Position numbers and translations under genes: made by a program. A DNA stretch of 64,000 nt, taken from Meghimatium bilineatum. Its lineage: Eukaryota > Mollusca > Gastropoda > Stylommatophora > Philomycidae. Where the stretch lies: the NCBI GenBank assembly GCA_034231615.1, contig CM067317.1, positions 270,501 to 334,500 of the forward strand, in the 5' to 3' direction. The notes below the pieces were generated by a model. That model worked only from the letters and a program-made list of their open reading frames with translations. It had not been told where the DNA came from and made no database searches. Shown here piece after piece: positions 1 through 64,000 of the stretch (within the stretch, counting starts at the first letter, position 1; each line of letters opens with the position of its first letter).

Positions 1-125
1 TCAGTTTTACATGTTAGTCCTGCAATGTTAAATACTCTATCAATTGTAAATACTGTAACACAGAGTATATAGGTAAACTGGCAAGAGACTATGCAACCAT
101 TTCAGCCAATATCTTCATGATATTA
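1..125 (+). mobile_element. PLE fragment (GIY-YIG endonuclease piece)
   Basis: From base 6 the + frame reads FTC-stop-SCNVKYSINCKYC and then NTEYIGKLARDY. This matches the Penelope-like GIY-YIG motif (FTC-x-S-x-NV, CKxC, YIG). A stop codon and the loss of sequence after base 125 show it is a dead fragment. Confidence 0.6.
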
Positions 126-160
126 ACCACAAATCTCTGATGTCAAGGGGAGGCGAAGTC

Positions 161-640
161 TTCTTTCTTTAACTAAATGTCATGCTAAGTAAATGCTAGT
201 TGAAAAAGCAGACCAACTAGCTAAGGAAGGTGCTGCCGAAAATCAACCAGATGCACAATCACCTACCATCAATAAAAACAGATGATCAAGTCAATAAGAA
301 AGCCACGAATACCAACACAAGATGACTATCACATTATTAACAGATCAGAACAAGTTATAATTCTACTCCTCAGAACGGGACACAACGAACTCTGCAGTCA
401 CATGAACACAAATTCAAGATTGGCTGCACTGCCATGTTTACATTTGGACAGGCAGCACAGAGTACTAAACATATAGAGTGTTCTGAGTATGAAACGCTGA
501 GGCTGACATATTTGCCAGAGGAAACAACACTAGAACTCTATGGGCCACTGTGTGAACTACAAAATAAAGTGAGTTTTATTCAGGAGACAGAATTACAGAT
601 ATAGACATGTTTCAAGTGAACGAAAGAAGAAGAACCAGAT
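161..640 (+). mobile_element. LINE-G 3' end (RNase H end and C-terminal tail)
   Basis: Frames with several shifts give EKADQLAKEGAAE (end of an RNase H domain), then RSEQVIILxLRTGH and a cysteine/HIExS tail typical of RNase H-bearing LINEs. The end, with ctatgggccactgtgtgaac and an aag-rich tail, is repeated at 18926-19033. Non-functional. Confidence 0.6.
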
Positions 641-689
641 TTCTTATAGTGTCATTATTTATTATATCTTGTTTTGTTACCCCCAGTGC

Positions 690-905
690 TGTTCTCAGAC
701 ACTTCATTTCATATACAGCAAGTTTTGTTCCAGTTTCTCTGTCAGAGTCCAGGTATGGCAATGGTAGCACAGTGTTGGCATGAACACTGTGTTTATTAAT
801 GTTCTTTTGGAGATCAAGTCGATTGTTTCAGCAGTGGTGCTAATTGATAAAAAGCTGTGCTTGTTTTCTGACATCTTGACTCTATTTCTCTATCTAGTCT
901 CCCGT
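690..905 (-). mobile_element. RTE-like LINE fragment (reverse transcriptase C-terminus)
   Basis: On the minus strand short frames read RLDREIESRCQKTSTAF and FMPTLCYHCHTWTL, the region after the RT core also seen in LINE-B (PTLCYQ-x-QTWT). It is truncated and frameshifted. Confidence 0.55.
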
Positions 906-934
906 CTTCCGAGAACAGGCTGTCTAAGAGTTTA

Positions 935-1090
935 TGATGGTGGATAAATTTTGTTCTGTGAACAGCAGAGTTTCAGAGTTGATGACACTTTACACATTTT
1001 TTCCTGGAAACAGCAGCGTATTAGACTTGACAGTTTATACATTTTATTATGGGAACAGCAATGTGTCAGACTTGATGACAATTGATATAT
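935..1090. repeat. Degenerate tandem repeat, about 60 bp x 2.5
   Basis: Three diverged copies share the pattern gaacagca-g-gt-t-agact-ga-gaca followed by a t-rich tail ending in acatttt. No coding content seen. Confidence 0.4.
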
Positions 1091-1179
1091 TTTAAAAGTT
1101 GGTCATTTTTTTTTAAATTTGATAAATTTGAATCTAACTTCATTGCACTCAGATGTTACTTAGATGAGACCCCATGTGC

Positions 1180-1425
1180 ACTTAAAAACTGAGAGTATCA
1201 CTCATTGCATGTGACTCTGTAGCCTCTGTCATTTGCACTTCAAAACCTGCTGAGAGTATCACTCATTGCATGTGACTGCCTAGTCTCTGTAAAGACACTC
1301 ATGCCTTGCATTACTTTGTGAAGGGATACACTCTGTAAAGCCATGTGCTACTTTATGCAGGGACACACTCTGTAAAGACACTCATGCTTTAAATTACTTT
1401 GTGCAGGGACACACTTGAAAGAATC
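1180..1425. repeat. Imperfect direct repeats (two kinds)
   Basis: A motif of about 45 bp (gagagtatcactcattgcat) occurs twice here and once more, diverged, near 3187. It is followed by two copies of a roughly 80-bp unit containing gggacacactctgtaaagac (1296-1425). No gene seen. Confidence 0.45.
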
Positions 1426-1617
1426 AGCACAATGAAGTATTTGAAAGTGCTTCGTGATAGAAGTCTGAGTTAAAAGGTAGCATGTTGACCATATTTTAAA
1501 TATTGGCAGAAGTCTTGCAGCGATAAAAGTTTGGTTGCTACTTAGTGTGAACATAAATAACCAAATTGTAAGAGGATGTATGACAAAATGGAGAGTGCTG
1601 CAGTATCCAAATGAATA

Positions 1618-2066
1618 AGTGATAAATACTACATAAAGTACAAAGGTTACTATTAAATCCTAACTAACAATGTTGAAAATAAATAACTAGCAATAAACAA
1701 AAGAACAAGGACATTTTTTCATATTATGGTCCAACAGAGACCTTTTTCAAGAAACACATAATTTTTTTTAAACACACCAAACCATAAAAATATTAAAAAT
1801 TGTGATGATTTGGACATGTTTGACTTGGAAATGTTTAGCAGTGAGAAAAACATGTCCAAGTCATCACAGTTTTGAATATTCATATTGGTTTTTTTCGTTT
1901 TTTTTATTGTTATGTTTCTTGAGAAGGTACTTGTTGGACTGTAACGTGGAGAAATTTCCTTGTTATTTTGTTTATTGCTAGTTATTTATTTTCAACATTG
2001 TTAGTAAGGATTTCATTCAGGATTCAACTTCACTTCAATTTGTACTTCATGTAGTATTTATCAGTA
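1618..2066. repeat. Large imperfect palindrome built from PLE 3' tail sequence
   Basis: The left arm starts gataaatactacat and the right arm ends atgtagtatttatc. The arms pair over most of 220 bp and meet in a hairpin whose inner strands are atttggacatgt and acatgtccaagtc. The right arm contains cgtggagaa-tt-c-cttgtt, also seen in the 3' tail of the PLE near 17.9 kb. It interrupts the LINE-derived minisatellite: one unit lies at 1505-1555, the rest from 2068. Confidence 0.6.
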
Positions 2067-2067
2067 T

Positions 2068-3070
2068 GAGCAGATGTCTTGCAGCGATGAAAGTTATGGC
2101 TGCAGTTCAGTGTGAACAGAAGTCTTGTAGCGATGAAAGTTATGGCTGCAGTTCAGTGTGAACAGAAGTCTTGCAGCGATGAAAGTTATGGCTGCTGCTC
2201 AAGTCTTGCAACAATGAAAGTTATGGCTGCAGTTCAGTGTGAACAGAAGTCTTGCAGCGATGAAAGTTATGGCTGCAGTTCAGTGTGAACAGAAGTCTTG
2301 CAGCGATGAAAGTTATGGCTGCAGTTCAGTGTGAACAGAAGTCTTGTAGCGATGAAAGTTATGGCTGCAGTTCAGTGTGAACAGAAGTCTTGCAGCGATG
2401 AAAGTTATGGCTGCAGTTCAGTGTGAACAGAAGTCTTGCAGCGATGAAAGTTATGGCTGCTGCTCAAGTCTTGCAACAATGAAAGTTATGGCTGCAGTTC
2501 AGTGTGAACAGAAGTCTTGTAGCGATGAAAGTTATGGCTGCAGTTCAGTGTGAACAGAAGTCTTGCAGCGATGAAAGTTATGGCTGCTGCTCAAGTCTTG
2601 CAACAATGAAAGTTATGGCTGCAGTTCAGTGTGAACAGAAGTCTTGCAGCGATGAAAGTTATGGCTGCTACTCATGTCTTGCAACGATGAAAGTTATGGC
2701 TGCAGTTCAGTGTGAACAGAAGTCTTGTAGTGATGAAAGTTATGGCTGCAGTTCAGTGTGAACAGAAGTCTTGCAGCGATGAAAGTTATGGCTGCTGCTC
2801 AAATCTTGCAACAATGAAAGTTATGGCTGCAGTTCAGTGTGAACAGAAGTCTTGTAGCGATAAAAGTTATGGCTGCAGTTCAGTGTGAACATAAGTCTTG
2901 CAGCGATGAAAGTTATGGCTGCTACTCAAGTTTTTCAACGATGAAAGTTATGGCTGCAGTTCAGTGTGAACGGAAGTCTTGTAGCGCTGAAAGTTATGGC
3001 TGCAGTTCAGTGTGAACAGAAGTTTTGCAGTGATAAAAGTTATGGCTGCTACTCAGTGTGAACAGATGTT
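2068..3070 (+). repeat. 46-bp minisatellite (with 36-bp variant) derived from a LINE RT
   Basis: About 22 units of a 46-bp repeat containing gatgaaagttatggctgcag; some units carry a 36-bp variant (ctgctcaagtcttgcaacaa). In one frame it reads MKVMAAVQCEQ, matching ALKVMAAQCEQR in LINE-F at about 61.81 kb. Unit length is not a multiple of 3, so ORFs across it are artefacts. A lone unit lies at 1505-1555. Confidence 0.8.
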
Positions 3071-3267
3071 ACTTGTTCTTCTACATCAGGACCAGGTAGT
3101 TTCTATGAGTTCAAAAAATTTTCAAAAGATGTAGAGGATTGACTTCACTGTACTCAGTCACTCTCAACGAAGCTGCACGCAGCTTGCTGAGAGTACCACT
3201 CATAGAATGTAACTCCATAGCTACAAGTGATAATCCACAGGGATCTCAGAAAAAAATCTACCTTGTA

Positions 3268-3350
3268 CACAAGACAACACGAGCCGAAATCGAACCCATG
3301 ACCTCTTTCACACAAGGCAAACAGCTTAACCACTACGCTAGGGAGATCCC
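3268..3350 (-). mobile_element. tRNA-derived SINE head
   Basis: On the minus strand the sequence runs gtagtggttaagctg (box A-like) then gggttcgatttc (box B), 30-40 bp apart, as in tRNA-derived SINEs. The flanks carry no other tRNA stems, so it is not an intact tRNA gene. Confidence 0.6.
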
Positions 3351-3575
3351 ATCTTTGAAACATTGTTTCTATGAAACATTGGTTAGTCTGCGTGGTATCC
3401 ACACAAAGTGATCATATGGCATTCAATGGTTTAAATTGTGACCATCAGTTGACAGGAACTGTTACATGGTATTAGATTTATTGATGTCAATAAGATCTGC
3501 TAAAGTGTGTGCTGACTTACCTAGAATAAACTGCTGCTAAAAATATGCTTTCATCAACATCACATCAGAAATTAC

Positions 3576-3702
3576 CTGTTCCAGCTGAGTAAAACCTTCA
3601 ATGCCTTTTTGCCCCACAAAGTACCATACATCTCGGAAACGAAGATTCTGAATGTGACCACTGCCCAGTTTGTTTAGCAAATCCCTGGCACTTTGTCCTA
3701 GT
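3576..3702 (-). CDS. Exon 13: FRDVW segment of GG domain 2
   Basis: 127 nt, acceptor ctaccacag, donor gtaatt, phase 2 to 0. It encodes LGQSARDLLNKLGSG, then LRFRDVWYFVGQKGIEG, ending QLEQ. FRD-x-W-x-F-x-G-x-KG is the hallmark of FAM3 domains. Length matches exon 8. The last cysteine exon and the stop codon must lie beyond the low-coordinate edge. Confidence 0.88.
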
Positions 3703-3716
3703 CTGTGGTAGCAACC

Positions 3717-4255
3717 AAATCATATCTTAATAAGAAAATACTCTCATCCCATGTCATCCAAAACATAACTTAAGAACATACTCTCATCCCATGTCATCTA
3801 AATCATAACTTAAGAACATACTCTCATCCCATGTCATCTAAATCATAACTTAAGAACATACTCTCATCCCATGTCATCTAAATCATAACTTAAGAACATA
3901 CTCTCATCCCATGTCATCAAAAAAATAACTTAAGAACATACTCTCATTCCATGTCATCCAAATCATAACTTAAGAACATACTCTCATCCCATGTCATCTA
4001 AATCATAACTTAAGAATATACTCTCATCCCATGTCATCCAAACAATAACTTAAGAACATACTCTCATCCCATGTCATCCAAAACATAACTTAAGAACATA
4101 CTCTCATCCCATGTCATCTAAAACATAACTTAAGAACATACTCTCATCCCATGTCATCCAAAACATAACTTGAGAACATACTCTCATTCCATGTCATCCA
4201 AAACATAACTTAAGAACATACTTTCATCTAATATCATCTAAACCATAACTTAATT
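3717..4255. repeat. 40-bp minisatellite abutting exon 13
   Basis: About 13 units with consensus tcataacttaagaacatact then ctcatcccatgtcatctaaa. The array begins about 14 bases upstream (in gene direction) of the exon 13 acceptor, so it forms the end of intron 12. Confidence 0.85.
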
Positions 4256-4304
4256 AGGAACACTCTCATCCCATGTCATCCACACTTATCTGCTCATTTA
4301 TCAA

Positions 4305-5165
4305 TCAATCAAGTTCCATACTGAATGGTGTAGGTGATCATGTTTCTCCACGACTTTCTGTCTCTTGTGTTATCAATAAGCTTGGTTGGTGTACTTCTCC
4401 CATGCCATAATACTAGTCCATCTAGCAACTTCTCTCTTTGTCGTCCCCAGTCTCTTCTCCCCTTGATCTTTCCAGTGGTTATTAAGTGTTCAAGGTGTGT
4501 TCTTCTCAGCACATGCCATAGGAACGTTAAGTGCCCTTAATGTATTATATAATTGATCTGTTTACACCAGCATCAATGAGAACACCTGCATTAGTTTTCT
4601 TAGCTGTCAAAGGTATTTTCATATTTCTTCTCAGAAACCACATCTCTGTAACCTCTAGTTTGTTTTGAATTTTTTTGTTTACAGTCCATGCTTCACATCC
4701 ATAAAAAAAATAGCTTCAATATAATATATCAGCACTTGAGTTCGGGTCTGCATTGATAGTGTTTCATCGCACAAAATGGTTCTCATTATTTGGAATGCAG
4801 ATTTGGCTTGTGCTGTATGACATTTTATCTCACTTGAGCATCTACTTTTCTGATGTTAACAGGGTGCGAAGATATTTCATTTTTTCAACTTGTGTTAATT
4901 TGGTGTCATTAATCGTTTATGTTGCATCTTGGTGATATACCGGCATGTCTCTTCCAGACAACCATTAATTCTGTTTTCTCCTCGTTTAAACTGAGGTCTT
5001 TATTTTCACTTTCTTTCACTACTTTATTTAACAGGGCTTGTAGTTCCTATTCATTTCCTGTGATCAGTACTGTGCCATCAGCATATCTTAAGTTGTTTAT
5101 GTTGAATTCTCTCACTGTTATTCTGGCATGTCTTCTATATTCATGCCACACTAAAAAAGTAACGT
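4305..5165 (-). mobile_element. RTE-like LINE, RT and C-terminus, decayed
   Basis: The minus strand reads NINNLRYADGTVLI (YADD-type catalytic box, second D lost), later KTELMVV, and at the 3' end RRTHLEHLITTGKIKGRRDW and REKLLDGLVLWHG, a C-terminus like RTE-BovB elements. Stops and frameshifts occur throughout. Confidence 0.65.
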
Positions 5166-5184
5166 TTAAATAGTTTATGATCTT

Positions 5185-5402
5185 TCAACTAAACTATCAA
5201 CTTTAACCTACCACTGTACTAGTCAGTTTAACTTTAACCTACCACTGTACTAGTCAGTTCAACTTTAACCTACCACTGTACTAGTCAGTTTAACTTTAAC
5301 CTACCACTTTACTGGTCAGTTAAACTTTAACCTACTAATGAACTGGTCTGTTCAACTTTAACCTACCATTGTACTGGTCAGTTCAACTTCAACCTGCTGG
5401 TC
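5185..5402. repeat. About 33-bp minisatellite, 6-7 units
   Basis: Repeated actttaacctaccactgtac followed by tagtcagtt(t/c)a, with increasing divergence towards 5400. Intron 12 of the host gene. Confidence 0.8.
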
Positions 5403-5526
5403 ATCTCAATCACACAATATACAAACAGAATGTCTCATTCTGTGTTTCAATATTTTGCAATGTTGTTCTTTCACATGTTTGTGTATGTTCTTGATAAATT
5501 ACTTCAAGAACATTGCAGAAAGATCA

Positions 5527-5885
5527 CTAGTCAGCAACAACATAAACAACACAGTAACAACAGAAATAATAACAATAACAACAGTAACAAAAATAACAAC
5601 AAAATAACAACATAGCAACAATAATAACATTGATAACAGCAACAACACTAAAAACACAGTAACAACAGCAACATAAAGAACACGAATGACTAAATAATAA
5701 CACCAATAATAATGAAAGAAACAACAATATCAAAAAAAAAGAAGCAACAATAACAATGATAATAATTTAATGACAACAATACTAATAACAATAAGAACAA
5801 TAACAACTACAACAATACTAATAACAAACACAACTACAATAGTAATAATAACAACAATAAAAACAACAATATGACAAAAATAAAA
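5527..5885. repeat. AAC/AAT-rich microsatellite next to exon 12
   Basis: Interrupted (aac)n and (aat)n runs across about 360 bases end within a few bases of the exon 12 donor. ORFs on either strand are low complexity. Confidence 0.8.
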
Positions 5886-5890
5886 CTAAC

Positions 5891-5975
5891 TTTTTGGAAG
5901 CATCATCAGCAATAACAGCGATAACAACTTCATTTACATGCAGAGATTCAAGCATAAGCTCCAGGTCTGTGCTGT
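5891..5975 (-). CDS. Exon 12: helix and DDAS segment of GG domain 2
   Basis: 85 nt, acceptor atatctcag, donor gttagt, phase 1 to 2. It encodes DSTDLELMLESLHVNEVV and IAVIADDASK. Length and phases are identical to exon 7. Decayed copies of this exon with its acceptor occur at 6598-6704 and 7862-7935, with an acceptor-side piece near 10495-10550. Confidence 0.87.
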
Positions 5976-6024
5976 CTGAGATATAATGACATCACATATC
6001 ATGTCAGTATATCTATCTATTTAT

Positions 6025-6600
6025 CTATCTATGTTTCTTCAGCACAGAAGATGGTGAATATTGAAGAAACCAGAGCTCTCCAGTTGCAATGATGTGATGC
6101 AACTGTGTGTAATTCTTACACACAGTTGAGTGTGTAATTCTTACACAGTACACACAGTTGAGACAAATAACATCTTTGATGGTTGTTCTGTGAAGTCTCT
6201 CTTGGTCTTTCTCTTTTGACATCTGGTACCTATTTTAATGCTTGTAGTGGCAGTATGTATTCATTCATTCTAAGTGCATGTCCTGCATAAGTCCACCATT
6301 TTCTTCTTATTGTTGTAGAAACATGTTGTTTGGTGTCTTCACTTACTTGCATATTTGATTTGAATTCTTCCCAATCAATATCAATAATACAACAATTGAT
6401 AGAATTATAAATGAGACTACTGTAAATAACATTACTTACATACAACACAATATTGATTGTAAAGATACTGCATTTCATATAAATATTAAACAATATTCAA
6501 GAGATCTCTAAGACATTGATTTTCAAATGAATTTAATTTCTTCTGTGATTTTGTTATTTTCCAGCTTTCGTAACCAAATATTAATACGGATATTTATGTC
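6025..6600 (-). mobile_element. LINE-A 3' ORF fragment
   Basis: The minus strand reads FGYESWKITKSQKKLNSFEN, EEFKSNMQVSEDTKQHVSTT, RRKWWTYAGHALRMN and RPRET, each matching the intact LINE-A C-terminus at 51.4-51.8 kb. It is interrupted by about 100 bases of unrelated sequence near 6390-6490 and a short internal duplication at 6110-6160. Confidence 0.65.
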
Positions 6601-6704
6601 AACATATGCCCAAACTACGATAAACCTTGTACATGCAGAGATTCTAACATAAGGTACAGGTCTGTAATGTCTGAGATACATCACATCAAACATCATGTCA
6701 ACAT
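6598..6704 (-). pseudogene. Decayed copy of exon 12 with its acceptor
   Basis: The minus strand has gatgtatctcag followed by codons for DITDLYLMLESLHVQGL and a stop, against DSTDLELMLESLHVNEV in exon 12. Both ends carry catatgttgaca, suggesting a tandem unit of about 95 bp. It is bounded by LINE-A on one side and LINE-B on the other. Confidence 0.65.
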
Positions 6705-7316
6705 ATCCCTCTATTCGATAAACTCTTTATTGCCTTTCAGTGTCAAGGGTAGAAGAGTTTTCTGGAGATGGCCCTCGTGTATGCTGAGTATATTGTGGAA
6801 TTTGTTGCCTCTTTTATTTCGGTGGTCCGTCGGTTTTGTGGTCAGCCTCTAGGTCTGACTTCACTGTATCTGTGTAGCATAGCTTGCTGTAGTATCCTGT
6901 ATGATGGTAGTCTGCTGATGTGTGCAAACCATTTGATCTGTTGTCTCTTAATATATTCCAAGATTGGGGTAGTACCGGTTCTTTGTCTAATGTCCTTATT
7001 CCTCACTCTGTCTCTTAGTGATATTCCTAGGATTCTGGGTAAGCATACCATTTCAGCTGTCACAAGTTTACATTTGTCTTGTGCTGCCGTTGTCCATGTT
7101 TGGCATTGGTAGCACTGTGTTGGCATAATAATCGTTTTAAATAGTGTTATTTTGGTGATTAAATCAACATTTTTTTTTAATGAAGATTGGTGTCATTTTC
7201 CCTTGGGCTTGGTATGCTTTACTACATCTAATGTGTATTTCTTTGCAGCTCTTGCCATCTGCTGTTATATTGATTCCTAGTTATGTTAATTCTGTCACTT
7301 GTTGAAGTCTATTGTT

Positions 7317-7384
<68 letters not shown>

Positions 7385-7453
7385 CTGTTTCTTTAAGTTC
7401 TTCCTATCTTCATTACTTCGGTTTTTTCTATATTCATCCACATGTTAAAGGTT
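6705..7453 (-). mobile_element. LINE-B 3' half, first segment (split by an insertion)
   Basis: The minus strand reads MPTQCYQCQTWTTAAQDKCK, LVTAEMVCLPRILGISLRDR and QIKWFAHISRLPSYRILQQA, then the LINE-B tail ending in sequence like agagtttatcgaataga. A (ta)n run (7321-7381) lies inside. The element continues at 7710-7862 beyond a nested LINE. Confidence 0.7.
7321..7382. repeat. (TA)n microsatellite
   Basis: About 60 bases of alternating t and a with one interruption, inside LINE-B. Confidence 0.9.
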
Positions 7454-7709
7454 CCAGAAACAACAAGTTAAATGGTACGGCCACATAACCAGACAGAAAG
7501 AGCAAAGTATTATCCAAAAAATACTTAACAAACGATACGAAAACAGTCAACCTATTAGACGCCCTCGTAAAGGGTGGATAGATAGTGTATTAGAGACACT
7601 TGTAAATATAACAGCAGAAGAGGCAAATAGAAAAGGGCAAAAGACCGTACACTCACTCTCCCCTCAACACCGAAAGGTACATGAGGACAGAAAGAAGAAT
7701 AAGAAGAAG
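7454..7709 (+). mobile_element. 5'-truncated LINE tail with 12-bp target-site duplication
   Basis: Reads QKQQVKWYGHITRQKEQS and RRPRKGWIDSVLETL in + frame, a LINE C-terminus, and ends in an aag-rich tail. It is flanked by atgttaaaggtt at 7442-7453 and 7710-7721, a perfect 12-bp duplication. It therefore inserted into LINE-B by target-primed reverse transcription. Confidence 0.7.
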
Positions 7710-7862
7710 ATGTTAAAGGTTTGGTATGTATGATGTAATCTGTCTATTTGTCTTTGTAGTTGCTCTTCTAATGATGCTACTAGTGCTTGGTCGTCTGCAA
7801 AAGCAATTCCTTTAAGTTATCCTTCAGATTATTTTCTTCCATTGTCTTCGCTACTTTGCAGA
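7710..7862 (-). mobile_element. LINE-B continuation (RT palm region)
   Basis: The minus strand reads KVAKTMEENNLKDNLKE and then ADDQ-like sequence, matching LINE-B at 39.30-39.44 kb. It completes the element interrupted at 7453. Confidence 0.65.
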
Positions 7863-7935
7863 ATGTCAACATATACCCAAACTAATTCAGATAAACCTTG
7901 AACAAGTAGAGATTCTAACATAAAATACATGTCTT
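7862..7935 (-). pseudogene. Second decayed copy of exon 12
   Basis: Minus-strand codons read MYFMLESLLVQGLSELVW and VYVD, in register with exon 12 (LELMLESLHVNEVVIAV). The tctcag acceptor is lost. The catatgttgaca unit border is present at the lower end. Confidence 0.55.
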
Positions 7936-7944
7936 GATTCTTAA

Positions 7945-8500
7945 TTAGAAACTAGCTTCACTGCACATGGGGGCATTCCCATAAGTACCCCGCTCTCCGT
8001 TCCAGCCACCATCTCAGTGTATGTAAACTCAGAGTCTCGGTCAGGTGTTGATTGTATGATATACGGGGCCTTCCAAAAGATTTACTTTTCCTCCCCTCTA
8101 GATACTTCTATTTCTAACATTCTCTGTATGTGGACGTTCTCAGCCTCATTGACATCATCTTCATCTTGAAATGAATTTATTACTGCTTTGATCAAATGTG
8201 CTTTATCTCTTCTCAGCAATGTTAGTGCCGTCTATCACAGCACTGCCTGCCAATAAGTCGACTATCTCGCTTCCTCTGACCCCAGCATGACCAGGGCAGT
8301 ATATCCATGTAATGCTCTGGACAACTGAGTTGCTCAATAAGTCCCACCATTCTTATCTCAGCATGTACTTTTCTATCTTGCGCAACATGCTTTGAGAGTC
8401 TATATTACTGAGTGTGTTGATGTATCAGTTATCAACCATTTAAGTGCTGCTGTAACTCTCTCGTGCCTTTATAGTTTTTATATCTGCATATGATACAGGA
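7945..8500 (-). mobile_element. LINE-E-like RNase H fragment
   Basis: The minus strand contains WIYCPGHAGVRGSEIVDLLA and GSAVIDG, the end of a LINE RNase H domain (PGHxGxxGNExAD), with SNIDSQSML before it. Several stops. It lies back to back with the + RT fragment that starts at 8505. Confidence 0.6.
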
Positions 8501-8504
8501 GTAT

Positions 8505-9260
8505 TACCAGAGAAGTGGCTACATAGCTATCTTATACCCATATCAAAACCAGGCAATGATTCTACAGACATAAAATATTATTGCATCATCACACTGCAGA
8601 ATGTGTACAGTAAAATCTGGAACACAATATCAATCCCTGGATCATATGATGGATAGAAAATGTGCTAATCTGCAGAAAATGTGCTCTGAGGTATGGATCT
8701 TGGACGTCTGAGATCAGAACAATTGCACCTGGTCTGCCACAAGGATCTCCTCTGTTTCCAGTACTGTTTAATGTGTATATGTTGAAAATTGCTCAATTGA
8801 AAACCTCAAGCAATTGTAGAGTTTTAACATACGCTGATGATATCCTACTATACAACATGGGCAGGAACAGAAAAGATAATGCTGACGGTGTACAGTGTGG
8901 ACTAGATCAATTGTCGATATGGTGTAGAACATACAACGCCGTGATAAATCCCTCGAAAACAAAGGTTGTCTGGTACTCCTTAAATAATAAACTGGTCAGT
9001 GACACACTGTCAGTTGCATGGGCTCATTCATTGAAAGAGAACAGGACCTTAAATATCTTAGGATAACCGTAAATATCTTAGGATAATCTTTTATAGAAGT
9101 CTCTCATTCAACAAACATGTCACAAATATGATTCAGAAGGCTCAAAGGGTGATCAGTGTTATCAAGGTTATGGCCACCTTCGACATGCAGCAATGGGTAC
9201 TTTTTCTGCTTCTACAAGTTATGGTGCTATCTGTCATAGATTATGACCTCGGCCTACTAA
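8505..9260 (+). mobile_element. LINE-E RT fragment, first part
   Basis: Reads LICRKCALRYGSWTSEIRTI, PGLPQGSPLFPVLFNVYML and LTYADDILLYN (YADD catalytic box), then NPSKTKVVWYSLNN. It is 80-90% alike LINE-E at 56.99-57.60 kb by eye. It breaks at about 9260, where LINE-A sequence begins, and resumes at 10306. Confidence 0.7.
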
Positions 9261-10305
9261 GGCATATTCACCAATCACAGTTGATTATAAACTTTCTTGA
9301 CTTTCAAAAGGCCTTACAAAAGTTCTGAAATACTAAACATTTTAAAAGCATTTTACGATAACTCACGATGCTGTGTAAGAACAGAAGCTGGCAATTCTGA
9401 ATGGTTCCCAGTAAATACAGGAGTGAAGCAAGGATGTGTCATGACACCGATGTTATTTAGTATTACAATGGATTGGGTCATGCGAAATTGCACAGCCGAT
9501 AAAAATCGTGGTATTGAATGGCTTGAAAATAATAGTCTTGAAGATCTCGACTTCTCCAACGATCTAGTGTTATTTAGCTCAACTCATGATGATGCTCAAG
9601 AAAAAACACACTGCCTTCAACTATTCTCTGCACAACTTTGGCTTGAAATCAACACATCCAAAACAAAAATATTTGAGCTTATCAACAAATCAACGGAAAT
9701 CAAACTAAAGGACAACACTCTTGACTTTTTCCCATACCTTGGCAGCAAGCTATCAACAACAGGAGATTCATCAACAGAAATATTAAACCGTATTGCACTG
9801 GCTGCAAACTCATTCAATAAACTATCAAATATCTGGCATTCAAAAATACTAAGAAACAACACAAAACTCAAAATCTTCAACTCCTGCATAATTCCAACAT
9901 TAACATATGAATGCGAAAGTTGGAAAGCAACATCAAACCTAGAACAAAGATGATGACTACTAAAACCTAGATGACTACTGAACATACATTGGTCAGACTT
10001 TAAATCAAACAGTTGTCAGGCAAGAAACAAAACAAGAATATGTATCCACCTATATTATAAAGCATTGATGGAATTACATTGGACACACGCTGAGAATGGA
10101 TACCAAAAGACTCCCTTGTCAAGCTTTGACGTGGTCATCACGGGGCAAGAGAAAATGAGGAAGACCAAGAGAAACTTTATGTAGAACTATATTACAAGAG
10201 AACACTTCACCATTGGTATCAGAAACAATGAAGACCTAAAACAAATTGCAATGAAATGTGAGACATGGAAATCTCTAACATCCGCCCTATGGCCCTAGAA
10301 GAATA
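9261..10305 (+). mobile_element. LINE-A copy inserted in LINE-E
   Basis: The 218-codon frame at 9297-9953 carries EWFPVNTGVKQGCVMTPMLF and LEDLDFSNDLVLF (YADD changed to SNDL, so the catalytic site is lost). Decayed C-terminal sequence follows up to ATGG-CCT-GAAG near 10290. Low-level similarity of the borders (ctactaag and atactaac) may be a decayed TSD. The LINE-A 3' UTR is absent. Confidence 0.7.
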
Positions 10306-10490
10306 ACATACTAACTAACAACACTGTCACAGACACAAGTCGGTAGATTGGAAAAAGTCCAATACGAGGCAATGAGAGCGGTACTGGGGTGTACTAGTGA
10401 TACCCCATCTCTGCTATGAGATTTCTTCTTGATCTCCCCAGCATTAGAGTGCAACATCAGGTAGCACAGGTTAGGTGGTACCTTAAAGGT
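10306..10490 (+). mobile_element. LINE-E RT fragment, second part
   Basis: Reads LSQTQVGRLEKVQYEAMRAV and LGCTSDTPS, directly continuing the LINE-E frame interrupted at 9260 (compare 57.59-57.70 kb). Confidence 0.6.
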
Positions 10491-10494
10491 ACAT

Positions 10495-10550
10495 GTTTGT
10501 ACTCTCTGAGATACATCAATCAAACATCATGTCAACATATGCTCAAACTT
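10495..10550 (-). pseudogene. Acceptor-side fragment of an exon 12 copy
   Basis: The minus strand has catatgttgacatgatgt, then gatgtatctcag and a short coding remnant (AGAGTACAAACATGTACC). It matches the intron/exon border of the copy at 6.6-6.7 kb. Confidence 0.5.
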
Positions 10551-10554
10551 CTCT

Positions 10555-10780
10555 TATGAGCTCATTCTCAATCTTCTGCAGATAAGCAGGATATAGTCCG
10601 ATGAATGGAATGTGTTGTCTTAGTTTACAGCTTTGCTGTGATACCTGTGCCTTTGAGCCTGGAGCATCCAACTTCAGCATGGCTTCTAGGTTACTTACGC
10701 AGATGTTTGAACCACTTTGTTGTGAGTAAGCCACAAAGTCCCATCCTAGGTCACTTACCCAGATGTTTCAAGCACTTTGT
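10555..10780 (-). mobile_element. LINE-A 3' UTR tail, solo, diverged
   Basis: Contains gcagataagcaggatatagt and aatggaatgtgttgtc, then catccaacttcagcatggct, matching the minus strand of the LINE-A 3' UTR at 51.85-52.09 kb. A short stretch (acttacgcagatgttt) is duplicated at 10694-10790. Confidence 0.55.
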
Positions 10781-11115
10781 TACCAGTAAGTGACGAATTC
10801 CGATCCGCATCTGTTAATTTCGCTTGCTACTGAGCTATCTGTATAAATATTTACATCTTGTAGCTTTGAGTACTGTTCTACAAGTTCTTGTATCATTCCC
10901 TCTGCCTTGGTCGCAGCCACATCGTGAAACTCTCTTCCTAGTTGAATGACAACATTCATCAAGGAGTTTCTCTCTGTTTACTTTTAGCCATTTATCATAG
11001 ATTCTATCAGCTCTGGTGTTTTGTGACCGAGACCACATACATTTAGTGTTACTGTTCTTGTGTTCTTAATTTTTAGCTTCTGTTGTAGGTTTAAAGCAAT
11101 TTTTAGGCACTGCTT
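10781..11115 (-). mobile_element. LINE-E RNase H fragment
   Basis: The minus strand reads EGMIQELVEQYSKLQDVN and IYTDSSVASEIN, matching IIYTDGSV of the LINE-E RNase H domain at 58.0 kb (catalytic D present, G changed to S). Truncated. Confidence 0.6.
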
Positions 11116-11194
11116 GCTTGCAAGACTTCTTGAATGGGATGTTTGTACATGTGTATGTTAACACACAAGGTGACAATGGAGACCTGTGAGCAAT

Positions 11195-14100
11195 TCTAGT
11201 GCTATTGTTCTGTGTGCAACAATTCTAGTGCTATTGTTCTGTGTGCAACAATTCTAGTGCTATTGTTCTGTGTGCAACAATTCTAGTGCTATTGTTCTGT
11301 GTGCAACAATTCTAGTGCTATTGTTCTGTGTGCAACAATTCTAGTGCTATTGTTCTGTGTGCAACAATTCTAGTGCTATTGTTCTGTGTGCAACAATTCT
11401 AGTGCTATTGTTCTGTGTGCAACAATTCTAGTGCTATTGTTCTGAGTGCAGCAATTCTAGTGGTATTATTCTGTGTGCAACAATCCTTGTGCTATTGTTC
11501 TGTGTGCAGCAATCCTCGTGTTATTGTTCTGTGTGCAACAATCATTGTGTTATTGTTCTGTGTGCAACAATCATTGTGTTATTGTTCTGTGTGCAGAAAT
11601 CCTTGTGTTATTGTTCTGTGTGCAACAATCATTGTGTTATTGTTCTGTGTGCAACAATCATTGTATTATTGTTCTGTGTGCAGAAATCCTTGTGTTATTG
11701 TTCTGTGTGCAACAATTCTAGTGCTATTATTCTGTGTGCAACAATCCTTGTGTTATTGTTATGTGTGCAACAATCCTTGTGTTATTGTTCTGTGTGCAGC
11801 AATTCTAGTGCTATTGTTCTGTGTGCAGAAATTCTAGTGCTATTGTTCTGTGTGCAACAATTCTAGTGCTATTATTTTGTGAGCAGCTATTCTAGTGTTA
11901 TTGTTCTGTGTGCAACAATTCTAGTGCTATTATTCTGTGAGTATTCTAGTGTTATTGTTCTGTGTGCAGAAATTCTAGTGCTATTATTCTGTGTGCAACA
12001 ATCCTTGTGTTATTGTTCTGTGTGCAACAATTCTAGTGCTATTATTCTGTGTGCAACAATCCTTGTGTTATTGTTATGTGTGCAACAATCCTTGTGTTAT
12101 TGTTCTGTGTGCAGCAATTCTAGTGCTATTGTTCTGTGTGCAGAAATTCTAGTGCTATTGTTCTGTGTGCAACAATTCTAGTGCTATTATTTTGTGAGCA
12201 GCTATTCTAGTGCTATTGTTCTGTGTGCAACAATTCTAGTGCTATTATTCTGTGAGTATTCTAGTGCTATTGTTCTGTGTGCAACAATTCTAGTGGTATT
12301 ATTCTGTATGCAACAATTATAATGCTATTGTTCTGTGTGCAGCTATTCTAGTGCTTTAGTTCTGTGTGCAACAATTCCAGTGCTATTATTCTGTGTGCAG
12401 CAATTCTAGTGTTATAGTTCTGTGTGCAACAATTCTAATGCTATTGTTCTGTGTGCAGCTATTCTAGTGCTTTAGTTCTGTGTGCAACAATTCCAGTGCT
12501 ATTTTTCTGTGTGCAGCAATTCTAGTGTTATTGTTCTGTGTGCAACAATTCTAGTGCTATTATTCTGTGTGCAGCTATTCTAGTGCTATTGTTCTTTGTG
12601 CAGCAATTCTAGTGCTATTATTCTGTGTGCAACAATTCTAGTGCTATTTTTCTGTGTGCAGCAATTCTAGTGCTATTATTCTGTGTGCAGCAATTCTAGT
12701 GCTATTGAACTGTGTGCAACAATTCTAGTGCTATTTTCTGTGTGCAACAATTCTAGTGCTATTATTCTGTGTGCAACAATTCTAGTGCTATTGTTCTGTG
12801 TGCAACAATTCTAGTGCTATTGTTCTGTGTGCAACAATTCTAGTGCTATTTTTCTGTGTGCAACAATTCTAGTGCTCTTATTCTGTGTGCAACAATTCTA
12901 GTGCTATTGTTCTGTGTACAGCAATTCTAGTGCTATTGGTCTGAGTGCAGCAATTCTAGTGCTATTGTTCTGTGTGCAACAATCCTTGTGTTATTGTTCT
13001 GTGTGCAACAATTCTAGTGCTATTATTTTGTGAGCAGCTATTCTAGTGTTATTGTTCTGTGTGCAACAATTCTAGTGCTATTATTCTGTGAGTATTCTAG
13101 TGTTATTGTTCTGTGTGCAGAAATTCTAGTGCTATTATTCTGTGTGCAACAATCCTTGTGTTATTGTTCTGTGTGCAACAATTCTAGTGCTATTATTCTG
13201 TGTGCAACAATCCTTGTGTTATTGTTATGTGTGCAACAATCCTTGTGTTATTGTTCTGTGTGCAGCAATTCTAGTGCTATTGTTCTGTGTGCAGAAATTC
13301 TAGTGCTATTGTTCTGTGTGCAACAATTCTAGTGCTATTATTTTGTGAGCAGCTATTCTAGTGCTATTGTTCTGTGTGCAACAATTCTAGTGCTATTATT
13401 CTGTGAGTATTCTAGTGCTATTGTTCTGTGTGCAACAATTCTAGTGGTATTATTCTGTATGCAACAATTATAATGCTATTGTTCTGTGTGCAGCTATTCT
13501 AGTGCTTTAGTTCTGTGTGCAACAATTCCAGTGCTATTATTCTGTGTGCAGCAATTCTAGTGTTATAGTTCTGTGTGCAACAATTCTAATGCTATTGTTC
13601 TGTGTGCAGCTATTCTAGTGCTTTAGTTCTGTGTGCAACAATTCCAGTGCTATTTTTCTGTGTGCAGCAATTCTAGTGTTATTGTTCTGTGTGCAACAAT
13701 TCTAGTGCTATTATTCTGTGTGCAGCTATTCTAGTGCTATTGTTCTTTGTGCAGCAATTCTAGTGCTATTATTCTGTGTGCAACAATTCTAGTGCTATTT
13801 TTCTGTGTGCAGCAATTCTAGTGCTATTATTCTGTGTGCAGCAATTCTAGTGCTATTGAACTGTGTGCAACAATTCTAGTGCTATTTTCTGTGTGCAACA
13901 ATTCTAGTGCTATTATTCTGTGTGCAACAATTCTAGTGCTATTGTTCTGTGTGCAACAATTCTAGTGCTATTGTTCTGTGTGCAACAATTCTAGTGCTAT
14001 TTTTCTGTGTGCAACAATTCTAGTGCTCTTATTCTGTGTGCAACAATTCTAGTGCTATTGTTCTGTGTACAGCAATTCTAGTGCTATTGGTCTGAGTGCA

Positions 14101-14877
14101 GCAATTCTAGTGCTATTATTCTGTGTGCAACAATCCTTGTGTTATTGTTCTGTGTGCAACAATTCTAGTGCTATTGTTCTGTGTGCAACAATTCTAGTGG
14201 TATTATTCTGTGTGCAACAATTCTAGTGCTATTGTTCTGTGTGCAGCTGTTCTAGTGCTTTAGTTCTGTGCGCAACAATTCCAGTGCTATTATTCTGTGT
14301 GCAGCAATTCTAGTGTTATTGTTCTGTGTGCAACAATTCTAGTGCTATTATTCTATGTGCAGCTATTCTAGTGCTATTGTTCTGTGTGCAACAATTCTAG
14401 TGCTATTATTCTGTGTGCAACAATTCTAGTGCTATTGTTCTGTGTGCAGCAATTCTAGTGCTATTGTTCTGTGTGCAGCAATTCTAGTGCTATTGTTCTG
14501 TGTGCAACAATTCTAGTGCTATTGTTCTGTGTGCAACAATTCTAGTGCTATTGTTCTGTGTGCAACAATTCTAGTGCTATTGTTCTGTGTGCAACAATTC
14601 TAGTGCTATTTTTCTGTGTGCAACAATTCTAGTGCTATTATTCTGTGTGCAACAATTCTAGTGCTATTGGTCTGAGTGCAGCAATTCTAGTGCTATTGTT
14701 CTGTGTGCAACAATCCTTGTGTTATTGTTCTGTGTGCAACAATTCTAGTGCTATTGTTCTGTGTGGAACAATTCTAGTGCTATTGTTCTGTGTGCAACAA
14801 TTCTAGTGCTATTATTCTGTGTGCAACAATTCTAGTGCTATTGTTCTGTGTGCAACAATCCTTGTGTTATTGTTCTG
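11195..14877. repeat. 29-30-bp minisatellite, 3.7 kb, with an internal 1151-bp duplication
   Basis: More than 120 units of attctagtgctattgttctg followed by tgtgcaaca, with variants (cagcta, cagaaa, gagtatt). Marker variants recur 1151 bases apart, for example gctattgaac at 12701 and 13852, so about 11.87-13.02 kb was copied to 13.02-14.17 kb almost without change. Its CNNxxxVIVLC-type ORFs are repeat artefacts. Intron 11. Confidence 0.92.
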
Positions 14878-14927
14878 ATCCTAAGTTCCAGAATTCCAAC
14901 TTCAGAGCAACTGATCTAGTAAATATC

Positions 14928-14991
14928 CATCAAATCTGCTTACCAAACGTGTAAGAATACATCAAATGTACTCACCAAATGTGTAAGTATC
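14928..14991 (-). repeat. 32-bp direct duplication of the exon 11 end and donor
   Basis: The units begin catcaaat at 14928 and 14960. The upper unit covers the last 16 coding bases of exon 11 and its donor; the lower copy keeps a donor-like gtaagc. Use of the distal donor would add a stop codon (TGA) shortly after the true border. Confidence 0.7.
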
Positions 14992-15085
14992 CATATGTGA
15001 CAGTCTAGAAGGCTCAAGGGTTTCATGGTCAAGAATTACAACATTAAACCCTCGACCTCCATCGTTAGTTTTCCCATCAATGCGT
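14976..15085 (-). CDS. Exon 11: GRGFN core and DTY segment of GG domain 2
   Basis: 110 nt, acceptor taatttcag, donor gtgagt, phase 2 to 1. It encodes RIDGKTNDGGRGFNVVILD and, later, SHMDTYTF. It equals exons 5+6 of domain 1 in length (59+51), so one intron differs between the domains. The last 16 coding bases plus the donor are duplicated in the intron (14928-14959). The large 30-bp array starts about 100 bases below the donor. Confidence 0.88.
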
Positions 15086-15149
15086 CTGAAATTATTACCA
15101 TCTGTCAGTGTCAAAATACAATACAAATACCAAAGTACAAATACATCAC

Positions 15150-15455
15150 TTAGATTTTTTCAATAGCCCATATCGGTGTCAATGACAGATCTGTATCCAT
15201 AATGTGCTTGGGTGCCAAAGATATGTGTTGTCAATAATGTCTCAGTGTCAATGATCTGTGCTGTCAATAAGTACAAACATGTAAGTAAGTAAAAACATGT
15301 CTGAGTGTCAGTGATCTGTGTTGTCAATAATATGTTTGAGTGTCAGTGTCAATGATCTGGTTTGGTGTAAATGATATGCCTGTGTGTCAATGATATCTTT
15401 GGGTGTCTTTTATATCTCTGGGTGTCAATGATATAATAAGATTTATATAAACCTG
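15150..15455. repeat. Degenerate minisatellite above exon 11
   Basis: Loose repeats of gtgtcaatgatctgtg and ttgtcaataatatg, some 30-40 bp apart. Intron 10. Confidence 0.5.
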
Positions 15456-15465
15456 TTAGTGTCAT

Positions 15466-16365
15466 ATGAATGTCACACTGGAGACATCAGCACAAAAATC
15501 ACTGACACTGATTCTGACACTGAGGCAGACTCAAACAGAAAGATTGAATAGAATCCATAATGAGGCAATGCGAATCATTTTGGAGTGTACGAAAGATAGA
15601 TCGGCACAGACTATGCGATACTTACTTGATTGGCCAACTGCATGGCAAAGAATACAAATATGCAAGGAGCAAGCCTACCTACAAATCACCACTGATAAAG
15701 AGCACCCTTTACACCTTGAAATTCTCAAAGTGAAAGACAGTCGACTTAAGAGAGGATATTATACAGAGTTTGTGCAGATTGGAGGATGTGCTACCTGGTG
15801 CGGAATTGGGTCGGGCACCCTTAGATTGTCTGACAGCCTTCAAAGTAATAACACTCAATAGAGAATGCAGGGAATGGTGCCTGACAGTGGTGAAGTCGGA
15901 GGTGCTGGCTCTGATTAGTGAGAATTCCAGGGAAAGTGGCATGATTATAAATGTAGATGGGTCAGTTGAGAGACACATCATGAGTTCACAGGACTTCATG
16001 ACACAGAAGTGGGGGAAGATCATCAGAGTGGAATGTTGTGCGTTCGCTCAGATGACAAACAGCATAACAATGGAGATTATGGCAGTAACTAAAGCTTTGA
16101 AATGGGTGTGCTCGCAGACTGCGACACATGCCTGTATACTCAGTAACTCGATGAGCATGATAGTGAAAGTGCAGGTGAGGTACATTCAGGAACAGTGGCT
16201 GGATGCAGTAAAGAATTCCTGTGTGCGTAAAATGACTCTTATTTTTATGCAGAGACATGCATAAAAAGGTAATGAGATAGCAGATAGGTTGGCTGCACCA
16301 TTGGCTACTATGGTTGTTGGTGGAGCAATGGATTGGGCAGATATTTTAAATGCCCTATGGGGTAG
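15466..16365 (+). mobile_element. LINE-F fragment (RT end and RNase H)
   Basis: Reads RLNRIHNEAMRIILECT, LLDWPTAWQRIQICKEQAYL, then in the next frame IINVDGSVERH, ITMEIMAVTKALKW and LSNSMSMIVKVQ, an RNase H domain with D, E and D-like positions (the S-D-S box changed to S-N-S). It is frameshifted at about 15.8 kb and joins directly to PLE sequence at 16366. Confidence 0.7.
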
Positions 16366-18030
16366 GGCATAAAAATATACTTATGAAGTATATTGGTGAG
16401 ACTGGTAGACGTTTAGCAGATAGATTCGCCAAACATTTGAGAGATATCACGAATCATCGTGACTCCCCAGTGGCTAATCATTTTAACAGTCCGTCACATC
16501 ATGGTAGCTCTGATGTCTCTGTAACCGGTTTGTTACGTTGTTATACCGGTGACCGGCAATGTCAGTCCTTGGAATATCACACGGAGTCTTGCAACCACAC
16601 GGAATGAACATTAATCACCGTTTTGTTTGAGTTACCCACCTTTTCTTTATACCCTCTACTCCCGTATTGCACTGATTCTTGTAATTATTTGTCTTTGTAC
16701 ACTTTCGTGAGTAATTATTATTTTTGTGTTTGCCGTACTTCTATATAATTCTTTTATGTCTTCTTTCGTTTGTGTATGTCAATATGTGATTATTTTGTAC
16801 TCTGCCATTTTGTTATTGTTAAATCATTTACATATTTAGATTTTGATTTCCTCATTTTTATTGCAGTTGTCTCTTCGATGGGTGCCCACACATGTATAGT
16901 TATTTGTATATGCATTTCGTTTTACATGGTTCTATGTATCCACACAATTACTTTGGGCCACACATTTGTATGTATACATATGCAGTTGTTATAGCATTAT
17001 CTTTATGTGAACGAACGTTTATATTTACATTAATATATGTATATGTTTCTATGTGTACGAATGTTCATGTTATTGTTTTTATTTATTTGAGAAAGTGTTT
17101 ATGTGGATGAATGTTCATATTTATGTGTATATATATATATATTTATGTGAGCGCTTGTTTATGTTAATGCACGTATCTCCATTCTGTGTCAATGTGTATA
17201 CCTATTCTGGTGTGAGCCCTTTCCTGTGTGTGGATACATTTACATGCCTGTGCATTTTGTGTGGGTATCCTTCACACATCTGTGTCCATTTTGTTATGTG
17301 TTTATTTCTTGACTCTTGGTGTTTGTATACATTTCTATGTATGTTTAGGTTTGGTTTTATATATATGTTTATGTCTATATTTGGTTTCACATTCATTCCA
17401 TGCGTTTCAAATGTTGATTCTTCTTGTATCCTTCCTTCCCCAAACCCACTCACCCCACCACCACACAACCTCATCATTACTCATTTATCACTGTCATATG
17501 CCATTCTGGTTGGCATAGGTGACCATGGTTCTCTGTTCACAGTAGGATCGCTGTTTCCAAGCCTTGCTAGGTTGTCACATGAATATTTTCTCACGTCCCC
17601 ATCTGTCTCTGTTCCCTTCAGTCGTGCCTGTTGTGACTATGTTCTTAAAACCTGCCTGTCTGATAGAGTGACACAAGGGGTATTTTTCTTATCTTTTTCT
17701 TTTATTATTCTTGCACTCATCTATAGTGTCTCTAATTTCCCACTTTCGGTTACTTTATAATGAATGCACGCATTTTCACTTTTACTAGATGCGTTGCCAT
17801 CCCTGCGCTATTATGGAGACGGGGGCTTGATGAAATATAGTCATTTATTTTGTTGTTTATTTTGTCGTTTTCTGTTGTTATTCTCTTGAAAAAGGTTCAA
17901 TTTGAGCCGATACGTGGAGAATTGTCCTGTTTAGTTTTATTGTATGTTTTTTTAAATATATTTTTATTAATAGGCAAGGTAAGTGTTTTAGTAACCTGTT
18001 TAACTCATTTTGCTTTACTATTTGTTCATT
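16366..18030 (+). mobile_element. PLE 3' part: GIY-YIG endonuclease end and long 3' UTR
   Basis: Reads KYIGETGRRLADRFAKHLRD, SPVANHFNSPSHHG and a short end with a stop at 16604-16606. R and H of the endonuclease core are visible, but the upstream GIY and zinc finger are gone. A t-rich 3' region of about 1.4 kb follows, with ttctcttgaaaaaggttcaa and cgtggagaa, also seen in the palindrome at 1.6-2.1 kb. ORFs in the t-rich part look like composition artefacts. Confidence 0.65.
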
Positions 18031-18786
18031 AGGTTACTGTGGCACCATCCACTTTGTCAGACACCCTCTGACCATTTGGTTATTCATATTTTTTACAGTT
18101 TTCTCCAAGATTTATGGCTGTATGGGCATACATCAGCATTTATGGGTTTTTACGTGAATTTCTGCAGTTCTGTACGTTTTTTTTTTTTGTTTACTAAATT
18201 TAGTGTTGACACTGATTTTTTTGCATATATTTTAGGTGCAGCAGTGATTTGTGCGGTTTTTATTTAATATTTTTGACAACAGTGGCGTTTGCAGATTTTA
18301 ACATGTGATGCCGGTCTTGGGGTGCAGTGTTGGTGGCAACACTGCTTTCAACACATTTCCAGTACTTTAATTATTTGCTGTGCTGGGGAAGTTGTCTTTA
18401 TACCGTACTCATGGAATTCTTGTCCACTTGCATTGACAGTATATCTACACTACACATGTATTTTGCATCTAGGCCTATACATCGTTTAAGGTAGTGTAGG
18501 TAGGCCTAAAGTTAAATAATAGAATATGTAGGCCTAAATCTGAACTTTAGACTTATCTTTGCATAATACTTTTACAATAATTTGTATTGCATAAAGTTGT
18601 AAATCTGCTGCTGGAAAATACAGAACAACAAATACAATTTATATACACCAATTTGTGTTTGTTGTGTCACATATGATGCTGGTAATAAAACATTACACTT
18701 TATTTATGGCATATAGAAATATTATATTTTTTATATATTAGATTCTAATAAAGTATATATTATCCTTTATTACATAATAATATTAG
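18031..18786. other. AT-rich intron sequence, no gene seen
   Basis: T-rich up to about 18.3 kb, then three scattered taggccta motifs (18.47-18.54 kb). No splice-bounded frame or repeat array recognised. Confidence 0.4.
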
Positions 18787-18787
18787 G

Positions 18788-18870
18788 TCTGGCTCTGTGA
18801 CAGCGTGGTATAGATCGTGTCTGTGCTGGATGATGTACCGAGTTCGATCCCAGCAACAGGTGGGCAGTAC
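18788..18870 (+). mobile_element. tRNA-derived SINE head
   Basis: Box A-like tggtatagatcg (18806-18817) and box B-like gagttcgatcc (18840-18850), 34 bp apart, fit a tRNA-derived Pol III promoter. The acceptor stem does not pair, so it is not an intact tRNA. Confidence 0.55.
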
Positions 18871-18925
18871 AAAAAACAAAGGCAAACTATTGAACGTATT
18901 TATAATTGCCTAACTGGAATCAAAG

Positions 18926-19033
18926 CTCTATGGGACACTGTATGAACTACAAAAGACAGTGAGTTTTATTAAGGAGACAGAATTACAGATATAGACATGT
19001 TTCAAGTGAACGAAAGAAGAAGAATAATTGCCT
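18926..19033 (+). mobile_element. LINE-G 3' terminal copy
   Basis: About 105 bases matching 537-640 (ctatgggacactgtatgaac to gaacgaaagaagaagaa), ending in an aag-rich tail. A severely 5'-truncated copy. Confidence 0.6.
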
Positions 19034-19035
19034 AG

Positions 19036-19745
19036 AAAATAATAATCATCATCATCAAGTGCCACCTCTGCAACGAAGGTCGGCTGCAACATCCTCTGCC
19101 TCTTGTTTTGATGGTGCACTCTGCTAGACTGTAACCTGTCCATCTTGTGATGTTACTCTCCCACTTGTATCTCTGCCTACCTCTTGCCAGTCTTGTTCGC
19201 TTCCCTTTGATTTTACCTTCAAGTAAGGTCTTTAATAAGTATCATGTCTTTTAATGTGTCCAAAATATTTTATTTTCCTGATCTTTATTTCTCTTAGTAA
19301 TTCTTTCTTCATATTAAGTGTTTTTAGCACTTCTTTGTTTTCTTCTCTTTCCATGATGTTCTCCCTATTCTTCTATATACCCACATCTCAAAGGTATCAA
19401 TTCTGTCTTCTAATTGTTTATTTAGTGTCCATGTTTCTGAGCCATACATTAATATAGAATAGATGTACCATTTATACTTCTTATTTTTAACTTGTTTGTA
19501 ATTTGTTTAGATATTACTATTTTCCTCATGTCATTGAAGTTACTTTTAGCCATTCCTACTCTCCTTTTAACTTCTGTTTCACATCTGCCATCATTTGTGG
19601 CTATGTGTCCAAAATATTGATAATGTTTTACTTGTTTTAGTTTCTCTCCATGTATGTTTATGTTTAGCTCTTGTTCTTCTGTGTCTTTGCTGATTGTCAT
19701 GGTTTTTTATATTTATATCCAGTCCATATTCTTTTAAAAGAATAT
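19036..19745 (-). mobile_element. LINE-C 3' part
   Basis: The minus strand reads ELNINIHGEKLKQVKHYQYF, GRCETEVKRRVGMAKSNFND and later a KRTR-x-ARGRQRYKWES tail, matching LINE-C at 25.05-25.2 and 26.0 kb. It ends in an atg-rich tail (tgatgatgatgatt). Confidence 0.65.
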
Positions 19746-19978
19746 ATTCCTAGTCTAGAAACGTCCATATTCCTAGAATATCACTACAGCCAAAAAAGGC
19801 TGGGTTGATGGCCACGTCCTGAATAGGATATAAAACCTATTTTTTTCTATTAGGGCCTAAATCAGATTTGTGTATTTATTGGCAGTGTGTAACAAAAACA
19901 TCTGCTGAAGGAGTTTGTTGTGATGCTTGGTGTTGTCATTCAAACCCTTTTTTTCAAAAGGGATAGGGATCAATGTAA

Positions 19979-20401
19979 ATCATGAAATTTTACACTTAGC
20001 AACATGTAAGGGGTAAACCTGCACAAACAACTAAACTTCCCACAAACAAATCATGAAATTTACACTTAGCAACATGTAAGGGGTAAACCTGCACAAACAA
20101 CTAAACTTCCCACAAACAAATCATGAAATTTACACTTAGCAACATGTAAGGGGTAAACCTGCACAAACAACTAAACTTCCCACAAACAAATCATGAAATT
20201 TACACTTAGCAACATGTAAGGGGTAAACCTGCACAAACAACTAAACTTCTCACAAACAAATCATGAAATTTACACTTAGCAACATGTAAGGGGTAAACCT
20301 GCACAAACAACTAAACTTCCCACAAACAAATCATGAAATTTACACTTAGCAACATGTAAGGGGTAAACCTGCACAAACAACTAAACTTCCCACAAACAAA
20401 T
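19979..20401. repeat. 70-bp minisatellite, 6 near-identical units
   Basis: Units start tcatgaaatttacacttagc at 19980, 20051, 20121, 20191, 20261 and 20331 with almost no differences (one c/t change, one extra t), so the array is recent. Confidence 0.92.
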
Positions 20402-20712
20402 GTGGATAATTGCACATTCCACAAAAATGTAATAATAGGGTTTTACAAATAATAAATTAAATTGCTTATTTGGCCCAACAACACGCCCTGGCGACAAGGT
20501 CGTAGATAGGAGGGGGATGTTCATATACCCTCCCAGCAGAACAAAATATGAATTTGAGCAGGGTACTGTTGATTGTCAAAAAGGGTGGCCAAAAAAATCA
20601 AAGGATCTTTTTTTATATTTCTTATGTGGAGATTGTGTATGGTTTTTCATGTTTAATTATGGTTTTTCAGAACTTTTTGTATGGTTTTTAGTCTCAACTG
20701 GTTAACATCTAT

Positions 20713-20995
20713 GGAACTGTGTCAGAAGTGAGAGAAAACCATTGAAAAGTGTTGAATCTGGGAAAAACTCGAAAACAGAGAATTGTTTGAGAAGTGAGGA
20801 AGCCACAGAAAAGTTTTGAATCTGGGAAAATATTAAGAACATAGAACTGTGTCAGAAGTGACAGGAAACCATAGAAATAAGAACAGAGAACTGTTCAGAA
20901 GTAAGAGGAAACCATAGAAATAAGAACTATGTCAGAAGAGGAAACCATAGAAAAGTGTTGAATCTGGGAAACTCTCAAGCACATAGAACATGTTT
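20713..20995. repeat. About 54-bp degenerate tandem repeat
   Basis: Copies of gaactgtgtcagaagtgag followed by gaaaaccatagaaaagtgtt and gaatctgggaaaa, with deletions. No coding content. Confidence 0.7.
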
Positions 20996-21030
20996 CTGGA
21001 ACAGTTCTCTGATGTGCTCTGACTTATTCA

Positions 21031-21179
21031 AAAATGTTCTCATAAAATAGCCACCAAAAATGTATTCAAGTAAAATTACCCACACAAAAATGTATTCACG
21101 TAAAATTACTCAAACAAAAATTTACACACAGAAAATTACTACAAAAAAATGTACTCACATAAAATTACCCACACAAATA
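21031..21179 (-). repeat. 30-bp tandem repeat whose last unit contains the exon 10 donor
   Basis: Five units (21031, 21061, 21091, 21121, 21150) of tgtattcacgtaaaattac followed by ycacacaaaaa. The unit at 21150-21179 spans the donor: 21159-21179 is coding. Other units carry donor-like gtgaat in the same place. Confidence 0.8.
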
Positions 21180-21342
21180 CTGGGTTTTCTCAAGTTTCCT
21201 TGCCCTGTGTCCACAGCCACAGCTGTACTACCATGTGGGCATGGCTGAGAGAGACCACAGTTGTCATAGCGAGCTCCAAGTTTCATCTCATCTCCTTGTA
21301 GCACATCCGGCATTGTATTATCCATACTGACTCTATCTCCCA
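21159..21342 (-). CDS. Exon 10: linker and start of GG domain 2
   Basis: 184 nt, acceptor gtgtctag, donor gtgagt, phase 1 to 2. It encodes LGDRVSMDNTMPDVLQGDEM, then KLGARYDNCGLSQPCPHGST and KPSICVGNF. NCGLSQPCP and ICV match the CGxxxPCP and ICx signatures of FAM3 domains. An earlier GT (GGGTAA) would break the frame, so gtgagt was chosen; it also keeps the ICV-to-GRG spacing equal to domain 1. Tandem repeats built on both splice sites flank it. Confidence 0.88.
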
Positions 21343-21540
21343 CTAGACACAGAAACAAAAATGTGTACAAATTAAACTATAGACACAAAAACAAATATGC
21401 ACAGATTACACTAGACACACACAAACAAATGTGTATAGATTACACTAGACATAAATAAAAAATATGCACTGATTACATTAGAAACACAAAAAAATGTGTA
21501 CAAATAACACTAGACATATATAAAAAAGTGTATAAAACAC
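21341..21540 (-). repeat. About 33-bp tandem repeat seeded at the exon 10 acceptor
   Basis: Six units starting cactagacac (or ctatagacac, cattagaaac) at about 21341, 21375, 21408, 21442, 21475 and 21507. The first contains the real acceptor (minus strand gtgtctag). The others repeat acceptor-like tgtctag further upstream in the intron. Confidence 0.75.
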
Positions 21541-21589
21541 ACATACATAAAATGAGTACTGAACACTATAGTTACAATTATGTATATGT

Positions 21590-21735
21590 AATAATTATCA
21601 CTGTTTATTATGCAGTACCGTAGTAAGTTATCAGTCCATATTATACAATACTCTAATATGTTATCATTGAATATTATACAATAACCTAGTAAGTTATTAT
21701 CCATATTATACAATACCCTAGTAACTTAATAGAAG
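21590..21735. repeat. About 36-bp tandem repeat, part 1
   Basis: Units like accctagtaagttatcagtc followed by catattatacaat. The same repeat resumes at 22700-22775 and as a single unit near 23300, so the array was split by later insertions. Confidence 0.7.
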
Positions 21736-22700
21736 AACTTTACCAAGATCAAACGGCTGCAGTGAATTTAGAGGGCTATCTCTCATAGTGGTTTGAGGTA
21801 TGGAGTGGAGTAAGGCAGGGATATACACTTTTTATTTTTAAAATATAATGAGGAATGTGAGAGAAGACATACACAATGCTGACTATCATGCTTTAAACAT
21901 CAGTGGCTTTGAAATCCCTGAACTACGCTACGCAGACGACAAAGTGCTTCTTTCAAATGATATAAAGGGATTGAAACAACTAATCAAGAACACAAAGAAA
22001 TATAGCGAATCACAAAACTTATATATAAACACGCAAACAATAAAAATCATGTCAACAGATATAACAAAACAACAACCAAAAATCAGAATAGACAATACCG
22101 AGATAGAATGAGTGGATAAATTTGAATACTTAGGAGCAAACATCAACTGCGCAGGAGACTGCATGGCAGAAATAAGGAAAATATTGGCAATGGCATATTG
22201 TAAAATAACACAGTTGAAAAACATATGGAAAACAACAATATAGAAACAAAATTGTTATTGCTACAAACTTTTATTTTTCCGGTTGCAACATACAGCTGTG
22301 AAAGATGGACCCTAAGTAAGTCAGCGACAAAGAAGATGAACACCTTCGAGCTGAAATGCTATAGAAAGATACTTAGAATATCATGGAAGGAAAAAAAGAG
22401 AAACTCAGATATTATAAACACATTGAACATTACAGAGTGTTGGTTACTAAACACAATAACAAAAAGAAAACTACACCTGTTTGGTCATATAAAGAGACAC
22501 AACTGTTTAGAAATACAAATAATGGAGGGCAGAGTACCTGGGAAGAGGAGAAAGGGCAGACAAAATGTGATGATGGACTGATGACATTAAAGATAACATG
22601 AATACATCATTGGAAAATGCAAGCAGCATCACCCAAGACAGAAGGGGGTTCAGAGAGTTCATTGGGAAGACAACGTTCTGGAAGGAATACGTCACATGAC
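21736..22700 (+). mobile_element. LINE-D, RT core to 3' end
   Basis: Reads GVRQGYTL, IPELRYADDKVLLSNDIKGL (YADD intact), EYLGANINCAGD, YRKILRISWKEKKRNSDI and LFGHIKRHNCLEIQIMEGRV, then GKRRKGRQ, an RTE-BovB-like C-terminus. Frameshifts and stops separate at least four pieces. It interrupts the 36-bp array. Confidence 0.75.
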
Positions 22701-22775
22701 ACACCCTAGTAAGTTATCACTGTTTATTATACTACACCCTAGTAAGGTATCACTCCATATTATACAATACTCTTT
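22700..22775. repeat. About 36-bp tandem repeat, part 2
   Basis: Two units (accctagtaagttatcactg), continuing the array at 21590-21735 after the LINE-D insertion. Confidence 0.65.
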
Positions 22776-22779
22776 CATG

Positions 22780-22871
22780 GATTGCAGTTGAACTACAGAC
22801 ATCGAGCTAAATTATCAGTTTTGCATGCATCATCACTGTATTCTCTTACTATTATCATTTGCTCCTACGAC

Positions 22872-22927
<56 letters not shown>

Positions 22928-23225
22928 ACTATTTAATATTTTCTTCCTACTGTTTGGTTATATGTGCTCTGTGGTTTCCTCTTTTTCTAGTCTGTTCTTG
23001 CCGTATTTTCCTCTTCTCTCCCTCTCTCTCTCTCATCTGATCTCTCCTACCATATTCATGTGCTCTTCTCTTACACTATGATTGTTTGTTTGTAATATCC
23101 ATTGTCTGTTGCTTGTTTGTGTCCTTATGAAGACTTCTTTGTCGAAACGTCATCTGTCACTGTGTCTCGTTGTTAGGGTGTTTTATACTTAGTATGGTAA
23201 CACTTATACCTTTTTCCATTCATTT
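22780..23225 (+). mobile_element. PLE 3' tail with (TC)n and a hammerhead-like motif
   Basis: Contains a (tc)n run (22876-22925), a second ct-rich stretch, and at 23124-23150 cttatga-agac-ttcttt-gtc-gaaacgt, close to the 3' motif of the PLEs at 27.4 and 37.65 kb. No protein part remains. Confidence 0.5.
22876..22925. repeat. (TC)n microsatellite
   Basis: About 48 bases of uninterrupted tc dinucleotides inside the PLE tail. Confidence 0.9.
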
Positions 23226-23329
23226 TGATTTTTGCCTTGTGTTACCCCAGCCATATATTTCCTGTTGAGGGTTGCTACTTGATACTGGAACTTCTATCCC
23301 TTTATTATACAATACCCTAGTTTGCTGGT

Positions 23330-23640
23330 CTCCCTTTGTATGTTTTCTTACTCTGCATACACTTTGTAGTTTATTTATCATGTGAGTTTTAAATAACTCT
23401 CATTCAACCTTTATATCATCGCTTTTGCTTGGTAGGGTAGTGATGGTTTTGGCCATTTCTTCATATAGCATATATCTTATGTGTTCATTGTCTAGCTTTA
23501 TAAAGTTCAGTTGTGGTTCTTGTTTTTGTTTTTTGTTTGTTGGTGGACTTTCTTTTTGTTTCCATTTTTTTTAGCTATTACAACCGCACGGTGATCAGTA
23601 TCTATGTTTATATTTGGTATAATCCTTGCGTCTGTGTCAA
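23330..23640 (-). mobile_element. LINE-C endonuclease-end fragment, inverted
   Basis: The minus strand reads DADARIIPNINIDTDHRAVV and later IRYMLYEEMAKTITTLPSK. DH-R-xVV is the last catalytic motif of an APE endonuclease. It abuts the + part of LINE-C at 23641, head to head, as expected of a 5' inversion. Confidence 0.5.
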
Positions 23641-25329
23641 ACTTAAAAACATAGAACATAGAAAAATTCAAGATCCACAGATAGACACATCAGTACTAAA
23701 GCAACCGGACATACAACAAAATACATTGTAGATGTAAGAAATAGATATGAATATCTAATGACAGAATGAATGGAACAATACAGAAGGGAACATCAAGAGA
23801 AGAGAAAATGGACAATAAATAGGACTGCCTAAGAAAAAGTATTCAAACATCAAATGAAAATTTACCAATAAGAAAAGTCAAGAACAAACAAACATGGATG
23901 ACAGAAACAAAAATGACTAGAATCAAAATGCAGTGAAATAGAGGACATGTCAATACAATAGAAGGCAAAAGTAATGCATAAAGACATAAGGTAGATCACA
24001 AATAAGAAAAATCCTATAAATGGGGGTGGCTGCCTTAAAGATAACAACAGAAAAATTATATTTGATATAATAGAAGTACTTACAAGATGGGCAGATTATG
24101 TGACAACTTTTTGACGACCAATGGAACAAAAAAAAACTACAATACACAACAATGATGGACCAGCAATACTGAAAACAGCAGTAGAAAATGCAATAAAATG
24201 TGGAAAATCTGCAGGCCCCGACAACATAACAGCAGACATAATAAAAATTCTAAATGAATTTGGTGTGGATATTATCATAGTACTTTGCAATGACATATAT
24301 GAAAAAGGTCACATACCTAAAGACCTAACATCATCAATATTCATACCATTATCAGTATTCATACCATTACCTAAGAAGCCCAGGGCTGTGGACTGTACAG
24401 AATATAGAACAATAAGTCTAATGAGTCATCTAACTAAAATACTTCTCAAGATAATACATGAAAGAATTAAGAACAAGATATACACGGAGGTCAGTGAAGA
24501 ACAATTCGATTTTAGGAAAAACAAAGGAACCAGAGAAGCTATACATAGTATCCAACTAGTGGTAGATAAATGTATAGAAGTCTAAAAAAGTATCTATATT
24601 TGCTTCATAGACTACAGCAAGGCCTTTGAAAGTCCATGAAAAATTAATAAAATGTCTTCCAGAAAGAAGCATATATGGAAAAGACATCAGACTGATTAGA
24701 ATTATATATTGGAAACAGACTGCAGCAATAAGGTGTAAAAACAGCTACACACCATACATAGAAATAAGAAGAGAGGTAAGACAAAGATGCATTTTATCAT
24801 CAAGCCTATTTAATATCTACACAGAGAATATCTTTAAACATACAGAAGAAATGCCAGGACTTAAGATCAATGGGAAAATAATAAACAACCTGAGATATGC
24901 AGACAAACCTCTTCTTTTAGCAGAAAGTGAACATGAACTACAAAAACTAATAGATCAAGTCAATAAATCAAGTAAAGAATATGGACTGGATATAGATACA
25001 CAAAAAACAAAAACCATTATAATCAGAAAAGTCAGAGACAAATAAGCGTTAAACATACATGGAGAGAAACTACAACAAGTAGAAAATTATCAATATCTTG
25101 GACACATAGTCACAAATGATGACAGATATGAAACAGAAGTTAAAAGGAAAATATGAATGGCTAAAAGTACCTTCAATGACATGAGGAAAATAGTAATATC
25201 TAAACAAATTACAAACAAGTTAAATATTAGAATTATAACATGCTACATCAATTATATTTTAATGTATGGCTCAGAAACATGGACACTAAACAATTAGAAG
25301 AAAATAATTGATGCCTTTGAGATGTGGGC
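23641..25329 (+). mobile_element. LINE-C body: linker and reverse transcriptase
   Basis: Frames at 24121-24585 and 24626-25045 read AVENAIKCGKSAGPDNITAD, FIPLPKKPRAVDCTEYRTIS, YSKAFES, VRQRCILSSSLFNIY and LRYADKPLLL (the catalytic YADD changed to YADK). RTE-like. Several stops; inactive. A LINE-B fragment interrupts it at 25330. Confidence 0.75.
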
Positions 25330-25834
25330 CTGAGATAGGGCAAATGACACCAATCTTCAGAAGCAAAAATGTAGATTTAAACACCAAAATAACACTGTTA
25401 AAAACCATTATCATGCCAATACTGTGCTACCATTTGCAAAAAATGCACAACTAGAGCACAAGACAAATGTAAACTTGTGACAGCTGAAATGGCATGCTTA
25501 CACAGAATCCTAAGAATATCACTAAGAGAAGGGGTGAGGAATGAGGACATCCGACAAGAAAACTGGCACAACCCCAATCATAGAATACATCAAGAGACAA
25601 CAGATCAAATGGTTTGCACACATCAACAGACTAACATCAGACAGCATATCACAGCAAGCTATGCTACACAGACACAGCGAAGGCAATCCTAGAGGCCAAC
25701 CCTGAAAACAATGGACCACTGAAATAACAGAGGTGACAAATTCCACAATGTACTCAGCACACAAGAGGGCTGTCTCCAGAAAACTCTTCTACCCCTGACT
25801 CCTAAAGGCAACAAAGGGTTTCAGCGAATAAATA
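25330..25834 (+). mobile_element. LINE-B 3' fragment nested in LINE-C, with 11-bp TSD
   Basis: Reads EIGQMTPIFRSKNVDLNTK and ends in the LINE-B tail (caacaaagggtttcagcgaa). It is flanked by gagatgtgggc (25319-25329) and gagatgcgggc (25835-25845), an 11-bp duplication with one mismatch. The LINE-C frame resumes after it. Confidence 0.75.
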
Positions 25835-25845
25835 GAGATGCGGGC

Positions 25846-26188
25846 ATATAGAAGAAAAGGGAGAACATCATGGAAAGAGAAGAAAACAAACAAAGAGGTT
25901 CTAAAAACACTTACTATGAAGAAATAATTATTAAGAGAAATAATTATTAGGCAAATAAAATATTTTGGACACATTAAAGGACATGACACCTTATTGAGGA
26001 CCTTACTTGAGGGTAAAAAAGGGAAGCGAGCAAGAGGTAGGCAGAGATACAAGTTGGAGAGTAACATCACAGGATAGACAGGTTACAGACTAACAGAGTG
26101 CACCACCAAAACAAGAGACGGAATGTCGGAGGTCTGTTGCAGCCAACCTTCGTTACGGAGTTGACACTTGTTGATGATGACGCGTCTG
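25846..26188 (+). mobile_element. LINE-C 3' end after the nested insertion
   Basis: Reads YRRKGRTSWKEKKTNKEVLK, IIRQIKYFGHIKGHDTLLRT and GKRARGRQRYKLES, then a 3' UTR shared with the minus copy at 19.04-19.2 kb, ending in tgttgatgatga. Confidence 0.7.
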
Positions 26189-26189
26189 T

Positions 26190-26335
26190 GATGTTTATCT
26201 TCTGCCTATGTCTTACCAGTATGTAGTCAATCTGGGACATTATTGATAGATTGTCCCATTTGTACCAAGTTGTTATGTGGCTCCACCTGTATTCGAACCA
26301 TATATTCGTACCCCCATATATATATATATAATATA
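26190..26335 (-). mobile_element. LINE endonuclease fragment
   Basis: The minus strand reads FEYRWSHITTWYKWDN and MSQIDYILVRHRQK. (S)QIDYIL is the APE endonuclease motif of RTE/L2-type LINEs. Too short to classify. Confidence 0.5.
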
Positions 26336-26379
26336 ACATATATAGTATATACTATATATGTCTATATAACTATATACAT

Positions 26380-26425
26380 GAATATTTTAGTATGGAGAAA
26401 CAGTCTATATAACTGTATCAATAAA
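26380..26425. repeat. Copy of the intron sequence flanking the exon 9 donor
   Basis: gaatattttagtatggagaa followed by aca and tatataact is repeated at 28278-28325, directly below exon 9. The two copies bracket a LINE-A/PLE block of about 1.85 kb. Confidence 0.55.
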
Positions 26426-26459
26426 ATATAATAATGCTGTATTCATTCATTCATTTTCC

Positions 26460-27304
26460 TTTTGCGCTGAAGTTAGCACATAGGGCAGAGGTCAATCTCT
26501 CCAATTCTGTCTGTTCAAAGCTATTCTGTGCAGTTCTTGAATAGTATGAATATTGGTTGTTTTACTTTCTCTAAGTATTGTTCTTCTGAGTGTTTCTTTT
26601 GGTCTACCCCTTGCTCTTTTGCCTGTAGGTATTCATTCAAGAGATTGGTGGTGTATTCTGTTGGTGTCTGCATGTAGGACATGCCCGATGTAGGACCAAC
26701 GGCGTTTTCTGATAACATCTGTGATGAAATTTTGATGTGTCTCTTCTCTGATTTTATCATTCGATTTGAATTCACTCCAATGGGTGTTAGTTATCCTACG
26801 AAGACATTTGTTCTCGAAACTCAGTAATTTATTTTCTGAAGATAAAGAGTTTTTCAAGCTCTCACATCCATATGATAGCACCGGAATAACGCAGGAATTA
26901 AATAAGCGCATTTTCATGCGTGTGCTGATTGACTTTGACTTCCAGATATTAGACAGTCTGTTAAATGCACTTGATGCTAGTGCAATGCGAGTTGTAATTT
27001 CTGGCATGACATCACCATCGAGTGTTAATTTGTTTCCTAGATAGGAGAATTTCAGTACTTTTTCAAGTTGTTGTCCAATTAAAGTAATTTCGTTAGGTGA
27101 ATTGGTGAAGTCCATAATTTTTGTTTTTGCTGAATTGATTTGGAGACCTATTTGTCCTGCAATGAGTTTTAATCTATCAGTTTTTGTTTGTGCATCTTGA
27201 TGGTTTTCACTCAATAGTGCAAGATCATTGGAAAAAATGCTGTATAACTTTATGAAAATAATACTTATGTAGGCAATAGGTAATGAAGTCTTACTGAATG
27301 ACAA
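26460..27304 (-). mobile_element. LINE-A fragment, RT palm to C-terminus
   Basis: A 223-codon minus frame (27304-26633) reads FSNDLALLSENHQDAQTKTD, then CVIPVLSYGCES, SFENKCLRRITNTHWSEFKS and RRWSYIGHVLHADTN. YADD is changed to SNDL, so the copy is inactive, but the frame is largely open. Confidence 0.72.
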
Positions 27305-27329
27305 CTAACACACTATCACTGTCGGATGC

Positions 27330-28262
27330 TCACATGAAATAATAATACACACAACACTATATAGGATATGATCATACAAATAACAATACACAGGATACAA
27401 TCGACGTTTCAACCAAAAAGGCCTTTATCAAGATAAGCACATAAACATCAAAAGACAACAAGTAGAAATGACAATGACACACACAAGTCTCTGAGTGAAA
27501 TGTGGATGTGAGATGCCGGAAGGAAAGGAACAGAAGTGCATAATAAATATATGTGGAAACGAAACGAACAAAAGGATGGCGTAAATGATGAAACAAAAGG
27601 AAATAAACACAAAGATCACACCAAACGAGAACTAGACAAAAGAGTTGTCAGAATTGAGTCCAAATGGCTTGAGGGTACCCAACTCAAAGATAAGATGATT
27701 TTCTAGAGCATACCTAGATCTATCATAGGTGGTGCAGGATCTGATGGCAGTGACCTGAATATCAAGAACACCACAGTGGCCATCGAAGTTGAAGTGTAGG
27801 ATATTATCACAGATCTTTGCAATGACATATATGAAACAGACCACAGGTAAGACCTAACATCATCAATATTCATACCTTTATCTAGAATCACAGGGCTTCT
27901 AAGCCCAGTGTGTGGCAACCGGAGGAGGGGTACTGTGCTTGATGGAATGAAGATGGTTGCTCAATCTTAAGCCAGTTTCACAGATATATTGCTTGCTGCA
28001 GCATTTACATATAATAACATAAATGACATTACGAGATTCACATGTAAAGGCCTCAATGGTGAAAGGTGCCTTGGGAAATGAAATGGAGCACATCTGAACC
28101 ACATAAGGATATGTGTGGCAATGACTGTATGAGCAACGAACAGTACTGAAATGATCAGGAACAGAAGACCTAAGGTGACTGTGGACCAAGATGTCCTTAA
28201 GATCTTTGTCTTGCCTATAGGCAACCAGAGGCAAGTCCTAGAAAACGGAACTGCTGTTATGA
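27330..28262 (-). mobile_element. PLE 3' part (zinc finger, GIY-YIG, 3' tail)
   Basis: The minus strand reads PLVAYRQDKDLKDILVHSHL, VIYVIICKCCSKQYICETGL (the YIG of GIY-YIG changed to YIC), HFNFDGHCGVLDIQVTAI and ENHLIFELGTLKPFGLN, the usual PLE ending. About 75 bases of LINE-C interrupt it at 27812-27888. The 3' tail holds gataaaggc-ctttttggtt-gaaacg. Inactive. Confidence 0.78.
27812..27888 (+). mobile_element. Short LINE-C piece inside the PLE
   Basis: tttgcaatgacatatatgaa to catcaatattcatacctt matches LINE-C at 24285-24350 on the + strand, splitting the PLE frame. Confidence 0.6.
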
Positions 28263-28334
28263 TCAGACTGGAGAAGGGAATATTTTAGTATGGAGAAACA
28301 AACAATATATATAACTATACCAATGAATACTTAC

Positions 28335-28407
28335 AAGGAAAAGAAAAGCAACCTGCTTTTTCAATGGCCCTTGCAAATGAATCGGACTTGTCCTTTTTTC
28401 TGACACG
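28335..28407 (-). CDS. Exon 9: C-terminus of GG domain 1 (last cysteine)
   Basis: 73 nt, acceptor tcattttcag, donor gtaagt, phase 0 to 1. It encodes RVRKKDKSDSFARAIEKAGC and FSFP. The EKAGC motif corresponds to the fourth conserved cysteine (E-x-GC) at the end of FAM3-type domains. It follows the longest intron (11.7 kb). Part of the intron just below the donor is duplicated at 26380-26425. Confidence 0.82.
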
Positions 28408-28744
28408 CTGAAAATGATGCCTCAGTGAAAAATATGATGGTTTTAGATTGTGGTAGATAATTCAATAATGAGTGTATACTTACAAACACCAGTAATCATA
28501 TGTTACAAGAAACATTTTAGTAATCAGTAAATTAATCTTGTGAGTCACGTCCATAATCAACGTGCATCATAGATAATATTTCTTACAGAACAACAATATC
28601 ATTGTCTTCTGAAAAAACAGAAAGCTAACAACTACAAGTAATAAGTAAATACAAATAAAAAGAAATAATGTTCATGTGTTTCATAACCCAAAAGGTGAGT
28701 AAAGAATATCATAGTTATCTGCCATACATGTTGTAAGAATAGCA
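28408..28744. other. Intron sequence, no feature seen
   Basis: AT-rich sequence upstream of exon 9 in gene direction. No array or reading frame recognised. Confidence 0.4.
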
Positions 28745-28830
28745 CAGTTACCTGCCATGCATGCTGTTTAAGAGGCAACTAAGGAAGTTTTGGGGTGGAA
28801 AATTGGTTGTCTCCATTCCAAATTGAATTC
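28745..28830 (+). mobile_element. LINE-A 3' UTR fragment, + orientation
   Basis: cctgccatgcatgctgttta to gaaaattggttgtctccatt matches 51870-51935. With the minus tail at 28.95-29.23 kb it forms an inverted pair of LINE-A tails. Confidence 0.5.
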
Positions 28831-28949
28831 CATTCCATTCATTCCCTAGAGGATGGTATTTGATTTGCATATTTGTTGTGCTTTTTATTGTTTCTTGATA
28901 AAGTCCATGTGACCGTAAAAAAGTAAATGGCAATTGTTGGTATAATTTA

Positions 28950-29235
28950 TCTTCTTCTTCTGTGTTCGTTCTTAAACTCCTGCAGATTAGCAGGATGCAG
29001 TCCAGAGAACGGAATGCGTTGTGTCATGGTTTACAGCAATGCGATATCTGTTCCTTTCGGCCTGACACATCCAGTTTTAGCATGGTTTTGGGTTATGTTG
29101 ACCCTATATGGGAATGGACAGCCAATTCCATACCATAACCTCCTTAGTTGCCTCTTACGACATGCAAGGAAGATAAACAGGGTTGCTATTCTTTACTCCC
29201 CTCTCGGGCCCGGCAACACACGGGAGAGGTATAAT
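28950..29235 (-). mobile_element. LINE-A 3' UTR, nearly full, minus orientation
   Basis: Starts at a ttcttcttct run (the aag tail reversed) and runs to gggcccggcaacacacggg, matching the whole LINE-A 3' UTR at 51.81-52.09 kb with few changes. It stops right at the end of the LINE-A ORF, so only the tail was copied. Confidence 0.7.
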
Positions 29236-29399
29236 TTATAATTATTAATATCTGAACTATATTTTAAATAGTGAGATCTGTATTAATATGTTGTACATAG
29301 GTTAATCATAAAAATTGATTATCTTATTCTTGAACGTATTATCTTGAAGGCCTATTTAAATAGTTCTGAAAAATGACACGGTCGATTCAACATTTCTTG

Positions 29400-30590
29400 T
29401 GTTTAATCAATAGTTGGACTTAATAATGCCAAGTCAACAGCAAAATCAAGATCACTAGTTTCATCATATGTACCAAAGTGTTGATTTTGGACATAGTTTT
29501 TCACCTCGCAATCTATAACTATGTTAAAAAGCTATGGTAACACAATGCAGCCTTGTTTATATGTAAAATCATGTAGCTTTATTCTCGTTTGTTTGAAAAC
29601 TTAAATTCCAGTTGTCAAATAAAGCCTTGATTACATTTGAATATCTAGTTGAGCAGCCATATTTCGCAAGAATTTTCCAGAGTGCCGGAGGTGCAGACTA
29701 TCAAATGCCTTTTGAAAATCAATAATGTTCATAACAAGTGAGGATTGCATTTCCACAGATTCTTCTGACAATTATTCTAAGGGTGAGTTCAGCAGCTCAC
29801 CACTAATCTCATCATCCCCAGTAGCTTTGACATTTTTAAAATGTTCTAACTTATGTGTGATTGAATCAAGTGTAAATTAAATGCATGATACTGAAATAAA
29901 TGATATGTTTGATTCAATATCAAAGTCTGGGTTAATGTTGGTGGTGGTCTATTCATCACCTCTGTAATATGTTCGGCATTTGTTCTTTTTCTGTAATAAC
30001 CTGTAACAAGAAGATTCCATGATAGGTGTATTTGCAATGGATGGTCTATTGAATAACTGTCTTGTGATCTGATATAAGCATCTACTGTTTCCTACTTTTG
30101 CCGCAATTTCAGCTTCTGTGGCTAATTCATCAATAAACTGTGTTTTGTCTCTACGAGCACTTGATTTCACATCTTTATTTAATAATGTGGGTCTTCTTGC
30201 AACTTTTGTCTCTATGAGCACTTGATCTATCTATATCTATACGCTGTGTCCCTTGTTTGCCTTGTGGCATCAGGGGTGGAAGAATTCTCTGGAGATGGGC
30301 CTTCTTGTGCGCTGTTTGTAAGCTTGTTCCTGTGGCTTCTTTGATTTCTACGATCCATCTTTTCTACTGCATTTGATTACATATCTTTATTTAATAATGT
30401 GGGCCCTCTTGCAAGATTTGTTTGTAGCAGATGTTTTTACTGCAAGCAGATTTAATTTTACTGTTTTCCATTGTTTAATTTTGTCCCAGATGTCATTACT
30501 TATCCACTTTTTCTTTCTCCTTTGTGAAATCCTTCTGAATTGTTTCCATTTGCTGATGACTGAAATGATATCTTTTGTTTACTTTGTATA
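29400..30590 (-). mobile_element. LINE-A-like fragment: linker and RT start, decayed
   Basis: The minus strand reads WISNDIWDKIKQWKTVKL, DVKSSARRDKTQFIDELATE, RCLYQITRQLFNRPSIANT and LWKILAKYGCS, i.e. the pre-RT linker and the first RT motifs of an APE LINE. It is split by a LINE-B piece at 30237-30364. Confidence 0.55.
30237..30364 (-). mobile_element. LINE-B 3' tail nested in a LINE-A-like element
   Basis: tctatacgctgtgtccctt to tttgatttctacgatccatc matches the reversed LINE-B end (39.9-40.0 kb). The LINE sequence tttatttaataatgtgggyc lies on both sides (about 30175 and 30390), a duplication of roughly 35-55 bp, longer than a usual TSD. Confidence 0.5.
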
Positions 30591-30776
30591 AAGCTTCTAA
30601 ATGATTATGTATTATGACATTATGTATTATGACATTATATTCTGAGGGCTGAGGAAGCCAACATCAAGCAGAGTACCAGGGCTCGGTACACCCAGCCACC
30701 AGGAAGCAGGATACCAGGGCTGATATTCTCTGAGCAAGTGCAGTAGGCAATGCTAGTAAGGCTGTCTCTAGTAAAC

Positions 30777-30912
30777 AACTGACTAGGCAGCTGAGCACAT
30801 GTGAAACTGTGTGCTATGTCAACCACTGACTAGGCAGATCAGCACATGTGAAACTGTGTGCTATGTCAACCACTGACTAGGCAGATGAGCACATGTGAAA
30901 CTGTGTGCTATG
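30777..30912. repeat. 47-bp tandem repeat, 3 units
   Basis: Three copies of actgactaggcagatcagca followed by catgtgaaactgtgtgctat, the last two nearly identical. Confidence 0.8.
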
Positions 30913-31084
30913 ATGTTAGTTCATAGCTCATATTACCATTACCTTAATGGTAATTAGTATAATTACATTATATTCTGCTGGTAAGTCACATGTCAGTAGT
31001 CAATGTTCATGTTTTAATTTGGCTGGTATATCTTAGCAACAAACTGCATTAAAATTGTATTTCTCAGGACTAATATCAGATCAC

Positions 31085-32755
31085 AATAAATTGCACTCAA
31101 GGACAACACAAAACAGACCTACATCCAAGATTGAGAATGCCTCAGATTAAAAAGAGACACAAAACAGACCTACATCTTAGGTTGAAAGAGCATGTCTGAG
31201 ATTGAAAGAATATGCCTCAGATTGAAAAAGTGTGTCTCAGATTGAAAGACTGTGCCTCAGATTGAAAGACTGTGCCTCAGATTGAAAGACTGTGCCTCAG
31301 ATTGAAAGAATATGCCTCAGATTGAAAAAGTGTGTCTCAGATTCAAAGACTGTGCCTCAGATTGAAAGACTGTGCCTCAGATTGAAAGACTGTGCCTCAG
31401 ATTGAAAGAGTGTGCCTCAGATTGAAAGAGTGTGCCTCAGATTGAAAGAGTGTGCCTCAGATTGAAAGACTGTGCCTCAGATTGAAAGAGTGTGCCTCAG
31501 ATTGAAAAAGTGTGCCTCAGATTGAAAGAGTGTGCCTCAGATTGAAAGAGTGTGCCTCAGATTGAAAGACTGTGCCTCAGATTGAAAGACTGTGCCTCAG
31601 ATTGAAAGAGCGTGCCTCAGATTGAAAGAGCGTGCCTCAGATTGAAAGAGTGTGCCTCAGATTGAAAGAGTGTGCCTCAGATTGAAAAAGTGTGCCTCAG
31701 ATTGAAAGAGTGTGCCTCAGATTGAAAGAGTGTGCCTCAGATTGAAAGAGTGTGCCTCAGATTGAAAGACTGTGCCTCGGATTGAAAGAGTGTGCCTCGG
31801 ATTGAAAGAGTGTGCCTCAGATTGAAAGAGTGTGCCTCAGATTGAAAGAGTGTGCCTCAGATTGAAAGAGTGTGCCTCAGATTGAAAGAGTGTGCCTCAG
31901 ATTGAAAGAGCGTGCCTCAGATTGAAAGAGTGTGCCTCAGATTGAAAGACTGTGCCTCAGATTGAAAGAATATGCCTCGGATTGAAAGAGTGTGCCTCAG
32001 ATTGAAAGAGTATGCCTCAGATTGAAAGAGTGTGCCTCAGATTGAAAGACTGTGCCTCAGATTGAAAGAGTGTGCCTCAGATTGAAAGAGTGTGCCTCAG
32101 ATTGAAAGAGTGTGCCTCAGATTGAAAGACTGTGCCTCAGATTGAAAGAGTGTGCCTCAGATTGAAAAAGTGTGCCTCAGATTGAAAGAGTGTGCCTCAG
32201 ATTGAAAGAGTGTGCCTCAGATTGAAAGACTGTGCCTCAGATTGAAAGACTGTGCCTCAGATTGAAAGAGCGTGCCTCAGATTGAAAGAGCGTGCCTCAG
32301 ATTGAAAGAGTGTGCCTCAGATTGAAAGAGTGTGCCTCAGATTGAAAAAGTGTGCCTCAGATTGAAAGAGTGTGCCTCAGATTGAAAGAGTGTGCCTCAG
32401 ATTGAAAGAGTGTGCCTCAGATTGAAAGAGTGTGCCTCAGATTGAAAGACTGTGCCTCGGATTGAAAGAGTGTGCCTCGGATTGAAAGAGTGTGCCTCAG
32501 ATTGAAAGAGTGTGCCTCAGATTGAAAGAGTGTGCCTCAGATTGAAAGAGTGTGCCTCAGATTGAAAGAGTGTGCCTCAGATTGAAAGAGCGTGCCTCAG
32601 ATTGAAAGAGTGTGCCTCAGATTGAAAGACTGTGCCTCAGATTGAAAGAATATGCCTCGGATTGAAAGAGTGTGCCTCAGATTGAAAGAGTATGCCTCAG
32701 ATTGAAAGAGTGTGCCTCAGATTGAAAGAGTGTGCCTCAGATTGAAAGAGACACA
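31085..32755. repeat. 20-bp minisatellite, about 80 units, with a 680-bp internal duplication
   Basis: Consensus attgaaagagtgtgcctcag. Marker variants (tgtgcctcgg at 31771 and 32451; tatgcctcgg at 31971 and 32651) recur exactly 680 bases (34 units) apart, so half the array is a recent copy of the other half. The unit at 31085-31190 adds gacacaaaacagac, which also closes the array at 32750. Confidence 0.92.
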
Positions 32756-32759
32756 AAAC

Positions 32760-33714
32760 AGACTTAACAAACAAAAGTCATTAACTCTGGCTCCAGAGTT
32801 TTTTAGTGTTTGTATGAAAGGAGTTTTTAGATTATTTATTTTGTACATTCATCAGAGAAACCAGAATATGTGCTTGTAAATATATTTCAATTCTCAAGTA
32901 ATATATATATATTATTTTTTAACAGAAATGGACCGCCAATGTACTTATCACAAGTTTATTTTCAAACAACTTAATATTGAAAAATTAATTTTAAAAGTAA
33001 AATATAATGTATCAAATTAAAATAATTTTGAATATTAAATGTGAACTTAGCAAATTTCCTAATCAATAACTTCTACTTAAACTGTATGAGTTTTATAGAT
33101 AACCCAATTATTCACACAGAAATGTATAGTATCTAGGCATAGTGCATCAATTATTTTTGTTACTCACAAAATAACAAAACCTGATCTCTTGAGTTTGTTT
33201 TCAAGATAGATCTAAACTATGATCTACATTTTCATAGACAATGGTGTTCTAACCCCATATTAGACATGTTTAGACCTTATAATCTTCAAAATGATGCTGA
33301 AATACAAGGTGTGTTGCCAGTAGTTGACAGGTTGAATTAATATGACCAAACGAAATAAAATAGTTTACTCGCACAACACATAAGCGCACTAAAAAATAGA
33401 GAGAACGAAATAAGGGAAAAAATGTCACATACCACACGTTAACAAATTATCAAATAGTTTACAAAACTGATATCATAAAACATCCAAGTACTGCTACAAG
33501 TAATATTCAGATATTACACTTTCGACTGGATACCATCTTTGTATTGATATAAATGCTGACAATCATAAAACAAAACACAAAATGTAATCGTTGCTTTATC
33601 AACTTTCCGTAAAATGGGATGGTACTTTAGGATCACATATTTGATCATCAGTAGCGAAAGTTATCAATGTCACAATTGACTAATTATTGACACAATTGAC
33701 ACAATTCCCCTTTA
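32760..33714. other. AT-rich intron sequence, no feature seen
   Basis: No array, splice-bounded frame or transposon protein recognised in this 950-base stretch. Confidence 0.4.
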
Positions 33715-33800
33715 CAGTCGCAGAGTGTTGCTTCTACTGGTAGACAACTACAGTCGCAGGGTGTTGCTTCTGCTGGTAGACAACTGCAGTCGCCAATGGG
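33715..33800. repeat. 39-bp direct repeat, 2 units
   Basis: acagtcgcagagtgttgctt followed by ctactggtagacaact occurs twice with few changes, then a partial third. Confidence 0.75.
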
Positions 33801-33864
33801 TGCATCTTTTTACTTGTTTTGGTACGGTCAATATTACATTTTTAGTTTGCGCTGGGATATTTCC

Positions 33865-34071
33865 TTACCATGACTTTGCGTAGGTCACAGTTCTTGCTTT
33901 CTCTGCATATTTACATTGTGGAAATATTATGTCAGACTGAATTTTGACAAATTTTTCAAAATTTTCAATGTGTGACACAATTTTTTCGTATTGGACGATA
34001 TTGTTCATATGTGCACTGATGATGACAGCCATAGTTACGATGGAAATATGCACAATGTAGTTAATTTTCAT
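33865..34071 (-). other. Unassigned 68-codon ORF with hydrophobic N-terminus
   Basis: The minus frame starts MKINYIVHISIVTMAVIIS, resembling a signal peptide, and has gtaagg directly at its end (a possible donor). It matches no family I recognise and lies in an intron next to the repeat ORF at 34.1-34.7 kb. It may be chance. Confidence 0.2.
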
Positions 34072-34109
34072 ACCAAAATTAATGTGGAAAGTGATAGGGA
34101 AGTTCCTTG

Positions 34110-34673
34110 TTAGTAAGATCTAACGTTGCCGACAAAGAGAAGGAAATTCATGGTACTAATTGTGACATCGCGAATTTCACCAGATTGATGTAGTTTTTCT
34201 ATGTAGAAGTTGAGAATTTTGTAGAAAACATTGGGTCTGTACATACTCTTAATAAGATTGTAGAAAACATTGGGTCTGTACATACTCTTAATGAGATTGT
34301 AGAAAACATTGGGTCTGTACATACTCTTAATGAGATTGTAGAAAACATTGGGTCTGTACATACTCTTAATGAGATTGTAGAAAACATTGGGTCTGTACAT
34401 ACTCTTAATGAGATTGTAGAAAACATTGGGTCTGTACATACTCTTAATGAGATTGTAGAAAACATTGGGTCTGTACATACTCTTAATGAGATTGTAGAAA
34501 ACATTGGGTCTGTACATACTCTTAATGAGATTGTAGAAAACATTGGGTCTATACATACTCTTAATGAGATTGCCACACGTTAAGAATACTTTAGCATCAT
34601 TGTCAATGAGGAGTTTATCAATTTGCAGCAGATCAGATAAATTTGTATGTACCATAACGCAAAGAACAAGCAA
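34110..34673 (-). other. Unassigned 187-codon ORF containing nine 13-residue repeats
   Basis: The minus frame has unique ends (HTNLSDLLQIDKLLIDNDAK; LHQSGEIRDVTISTMNFLL) and a core of nine copies of NLIKSMYRPNVFY. The unit is 39 bp, a multiple of 3, so the frame stays open; so does a second frame. No known family recognised, no clear splice context. It could be a minisatellite expansion within an old coding fragment. Confidence 0.25.
34206..34572. repeat. 39-bp minisatellite, 9 units
   Basis: attgtagaaaacattgggtc followed by tgtacatactcttaatgag, nearly identical copies. Confidence 0.9.
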
Positions 34674-34737
34674 GAAAAAAAGATGTGTTGGACATCTGTA
34701 ACTGCCATTGAAATAAACGTCTTTTTTATATTTATAT

Positions 34738-35530
34738 TATGATGGGCCGGTGTATTCTAATTGAGTATGGCATGTATTGGAGTACAGATGATGGGCCGGT
34801 GTATTCTAATTGAGTATGGCATGTATTGGAGTACAGATGATGGGCCTGTGTATTCTAATTGAGTATGGCATGTATTGGAGTACAGATGATGGGCCGGTGT
34901 ATTCTAATTGAGTATGGCATGTATTGGAGTACAGATGATAGGCTTGTGTATTCTAATTGAGTATGGCATGTATTGGAGTACAGATGATGGGCCTGTGTAT
35001 TCTAATTGAGTATGGCATGTATTGGAGTACAGATGATGGGCCTGTGTATTCTAATTGAGTATGGCATGTATTGGAGTACAGATGATGGGCCTGTGTATTC
35101 TAATTGAGTATGGCATGTATTGGAGTACAGATGATGGGTCTGTGTATTCTAATTGAGTATAGCATGTTTTGGAGTACAGATGATGGGTCTGTGCATTCTA
35201 ATTGAGTATAGCATGTATTGGAGTACAGATGAAGGGCCTGTGTATTCTAATTGAGTATGGCATGTATTGGAGTACAGATGATGGGCCTGTGTATTCTAAT
35301 TGAGTTTGGCATGTATTGGAGTACAGATGATGGGCCTGTGTATTCTAATTGAGTATGGCATGTATTGGAGTACAGATGATGGGCCTGTGTATTCTAATTG
35401 AGTATGGCATGTATTGGAGTACAGATGATGGGCCTGTGTATTCTAATTGAGTATAGCATGTATTGGAGTACAGATGAAGGGCCTGTGTATTCTAATTGAG
35501 TATGGCATGTATTGGAGTATAGATGACGGA
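34738..35530. repeat. 46-bp minisatellite, about 17 units
   Basis: gatgggcctgtgtattctaa followed by ttgagtatggcatgtattgg agtaca. Variants (ccggtg, gaaggg, agcatg) are spread along the array. Confidence 0.9.
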
Positions 35531-35939
35531 TTCAAAGTTTAGGACATATCAACCTGAGAAAAAAGAGATTTGGGAATATATCTCAATATTTTCACCTCAA
35601 TATGATGACTCCTCTATTCAGCACCCCCATGGTAAAAAAATGTCCCCACATTATGTTGAGTTTGACAGTTTATTTTTTAAATATATATGTATTAAATTAT
35701 CTTTGATATAAGTTCATGCAAGACTATTCATTTTTCTGTTGATCTGTGAAGCTGAATATGATATGATGAATAGTTTGAAAGAAAATTCATTTTTTCATCA
35801 TCATATCAATAATTTGGAGGAGTTGTGCCCTTGTCATAGTGATGGGGGATTGACAATAGGGAAATCTTACAGTGGTGAAAGAGTTAACTGTAGGTTTGTA
35901 TCAGCCCAGTTCAAATGTGCCAAATATTCACATTTCCCT

Positions 35940-36630
35940 TCCCAGAAAATAACCTGTTGATTCAAACATTGGTACAGACAATAACCAATAGACTCAAACA
36001 TTGGTCCAGACATTAAACAATAGATTCCAACATTTGTCCAAACAATAAGAAGTTGATTCAAACATTGGTCCAGACAATAACCAATAGACTCAAACATTGG
36101 TCCAGACATTAAACAATAGATTCCAACATTTGTCCAAACAATAAGAAGTTGATTCAAACATTGGTTCAGACAATAACCAATAGATTCGTTCATTGGTTCA
36201 GACAATAACAAATTGATTCAAACATTAGTCCAAACAATAAGAAGTTGATTCAAACATTGGTCCAGACAATAACCAATAGACTCAAACATTGGTCCAGACA
36301 ATAACCAATAGATTCCAACATTGGTCCAGACAATAACCAATAGATTCCAACATTGGTCCAGACAATAACCAATAGATTCCAACATTGGTCCAAACAAAAA
36401 GAAGTTGATTCAAACATTGGTCCAGACAATAACCAATAGGCTCAAACATTAGGCTCAAACATTAGTCCAGACAATAACCAATAGATTCCAACACTGGTCC
36501 AGACAATAACCATTAGATTCAAACATTGGTCCAAACAATAAGAAGTTGATTCAATCATTGGACCAGACAATAACCAATAGATTCGAACATTGGTCCAAAC
36601 AATAACCAATAGATTAAAACATTAGTAAAC
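35940..36630. repeat. About 33-bp minisatellite, 20 units
   Basis: caaacattggtccagacaat followed by aaccaatagattc, with a variant aagaagttgattc. ORFs on the minus strand are artefacts. Confidence 0.88.
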
Positions 36631-36879
36631 CACCCATGCAACAGAAAACCTTAGTAGATGACATGATGTTATATTGGGGTTCTCTTCTTATGCTTCATGG
36701 CACATCATTTATACAATTATGCTTCTTATGCTTGTATTTTTATTGTTGCAATGTGTTTTATGCTTTGTTATTTTTATATATGTATGCACCCTCTGTGGTT
36801 GGGAAGGAACCAGAGTCATGCACAAGTACCGGGGAGATCTGGTATGCACTCCTGATAAAAATTGGCAAGCTCATATCCA

Positions 36880-37267
36880 GTGTTAAGCAGCGTGCGTCTA
36901 CAGTCTCCGCGGGTTGAGAGAGGCAAGTGTGCATCGTAGCTTCCCAGCAGTGAGAGAGGGGTGGCGCGTTAACTGTCGCTGTATGGTTAAGAGATATGGT
37001 CGTTATCCCCGCATGAATTTATTTTGTGGCTCGGCTTGGTGTCGATAAAAGCCTGTTCTCTCGCAACGAGGTATGGGCAGGCAGCTAGAAAAATCATGTG
37101 GTGTTCTGCCTGTGCTGGTGTAGCAGTTTGCTCATTCAGTAGGTGGCACGCTTGATGTCCATAGCAGTCTTTCCCATCGATATTGCCGGGGCCACTGGGA
37201 TTCGCTCTGCACAGAGTGCTCCTAGTCCCCTAGCTACGGTGCAGTCATGTCAGTGTCCGGTGGTAGC
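36880..37267 (+). other. Probable 5' external transcribed spacer of rDNA (relic)
   Basis: More GC-rich than its surroundings and directly joined to the first base of an 18S rRNA sequence at 37268. I infer ETS from position only; the start is uncertain. Confidence 0.4.
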
Positions 37268-37527
37268 TATCTGGTTGATCCTGCCAGTAGTCATATGCTT
37301 GTCTCACATATTGAGCCATGCATGTCTAAGTTCACACTGTCTCACTGTGAAACCGCGATAGGCTCATTAAACCAGTTGAGGTTCCTTAGATGACACAATC
37401 CATGTAGGATAAGTAAGGATAAGTATGTAGGATAAGTGTGTCAATTCTAGAGCTAATACATGCTTAGCAAGCTCCGACCCCAGCAGAAAGAGCACTTTTA
37501 TTAGTTCAAAACCAATCGCTGTTGCCC
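37268..37527 (+). rRNA. Truncated, diverged 18S rRNA gene 5' end
   Basis: Begins tatctggttgatcctgccag, the universal 5' end of eukaryotic 18S rRNA, and continues through tagtcatatgcttgtctca, gccatgcatgtctaagttca, caattctagagctaatacat and ttagttcaaaaccaatcgc. Against the usual sequence, aaagattaag has become catattgag and a short ggataagta duplication is present. It stops after about 260 bases, next to PLE sequence. A non-functional rDNA fragment inside intron 8, antisense to the host gene. Confidence 0.85.
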
Positions 37528-37539
37528 TTCGAAAAATTG

Positions 37540-38748
37540 TACTTACTGCACAAAACTAAAATTCAATAAGTAGATCCAGGAAAAGGGTAACAAAGTTTTG
37601 CTAACACTAGATAACACACACAATGACACACACAAATCGACGTTTCGACCAAAAGGCCTTTATCAAGACAGACAATTGAAACAAAATTAAAACATATAAT
37701 AGAAAGCGAACAGTAATAACATCGACGGTCACATTGATATGAGTAGTATGGATTGACGGAAGAGGTGAAATGACACAGGACTAGGAAAATGCAAAAATGA
37801 TAACATATGACACGAAACAAACAGAAACAATGGATAGACTAAAGTCATACAAGAGACAGGCGCTCATTAATGCCGTTGGGTTTCAGAGTGCCATATTGAT
37901 AAATGTAGCGGTTCTCAAGTGCCAGACGGGCCCTGTCATCAGAGAAGCACGACTTAATGGCCGTAACTTGAATGTCCTGGGCGCCCCGATGGCCCGTGTC
38001 ATTAAAGTGGACGTCAACAGGCAAACCCGAATGGTTTTATATGCTGTACAGATGTTCGCAGGATTGGTCTGCAAGCCTCCTTCCAGTTTCACCTATATAT
38101 GTCATGGCACAATGCTTGCATATGATGGCATAGATGACATTGCGGGACACACATGTGAAGCTCTCCTCAATGGTGAAGGTGGTTATAGGGAATGTGACAG
38201 ACCGGATCTGGGTGATATAGGCACAAGTGTAGCATTTGCTGCGTTTGCATCTGATGGTACCAAAATGATCAGGAACGTCAGGCTGGAGGTGACTCCGGAC
38301 CAGTAGATCCCTGAGGTTTTTGTCACGTCTGTAAGCAACAAGAGGGGGGTTACAGAACACTTCCCGCGTCTCGGGTCAGACTGGAGAAGGGGAAAGTGAC
38401 GAAGCAGGGCATGGCGAACGGCAGCGCTATGGGGGTGGAAAGTGAGAACAAGCTTAGTCCGGTAAGACGAGGGAGTCTTCCGAGTGGTCGAGAGAGTGTC
38501 CTGACGGGATAGACTGCACACACGAAGAAGGGCAGACCTGAGGACAGCCTCAGGGTACAGGCGACAGTGGAAGAAAGCTATCATCTCATAGGCTTTCTCG
38601 ATAAAGTCATCCTCGCGACTGCACAGGCGCCAAAGACGAAGAAGTTGGGAGAAGGGAAGGGAATCAAGACTGGCAGAGGGATGAGAAGAGGTGTAAAGAA
38701 GAAAGCTATGAGCCTCAGTTGGTTTGTAGTGTACCTGTAGCATAAGTC
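37540..38748 (-). mobile_element. PLE: end of RT, zinc finger, GIY-YIG and 3' tail
   Basis: The minus strand reads LQVHYKPTEAHSFLLYTSSH (RT C-terminal part), FSQLLRLWRLCSREDDF, KLVLTFHPHSAAVRHALLR, then shifted PLVAYRRDKNLRDLLVRSHL, CKRSKCYTC, NVIYAIICKHCAMTYIGETG, HFNDTGHRGAQDIQVTAI and ENRYIYQYGTLKPNGIN with a stop at 37845-37847. It shows the GIY-like NVIYAI, YIG, R and H of the PLE endonuclease. One frameshift near 38.35 kb and one in-frame stop near 38.05 kb inactivate it. The 3' tail abuts the 18S relic. Confidence 0.85.
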
Positions 38749-38749
38749 G

Positions 38750-40035
38750 GTTTGTAATGTGATATGGAATGCACAAAAGACACCACAAGAATGGAATATA
38801 GCAGTGCTTGTTCCCATCTGGAAGAAAAAAACGCAGTAAGAGGGACTGCACAAAGTATAGAGACATATCACTCTTAAGCTACATAGGAAAAATCTTTAGC
38901 AAGATACTAGAGAGAAGGATGCGTGCATATATAGAACCACAGCTCAACAACACACAATTAGGCTTTCGGAAAAATAAAAACTGTACAGATGCAATCTTCA
39001 CCCTCAAACAACTTTCAGAAAAAGCAACATAACATAACCAAGACTTATATCTGGCTTTCGTGGACCAAGAGAAAGCTTTTGACAGAGTGGACAGAGCACA
39101 ACTATAGATAACACTAACAGACATATGGAGTTCCCCAACATCTGATAAGCCTATGTCAGAGCATATACACCAATAGTCAATGTGCAGTAAGAACGAGCAT
39201 AGGTACATCTGATAATTTCCAAATTCACTTTGGAGTGAGACAGGGATGTGTACTATTCCCCCTATTGTTCATAACATACATAGATCACATTTGCAAAGTA
39301 GCAAAGACAACGGAAGAAAACAATTTAAAGGATAGCTTAAACGAATTTGCAGACGACCAAGTACTAGTAGAATCATCAGAAGAACAACTACAAAGATAAA
39401 TAGACAGATTACATCAAACTAGCCAAACCTTTAACATGAAGATAAATATAGAGCAGGCCGAAGTAATGAAGATAGGAAGAACTGAAAGAAACACCAACAT
39501 ATATATTATTGGAAACAACAGACTTAAACAAGTGATAGAATTCACATACCTATGAAGCAATATAACAACAGACAGCAGGAGCAGCATAGAAATACACAAT
39601 AGATGTAGTAAAGCATACCAAGCCCTAGGACAAATTACACCAATCATCAGAAACAAAAATGTAGATTTAAACACCAAAATAACACTATTAAAAACAATTA
39701 TTATACCAACACTGTGTTACCAACGCCAAACATGGACAATGACAGCACAAGATAAATGTAAACTTGTGACAGCTGAAATGGCATGCTTGCGCAGAATCCT
39801 AGGAATATCGCTAAGCAGACTACCAACAGACAGCATACTACAGCAAGCTATGCTACACAGATGCAGTGAAGCCAGACCTAGAGGCCGACTATGAAACCGA
39901 TGGACCACTGACATAAAAGAGGTGACAAACTCCACAATGTACTTAGCACACACGAGGGCCATCTCCAGAAAACTCTTCTACCCCTGATGCTGAAAGGCAA
40001 CAAAGGGTTTAGCGAATAGATAGATAGATTACATT
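38750..40035 (+). mobile_element. LINE-B, RT to 3' end
   Basis: Reads NAQKTPQEWNIAVLVPIWKK, ISLLSYIGKIFSKILERRMR, LGFRKNKNCTDAIFTLKQL, LAFVDQEKAFDRVDR, GVRQGCVLFPLLF, FADDQVLVESSEEQL (catalytic ADD kept) and RNKNVDLNTKITLLKTIIIP, then the C-terminus with about 40 codons deleted at 39.81 kb. The tail ends in agcgaatagatagatagatt. Several stops; inactive. RTE-like. Confidence 0.8.
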
Positions 40036-40117
40036 TTCAAGACGTGGTTGCAATGACTTATTCATGAAGTCTTCATAATGAGCATTAAATTACAAGACAT
40101 TCAATATTTAAATTTAC

Positions 40118-40244
40118 ATATTCAATCGCACTTCCTTTGGTCAGCCCTCTATGACCAATCATGATGAAGTTCTCTCTGAAGCCAAGCTGATCAATTAAAG
40201 AACTACCAAACAGTTTTAACCAATGGCGCCCAGCATCCTTTAAA
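40118..40244 (-). CDS. Exon 8: GFRENF segment of GG domain 1
   Basis: 127 nt, acceptor ttgttacag, donor gtaaat, phase 2 to 0. It encodes GLKDAGRHWLKLFGSSLIDQ and then LGFRENFIMIGHRG, closing with SAIEY. The donor at 40117 is chosen over reading through to the stop at 40085-40087 because exon 13 of domain 2 is also exactly 127 nt and because exon 9 starts in phase 0. Confidence 0.88.
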
Positions 40245-40439
40245 CTGTAACAAATATAAAAATACATTAAGTAGAATGACAGTCAAGATGAATATAAAAT
40301 ACTGACATAAGAACATTTCACTTTCATATCACAAAACTTTGACATTATTATATGATAAAATAATGGCAGAATCAGTAAATATATAATATTTAACAATATA
40401 TAATCAATATAAAAAAGGACACTAGACAACAAAAGAACA

Positions 40440-40775
40440 GAGAATAGTCAAAAGCAGGAGTACAGAAGATAGAAACAAACATACAGAAGATAGAAACAAA
40501 AGTACAGAAGATTGAAACAGGCAGAAGATTGAAACAAAAGTACAGAAGATTGAAACAAAAGTACAGCAGATAGAAACAAAAGTACAGAAGATTGAAACAA
40601 AAGTACAGAAGATAGAAACAAAAGTACAGAAGATTGAAACAGGCAGAAGATTGAAACAAAAGTACAGAACATAGAAACAGGCAGAATACGGAAACAAAAG
40701 AACAGAAGATAGAAACAAAAGAACAGACGATAGAAACAAAAGTACAGCAGATAGAACAAAAGTACTGGAGATAAA
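40440..40775. repeat. About 21-bp minisatellite, 15 units
   Basis: agaagatagaaacaaaagtac with at and ag variants and shortened units (gaaacaggcagaa). Intron 7, about 200 bases above exon 8. Confidence 0.88.
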
Positions 40776-40869
40776 AATGTAAAGACATCAAATTTTCAGC
40801 ATGTTTGACATAGAATCATGTGCCCCATGTTCTAGGACAAATACAGTTGAAGCGACTTAACAAGATGTA

Positions 40870-41475
40870 TGGTTATGTAGCACAAGCTAGTTGGTATAGC
40901 ACAATGATATTGTTATGTAGAAAAGTCTAGTAGGTATAGCACAATGTGAAGGTAATCTAGTACAGGATAGTAGGTATAGCACAATGTGAAGGCAATCTAG
41001 TACAGGATAGTAAGTATAGCACAATGTGAAGGTAATCTAGTACAGGATAGTAGGTATAGCACAATGTGAAGGTAATCTAGTACAGGATAGTAGGTATAGC
41101 ACAATGTGAAGGTAATCTAGTACAGGATAGTAGGTATAGCACAATGTGAAGGTAATCTAGTACAGGATAGTAAGTATAGCACAATGTGAAGGTAATCTAG
41201 TACAGGATAGTAGGTATAGCACAATGTGAAGGTAATCTAGTACAGGATAGTAAGTATAGCACAATGTGAAGGCAATCTAGTACAGGATAGTAGGTATAGC
41301 ACAATGTGAAGGTAATCTAGTACAGGATAGTAAGTATAGCACAATGTGAAGGCAATATAGTACAGGATAGTAGGTATAGCACAATGTGAAGGTAATCTAG
41401 TACAGGATAGTAGGTATAGCACAATGTGAAGGTAATCTAGTACAGGATAGTAGGTATAGCACATTGAGATGGTCA
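40870..41475. repeat. 40-bp minisatellite, about 15 units
   Basis: tacaggatagtaggtatagc followed by acaatgtgaaggtaatctag, with alternating taggt/taagt variants. Confidence 0.92.
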
Positions 41476-41504
41476 TGTAGTACAAGCTACTTGGTATAGA
41501 ACAA

Positions 41505-41800
41505 GGTACTGGATATATATACAGGCTAGTAGGTAATCACAGGCTAGTAGATAAACAGGTTAGTAGGTATAGCATAGGTTAATAGGTATAGCACAGGCTA
41601 GTAAATAAACACAGGCTAATAGGTAAACAGAGGCTAGTAAGTAAACACAGGCTAATAGGTAAACAGAGGCTAGTAAATAAACACAGGCTAATAGGTAAAC
41701 AGAGGCTAGTAGATAAACACAGGCTAGTAGATAAACACAGGCTAGTAGGTAAACACAAGCTAATGGGTAAACACAGGCTAGTAGGTAAATCCACTGTAAC
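41505..41800. repeat. About 18-bp minisatellite
   Basis: aggctagtaggtaaacac and variants (taataggt, tagataaa), about 16 units. Confidence 0.85.
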
Positions 41801-41821
41801 ATATTCACAGAACATAAATCT

Positions 41822-41870
41822 ACACACACACACGCACACGCACACACACACACGCACACACACACACATG
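41822..41870. repeat. (CA)n microsatellite
   Basis: About 48 bases of ca dinucleotides with four cgc interruptions. Confidence 0.9.
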
Positions 41871-41875
41871 TAACA

Positions 41876-41985
41876 ATTACAGATGTTTGTGTGATGTAAC
41901 AAGTAGTCACTGAGACCAGTGTAAAACACTCAAAAAACATAAACATACTACAGATATTTGTGTGATGTAACAAGTCCAGTATAAC
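41876..41985. repeat. About 72-bp duplication ending near the exon 7 donor
   Basis: gtttgtgtgatgtaacaagt and atttgtgtgatgtaacaagt lie 72 bases apart, the second only some 15 bases from the exon 7 donor. Confidence 0.6.
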
Positions 41986-41998
41986 TGCAACAGCTTAC

Positions 41999-42083
41999 CC
42001 GTATGAAGCATCATCATATGTTGCCATAAACAGAATATCATCATCCTTGGCTTCTTTCTTCAAGAAACGAAGCAGAGATGCAT
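41999..42083 (-). CDS. Exon 7: helix and DDAS segment of GG domain 1
   Basis: 85 nt, acceptor tgttatcag, donor gtaagc, phase 1 to 2. It encodes DASLLRFLKKEAKDDDILF and MATYDDASYG. The L-LRFL helix followed by a hydrophobic strand and (Y/A)DDA is typical of the family. Exon 12 of domain 2 has the same length and phases. Confidence 0.88.
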
Positions 42084-42154
42084 CTGATAACATGCAACAA
42101 CTTGTTAGCTCTAAATCACATATGGTCTATGATTGAATAATGTCACATACATTT

Positions 42155-43035
42155 ACACCTGTCTCACATGAACAAACATCACCACAAGTCTAACACCTGT
42201 CTCACATGATCAAACATCACCACAAGTCTAACACCTGTCTCACATGAACAAACATCACCACAAGTCTAACACCTGTCTCACATGATCAAACATCACCACA
42301 AGTCTAACACCTGTCTCACATGAACAAACATCACCACAAGTCTAACACCTGTCTCACATGAACAAACATCACCACAAGTCTAACACCTGTCTCATATGAT
42401 CAAACATCACCACAAGTCTAACACCTGTCTCACATGATCAAACATCACCACAAGTCTAACACCTGTCTCACATGAACAAACATCACCACAAGTCTAACAC
42501 CTGTCTCACATGATCAAACATCACCACAAGTCTAACACCTGTCTCACATGAACAAACATCACCACAAGTCTAACACCTGTCTCACATGAACAAACATCAC
42601 CACAAGTCTAACACCTGTCTCATATGATCAAACATCACCACAAGTCTAACACCTGTCTCACATGATCAAACATCACCACAAGTCTAACATCTGTCTCATA
42701 TGATCAAACATCATCACAAGTCTAACACCTGTCTCATATGATCAAACATCACCACAAGTCTAACACCTGTCTCACATGATCAAACATCATCACATCTGTA
42801 TCACATCTGTCTCAAATGATACAACATCACCACAGCTGAGTCTCACACTTGTCTCAAACGATACATCACAGCTGTCTCACACCTGTCTCAAACAATACAA
42901 CATCACCACAGCTGTCTCACACCTGTCTCACATGATCCAGCATCACCACAGCTGTCTCAAATGATACAACATTACCACAGCTGTCTCACATGATCCAACA
43001 TTACTGCAGCAGTCTCACACCTGTCTCACATGATC
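42155..43035. repeat. About 38-bp minisatellite above exon 7
   Basis: caccacaagtctaacacctg followed by tctcacatgatcaaacat (aa/tc variants alternate), more than 16 units to 42790. It then decays into shorter cagctgtctcacacctgtct units. Confidence 0.9.
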
Positions 43036-43065
43036 AAACATCACACCAGTTGAAATTTCATGGTA

Positions 43066-43198
43066 AAATGGGGTCTAGTTGTGGTTTGTCAGTCACATCA
43101 TAGACTTGAAATGTGGTCTAGCTATGGTTATCAGTCAAATCATAGACACGAAATGATTCCAAGCTATGTTTGTCAGTTAAATCATAGACATGGTGTAC
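43066..43198. repeat. 43-bp tandem repeat, 3 units, beside the exon 6 donor
   Basis: Units starting aaatggggtctag, aaatgtggtctag and aaatgattccaag, each with gtcagt(c/t)a-atcatagac. The array ends four bases from the exon 6 donor. Confidence 0.75.
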
Positions 43199-43202
43199 TC
43201 AC

Positions 43203-43253
43203 CATCAATGTATGTATCAAACACAATAGCTGACTTTAAAGTCAAAGTTGTGG
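43203..43253 (-). CDS. Exon 6: FDTY segment of GG domain 1
   Basis: 51 nt, acceptor tatatttcag, donor gtgagt, phase 1 to 1. It encodes STTLTLKSAIVFDTYID. The FDTY motif aligns with FD(T/M)Y in FAM3-like domains. A 43-bp, three-copy repeat (43066-43198) ends only a few bases from the donor. Confidence 0.85.
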
Positions 43254-43329
43254 CTGAAATATACAGAAGTAAATGTGAATTGATTAATAAGAACATAGAT
43301 GAACAATAAGAACACTTGAAATATAACAC

Positions 43330-43677
43330 TAGTCACATGATGCATGGTAGAGATAATGTTATAGATCATTCAAGGTGCAATAATCACACTGTTAGTCACA
43401 GTCAATAATCACAGTCTATAATAATATTCAGTATATAATCATATTGTTTGTCTATATTCACATTTTTAATTACAGTCAATAATCACACTGTTAGTCACAG
43501 TCAATAATCACAGTCTATAATAATATTCAGTATATAATCATATTGTTTGTCTATATTCACATTTTTAATTACAGTCAATAATCATATGGTTAGTCACAGT
43601 CAATAATCACATGGTTAGTCACAGTCAATAATCACATGGTTAGTCACAGTCAATAATCACATGGTTAGTCACAGTCT
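43330..43677. repeat. Satellite with caataatcacattgttagtc units, part 1
   Basis: Units of about 23 bp (agtcaataatcacatggtt) and a 112-bp direct duplication (43385-43480 and 43490-43580). It continues after the hAT element. Confidence 0.75.
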
Positions 43678-43685
43678 CTAATAAT
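43678..43685. repeat. hAT target-site duplication, left
   Basis: ctaataat, identical to 45859-45866. 8-bp duplications are the hAT signature. Confidence 0.9.
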
Positions 43686-45858
43686 TAGGAGTGTACCGGA
43701 TTTCGGCTAAGGCTCCGGTAAATCCGGAAATTATTACAAGGCCGGATTTGTGTTGCCTAGTCATGTGAATTTTCTGTACATGTTTCATGAGGCTAAGCTG
43801 AATCTTAGGCAATAGCAAAGTAGCACTTTCTGGTTTACTATTTCTCGCTGATGTAAATAAGAATTTTAAGAAACAAAAATTCATTTTGAATTTTAATGGT
43901 GCATTACTTCATGAGTTTGTGGGACTTGAATATTTCGAATTTTCGTAAATTTCTGTGGTCTTGCCGATAAAATAAAATGGCATCCAAATCAAAGTTATAC
44001 AGCACTGTTTGGGATTACTTCAAGGTTAAAGCCGATAATTCAGCGGAGGTAATATATAAGTTGTGTGACAAACAGTTATCGCGTGTGATCGTCCCAAAGA
44101 CTTCTCAACATCATCAATGTAGACCCATTTGTGATCAATGCACAGAAAAAGCTATGACAAAATGATGGAAAAGAAAGCATCACCAGTGGCCAGTGTATTG
44201 GTGTGGCGACCACATCTATGATGAATCCATGTTTGCACAAAGCAAGCAGCAGTACCCAGCAGTCAATTGTGCAGGCATGGGATGTGACCAAACTTTGGGG
44301 CATCAACTGCAGCTGTGTGTGCCTGATGGTCTTTTGAGTCTAAAGTATGTTGCTGACATCATCAGTACTGGAAGAAAATTGGTAAATTTTAAACACTCTT
44401 CGCCAGCAACTAATCGTTTGCATGAACTTCAAAATGAGTTAAACTTATAACAGCATGAGCTTATCCAGGACGTGACAACACGATGGAACTCAACATTCTA
44501 TATGCTACGACGTCTGTTAGAACAACGGAGCAGCATCAGTCTGTACTGTGTTGAAATTGATTCAGTACTGGACTAACGGCACAGCAGTGGACAGTCACGG
44601 AGAATGTGGTAGCTACTTTGGCTACCATCTGAAGAACACACACGTGAAATAAGTGCATCTCAGGCATCAATATCAGTTGTGATCCCATTAGTGAAAACAC
44701 TCATGACTTTCTCCAGAAAGAAGGTAGTGATGCTGGAATCAAAACTATGAAAGCAGCTCTGCTTGAAGCTGTTAGCAGCAGATTTGCGGACATTGAATAT
44801 AACGGTATTTACACCTGTGCCACACTACTGGATCGTCGATTCAAGCTGTGCTTCTTCTCCGAACTTGGCAGAAGTGATGCATGAGTCCATCTGATGTTAG
44901 CAGCTAACTCCATTATTGATTCAGCAAACACAGTCAGTGCACAGGATCCATCAGCTACTAGTAGTAGTACTAGTGTTTTGACTTCTGTGAGCACTGCCAC
45001 ACAGTACGAGTCCAGCCTATAGAGCTGTTTTGAAACAATTGTCGAGGAAAATCCCACCGCAGATCGTTCTGCAAGTGCCGAAGGCAACAGCATTAACACT
45101 GAGATGACACAGTACCTGTCAGAGACACTTCAAACTCGACAGTCAGATCCAGTTTCATAGTGGCATGCCAATAAGTAAAGATTTTCAAGTATGACTAGAC
45201 TGGCGCAGGCATTTCTTGCACCACCACCTACAAGTGTGCCTTTGGAAAGGCTGTTCAGTACTGCAGGAGAAATTATCACTGACCACTGTAGTAGCATTGT
45301 ACCACAAAATGCGGAAACATTGATTTTCCTGAAATACAACTCGTCCCTTCTTGACTAAGAGTTCAACTTCACATCCATAATGAAGGCTGACTGACTAAAA
45401 TAGTCAAATTACTGAATGAATGTATTTCAATAAATTCAATCTGTTCAATGTACTGTTGTTGTGAATTGTAACTCAGCTGCCAATTAGCCAACTGAAAAAA
45501 ATGTTAAAACTAAAAACTGAAAACTAAAAATTAAAATTACTAAATTAGCATTATGTGCTTGTGTATTATGTTTCATCTTGAACTTATGGAACTTAATATT
45601 ACTTATTCTACTGTAAATATAATTATTTTACATTTAAATGATTTAATATGAGTATATGGCATCATTGTCATGTCTATAGTAATGAACTGCAGTAATAAAC
45701 AGTTGAGTGACTCCACTCACCTAAGTCAAGTGATGTAGTACGTTTTTTAATTATAATTTTTTTATTTGTAGCTCCGGCTCCTGCCGGATTTCACTTCATA
45801 AATCCAGCCAAATCTGGATCCGGCCGGATCTCAAAAATTTGAATCCGGTACAGCCCTA
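43686..45858 (+). mobile_element. hAT DNA transposon, 2173 bp, with TIRs and 8-bp TSD
   Basis: The left end taggagtgtaccggattt and the right end (reverse strand) tagggctgtaccggattc pair as terminal inverted repeats, with several ccggat motifs just inside both ends. TSD ctaataat on both sides. It carries a broken BED-finger/hATC transposase. It sits inside the tandem satellite of intron 5. Confidence 0.92.
43977..45358 (+). pseudogene. hAT transposase (ZBED-like), inactivated
   Basis: The 5' frame has KLYSTVWDYFKVKADNSAEV, the start of a BED-type zinc finger. The middle reads LIQDVTTRWNSTFYMLRRLL, the hAT RW motif. The 3' frame reads FLAPPPTSVPLERLFSTAGE and ETLIFLKYNSSLLD, the hATC dimerisation region. 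At least five frameshifts or stops, for example at 44162-44164, 44447-44449 and 45020, separate these parts. In active hAT elements this enzyme cuts and pastes the element in the nucleus; this copy cannot. Confidence 0.88.
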
Positions 45859-45866
45859 CTAATAAT
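45859..45866. repeat. hAT target-site duplication, right
   Basis: ctaataat, perfect match to the left copy. Confidence 0.9.
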
Positions 45867-46205
45867 ATTCAGTAAACAATCACATTGTTTCTCTATATGC
45901 ACATTTTTAATCAGTCAATAATCACATTGTTAGTCAGTCAACAATCACATTATTAATCAGTCAATAATCACATTTTAGCTACACTATATAATCATGTTAG
46001 TAACACTCTATAATCACATTGTTAGTGACAGGCAATAATCACATTGTTAGTGACACTCAATAATCACTGTAATAAGTCACTCTATAATCACATTGTTAGT
46101 CAAGTCAATAATCACATTGTTAATCAAATCACATTGTTAGTCACAGTCACTAATCACACAGTTAGCACTGTCAATAATCACATTGTTAGTCAGTCTATAA
46201 TAACA
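45867..46205. repeat. Satellite with caataatcacattgttagtc units, part 2
   Basis: Same family as 43330-43677, continuing on the far side of the hAT element, and again at 46915-47035 beyond LINE-H. Confidence 0.75.
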
Positions 46206-46209
46206 AAAA

Positions 46210-46905
46210 ACGTTATCACAAAATGCCAATGTTGATGATGAAGTGTATACTAGCATCGCCAAGGCAAGCAGCACTTGCAGTAGATTGTAAGAAAATGTGT
46301 GGCATATAAATGGCATTAACCTACATACTAAGCTGAAAGTTTACAGAACAGTGGTACTTTCAGTGCTGTTATATGTTAGTGAAACATGGACTGTGTATAT
46401 ACGTCATGTGTGGAAACTCGATCACTTTCACACAACTTGTCTCAGAAAAATTATGAACATTAGATGGCAAGACAAGAATCCAGATACCACTGTCTATCGC
46501 CTGTCAAAGAAAATTCTCTATGGTGAGTTGGAGAAGGAGGATCTCAAGGTGGCCAAAAGAAGCACTACAAGATGCATTAAAGACCTCACTGAAAGCCTTC
46601 GAAATAGACCAAGATATATGGGAAGAACGTATACAAAATATAGTTACATTGCGATCTACAATCAAAAAAGGTGCAGCAATGTTTGAAAAAAGATGTGCAG
46701 CAGTTCAACAGTGGAGAGTTGTTAGAAACTCACAGTTAAACAAAACATCATCTACAGTGATCATTACATGCCCAATTGTCCACGCACATTTGCGGCCAAA
46801 TAGGGATTATTGGCCGGACTCATAAGCAAGGACATAATGCTAACTAAATTTTCAAAAGTGGATGTAACAAATGATCATCATCACTTGTGAACGAACAACA
46901 TAATC
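46210..46905 (+). mobile_element. LINE-H 3' half
   Basis: Reads INLHTKLKVYRTVVLSVLLY, ETWTVYIRHVWKLDHFHTTC and LRKIMNIRWQDKNPDTTVY, then ALKAFEIDQDIWEERIQN and ACPIVHAHLRP-like sequence in shifted frames, ending in atgatcatcatcact. A C-terminus of APE LINEs found as minus copy at 55.1-55.66 kb. It splits the satellite. Confidence 0.65.
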
Positions 46906-46914
46906 TTACACTGT

Positions 46915-47035
46915 AACTCAGACTATAATCACATTGTTAGTCACAACATATAATCACAATGTTTGTCAGTCTATAATCACAATATATAAACACACTGTTA
47001 GTTACAGACTATAAACATGTTGTAATAGTGGTATT
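46915..47035. repeat. Satellite, part 3, next to exon 5
   Basis: ctataatcacattgttagtc units up to about 45 bases from the exon 5 donor. Confidence 0.65.
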
Positions 47036-47077
47036 CTATGACTGACTAGCTGACTAAGTCACTACTTGTGTACTTAC

Positions 47078-47136
47078 AGTCAATGAGAACTACATTCAAC
47101 CCTCTCCCAACATTGCCCACTTCAGCACTCATGTAC
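47078..47136 (-). CDS. Exon 5: GRGLN core of GG domain 1
   Basis: 59 nt, acceptor cttctacag, donor gtaagt, phase 2 to 1. It encodes YMSAEVGNVGRGLNVVLID, the VGRGxN signature of the FAM3/ILEI fold. With exon 6 (51 nt) it totals 110 nt, exactly the length of exon 11 in domain 2. Confidence 0.88.
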
Positions 47137-47640
47137 CTGTAGAAGTCACACAAGCACAAAGATAACATCTAAAAAATCAGGATAATAACAAATGGTATAT
47201 CTATATTCAATTGTAAAGATGTCATCTGTCAAGGTTGTAGCTGTACAGCATTGGATGTAACAACACAGTCCTCCACTGATTTCTGGATGAGTAGATCAAA
47301 ATCATGACCATGATTTTATCAGGTCTTCATAGACTTTCTTTGATCATCTCTTCTCCTTCTATCCTCATATGTTCCCTAATGAAACATTATTGACAGCAAA
47401 TAATTTGAATGGTCATTAAAATTGTCCTTATCAGGATCAATAAGGATCCAAAACTTGCTATAAGGATCTCGATGAACTATAATTACTGGAACCGTCTTTA
47501 TTGGAGCCGTGTTTGCAGGATATACACAAAGCAAGAGAGGATAGGAAACAAAGTTGGAACTACATATACACATATACAAAACGTGTTATATTGGCACTGT
47601 TTTCACAGGATTTAGTTTTGTATAGATGGTGCCAGTATGG
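47137..47640. other. Intron sequence, no clear feature
   Basis: One short stretch (aggatcaataaggatccaaa; 47433-47468) contains repeated aaggatc. No gene or array recognised. Confidence 0.3.
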
Positions 47641-47999
47641 AACTGTAATACTGACTCAAGATTAGAATTTGGATTGCCGAGGTACATCGGGAACAAAGAA
47701 ACAATACAGGTTAGAGGGGAAAGAAAAACCTAGATTAAGGAAAATTAGAGTAGGTTAGGAGTAAAATTAGACAGAAAAATAATAAAATTGGAATTGTATA
47801 ACAATGAAATTGCGAATTTTATGTTTTGCCCATGTACTGAAATTGTATTGGTTGCTGCATAACTGAATTTCTTTTCAGAGAATATACAATGAAAAATGGA
47901 AATGGAACTTCAGAAAGGGATACAAACTAAAGAGAAATCAATGAAGAAGTACAAAAAGGTCTATGTTATATCACATCAACCTATCCATACTATTTGGGT

Positions 48000-48570
48000 T
48001 TACATATATATTTCAGAGATCACAAGAATTACATTGGGTCCCCCCAGACCTAGAGAAGAAAATAACAGAAGTTGAACAGGAAGAGGAAGAAATAGACACA
48101 TAAAATGTACAGACCAGTAGCATGAATAAACCAGAACAGTAATTTGATAAACATGTTATTGCTAGTAAAAACGAACTAGAAATGATTGCTGTAACGATGC
48201 AGATGTTCAATAGCAAACAAACAAGCAGGGATAGTTCACGTGTTCGAACCTGCAAAGAAATAGAAAGTACAGATGAGAATAAAGAATCAAAGTCCAGAAA
48301 TGAACGACCTAGAGCATTACCAGAGAAAAACTTTAAATATAGGGAACCTAATAGACATAGTAGGCCAAATAGAAATAACCCAAATATTGGAGGATATCCG
48401 ACAAAATAATCACATTGATAAATAAATAAATATTTTCTACAGTAATCTACCTACCTTATTTGTATTAAGCCAAAAAGATATAGAAATTATGCTATGCCCA
48501 GATGGGTAGATTAAATTGTTATAATTGCAATAAAAGGGGACATATCTCCCAATGTTTTACAAGAAAGTAT
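48000..48570 (+). mobile_element. Possible LTR-retrotransposon gag relic with zinc knuckle
   Basis: A frame at 48182-48409 is rich in R, N, E and S (SSRVRTCKEIESTDENKES; NRHSRPNRNN) and is followed at about 48496-48560 by QMGRLNCYNCNKRGHISQCF, a zinc knuckle (CX2CX4HX3C, one residue short of the usual). No LTRs, protease or RT seen nearby. Weak. Confidence 0.35.
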
Positions 48571-48745
48571 AAGTGAGTTTACAAGTATTAATATGTAACA
48601 AGAAGTTTTCATTAAGTTTACAACAAGTATTGTGTTACAAGAAAGTATCAGTAAGTTTACAACAAGTATTGTGTTACAAGAAAGTATCAGTGAGTTTACA
48701 ACAAGTTTTGATGTGTTGCGAGAATGTATCATTGAGTATACAAGA
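48554..48745. repeat. About 45-bp minisatellite beside exon 4
   Basis: acaagaaagtatcagtgagt followed by ttacaacaagtattgtgtt, four to five units. It ends about 65 bases from the exon 4 donor. Confidence 0.8.
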
Positions 48746-48810
48746 ATCAACATGACAGAAAGCAATCATCTTAATATAAAATATAAAATAAGGATATCTA
48801 TAATACTAAC

Positions 48811-48919
48811 ACATGTCCTTGAAAGCAGATGAGAGGTGCATAGCCTGTTTGTGGTGTCTTCTCCCCAGTACGGATATAGAAGGAGAATTGATTGGCTGGG
48901 CATGTCACATCACAAGGGC
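48811..48919 (-). CDS. Exon 4: start of GG domain 1 (first cysteines)
   Basis: 109 nt, acceptor tgaaatgcag, donor gttagt, phase 1 to 2. It encodes PCDVTCPANQFSFYI and then APLICFQGH. The CxxxCP and ICF motifs correspond to the first three conserved cysteines of FAM3-type domains. The + strand reading of this stretch is a chance ORF. Confidence 0.85.
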
Positions 48920-49139
48920 CTGCATTTCATACAAACAAATAAAGGCAAATAATTGTTATTTATTTCTGCATGTGATGAAAGTGTCATGTGTGTGGACACA
49001 TGGATTACAAAATCCATCATGGATACTTACAAATCTGTCTCATCCACGTATTACAGTGCAAGAAACAGATCATTAATCCATTGAGCATGTAGAGATTAGA
49101 ACCCAGCGGAGAGTCCCCACATGTTCTCCAATTTCTTGC

Positions 49140-50105
49140 ACATATCAAAACAACTGCATAACCAACAGGAAATATTCTCCCCAATGACTCCCAAAAAGTA
49201 GAAATTCTATCTGGCTTCGATGCACCAAATTATAATCCAAAAAACATCTCCATCATCAAAGAAGAAGTCCCTGGGATCATCATCAGAGAACACCTGATAT
49301 CACCTCAACTAAAGTCTCTGGCATGGGAAATGATTGCACACAAATATGACACAGACATGCTCAAAGTTCAGAGCAGAAGCTGAGGCACTCCTGCAGGCAC
49401 TGAGAGCTCTCATTTCCACTGATCATCCAACACCATCCAATGTAGTAATATTGATGGACTGCAGATCCCTATTGGAAACATTACAAAGCAACAAAAATGA
49501 AAACACTATACACATAATTAGAATAGAACTGAAAATATGAAAAAAAAAGCTCAAACATCACTCTTCAATGGCTATCCGCCCATTATGGTATCACTGGAAA
49601 TGAGAGAACTGATGCTCTCTCAAAAGGCAAAAGCAGGAAGTAAAATGGAACAATTCAGCTATCCTCTGCCATACAGTGAGGCCAAAACACTAATCCTTTA
49701 TACATCACAGTGGAAGAAAGATATGTGACTTTATAGGTAACTCGAAACCAGACCCCATAGACCAACTTTATAGGAAACAACAGACCATCATCTATAGACT
49801 TGGAACTGGTTACTGCAGGCTACAGAGTCACTTGTACCGGATCAGGGTGACCCACACAAATGAATGTCCATGCGGAACAGGCATACAAACCCTTGAACAC
49901 ATACTCCAAGACTGTCCTGAATACAAAGAACTGCGAGGCAAGATATGGCCACAATGAACTGAACTGAGGCAAAAACTTTGGGGCAGTCGCTCTGACATGG
50001 AGAAGACTGTGAGCTTTGTCCTGGCGACTGGCCTGAAGATCCAGCAAGATCAAAAGATTCCTGAATGCATAAGGAGAAGAAGAACAAGCACAGAGAGAAA
50101 TTGTA
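49140..50105 (+). mobile_element. LINE-G 3' part (RNase H and CPCG/HILxDC tail)
   Basis: Frames give NYNPKNISIIKEEVPGI, FRAEAEALLQALRALI (RNase H E motif), VVILMDCRSLLETLQSNKNE (D motif), then HLYRIRVTHTNECPCGTGIQ and TLEHILQDCPEYKELRGK. The cysteine/histidine tail is typical of RNase H LINEs. At least four frameshifts. The tail has ggagaagaagaac. Confidence 0.72.
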
Positions 50106-50288
50106 AACTTTATTATTAAAAAATCACAAATTGAAAGAAAGATGTAAAGTTAGATGTAAAGTCTGTGATACATATTTATGTGTCAACAATAAGAGAAACT
50201 GCCTATCAGAGTATCACAGAGACTAACAACTTGAAAACATTATGTATACTGAACTCCTAATTTATTTTCTTAATTAGAGATGAAATAA

Positions 50289-50300
50289 AAATAGAAGCAC
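50289..50300. repeat. LINE-A target-site duplication, left
   Basis: aaatagaagcac, identical to 52097-52108. Confidence 0.75.
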
Positions 50301-52096
50301 CACCCGTGTAATATGCTATCCATAAACTAAGAAATAACAAAGCCGCTGGCGTTGACGAAATAACAAGTGAGATGCTTAAAGCTTCTGATGATAACACATT
50401 ACAAAACTTGCTGTCTTTTATGAATGATGTCTGGTGCAATGAAAATCCACCTCAACAATGGAAAGACGGTATCATCGTCAAACTCCCTAAGAAAGGCGAC
50501 CCCTCAGACTGCAGCAACTGGCGGGGTATCACCCTATTATCAGTCATAGGCAAGGTCTTCCTAAGCATCATATTGGAAAGATTAAAGAATGCTGTTGATA
50601 AACTACTCAGAGAAGAACAAGCAGGCTTTAGATCAGCTCGCTCCTGCACAGACAACATATTTTCTCTTCGCATCATCATTGAAGAATCACTCGAATTTCA
50701 ATCCCCGCTCATAATCAACTTTGTTGACTTTGAAAAAGCATTTGATAATCTTCATCGGCCTACGTTATGGAATATTCTACAGCAATATGGTTTTCCTACT
50801 AAAATAATCAATGTTATAAAGGCATTCTACACCAACTCACATTGCTGTGTTCAAACAAACACTGAGAAGTCAGAATGGTTCCAAGTTGTTACGGGCGTTA
50901 AACAGGGATGCATCATGTCCCCATTACTTTTCTGCGTCGCTATTGATTGGGTCATGAGAAAGAGCACTGAAAATGAGCTGACAGGAATCAAATGGATTAA
51001 TAATACCGTTCTCGAAGATCTTGACTACGCAGATGACCTGGCCCTTTTGAGCGCAAACCACACAGATGCTCAATCTAAGCTTGACAATCTCCAACACTAC
51101 TCAAATCAGATAGGGTTGAAAATCAACACATCAAAAACTCATATACTAGATTTTACGAGATCCAACGACAACATAGAAATTCAAAATGTTCCATTATTAA
51201 AAGTCAACAATTTTACATATTTAGGCACCAATCTAGCATTGGATGGAGACTCATCAAGAGAAATTTTACACCGTATTGCCCTTGCAGCGGGTGCTTTCAA
51301 TAAACTACGCAACATATGGATGTCAAACACACTAAGAAACACCACAAAACTCAAGTTATTTAACTCCAACATCATCCCTATTCTATCATATGGGTGCGAA
51401 AGTTGGAAAGCCACAAAAGCCACAGATAAAAGACTCGACTCCTTTGAAAACAAATGCCTACGTACCATTCTGAACGTTAAGTGGAGTGACTTTAAATCTA
51501 ACACTACTATAAGAGAGGAAAGCAAACAAACCTATATATCTTCCTTCATTAAACAAAGGCGTTGGACTTACATCGGCCATGTTCTCAGAATGAACAGCCT
51601 AAGAATTCCCCAGCAATCACTATATTGGGTGCCACCTGGAGTAAGAAGAAGAGGGAGACCTAGAGAAACTCTACGAAGAACCATTAATGGAGAAGGAATG
51701 TCAATGAACCTAAACAACACGCAACAATTGAAAGACCTGGCAACACACAGACAGAAATGGAAGGCTATGGTTTCTGCCCTATGCGCCGCCTATGGCCCTG
51801 GAGGAACATAACAACCGCCCGTGTGTTGCCGGGGTCCGAGAGGGGAGCAAAGAATAGCAACACTGTTTACCTTCCATGCATGTGGTAAGAGGTGACTAAG
51901 GAGGTTATGGGATGGAGTTGGCTGTCCCATCCCATATAGGGTCAGTGACCAAAAGCCATGTTGAAGTCGGATGTGTCAGGCCAAAAGGTGCAGATATCGC
52001 AGCAATGCTGTAAACCATGACACAACGCATTCCATTCTCCAGACTACATCCTGCTAATATGCAGGAGTTTGAGAAAGAACGCAGAAGAAGAAGAAG
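50301..52096 (+). mobile_element. LINE-A, 5'-truncated, young copy with TSD
   Basis: About 1.8 kb: an open RT-to-end frame, a 285-bp 3' UTR and an agaagaagaagaa tail, bounded by perfect 12-bp duplications. Truncation removes the endonuclease and the start of the ORF. The only long uninterrupted transposon ORF in the window. Confidence 0.85.
50313..51811 (+). CDS. LINE-A reverse transcriptase, partial ORF, open
   Basis: The frame is open from after a stop at 50310 to TAA at 51809-51811 (479 codons from the ATG at 50372). It starts within the RT: AIHKLRNNKAAGVDEITSEM, FVDFEKAFDNLHRPTLWNIL (catalytic D), GVKQGCIMSPLLFCVAIDWV, LEDLDYADDLALLSANH (YADD), FTYLGTNLALDGDSSREI, then the C-terminal YGCESWKATKAT, RRWTYIGHVLRMN, RRRGRPRETLRRTI and WKAMVSALCAAYGPGG. 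The catalytic residues seen are intact, but the N-terminal endonuclease is missing. Known role of the family: copies its RNA into DNA at a nicked site. The clade (RTE- or CR1-like) cannot be fixed by eye. The ATG is internal, not a real start. Confidence 0.85.
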
Positions 52097-52108
52097 AAAT
52101 AGAAGCAC

Positions 52109-52741
52109 AATAAACCTAACTGTAAAATTAATAGGAATATACTGACTAGTGTTCTAATTTATCCTTAAATAATATATTAGGTAAGGCAACTACTGTTTTC
52201 AAAATGAAATGATAAGGAACTAAAATATCCATTTTAAAATAATTTATCTTAAAATATCCCAGCATACATAGAATTCTTTATATGTGTGCTGTACATTTCT
52301 TGCTCTACTGGTGAAATTTTCTGTTATGTTTTGCATAAATTTACTAGATGCAATAAAAACTAATTTCTATATGATTTTCATTTTATTTGAATTTTATTTT
52401 GTTTTTGCTCTGTCATTGTGCCATTTATATAATTGAAGTAAAATTGTGTATTAACAATTACAAATTTAATTTTAAACTATGAACTAACCGTTTATTGTAA
52501 GATCACATTTGTGATAAGGATACATAGAGCATTGTACTCTGAACAAATATATGTATGACATATTCCTGTACCATTTAATGTGAATTTTGAACAATTTTTT
52601 TTTACTAAAATGATGCTAGAATTATTTTTAAAATGGCCAAAAAGTCATGTCTGTTAACAGTTAACATGAGGTATATTTTAACATTTAACACAAATGAGAA
52701 AGCTGTGGCAAAGGAGTAATAACAACACTAAAATAACTCTT
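52109..52741. other. AT-rich intron sequence, no feature seen
   Basis: Long a/t runs; no array, TIR or reading frame recognised. Confidence 0.4.
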
Positions 52742-52745
52742 TTAA

Positions 52746-53485
52746 CCTTTGGCATGCTGTGTTTACAATTACGTAATTTCTCTCCTGTCGCTGACTCCGT
52801 GGAATTTGTTTTTGGAAATGTTACACAATTGTTGGAGGCTGTTTTGAAAGCGTGATAACTTTTTTTGTTATTACAGATATTTATCAAATATTTGCACATA
52901 TAAATAATTAATTTCTGCATATATTGGTGTAAGTTTTATTTGTGTGTGTGGGATACGAGACGTGTGAGAAAGTGATAAAGGCAGATTTAGACCTATCTAG
53001 ATCTAGGCCTACCATATTTTTGATCAATCAAAAGCTGTGACATCTGTTGAATATTATATATTTTATATAATGGAAACCTCATGATATATTTTAAATAATG
53101 TATTTGAAGAACTTATATCTCGAGTTTTTCACTTTCCAATCCAAATAAATAATGATTTCACTGAATATATGATGAACGAAAAGTAAATAAAACTTGATTC
53201 ACTGTCATGTCGCTTCGCCATACTGCTGATGCCTACAGATTGTTCGGATTTCTGTTTCATAATCACACAACATCTTCTATCACCATTTTACAATAGAAAC
53301 AGGAAGTTCAATGAATTATCTACTTTATGTTGCCAAAATATTCTATTAAAAAATTACCAATCTGGATTTTTTCGTTTGGTTTCGGGTTTATCGCACTGGG
53401 CTGCAGATTTCACCATCCGCAATCAAGATATGACACAATTTGGGTGAAATATATCGCCCGAAATGTAAACACAGTGTGCTAAAGG
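52746..53485. mobile_element. piggyBac-type non-autonomous element (740 bp) with TTAA target
   Basis: The left end cctttggcatgctgtgttta and the right end (reversed) cctttagcacactgtgttta form 20-bp terminal inverted repeats with three mismatches. Both are flanked by ttaa (52742-52745, 53486-53489), the piggyBac target. No transposase: the 72-codon frame inside shows no catalytic motif. Confidence 0.75.
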
Positions 53486-53489
53486 TTAA

Positions 53490-53890
53490 TATCATATGTT
53501 TTCCCAGTGGGAACATATGGATGTTAGACTTGGACTTATTAAGACAATATCCAAAAGAATAAAATCATTGAAATGAAGTGCTACAGAAAGATCCTATGAA
53601 TGGACAGAGAAAAAGAACATTGAAATTTTGAAATTACTGAAAATAAATAAAACAGTGGCTTCTAAATACCATCATAAGAAGAAAGCTACAGTATTTTGTA
53701 CACTTAAAGCGGCATGATGGTATTGAAAGGCTAATTCTGGAGGGCACAGTACCAGAGGTTGATGGACCATGACATCGAAGACTGTATGCACAAGTATCTT
53801 ACCAATGCAGGCCTGCTTGCCTGGGACAGAGAGGCATTCAGAGTATTCACGATGAAGACAACATACTGGAAAGAATATGTCACTTGATAT
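53490..53890 (+). mobile_element. LINE-D 3' fragment
   Basis: Reads EMKCYRKIL and, after stops, NAGLLAWDREAFRVF with TTYWKEYVT, matching the end of LINE-D at 22.33-22.70 kb (ggaaggaatacgtcacatga). Confidence 0.55.
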
Positions 53891-54041
53891 ACACATATAT
53901 ATTGAACATGAGGTATATTTCACAAGAGATATATTTCACAAATTAGTAATACTACACATGTGACATATTTATCCCATCTTAGACAACATTTTCCAAGTCA
54001 TGTGACTGATATTAACAGTAATGTTCTCTGTGTAAACTTAC

Positions 54042-54086
54042 GCGATATATTCCCAGAAATGTTAGTGACATCCCAGATCTGACGTC
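54042..54086 (-). CDS. Exon 3: lumenal linker with two N-glycosylation sequons
   Basis: 45 nt, acceptor tcttttcag, donor gtaagt, phase 1 to 1. It encodes GRQIWDVTNISGNIS, with N-I-S twice (N53, N57). It is very short but is needed to keep the frame from exon 2 into exon 4, and both splice sites are strong. Confidence 0.78.
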
Positions 54087-54189
54087 CTGAAAAGAAAAGA
54101 TGCCATTAGCACACACCAAGGCACACATTCTCAATGTTAATTATTAAATCATGAGAGACTGCACTATCCATCTAATCATTGGCTGACTA

Positions 54190-54540
54190 AATCCAACAAT
54201 GTGATTGTATACCAAATCATACAGATCAATATAATTCCTGGATACCCAACAATGTGATTATACATGATTGTATACTTCTTCTTCAGCGTTCATTCTCAAA
54301 CTCCCGCTGGATCTCTCTTGTAGCAGGACAATGGTCCTACTAGATTTCCAGCAGGATGTAGTCCAGAAAATGGAAAGCATTGTGTCTTCATTTTATTTGT
54401 GCTGTTGGCCCGACACATCCATCTTCGGTTGATGATTGTATACAAAAATCATAAAGATCAATATACTTCCTGGATATCCAACAATGTGATTGTATACGAT
54501 TGTATAATCATAAAGTTCAATATAAATCCTAGATACCCAA
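54190..54540. repeat. Degenerate tandem repeat above exon 3
   Basis: Copies of atacccaacaatgtgattgt followed by atac-a-atcataaagatca, about 60-65 bp apart, split by a LINE-A tail at 54276-54431. Confidence 0.6.
54276..54431 (-). mobile_element. Solo LINE-A tail with perfect 12-bp TSD
   Basis: Begins ttcttcttcagcgttcattc and ends cacatccatcttcggttg. Flanked by atgattgtatac at 54264-54275 and 54432-54443. Only 156 bp, all from the LINE-A 3' UTR, with a 40-bp internal insertion (gatctctcttgtagcaggac). Confidence 0.75.
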
Positions 54541-54589
54541 CATACAATTTGCGTCTTTTACCTAAAAGCCCTCGTAAATTTCATACATC

Positions 54590-54945
54590 AGAATTGCTGC
54601 ATTGATGGTCATGTATCTGCCAGGTCTGTATGCTCTGCGGGTGTCAGACAGTAAAGCCCGTTTTCTAGAACAATGGCCACCAGTCTCGAAATGATCCTTT
54701 CTAAAACCTTTCCGTACACATTCTGCAGTGTGATGATACGGGAGCTCTTAATGTCGGTTATGTGCTTGCCTGGTTTTTGCAAGTGGAAGGAGGTAACCGT
54801 GTAACCACTTTTCTGGTGTCTTCAAACTTCTGTTGAATTCCTGTGTAATTTTCTTAAGCAAGTTGTCTCCAATGTCTTTCAGAAGACCATAACTCAGGTT
54901 ACACATGATGTATGGTAACAAGTCGCTGGTAAGAATTAGGCAAGG
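54590..54945 (-). mobile_element. LINE-E-like RT start fragment
   Basis: The minus strand reads YGLLKDIGDNLLKKITQEFN, SLKTPEKWLHGYLLPLAKT and later RYMTINAAI-like sequence, matching LINE-E at 56.5-56.75 kb. Frameshifted. Confidence 0.6.
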
Positions 54946-55060
54946 ATTACCACACACACACACTACTAAGAGTGTCAGGCAAGGACACACACACACAGAG
55001 TGTCATGCAAGGATTACCACAAACACACGCACTGAGAATGTCAGGCAAGGAATACCACAT
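54945..55060. repeat. ca-rich minisatellite, part 1
   Basis: accacacacacacactgag followed by agtgtcaggcaaggatt, about 35-45 bp units. It continues at 55665-55790. Confidence 0.65.
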
Positions 55061-55129
55061 GACGATGTTCGTCCGTCGTAATCGACAATGACCAAAAATC
55101 AACCATAATAATAATAACAATAAGTTATA

Positions 55130-55660
55130 AAAATAATAAAGTTAATAGTGTGTTTTTAAATGACTAACAAATCCAATGCATGCAGAAAATGTTCTTTTAC
55201 AGAATTGACAACAATAAAGGGTGTTTGTGTGAGGTTGAGATGTTTGTCTTTTCTATGTGCCCGCTTCTGTCTTGCAGTATCTTGTCTGGATTCTTCCGCT
55301 GCTAGCGCTCCCGTTCTAATGCTATAACGCCATGCTGTTCTATCCTGAGCGAGGCTCTCCCAAGTGCCTACATCAATGTTAAGATGTTTCAGTGATGACT
55401 TGAGCGTGTCTTTGAAGCGCTTTTTCTGTCCACCAGCTTTTTGAAATCCTGCCTTGAGTGCTCCATAATATATTTGTTTTGGCAAATGCGAGCTCTCCAT
55501 ACGCACAAGATGGCCTGCCCAGCGTGCTTGCGCCTTTATAAGTAGTGTGTGGATGCTTATTGAGGTTGATTTTTCCAAGACCTTGTAGTCTGGTACTTTG
55601 TCCCACCAATGGATGTTTAGTAATTTACGTAGGCAGGTAAGATGGAAATGATTTAATTTA
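55130..55660 (-). mobile_element. LINE-H C-terminal part
   Basis: A 179-codon minus frame (55695-55156) reads LNHFHLTCLRKLLNIHWWDK, TLLIKAQARWAGHLVRMESS, LPKQIYYGALKAGFQKAGGQ and STWESLAQDRTAWRYSIRTG-type sequence. The 3' end has gtcgattacgacggacgaa. It splits the ca-rich array. No stops over about 500 bases, so fairly recent. Confidence 0.72.
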
Positions 55661-55664
55661 ACCA

Positions 55665-55790
55665 CACATACACACACACTGAGAGTGTCAGGCAAGGATT
55701 ACCACACACAAACACACAAACTGAGAATGTCAGGCAAGGATTACCACACACACACACTGAGAGTGTCAGGCACGGATTACCACATACAGA
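55665..55790. repeat. ca-rich minisatellite, part 2
   Basis: Continuation of 54945-55060 beyond LINE-H, three units. Confidence 0.65.
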
Positions 55791-55849
55791 CAACTGAACT
55801 TAACAGTGTGGGATAGAGAGGATAGAGAGTTGCAGGAAATGCAGATGTC

Positions 55850-58461
55850 ATGGAGTGACAGATACTAGATGGACAGCCCTTAAGCGACCATCTTCCATGC
55901 ACCATAAGTATCTCAAAGGGGAAGCAAATCAGATTTATCAAGATTTGTCATCCCTTTAGATATATGCACACTAAGGAATCAGTGCTGACTTGCTTGAGGA
56001 AAAAGGCTTGGGAAAGCAAGCTGGTGAGACCTAATATTCAACAACCCCATGGTGGACCAAAGAGATAGAGGCAGCATGGACACTGAAAAAAGCAGCGATG
56101 AAGGATTGGCAACATAAAAGAAAATAGGCACATATCACACTCAATGATAGATGTGAGTCAGAGAGTACAGTGAAAAAGAACATTAAGTCTTTCAAACAAG
56201 TTGCCAAAAAAGCAAAGAATATGTGTTGGGAAAAATTCATTGAGGATGTCACAGTGGATAAAGCATTACACAAGTTCTGGAAACTACATAGGTCAATAGA
56301 GTGCTGAACAGAAACAGTACAAGCTTGAGGGATGACACAGAACAGCTGAAAGGAAGAGCCTTTTTTGATAGATCATCAAATTAAGCAGGGGGATTTGGAT
56401 CAACGCATAGCAATGCTGCAGACCCTAACATTTGCTACAGATATAAATGGGAAATGAAGACCAGATGACAGATGATGAAGAAGTGCAAATTACTATTAAA
56501 AATACTTCTGATGACGCTTCAGATCCCGATGGAATAAGGTACAGCTTACTTAAGAACATCAAGGAAAAGGTGCTATCTAAGATGACAGAAGATTATAATT
56601 TGAGTTTGAAAACAAGAATGGTACCAGAGCAGTGGCTACATAGCTACATCATACCTGTGCCAAAACCAAGCAAATGTGCTGCTGACATGAAGGGTTATCG
56701 CATCATCACACTGCAGAATGTATATGGCAGATTCTGGAGAGAATTGTTGCTAGACGTATAACCACAGAGCTAGAGATCAAAGGTGATCTCCCAAATACAA
56801 TAGGTGCATACTGACCCAGAAGAGATACAGTCACAAACACAGCAGATCTTGTATATGAAGTTTATGAAGGTTTTCAAAATAAAGAGGAATCTGTAGTTGC
56901 AGCGATAGACCTAGAATATGCGTACAATAGAGTTAGTTACACCCATCTTGTCGATATGTTAAGGGAATACAATATCCATCCATGGATCGTATGCTGGATA
57001 GTGGATGTGCTAATCTGTAGAAAAGTTGCTCTAAGGTACAGATCCTGGACATCTGAGATCAGAACAATAGTACCCGGTCTGCCACAATGATCTCCTTTGT
57101 CTCTGGTGCTGTTTAATGTGTGCACCTTAAAAATTGTTTAATTGCATACCTCAAGGTCTTATAGTTATAACATACACTGATGATATCCTACTACTATACA
57201 ATGCAGGCAGGGACAGAACAGATATTGTTCACAGTGTACAGAGTGGACTAAATCAATTGTCGATATGGTGCATAACACACAATGCTGTGATTAATCTAGT
57301 GAAAGCTAAGGTTGTCTGGCACTCCTTGGATAATAATCTAGGCAATGACACACTGCCAGCAGTCAGTTGCATGGGTTCATTCATTGAAAGAGAACAGGAC
57401 CTTAAATATCTGGGGATAACCTTTGATAGAAGTCTCTAATTCAACAAGCATATCGCAAATGTGATTCAGAAGGAAAAGAGAGGGATCAATGTCATCAAGG
57501 TTATAGCGACCAAGGACATGAAGCAATGGGTACTTTTTCTGCTTCTACAAATGGTGGTCCTATCTGTCACAGATTGTGGCTTCAGCCTACTGACTCTGTC
57601 ACAGAGACAAGTAGAAAGATTGGAAAAAATTCAAAATGGGGCAATGAGGTACTGGGGTGTACTATAGATACACCAATTATTACAATTATATTTGTGCTCT
57701 TATCTCCTCAGTATTAGAGTATGACATCAAGTAGCATAAGTGAAGTCATATCTACAAGTAACAGAATATACTCACCACCCATTACATTAATGTATGGCTG
57801 AGTCAAAGGGAAAACGAATCAAGCGAGGTAGTTCATGGATTGCAGAAGCTGAAGACACACTGTGAAGAGTATGTGGAAATTGAAGAAGAAAGGACAGTAA
57901 ATGGGATGAGGTAGACATTGAAAAACTAGATAAATTGTGTCAGAAATGGACCGGTGTCATGCAGAAGTTACAGTGTATGAGCTCGCCCAACTACACTCGA
58001 AACCACAAGACATAATTATATACACAGATGGCTCAGTCAATAGAAATACAAATAAATGCAGTTGGGGTTATGTAACCTACAGAAACATAGTGAAGTTGGC
58101 TGAAAGGTCATCGGCATACTCTACTGCATATAACATCGAGCATGAAGATGGAGATAGAGGAGTTACAGCACTGAGTTGGTTGATAACTGATAAATCAACC
58201 CTCTCTGTAATACTCAAATACTCTCAAAGCAAAGCTACGCAAGATAGAAAAGAACATGTTGAGAAAGGAATGCATTGCATTATTGAACAACTCAATTGTA
58301 CAGAGCATTACATGGATATACTGCCCGGGTCACAGGAAACGAAAGAGCTGACTCATTGGCAGGCAATGCTGTGATTGACGGTAGAGTAATAAATAGAGAT
58401 AATGCTGACTTAATTCAAGTAGTCATTGCAAAATTAAGATCATGATAATGAGACTGAAAAC

Positions 58462-58552
<91 letters not shown>

Positions 58553-58735
58553 GACAGAAATGGAAGTGATTAGAGGAGAGGGAAGAAAATGTACTCTCAT
58601 TGGAAAGAACCGAAGATCATGTGATCAACACCTGACTGGGACTTTGAGTCTACATACAATTGAATGGCTGCTGGAACATAGAGTAGAGCACCTATGAGAA
58701 TGTCCAGTATGCTATGATGCTAGTTTCTAATCCAG
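55850..58735 (+). mobile_element. LINE-E, linker to C-terminal end
   Basis: Order of parts: pre-RT linker (PWWTKEIEAAWTLKKAAMKD; AKNMCWEKFIEDVTVDKAL), RT (WLHSYIIPVPKPSKCAADMK; AAIDLEYAYNRVSYTHLVDM; ICRKVALRYRSWTSEIRTIV; ITYTDDILLLYNAG, with YADD changed to YTDD), RNase H (IIIYTDGSVNRNTNKCSWGY), and a C-terminal LLEHRVEHLWECPVCYDA-type motif. Many stops and frameshifts. A (ta)n run of 90 bases sits at 58461-58550. Confidence 0.78.
58461..58550. repeat. (TA)n microsatellite, 90 bases
   Basis: Uninterrupted at repeat between the RNase H end and the C-terminal motif of LINE-E. Confidence 0.95.
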
Positions 58736-58749
58736 AAATACAAGTCTCT

Positions 58750-58936
58750 GATTTCGCATCATTGTTCTTCTGCATTTGTTCTCTCCTGAAGAATAGATGT
58801 GTTTTCCATGAGTTATAGCAGTGCTATCTGCACCTTTCACACATCCACATTCAGAATGGCTTCTGAATTATTTTGACTCTCAACAGTATGGGACAGCCAC
58901 CCTCATCCACAATAACTCTTTAACTGCCTCCTACCA
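58750..58936 (-). mobile_element. Solo LINE-A tail, diverged
   Basis: ttgttcttctgcatttgttc to ctttaactgcctcctaccac matches the reversed LINE-A 3' UTR (compare 28.95-29.17 kb) and runs directly into the minisatellite at 58937. Confidence 0.6.
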
Positions 58937-59290
58937 CATGTCATGACTGAGTCTTGCTGTTCCTGCCTCCAACATGCATGACTGAGTCTTGCTGTTCCTG
59001 CCTCCAACATGTCATGACTGAGTCTTGCTGTTCCTGCCTCCAACATGCATGACTGAGTCTTGCTGTTCCTGCATCCAACATGCATGAATGAGTCTTGCTG
59101 TTCCTGCCTCCAACATGCATGACTGAGTCTTGCTGTTCCTGCCTCCAACATGCATGACTGAATCTTGCTGTTCCTGCATCCAACATGCATGACTGAGTCT
59201 TGCTGTTCCTGCCTCCAACATGCATGACTGAGTCTTGCTGTTCCTGCCTCCAACATGTCATGACTGAGTCTTGCTGTTCCTGCCACCTAC
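58937..59290. repeat. About 35-bp minisatellite beside exon 2, probably LINE-A-derived
   Basis: catgactgagtcttgctgtt followed by cctgcctccaacatg, ten units. The first unit is continuous with the LINE-A tail, and the unit resembles its taccacatgcatgg ... gttgctattctttgctcc stretch. Three-frame open ORFs on the minus strand are artefacts. Confidence 0.8.
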
Positions 59291-59396
59291 CACATGTCAT
59301 AACACTGCCTTCTCTATTTCAACAGCACACACATGAAATTATTTGGCAAAACTGACAAGTTGTCACACAAAAATCTGTTGAAACATACAAACTCAC

Positions 59397-59474
59397 CATC
59401 TGCAAGAAGGAATGACCGCAGCGTGTATGCAACCAGCACCAGAGAAATGAGCGCTAGTGAAAACTTTCTATATC
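59397..59474 (-). CDS. Exon 2: signal-anchor transmembrane segment
   Basis: 78 nt, acceptor ttcttccgtag, donor gtgagt, phase 1 to 1. It encodes GYRKF, then a hydrophobic stretch (LALISLVLVAYTL) and RSFLLAD. The basic residues before it and the lack of a cleavage-like end suggest an uncleaved type II anchor. Minisatellites lie on both sides (58.94-59.29 and 59.53-59.70 kb). Confidence 0.82.
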
Positions 59475-59529
59475 CTACGGAAGAAATAAAACACAGTCTA
59501 TATACAAGATCAATTTGGATAAAACAATA

Positions 59530-59698
59530 GTGAGAACATTGACAAAACATCTACTCTTTGGTTAGTGGTGTTATAGTGAGAACATTGACAAAACATCTAC
59601 TCTTTGATTGATGGTGTTATAGTGAGAACATTGACAAAACATCTACTCTTTGATTGATGGTGTTATAGTGAGAACATTGACAAAACATCTACTCTTTG
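59530..59698. repeat. 46-bp tandem repeat, 3.7 units, above exon 2
   Basis: gtgagaacattgacaaaaca at 59530, 59576, 59622 and 59668, nearly identical. Confidence 0.88.
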
Positions 59699-60425
59699 GT
59701 TGTCTATCCCTAGGTGTTGGTGTTGTTGTAGCTTCCACACTTGCTGTTAAGCGTATGGATTTGTGAAGATGTAGTCTGCTTTCCAGAGCCAGGTGTGTTG
59801 CTCTGGTGGAGGTGTAGTCATGTTTGTTCAGGCTGGTCTTGATATTGTCTATCCATCTTTTCCTAGGTCTGCCCTTTGCTCTGTATCCTGATTCCATCTT
59901 GTTATAAGCTCCTATGGGAAGTTAATAAGTCATCCTCATAATATGTCCAAACCATTTTATCGGTTGTTTCTCTATATATTCAATGCAATATGTTATATCC
60001 ATTATCTTTCTGATATTCTCACCGCACATTTTGTCGAGTCTGGTGACTCTAATGGCCTCCTTTAGACATTTCATTTTGCAAGGTTTTATCTTTCTCTTAT
60101 ATGTAGATGTCAGTTGCCAAGTCTGACATTGGTAACATAGTGTTGGTATAAAGATGATCTTAATCATTTGTTTCTTTACTTCTATGTTGATTTTTGGGTG
60201 CAATAACAAAGGTGACATCTGGTATGTCACAATATTTGCCTTTTGATATCTTATTTCTATCTCTCTATCAAGTCATCCGTCTTCTGTGAAGATACTTCCT
60301 AAGTACTTGAACTCTTTGACTTGTTTTATTTTTGTGCGGTCTATTTAGATGTTTAAATGGCCTGTTTATCTAGTTATTTTCATGGATTCTGTCTTCTGTG
60401 TGTTAATCCACATGTATTTATTGCA
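59699..60425 (-). mobile_element. RTE-like LINE C-terminal part
   Basis: The minus strand reads KKQMIKIIFIPTLCYQCQTW, KMKCLKEAIRVTRLDKMC, IEYIEKQPIKWFGHIMRM and ESGYRAKGRPRKRWIDNIKT. LINE-B-like, but the KAKGRPRKRW end marks a different subfamily. Upstream pieces with a DTQKTESMKI-type motif are shifted. Confidence 0.65.
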
Positions 60426-60432
60426 TATTTAT

Positions 60433-60612
60433 TATGGTGATGAGCTAACCACTACAGTGATCACACACATTTTGCTAAAATACAAATGAGCTAACCACTA
60501 CAGTGATCACACACATTTTGCTAAAATACAGGTGAGCTATCCGCTACAGTAATCACACATATTTTGTTAAAATACAGGTGAGCTATCCACTACAGTTAGA
60601 ACACACATTTTA
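60433..60612. repeat. About 57-bp tandem repeat, 3 units
   Basis: gagctaaccactacagtgat followed by cacacacattttgctaaaat aca, the last units diverged. Confidence 0.75.
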
Positions 60613-60614
60613 GT

Positions 60615-62120
60615 TAGTTAGTTAGTCGTCGGATCATCATCACTGCAAACTAGACACGTCCTTAGCTGCTCCGATCTCTCCTTGAGTGTATCCACCATTA
60701 CACTTCTACAAACAGTGCTGGTCCTCTGCTGGTTGACCATCATTCTTCTGCACCCTCCAAAATCTATTCTAGCAACTGCATTTCAATCCCTGACTATTAA
60801 TCCTGGTCACTGAAAAGGAATCATCATCCACACTAGTCTCACTCTCGTGTGCTATATCTCTTAAGGAGTTCAAAACATTAGCTCGATCTATTGCCACATT
60901 GCCCTGTGCCACAATCACACATGATGCCAGTTGATCTGCTCTTTCATTCCCTCGAACACCCACATGTCCTGTCACGAAAATAAATGTAACCACTTTCAGC
61001 CTCGCCTTTCTCAAGGCCTCAATCCATTGTTCATGAACGAGACCCACTTGTACCTTCCTAATTATACTCATAGAGTCACTCAAGATGTAGACCTGCATTA
61101 CCTTCTGTATGTCTACCCACTCAAATCCCTGGTCACTACCATAATCTCCATGGTCATGCTACTCGTAGTAACAGCAAAGGCCCCACTCTCCTCTTTGATC
61201 GTTTTACCTGCGCACTGAGCTGTTATGGTCCAAGTACTGCGAACATGTCTAATCACAGATCCATCAGTGTATATAATCACATTCCTCTCTTTGGCATTCT
61301 CACTGACCAAAGCCTGCACTTTTGCTCCATAGCTGTGGGACACCATTCTCTGCATTCCATTCTAAGTGATATTACTACTCTCAAACAAGTCTCGAAATCA
61401 GTGGGTAGACCTATCCATTCCGCACCTGCTGCCACATCTTGCAATCTGCACACGCGTTGTATGACATCCTCATCACATCCTATCCACAACTTCCTCTCTT
61501 AAGTCTGCTGCAATTAACTTCCTGTATTTCAGAATGCAATGGGTGTTTCTTACCTGCATGTATTTGAAGGTACACCGTGCACTGCACTACTGTAATCTGT
61601 GCTCAGCTGTTGGACAGTCAAGTAAGTACTGCATAGCTCTTGTTCATGTGTCTCTTGTGCACCCAAAAATGATATGCATTGCTGCATTCTGGATTCTATC
61701 CAGTCTTTCGATCTGAGTTTGGCTATAAGAGTCAGAATTGCCAGTGCATAATCCATCACAGCCACCAAAAAACTCTGGTACAAAAGCAATAACAACCTCT
61801 GCTCACACTGCGCAGCCATAACCTTCAATGCTGTTAATATCACATAACCTTCATTGCTACTAAGCCTTTGCCTGCCCTTATAATAACGTGTCAACATGTT
61901 CCCTGAAACTCAGACTTCTGTCAAAAAACACACCCAAATATCTCATTGTGATGGTTCTTTCTAAACTTTTCCTGGCCAACAAAACATGTGACATGGGTGA
62001 CTTTACCATGTGATTGTTCAAGGAAAACCATGTCACGAATGCCTTAGTTGGATTTACCACTGCTCCCATATCTCTACACCAATTTGTCAATCTGTCCAGC
62101 TCCTCCTGTAGTTCCACATT
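60615..62120 (-). mobile_element. LINE-F, RT end to RNase H and 3' end
   Basis: Minus frames in order: LTNWCRDMGAVVNPTKAFVT, TMRYLGVFFDRSLSFREHVD, LTALKVMAAQCEQRLLLLLY, then RNVIIYTDGSVIRHVRSTW, MTMEIMVVTRDLSG, QVYILSDSMSIIRKVQVG and FIFVTGHVGVRGNERADQLA. RNase H D, E, D and H-N-D residues are visible, though the frames are broken (four pieces). The ALKVMAAQCEQ segment is the apparent source of the minisatellite at 2.07-3.07 kb. Confidence 0.78.
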
Positions 62121-62329
62121 TTAGTTGTGGGGTAAAATGGAGAATAACAGCAATGATTACAACACCACACAAATACAATCTGATAATCAATCATGGAGAG
62201 ATTGATAATTAAAGATCAATCATGGAGAGATTGATGATTAAAGATGAAAGTAAAATGGCAAATACAAAATGAAAAAAGCTATCTATATTACACATGACAA
62301 TGTGACTGCCTATATCCTTACTGTTCGTC

Positions 62330-62475
62330 TTCTGTTGTATGTTTTAATTTTGTTTCAATCTTTGTTTTGATAAAAGTCTTCTGGTCAAAACATCAATTTG
62401 TGTGTGTTATTATGTGTGTCTTTAGTTATTAGCAAAACTTCATTACCCTATTTCTGGATTTACACTGGTGGAGAC
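62330..62475 (+). mobile_element. PLE 3' tail
   Basis: gttttgataaaagtcttctg and gtcaaaacatcaatttgtgt, then tagcaaaacttcattaccc, match the PLE 3' tail at 37.54-37.67 kb (reversed). A 30-bp direct repeat (atcatggagagattgat) lies just upstream at 62190-62240. Confidence 0.55.
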
Positions 62476-62534
62476 TTTACCATCATCTCAAGGTATACTG
62501 CAAAGAAAGGAATTTATTCCCTCCCTACCAATAG

Positions 62535-63530
62535 ATATTAATGTTCTGTGATAGTTATAAACCAAGAGATGGTAATGTTCTGTGTGTGTCACAGACCAGA
62601 AGATGTAATGTTCTGTGTGTGTCACAGACCAGAAGATGTAATGTTCTGTGTGTGTCACAGACCAGAAGATGTAATGTTCTGTGTGTGCTACAAACCAGAA
62701 TATGGTAATGTTCTGTGTGTGTCATAGACCAGAAGAAGTAATGTTCTGTGTGTGTCACAGACCAGAAGAAGTAATGTTCTGTATGAGTCACAGACCAGAT
62801 TATGCTAATGTTCTGTGTGTGTCACAGACAAGATTATGGTAATGTTCTGTGTGCTAAAAATCAGAACATGGTAATGTTCTGTGTGTAGAAAATGGTAATG
62901 TTCTGTGTGTGCTACAAACTAGAATATGGTAATGTTCTGTGTGTGCTACAAACTAGAATATAGTAATTTTCTGTGTGTGTCACAGACCAGATTATGGTAA
63001 TTTTCTGTGTGTGTCACAGACCAGATTATGGTAATGTTCTGTGTGTGCTACAAACTAGAATATAGTAATGTTCTGTGTGTGTGTCACAGACCAGATTATG
63101 GTAATATTCTGTGTGAGTGACAGACCAAAATATGGTAATGTTCTGTGTGTGTCACAGACCAGATTATGGTAATGTTCTGTGTGTGCTACAAACTAGAATA
63201 TAGTAATGTTCTGTGTGTGTGTCACAGACCAGATTATGGTAATTTTCTGTGTGTGTCACAGACCAGATTATGGTAATGTTCTGTGTGTGCTACAAACTAG
63301 AATATAGTAATGTTCTGTGTGTGTGTCACAGACCAGATTATGGTAATATTCTGTGTGAGTGACAGACCAAAATATGGTAATGTTCTGTGTGTGCTACAGA
63401 CCAGAATATGGTAATTTTCTGTGTGTCACAGACCAGATTATGGTAATGTTCTGTGTGTGTGACAGACCAAAATATGGTACTGTTCTGTGTGTGTTACAGA
63501 CCAGGACATGGCAATGTTCAGTGTGTGCCC
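62535..63530. repeat. 30-34-bp minisatellite, about 30 units
   Basis: gtcacagaccagattatggt followed by aatgttctgtgtgt, with gctacaaactagaatatagt variants. A 152-base block (about 62.94-63.12 kb) recurs further on, suggesting an internal duplication. It ends 160 bases from the exon 1 donor. Confidence 0.88.
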
Positions 63531-63689
63531 TATAGGTAGGCCAATAAATGTTAATGACTAATATGTGCTGTAAATACAGACACAAAACTAATGATTGCAA
63601 TTTCATAAGATGAAATTTGTTATTAATTCAGTGAAATATACAAATAAAAAGTTAACAATTTTTGATAAAATTCTGCGATCAGTGCTCAC

Positions 63690-63755
63690 CTCCACACTTT
63701 TTTATCACAAGTCTCCGCAATGGTCTAACAAATGACATGGACATCTTCCAGCAGC
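63690..63755 (-). CDS. Exon 1 (start codon exon) of the tandem GG/ILEI gene
   Basis: Acceptor AG lies just above 63755 and donor gtgagc just below 63690. The likely start ATG is at 63744-63742 with A at -3; a second in-frame ATG follows two codons later. It encodes the basic cytoplasmic tail (MSMSFVRPLRRLVIKKC) and ends in phase 1. The acceptor-like border suggests a 5' UTR exon further upstream. The short sequence before the ATG is also open (CWK), so an upstream start cannot be excluded. Its frame continues into exon 2 as GGYRKF. Confidence 0.7.
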
Positions 63756-64000
63756 CTGAGATATGGTATACAATTTATTGACACTAATCTCTATTTACAA
63801 CCATCAATTATCTATATCTACAACACAGTTTCTATCAATGGGTCATAACTGTACCATGGGTGAGGTTATACATATCTATAACCTTAACCATGGTGGAGGA
63901 GATATCTATAACCCCCTCCATCGAGACCAGCACCGTGCAGAGGTGATGGGGCTTAGTTCAGCCATCAGGGGCTGGAAACTAAGACTGGTCGGGCAGTCCC
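63756..64000. other. Sequence upstream of exon 1, no gene recognised
   Basis: A 50-bp imperfect direct repeat (accatgg-t-agg then atatctataacc) at 63850-63910, then a GC-richer stretch to the edge that resembles a LINE 5' region but cannot be assigned. Confidence 0.3.

Follow-up and report, generated by a model that had tools for sequence, protein, structure and literature searches.

FAMP-1 (M70.4) of C. elegans and a gene of amphioxus carry a pair of FAM3-like domains at the N-terminus and, after these, a domain that resembles part of the POMGnT1 catalytic domain, according to the report that describes them (PMC9802357). The same report states that the stem of POMGnT1 binds GlcNAc with direct involvement of Arg129, Asp179 and Arg207, that GlcNAc is bound by Fam3L2 of C. 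elegans FAMP-1 and by human FAM3C, and that Fam3L1 of FAMP-1, without Asp179 and Arg207, does not bind GlcNAc (PMC9802357). M70.4 was named as a relative of both POMGnT1 and FAM3 in the accessible text of another article (PMC8478517). In the available portions of three further articles, POMGNT1 is merely named in an octopus expression list (PMC8976471), nematode famp-1 is merely named (PMC10970011), and FAM3A appears solely in the reference list (PMC9046764). Among the papers listed, nothing further on the tandem layout came up, and nothing on it from a mollusc, which is no proof of absence. Since the tandem layout is published for nematode FAMP-1 and amphioxus, it is not new. On the enzymatic side, excerpts of two articles give Asp291 as the catalytic base of MGAT1 (PMC7948508) and EED as the DxD motif in GnT-I, GnT-II and POMGNT1 (PMC7014118).

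The window analysed here is a stretch of 64,000 nucleotides, C20:270501-334500, from the 1.61-Gb, 32-contig genome of Meghimatium bilineatum, and a window position is the C20 position minus 270500. Motif matches, tblastn with FAM3C and splice-site enumeration were used to assemble the exons. The enumeration alone yielded 28,077 candidates, and the gene was not found that way without homology. The hidden split gene of the original prediction could be rebuilt on the minus strand, with 13 exons that sum to 1188 nt (396 codons, 0 stops) and a longest exon of 184 nt, in agreement with the counts of that prediction. Of the borders claimed for it, GT follows every one of the 13 exons and AG precedes all 12 that are joined to a preceding exon. 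The outer ends of the set are 3576 and 63744 (63755 with exon 1 extended to its AG). The exons, in window positions, are as follows.

63690..63744, minus strand: exon 1, counted from its ATG, a short tail of basic residues at the N-terminus, MSMSFVRPLRRLVIKKCG; donor GTGAGC in the top 0.1% of GTs; start codon presumptive, without homology.
59397..59474, minus strand: exon 2, hydrophobic segment YRKFSLALISLVLVAYTLRSFLLAD that probably spans the membrane (hydropathy 2.08 over 19 aa); no other of the 154 candidates lying between exons 1 and 4 has a better splice score; phase fits.
54042..54086, minus strand: exon 3, 45-nt linker, the least certain exon; acceptor top 0.1%, donor top 2.4%; phase fits, a second frame is likewise open; without homology.
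48811..48919, minus strand: exon 4, start of ILEI domain 1 with its first three cysteines; tblastn and spliced alignment to FAM3C, donor exact; the donor GTTAGT is weak (top 29% of GTs).
47078..47136, minus strand: exon 5, GRGLN strand of domain 1 with the first triad Arg; both borders exact in the spliced alignment.
43203..43253, minus strand: exon 6, FDTY segment of domain 1; spliced alignment, both borders exact.
41999..42083, minus strand: exon 7, DDAS segment of domain 1 with the triad Asp; both borders exact in the spliced alignment.
40118..40244, minus strand: exon 8, FREN segment of domain 1 with the second triad Arg, of the same length as exon 13 (127 nt); tblastn 7e-4; spliced alignment, both borders exact.
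28335..28407, minus strand: exon 9, tail of domain 1, 73 nt, entered in phase 0 and left in phase 1, carrying cysteine four (AGCF); donor GTAAGT top 1.9%, acceptor only top 21% of AGs; phases match those of the domain 2 tail exon.
21159..21342, minus strand: exon 10, linker between the domains and first part of ILEI domain 2 (CGLSQPCP, SICV); tblastn 0.004; spliced alignment, donor exact.
14976..15085, minus strand: exon 11, GRGFN to DTYTF of domain 2; spliced alignment, both borders exact; acceptor weak (top 37% of AGs).
5891..5975, minus strand: exon 12, DDASK segment of domain 2; spliced alignment, both borders exact.
3576..3702, minus strand: exon 13, FRDVW segment of domain 2; tblastn 9e-7; own-genome ILEI match over the cut-off; both borders exact.

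Homology, as spliced alignment of FAM3C against the raw DNA, backs nine of these 13 exons (seven with both borders exact and two with the donor exact), and the remaining four (63690-63744, 59397-59474, 54042-54086 and 28335-28407) were placed mainly by splice strength, phase and position. Because phases agree by construction in exons picked by the aligner, phase agreement is not independent proof. Exon 9 was passed over by the spliced aligner. By similarity to FAM3 tails it was joint first of 248 candidates with a score of 30, a score shared by two candidates at 25622/25636-25752 and by exon 9 with a later donor; of 1290 candidates from the background, 5 reached it as well. For exon 11, an extended form (14976-15101) had a better acceptor but the wrong phase after exon 10, and was rejected. 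Micro-exons of 9 to 39 nt that the aligner placed at the ends at low intron cost (63690-63699, 53803-53820, 33520-33555, 25693-25701 and 1879-1917) were judged false. On the whole window, the FAM3C alignment mixed domain 1 exons with exon 13.

Profile search of the joined window protein for ILEI/FAM3 similarity was positive for both domains, in agreement with the predicted pair in one frame: Pfam ILEI (PF15711) matched twice, at 1.5e-38 for the whole and at 4.2e-18 and 2.2e-19 for the domains alone. Homology-guided exon choice raises such values for a joined protein, and for this reason the controls matter. The FAM3C spliced alignment scored 185.4 on positions 21343-64000 (domain 1) and 188.8 on 1-28334 (domain 2), against a maximum of 97.8 in 84 controls, each of full window length (the opposite strand, the reversed and the complemented sequence, a reversed query, 40 shuffled queries and 40 dinucleotide shuffles). 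Among PDB sequences, domain 1 matched FAM3C (4.7e-22) and domain 2 matched FAM3A (2.6e-20), and the matches of the two domains to POMGNT1 were at 1e-8 and 2.4e-9. NCBIfam gave 0 families, Rfam gave 0 matches at gathering score over the whole window, and positions 41000-49000 had no match in the phage collection.

Each ILEI domain has four cysteines, in PCDVTCP, LICF and AGCF of domain 1 and in NCGLSQPCP, SICV and FCV of domain 2, with FCV lying outside the window. The motif CxxPCP that had been reported for both domains occurs in neither, as they read CDVTCP and CGLSQPCP, and the one place that fits it letter for letter (CRSPCP, at 38423) falls in none of the exons. The predicted FAM3 order of motifs held for both domains, and FRDxW was present in domain 2 (FRDVW) and absent from domain 1 (FREN). 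The sugar triad R129/D179/R207 (POMGnT1 numbering) is kept in both domains; its positions were placed by spacing in the PDB sequence, and it is present in 7 of 7 aligned sequences.

Of 140 aligned positions, 38 have the same residue in the two domains, yet each of the 4 introns inside domain 2 coincides in column and phase with an intron of domain 1 (columns 40, 77, 106 and 149; phases 2, 1, 2 and 0). Domain 1 has extra introns, one inside (column 60) and one at the domain edge, and the tail exons of both domains enter in phase 0 and leave in phase 1. Because the intron sites are identical in both stem domains, the gene structure points to duplication of a multi-exon domain. In a small tree of ILEI domains the window domains were unresolved (support 39) and FAM3 was not placed with them, a result that neither supports nor excludes an origin of FAM3 from such stems.

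The gene does not end with the window. It continues downstream on the same strand for ~87 kb, and the full model spans ~147 kb, with 25 exons, 785 aa, 0 internal stops and a last exon that reads on to a stop. The predicted 60-kb, 13-exon gene was thus right in its 13 exons but is not the whole gene, as these are the first 13 of 25. A search of the whole genome for GNT-I (PF03071) at E up to 10, which was independent of the gene model, returned 12 matches (8 on C5, 3 on C18 and 1 on C20), and the C20 match, at 232625-232753 on the minus strand, lies downstream of the window gene. For the downstream search, C20:150501-270500 was added to the window. On this combined stretch, tblastn with POMGNT1 gave five matches, of which three were new (C20: 266700-266807, 232628-232756 and 228093-228188). 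The spliced alignment of POMGNT1 after the stem scored 219.8, and none of its 42 controls exceeded 107.7. The downstream exons, in C20 positions, are as follows.

C20:269552-269621, minus strand: exon 14, tail of domain 2 with the fourth cysteine, LSFAAFDGGWPKALTAKFCVPKT; partly recovered by the aligner, complete in a candidate list.
C20:268164-268213, minus strand: exon 15; human POMGNT1 query only, weak support.
C20:266735-266807, minus strand: exon 16; one border varies between queries or settings.
C20:254086-254145, minus strand: exon 17; one border varies between queries or settings.
C20:244117-244193, minus strand: exon 18; human and C18 queries at intron cost 16.
C20:240150-240243, minus strand: exon 19; human and C18 queries at intron cost 16.
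C20:233954-234003, minus strand: exon 20; human and C18 queries at intron cost 16.
C20:232630-232756, minus strand: exon 21; human and C18 queries at every intron cost tried.
C20:228058-228187, minus strand: exon 22; human and C18 queries at every intron cost tried.
C20:210813-210959, minus strand: exon 23; one border varies between queries or settings.
C20:195340-195471, minus strand: exon 24; one border varies between queries or settings.
C20:186929-187010, minus strand: exon 25, reading on to the stop; C18 query only.

Exon 14 is the fourth-cysteine exon of domain 2 that the original prediction had expected past the window. It lies 880 bp beyond the window edge and ranked first of 154 candidates with a score of 41; the runner-up scored 29, and none of 1290 candidates from the background came up to 41. 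The exon is followed by a donor and leaves in phase 1. The exons that match POMGNT1 follow it on the same strand in POMGNT1 order. The model lacks an equivalent of ~60 POMGNT1 residues at the junction of exons 23 and 24, so an exon may be missing there. Spurious exons were also proposed downstream by the aligner, one of which, C20:237895-238215 at high intron cost, looked retroelement-like by eye. The 785-aa protein matched Pfam ILEI twice (9.1e-38) and GNT-I once (3.9e-15, profile positions 194-310 of 434), and its C-terminal half matched POMGNT1 (3.8e-29) and GnT-I (7e-12) in the PDB. Since a GNT-I domain of POMGnT1 type follows in the same gene, the tandem forms the stem of a protein that resembles a glycosyltransferase. 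The prediction of a FAM3-family protein with an unusual tandem has to be revised accordingly: the gene is POMGnT1-like with a doubled stem, a layout already published (PMC9802357).

The GNT-I part has kept some active-site features and lost others. EED is present, with VIEEDILL aligned to VLEEDLDI of POMGNT1. WDWDMW of human and C18 POMGNT1, the segment that presumably holds the base equivalent to MGAT1 Asp291, aligns to RAWSGW, and there is no acidic residue in QHRAWSGWHLNIHG. After the stem, the identity to human POMGNT1 is 100 of 370 aligned positions for the C20 protein and 253 of 424 for the C18 protein. With EED retained but the acids of WDWDMW not kept, the C-terminal part is read as probably inactive. 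The loss of the catalytic acid rests on an alignment through a diverged stretch, and an Asp of IDAWDN, some ten residues upstream, could serve in its place.

A second gene with ILEI and GNT-I domains lies at C18:6013173-6041328, where 14 exons give a stretch of 516 aa with one ILEI and a GNT-I match of 2.6e-49. Judged from its sequence, it is the regular one-stem POMGNT1 ortholog, present beside the C20 gene in the same genome. C5 has 8 GNT-I matches and no ILEI match, and this locus is probably MGAT1. The exon-wise ILEI search at E up to 10 gave 5 matches (two on C18, two on C20 and a weak one on C2) and a second exon-wise search gave 2. These exon-wise searches of the genome revealed no isolated FAM3 gene, and they are insensitive, since they recovered just 2 of the C20 gene's own exons. 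The absence of a found isolated FAM3 gene fits the published idea of a later FAM3 origin. As a separate observation, the Haemocyanin beta-sandwich profile (PF14830) had 50 matches on C15 and C22, and one piece matched PDB haemocyanin chains; this domain family is molluscan, which marks the animal as a mollusc.

The exons, the domains, the continuation of the gene and the kept and lost residues were computed directly, and three other readings of them were weighed. Exon 9 is the point at which the locus could be divided into two tandem one-domain FAM3-like genes, one ending in exon 9 after the fourth cysteine and the other starting before exon 10. The exon is weakly supported, lies between gaps of 11.7 and 7.0 kb, and runs into a stop after 6 more codons when its donor is ignored. 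That donor, however, is GTAAGT (top 1.9%), and the domain 2 tail exon, with the same phases, precedes further coding exons. The fused layout is moreover published for nematodes and amphioxus (PMC9802357). A first exon with an ATG, a hydrophobic segment and the right phase was not found in 21343-28334 (0, with 0 and 1 in controls), which is a weak test because such exons are rare everywhere. Division into two genes is thus considered very unlikely. A stand-alone membrane-anchored tandem FAM3 protein ending after domain 2 would fit the higher scores of FAM3C and FAM3A than of POMGNT1 for both ILEI domains, but is slightly less probable still, because exon 14, the tail of domain 2, carries a donor, leaves in phase 1 and is followed on the same strand by exons that match POMGNT1 in order.

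A decaying gene or pseudogene copied from POMGNT1 would account for the far greater divergence of the GNT-I part compared with that of the C18 gene, for catalytic acids that look lost and for some weak splice sites. We give this reading the least credence of all, since 785 codons over 25 exons are read without a stop and both sugar triads are kept. The layout is also reported from nematodes and amphioxus, which indicates that it is old rather than decaying. We favour, with high confidence, a single 25-exon minus-strand gene of the FAMP-1 kind, encoding a type II membrane protein with a two-ILEI stem and a diverged POMGnT1-like domain, which may act as a glycan reader or partner.

For this FAMP-1-type protein, we infer the membrane topology, cellular location, sugar binding and lack of activity. 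A short basic cytosolic tail would be followed by one membrane span, a lumenal two-ILEI stem and the GNT-I (GT13) domain. The membrane anchor of the original prediction is borne out to the extent that the hydrophobic segment of exon 2 is fit for anchoring. The protein would most likely reside in the secretory pathway. As all three sugar-contact residues are kept in the stem domains, both may bind sugar, and each is proposed to recognise a glycan with GlcNAc or a similar sugar at its end, in line with what is reported for the stem of POMGnT1 and for Fam3L2 of C. elegans. Through EED, the enzyme-like part may still bind metal and a nucleotide sugar, probably without sugar transfer. We suggest, with moderate confidence, that the protein could read glycans while anchored in the membrane, or could partner with active enzymes.

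The FAMP-1 kind, known from nematodes and amphioxus, is hereby extended to a mollusc, and its presence beside a regular POMGNT1 in one genome argues that it is not merely a local form of POMGNT1. More tentatively, and with doubt prevailing, a line of membrane-anchored pseudo-glycosyltransferases with two working sugar-binding stem domains might predate the main split of animal lineages and survive in this animal next to a normal POMGNT1, with the stand-alone FAM3 proteins of vertebrates being stem domains broken off from this line. If the FAM3 signalling proteins are indeed detached stem domains, their receptor would be a glycan.

Compared with known systems, the C20 protein shares the ILEI domain, the cysteine pattern and the sugar triad with FAM3A-D (ILEI, PANDER), which provide its best single-domain PDB matches, but those proteins have one domain and no enzyme-like part, whereas the C20 gene has two domains and GNT-I. 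It resembles POMGnT1 in its N-terminal membrane segment, ILEI stem and GNT-I domain with EED, and differs from it in having two stem domains instead of one and in lacking the acids of WDWDMW. The tandem FAM3-like stem with a POMGnT1-like C-terminus is shared with FAMP-1 and the amphioxus gene, likened here by their published description. By the same description, Fam3L1 of the worm is without Asp179 and Arg207, whereas both domains of the C20 protein keep the full triad.

An intron of the window gene, a POMGnT1-like gene with two ILEI (FAM3-like) stem domains, contains a fragment of 18S ribosomal RNA, and the features recorded in the window are as follows.

11191-14877: long intronic minisatellite, 29-mer in about 128 copies
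26867-27154, minus strand: retroelement-like open stretch, judged by eye
31182-32750: long intronic minisatellite, 20-mer in 78 copies
37268-37700, plus strand: 18S ribosomal RNA fragment, 5' end
38040-38731, minus strand: Penelope-like open stretches, one with YIGETGRRLAD

In a 1.1-kb search, RF01960 matched the 18S fragment with 108.8 bits (E = 3.3e-30), and the alignment was good up to about 37536. The Rfam search of the entire window at the gathering score returned no matches, this fragment included. The fragment has the look of stray rDNA adjoining retroelement-like sequence. The open stretches at 38040-38731 resemble a retroelement of the Penelope type, one that has a GIY-YIG end; a Pfam search using two pieces of them gave no match. 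The stretch at 26867-27154 was matched by Pfam DUF6451 at 6e-9.

The exon-wise genome search for ILEI (E up to 10) also gave a weak match on another contig, C2:85769422-85769616 (minus strand; E = 1.84), with three stops inside, which is probably chance or a relic.

CpG was strongly depleted in the entire window (701 observed, about 2200 expected from base counts), a composition like that of methylated genomes.
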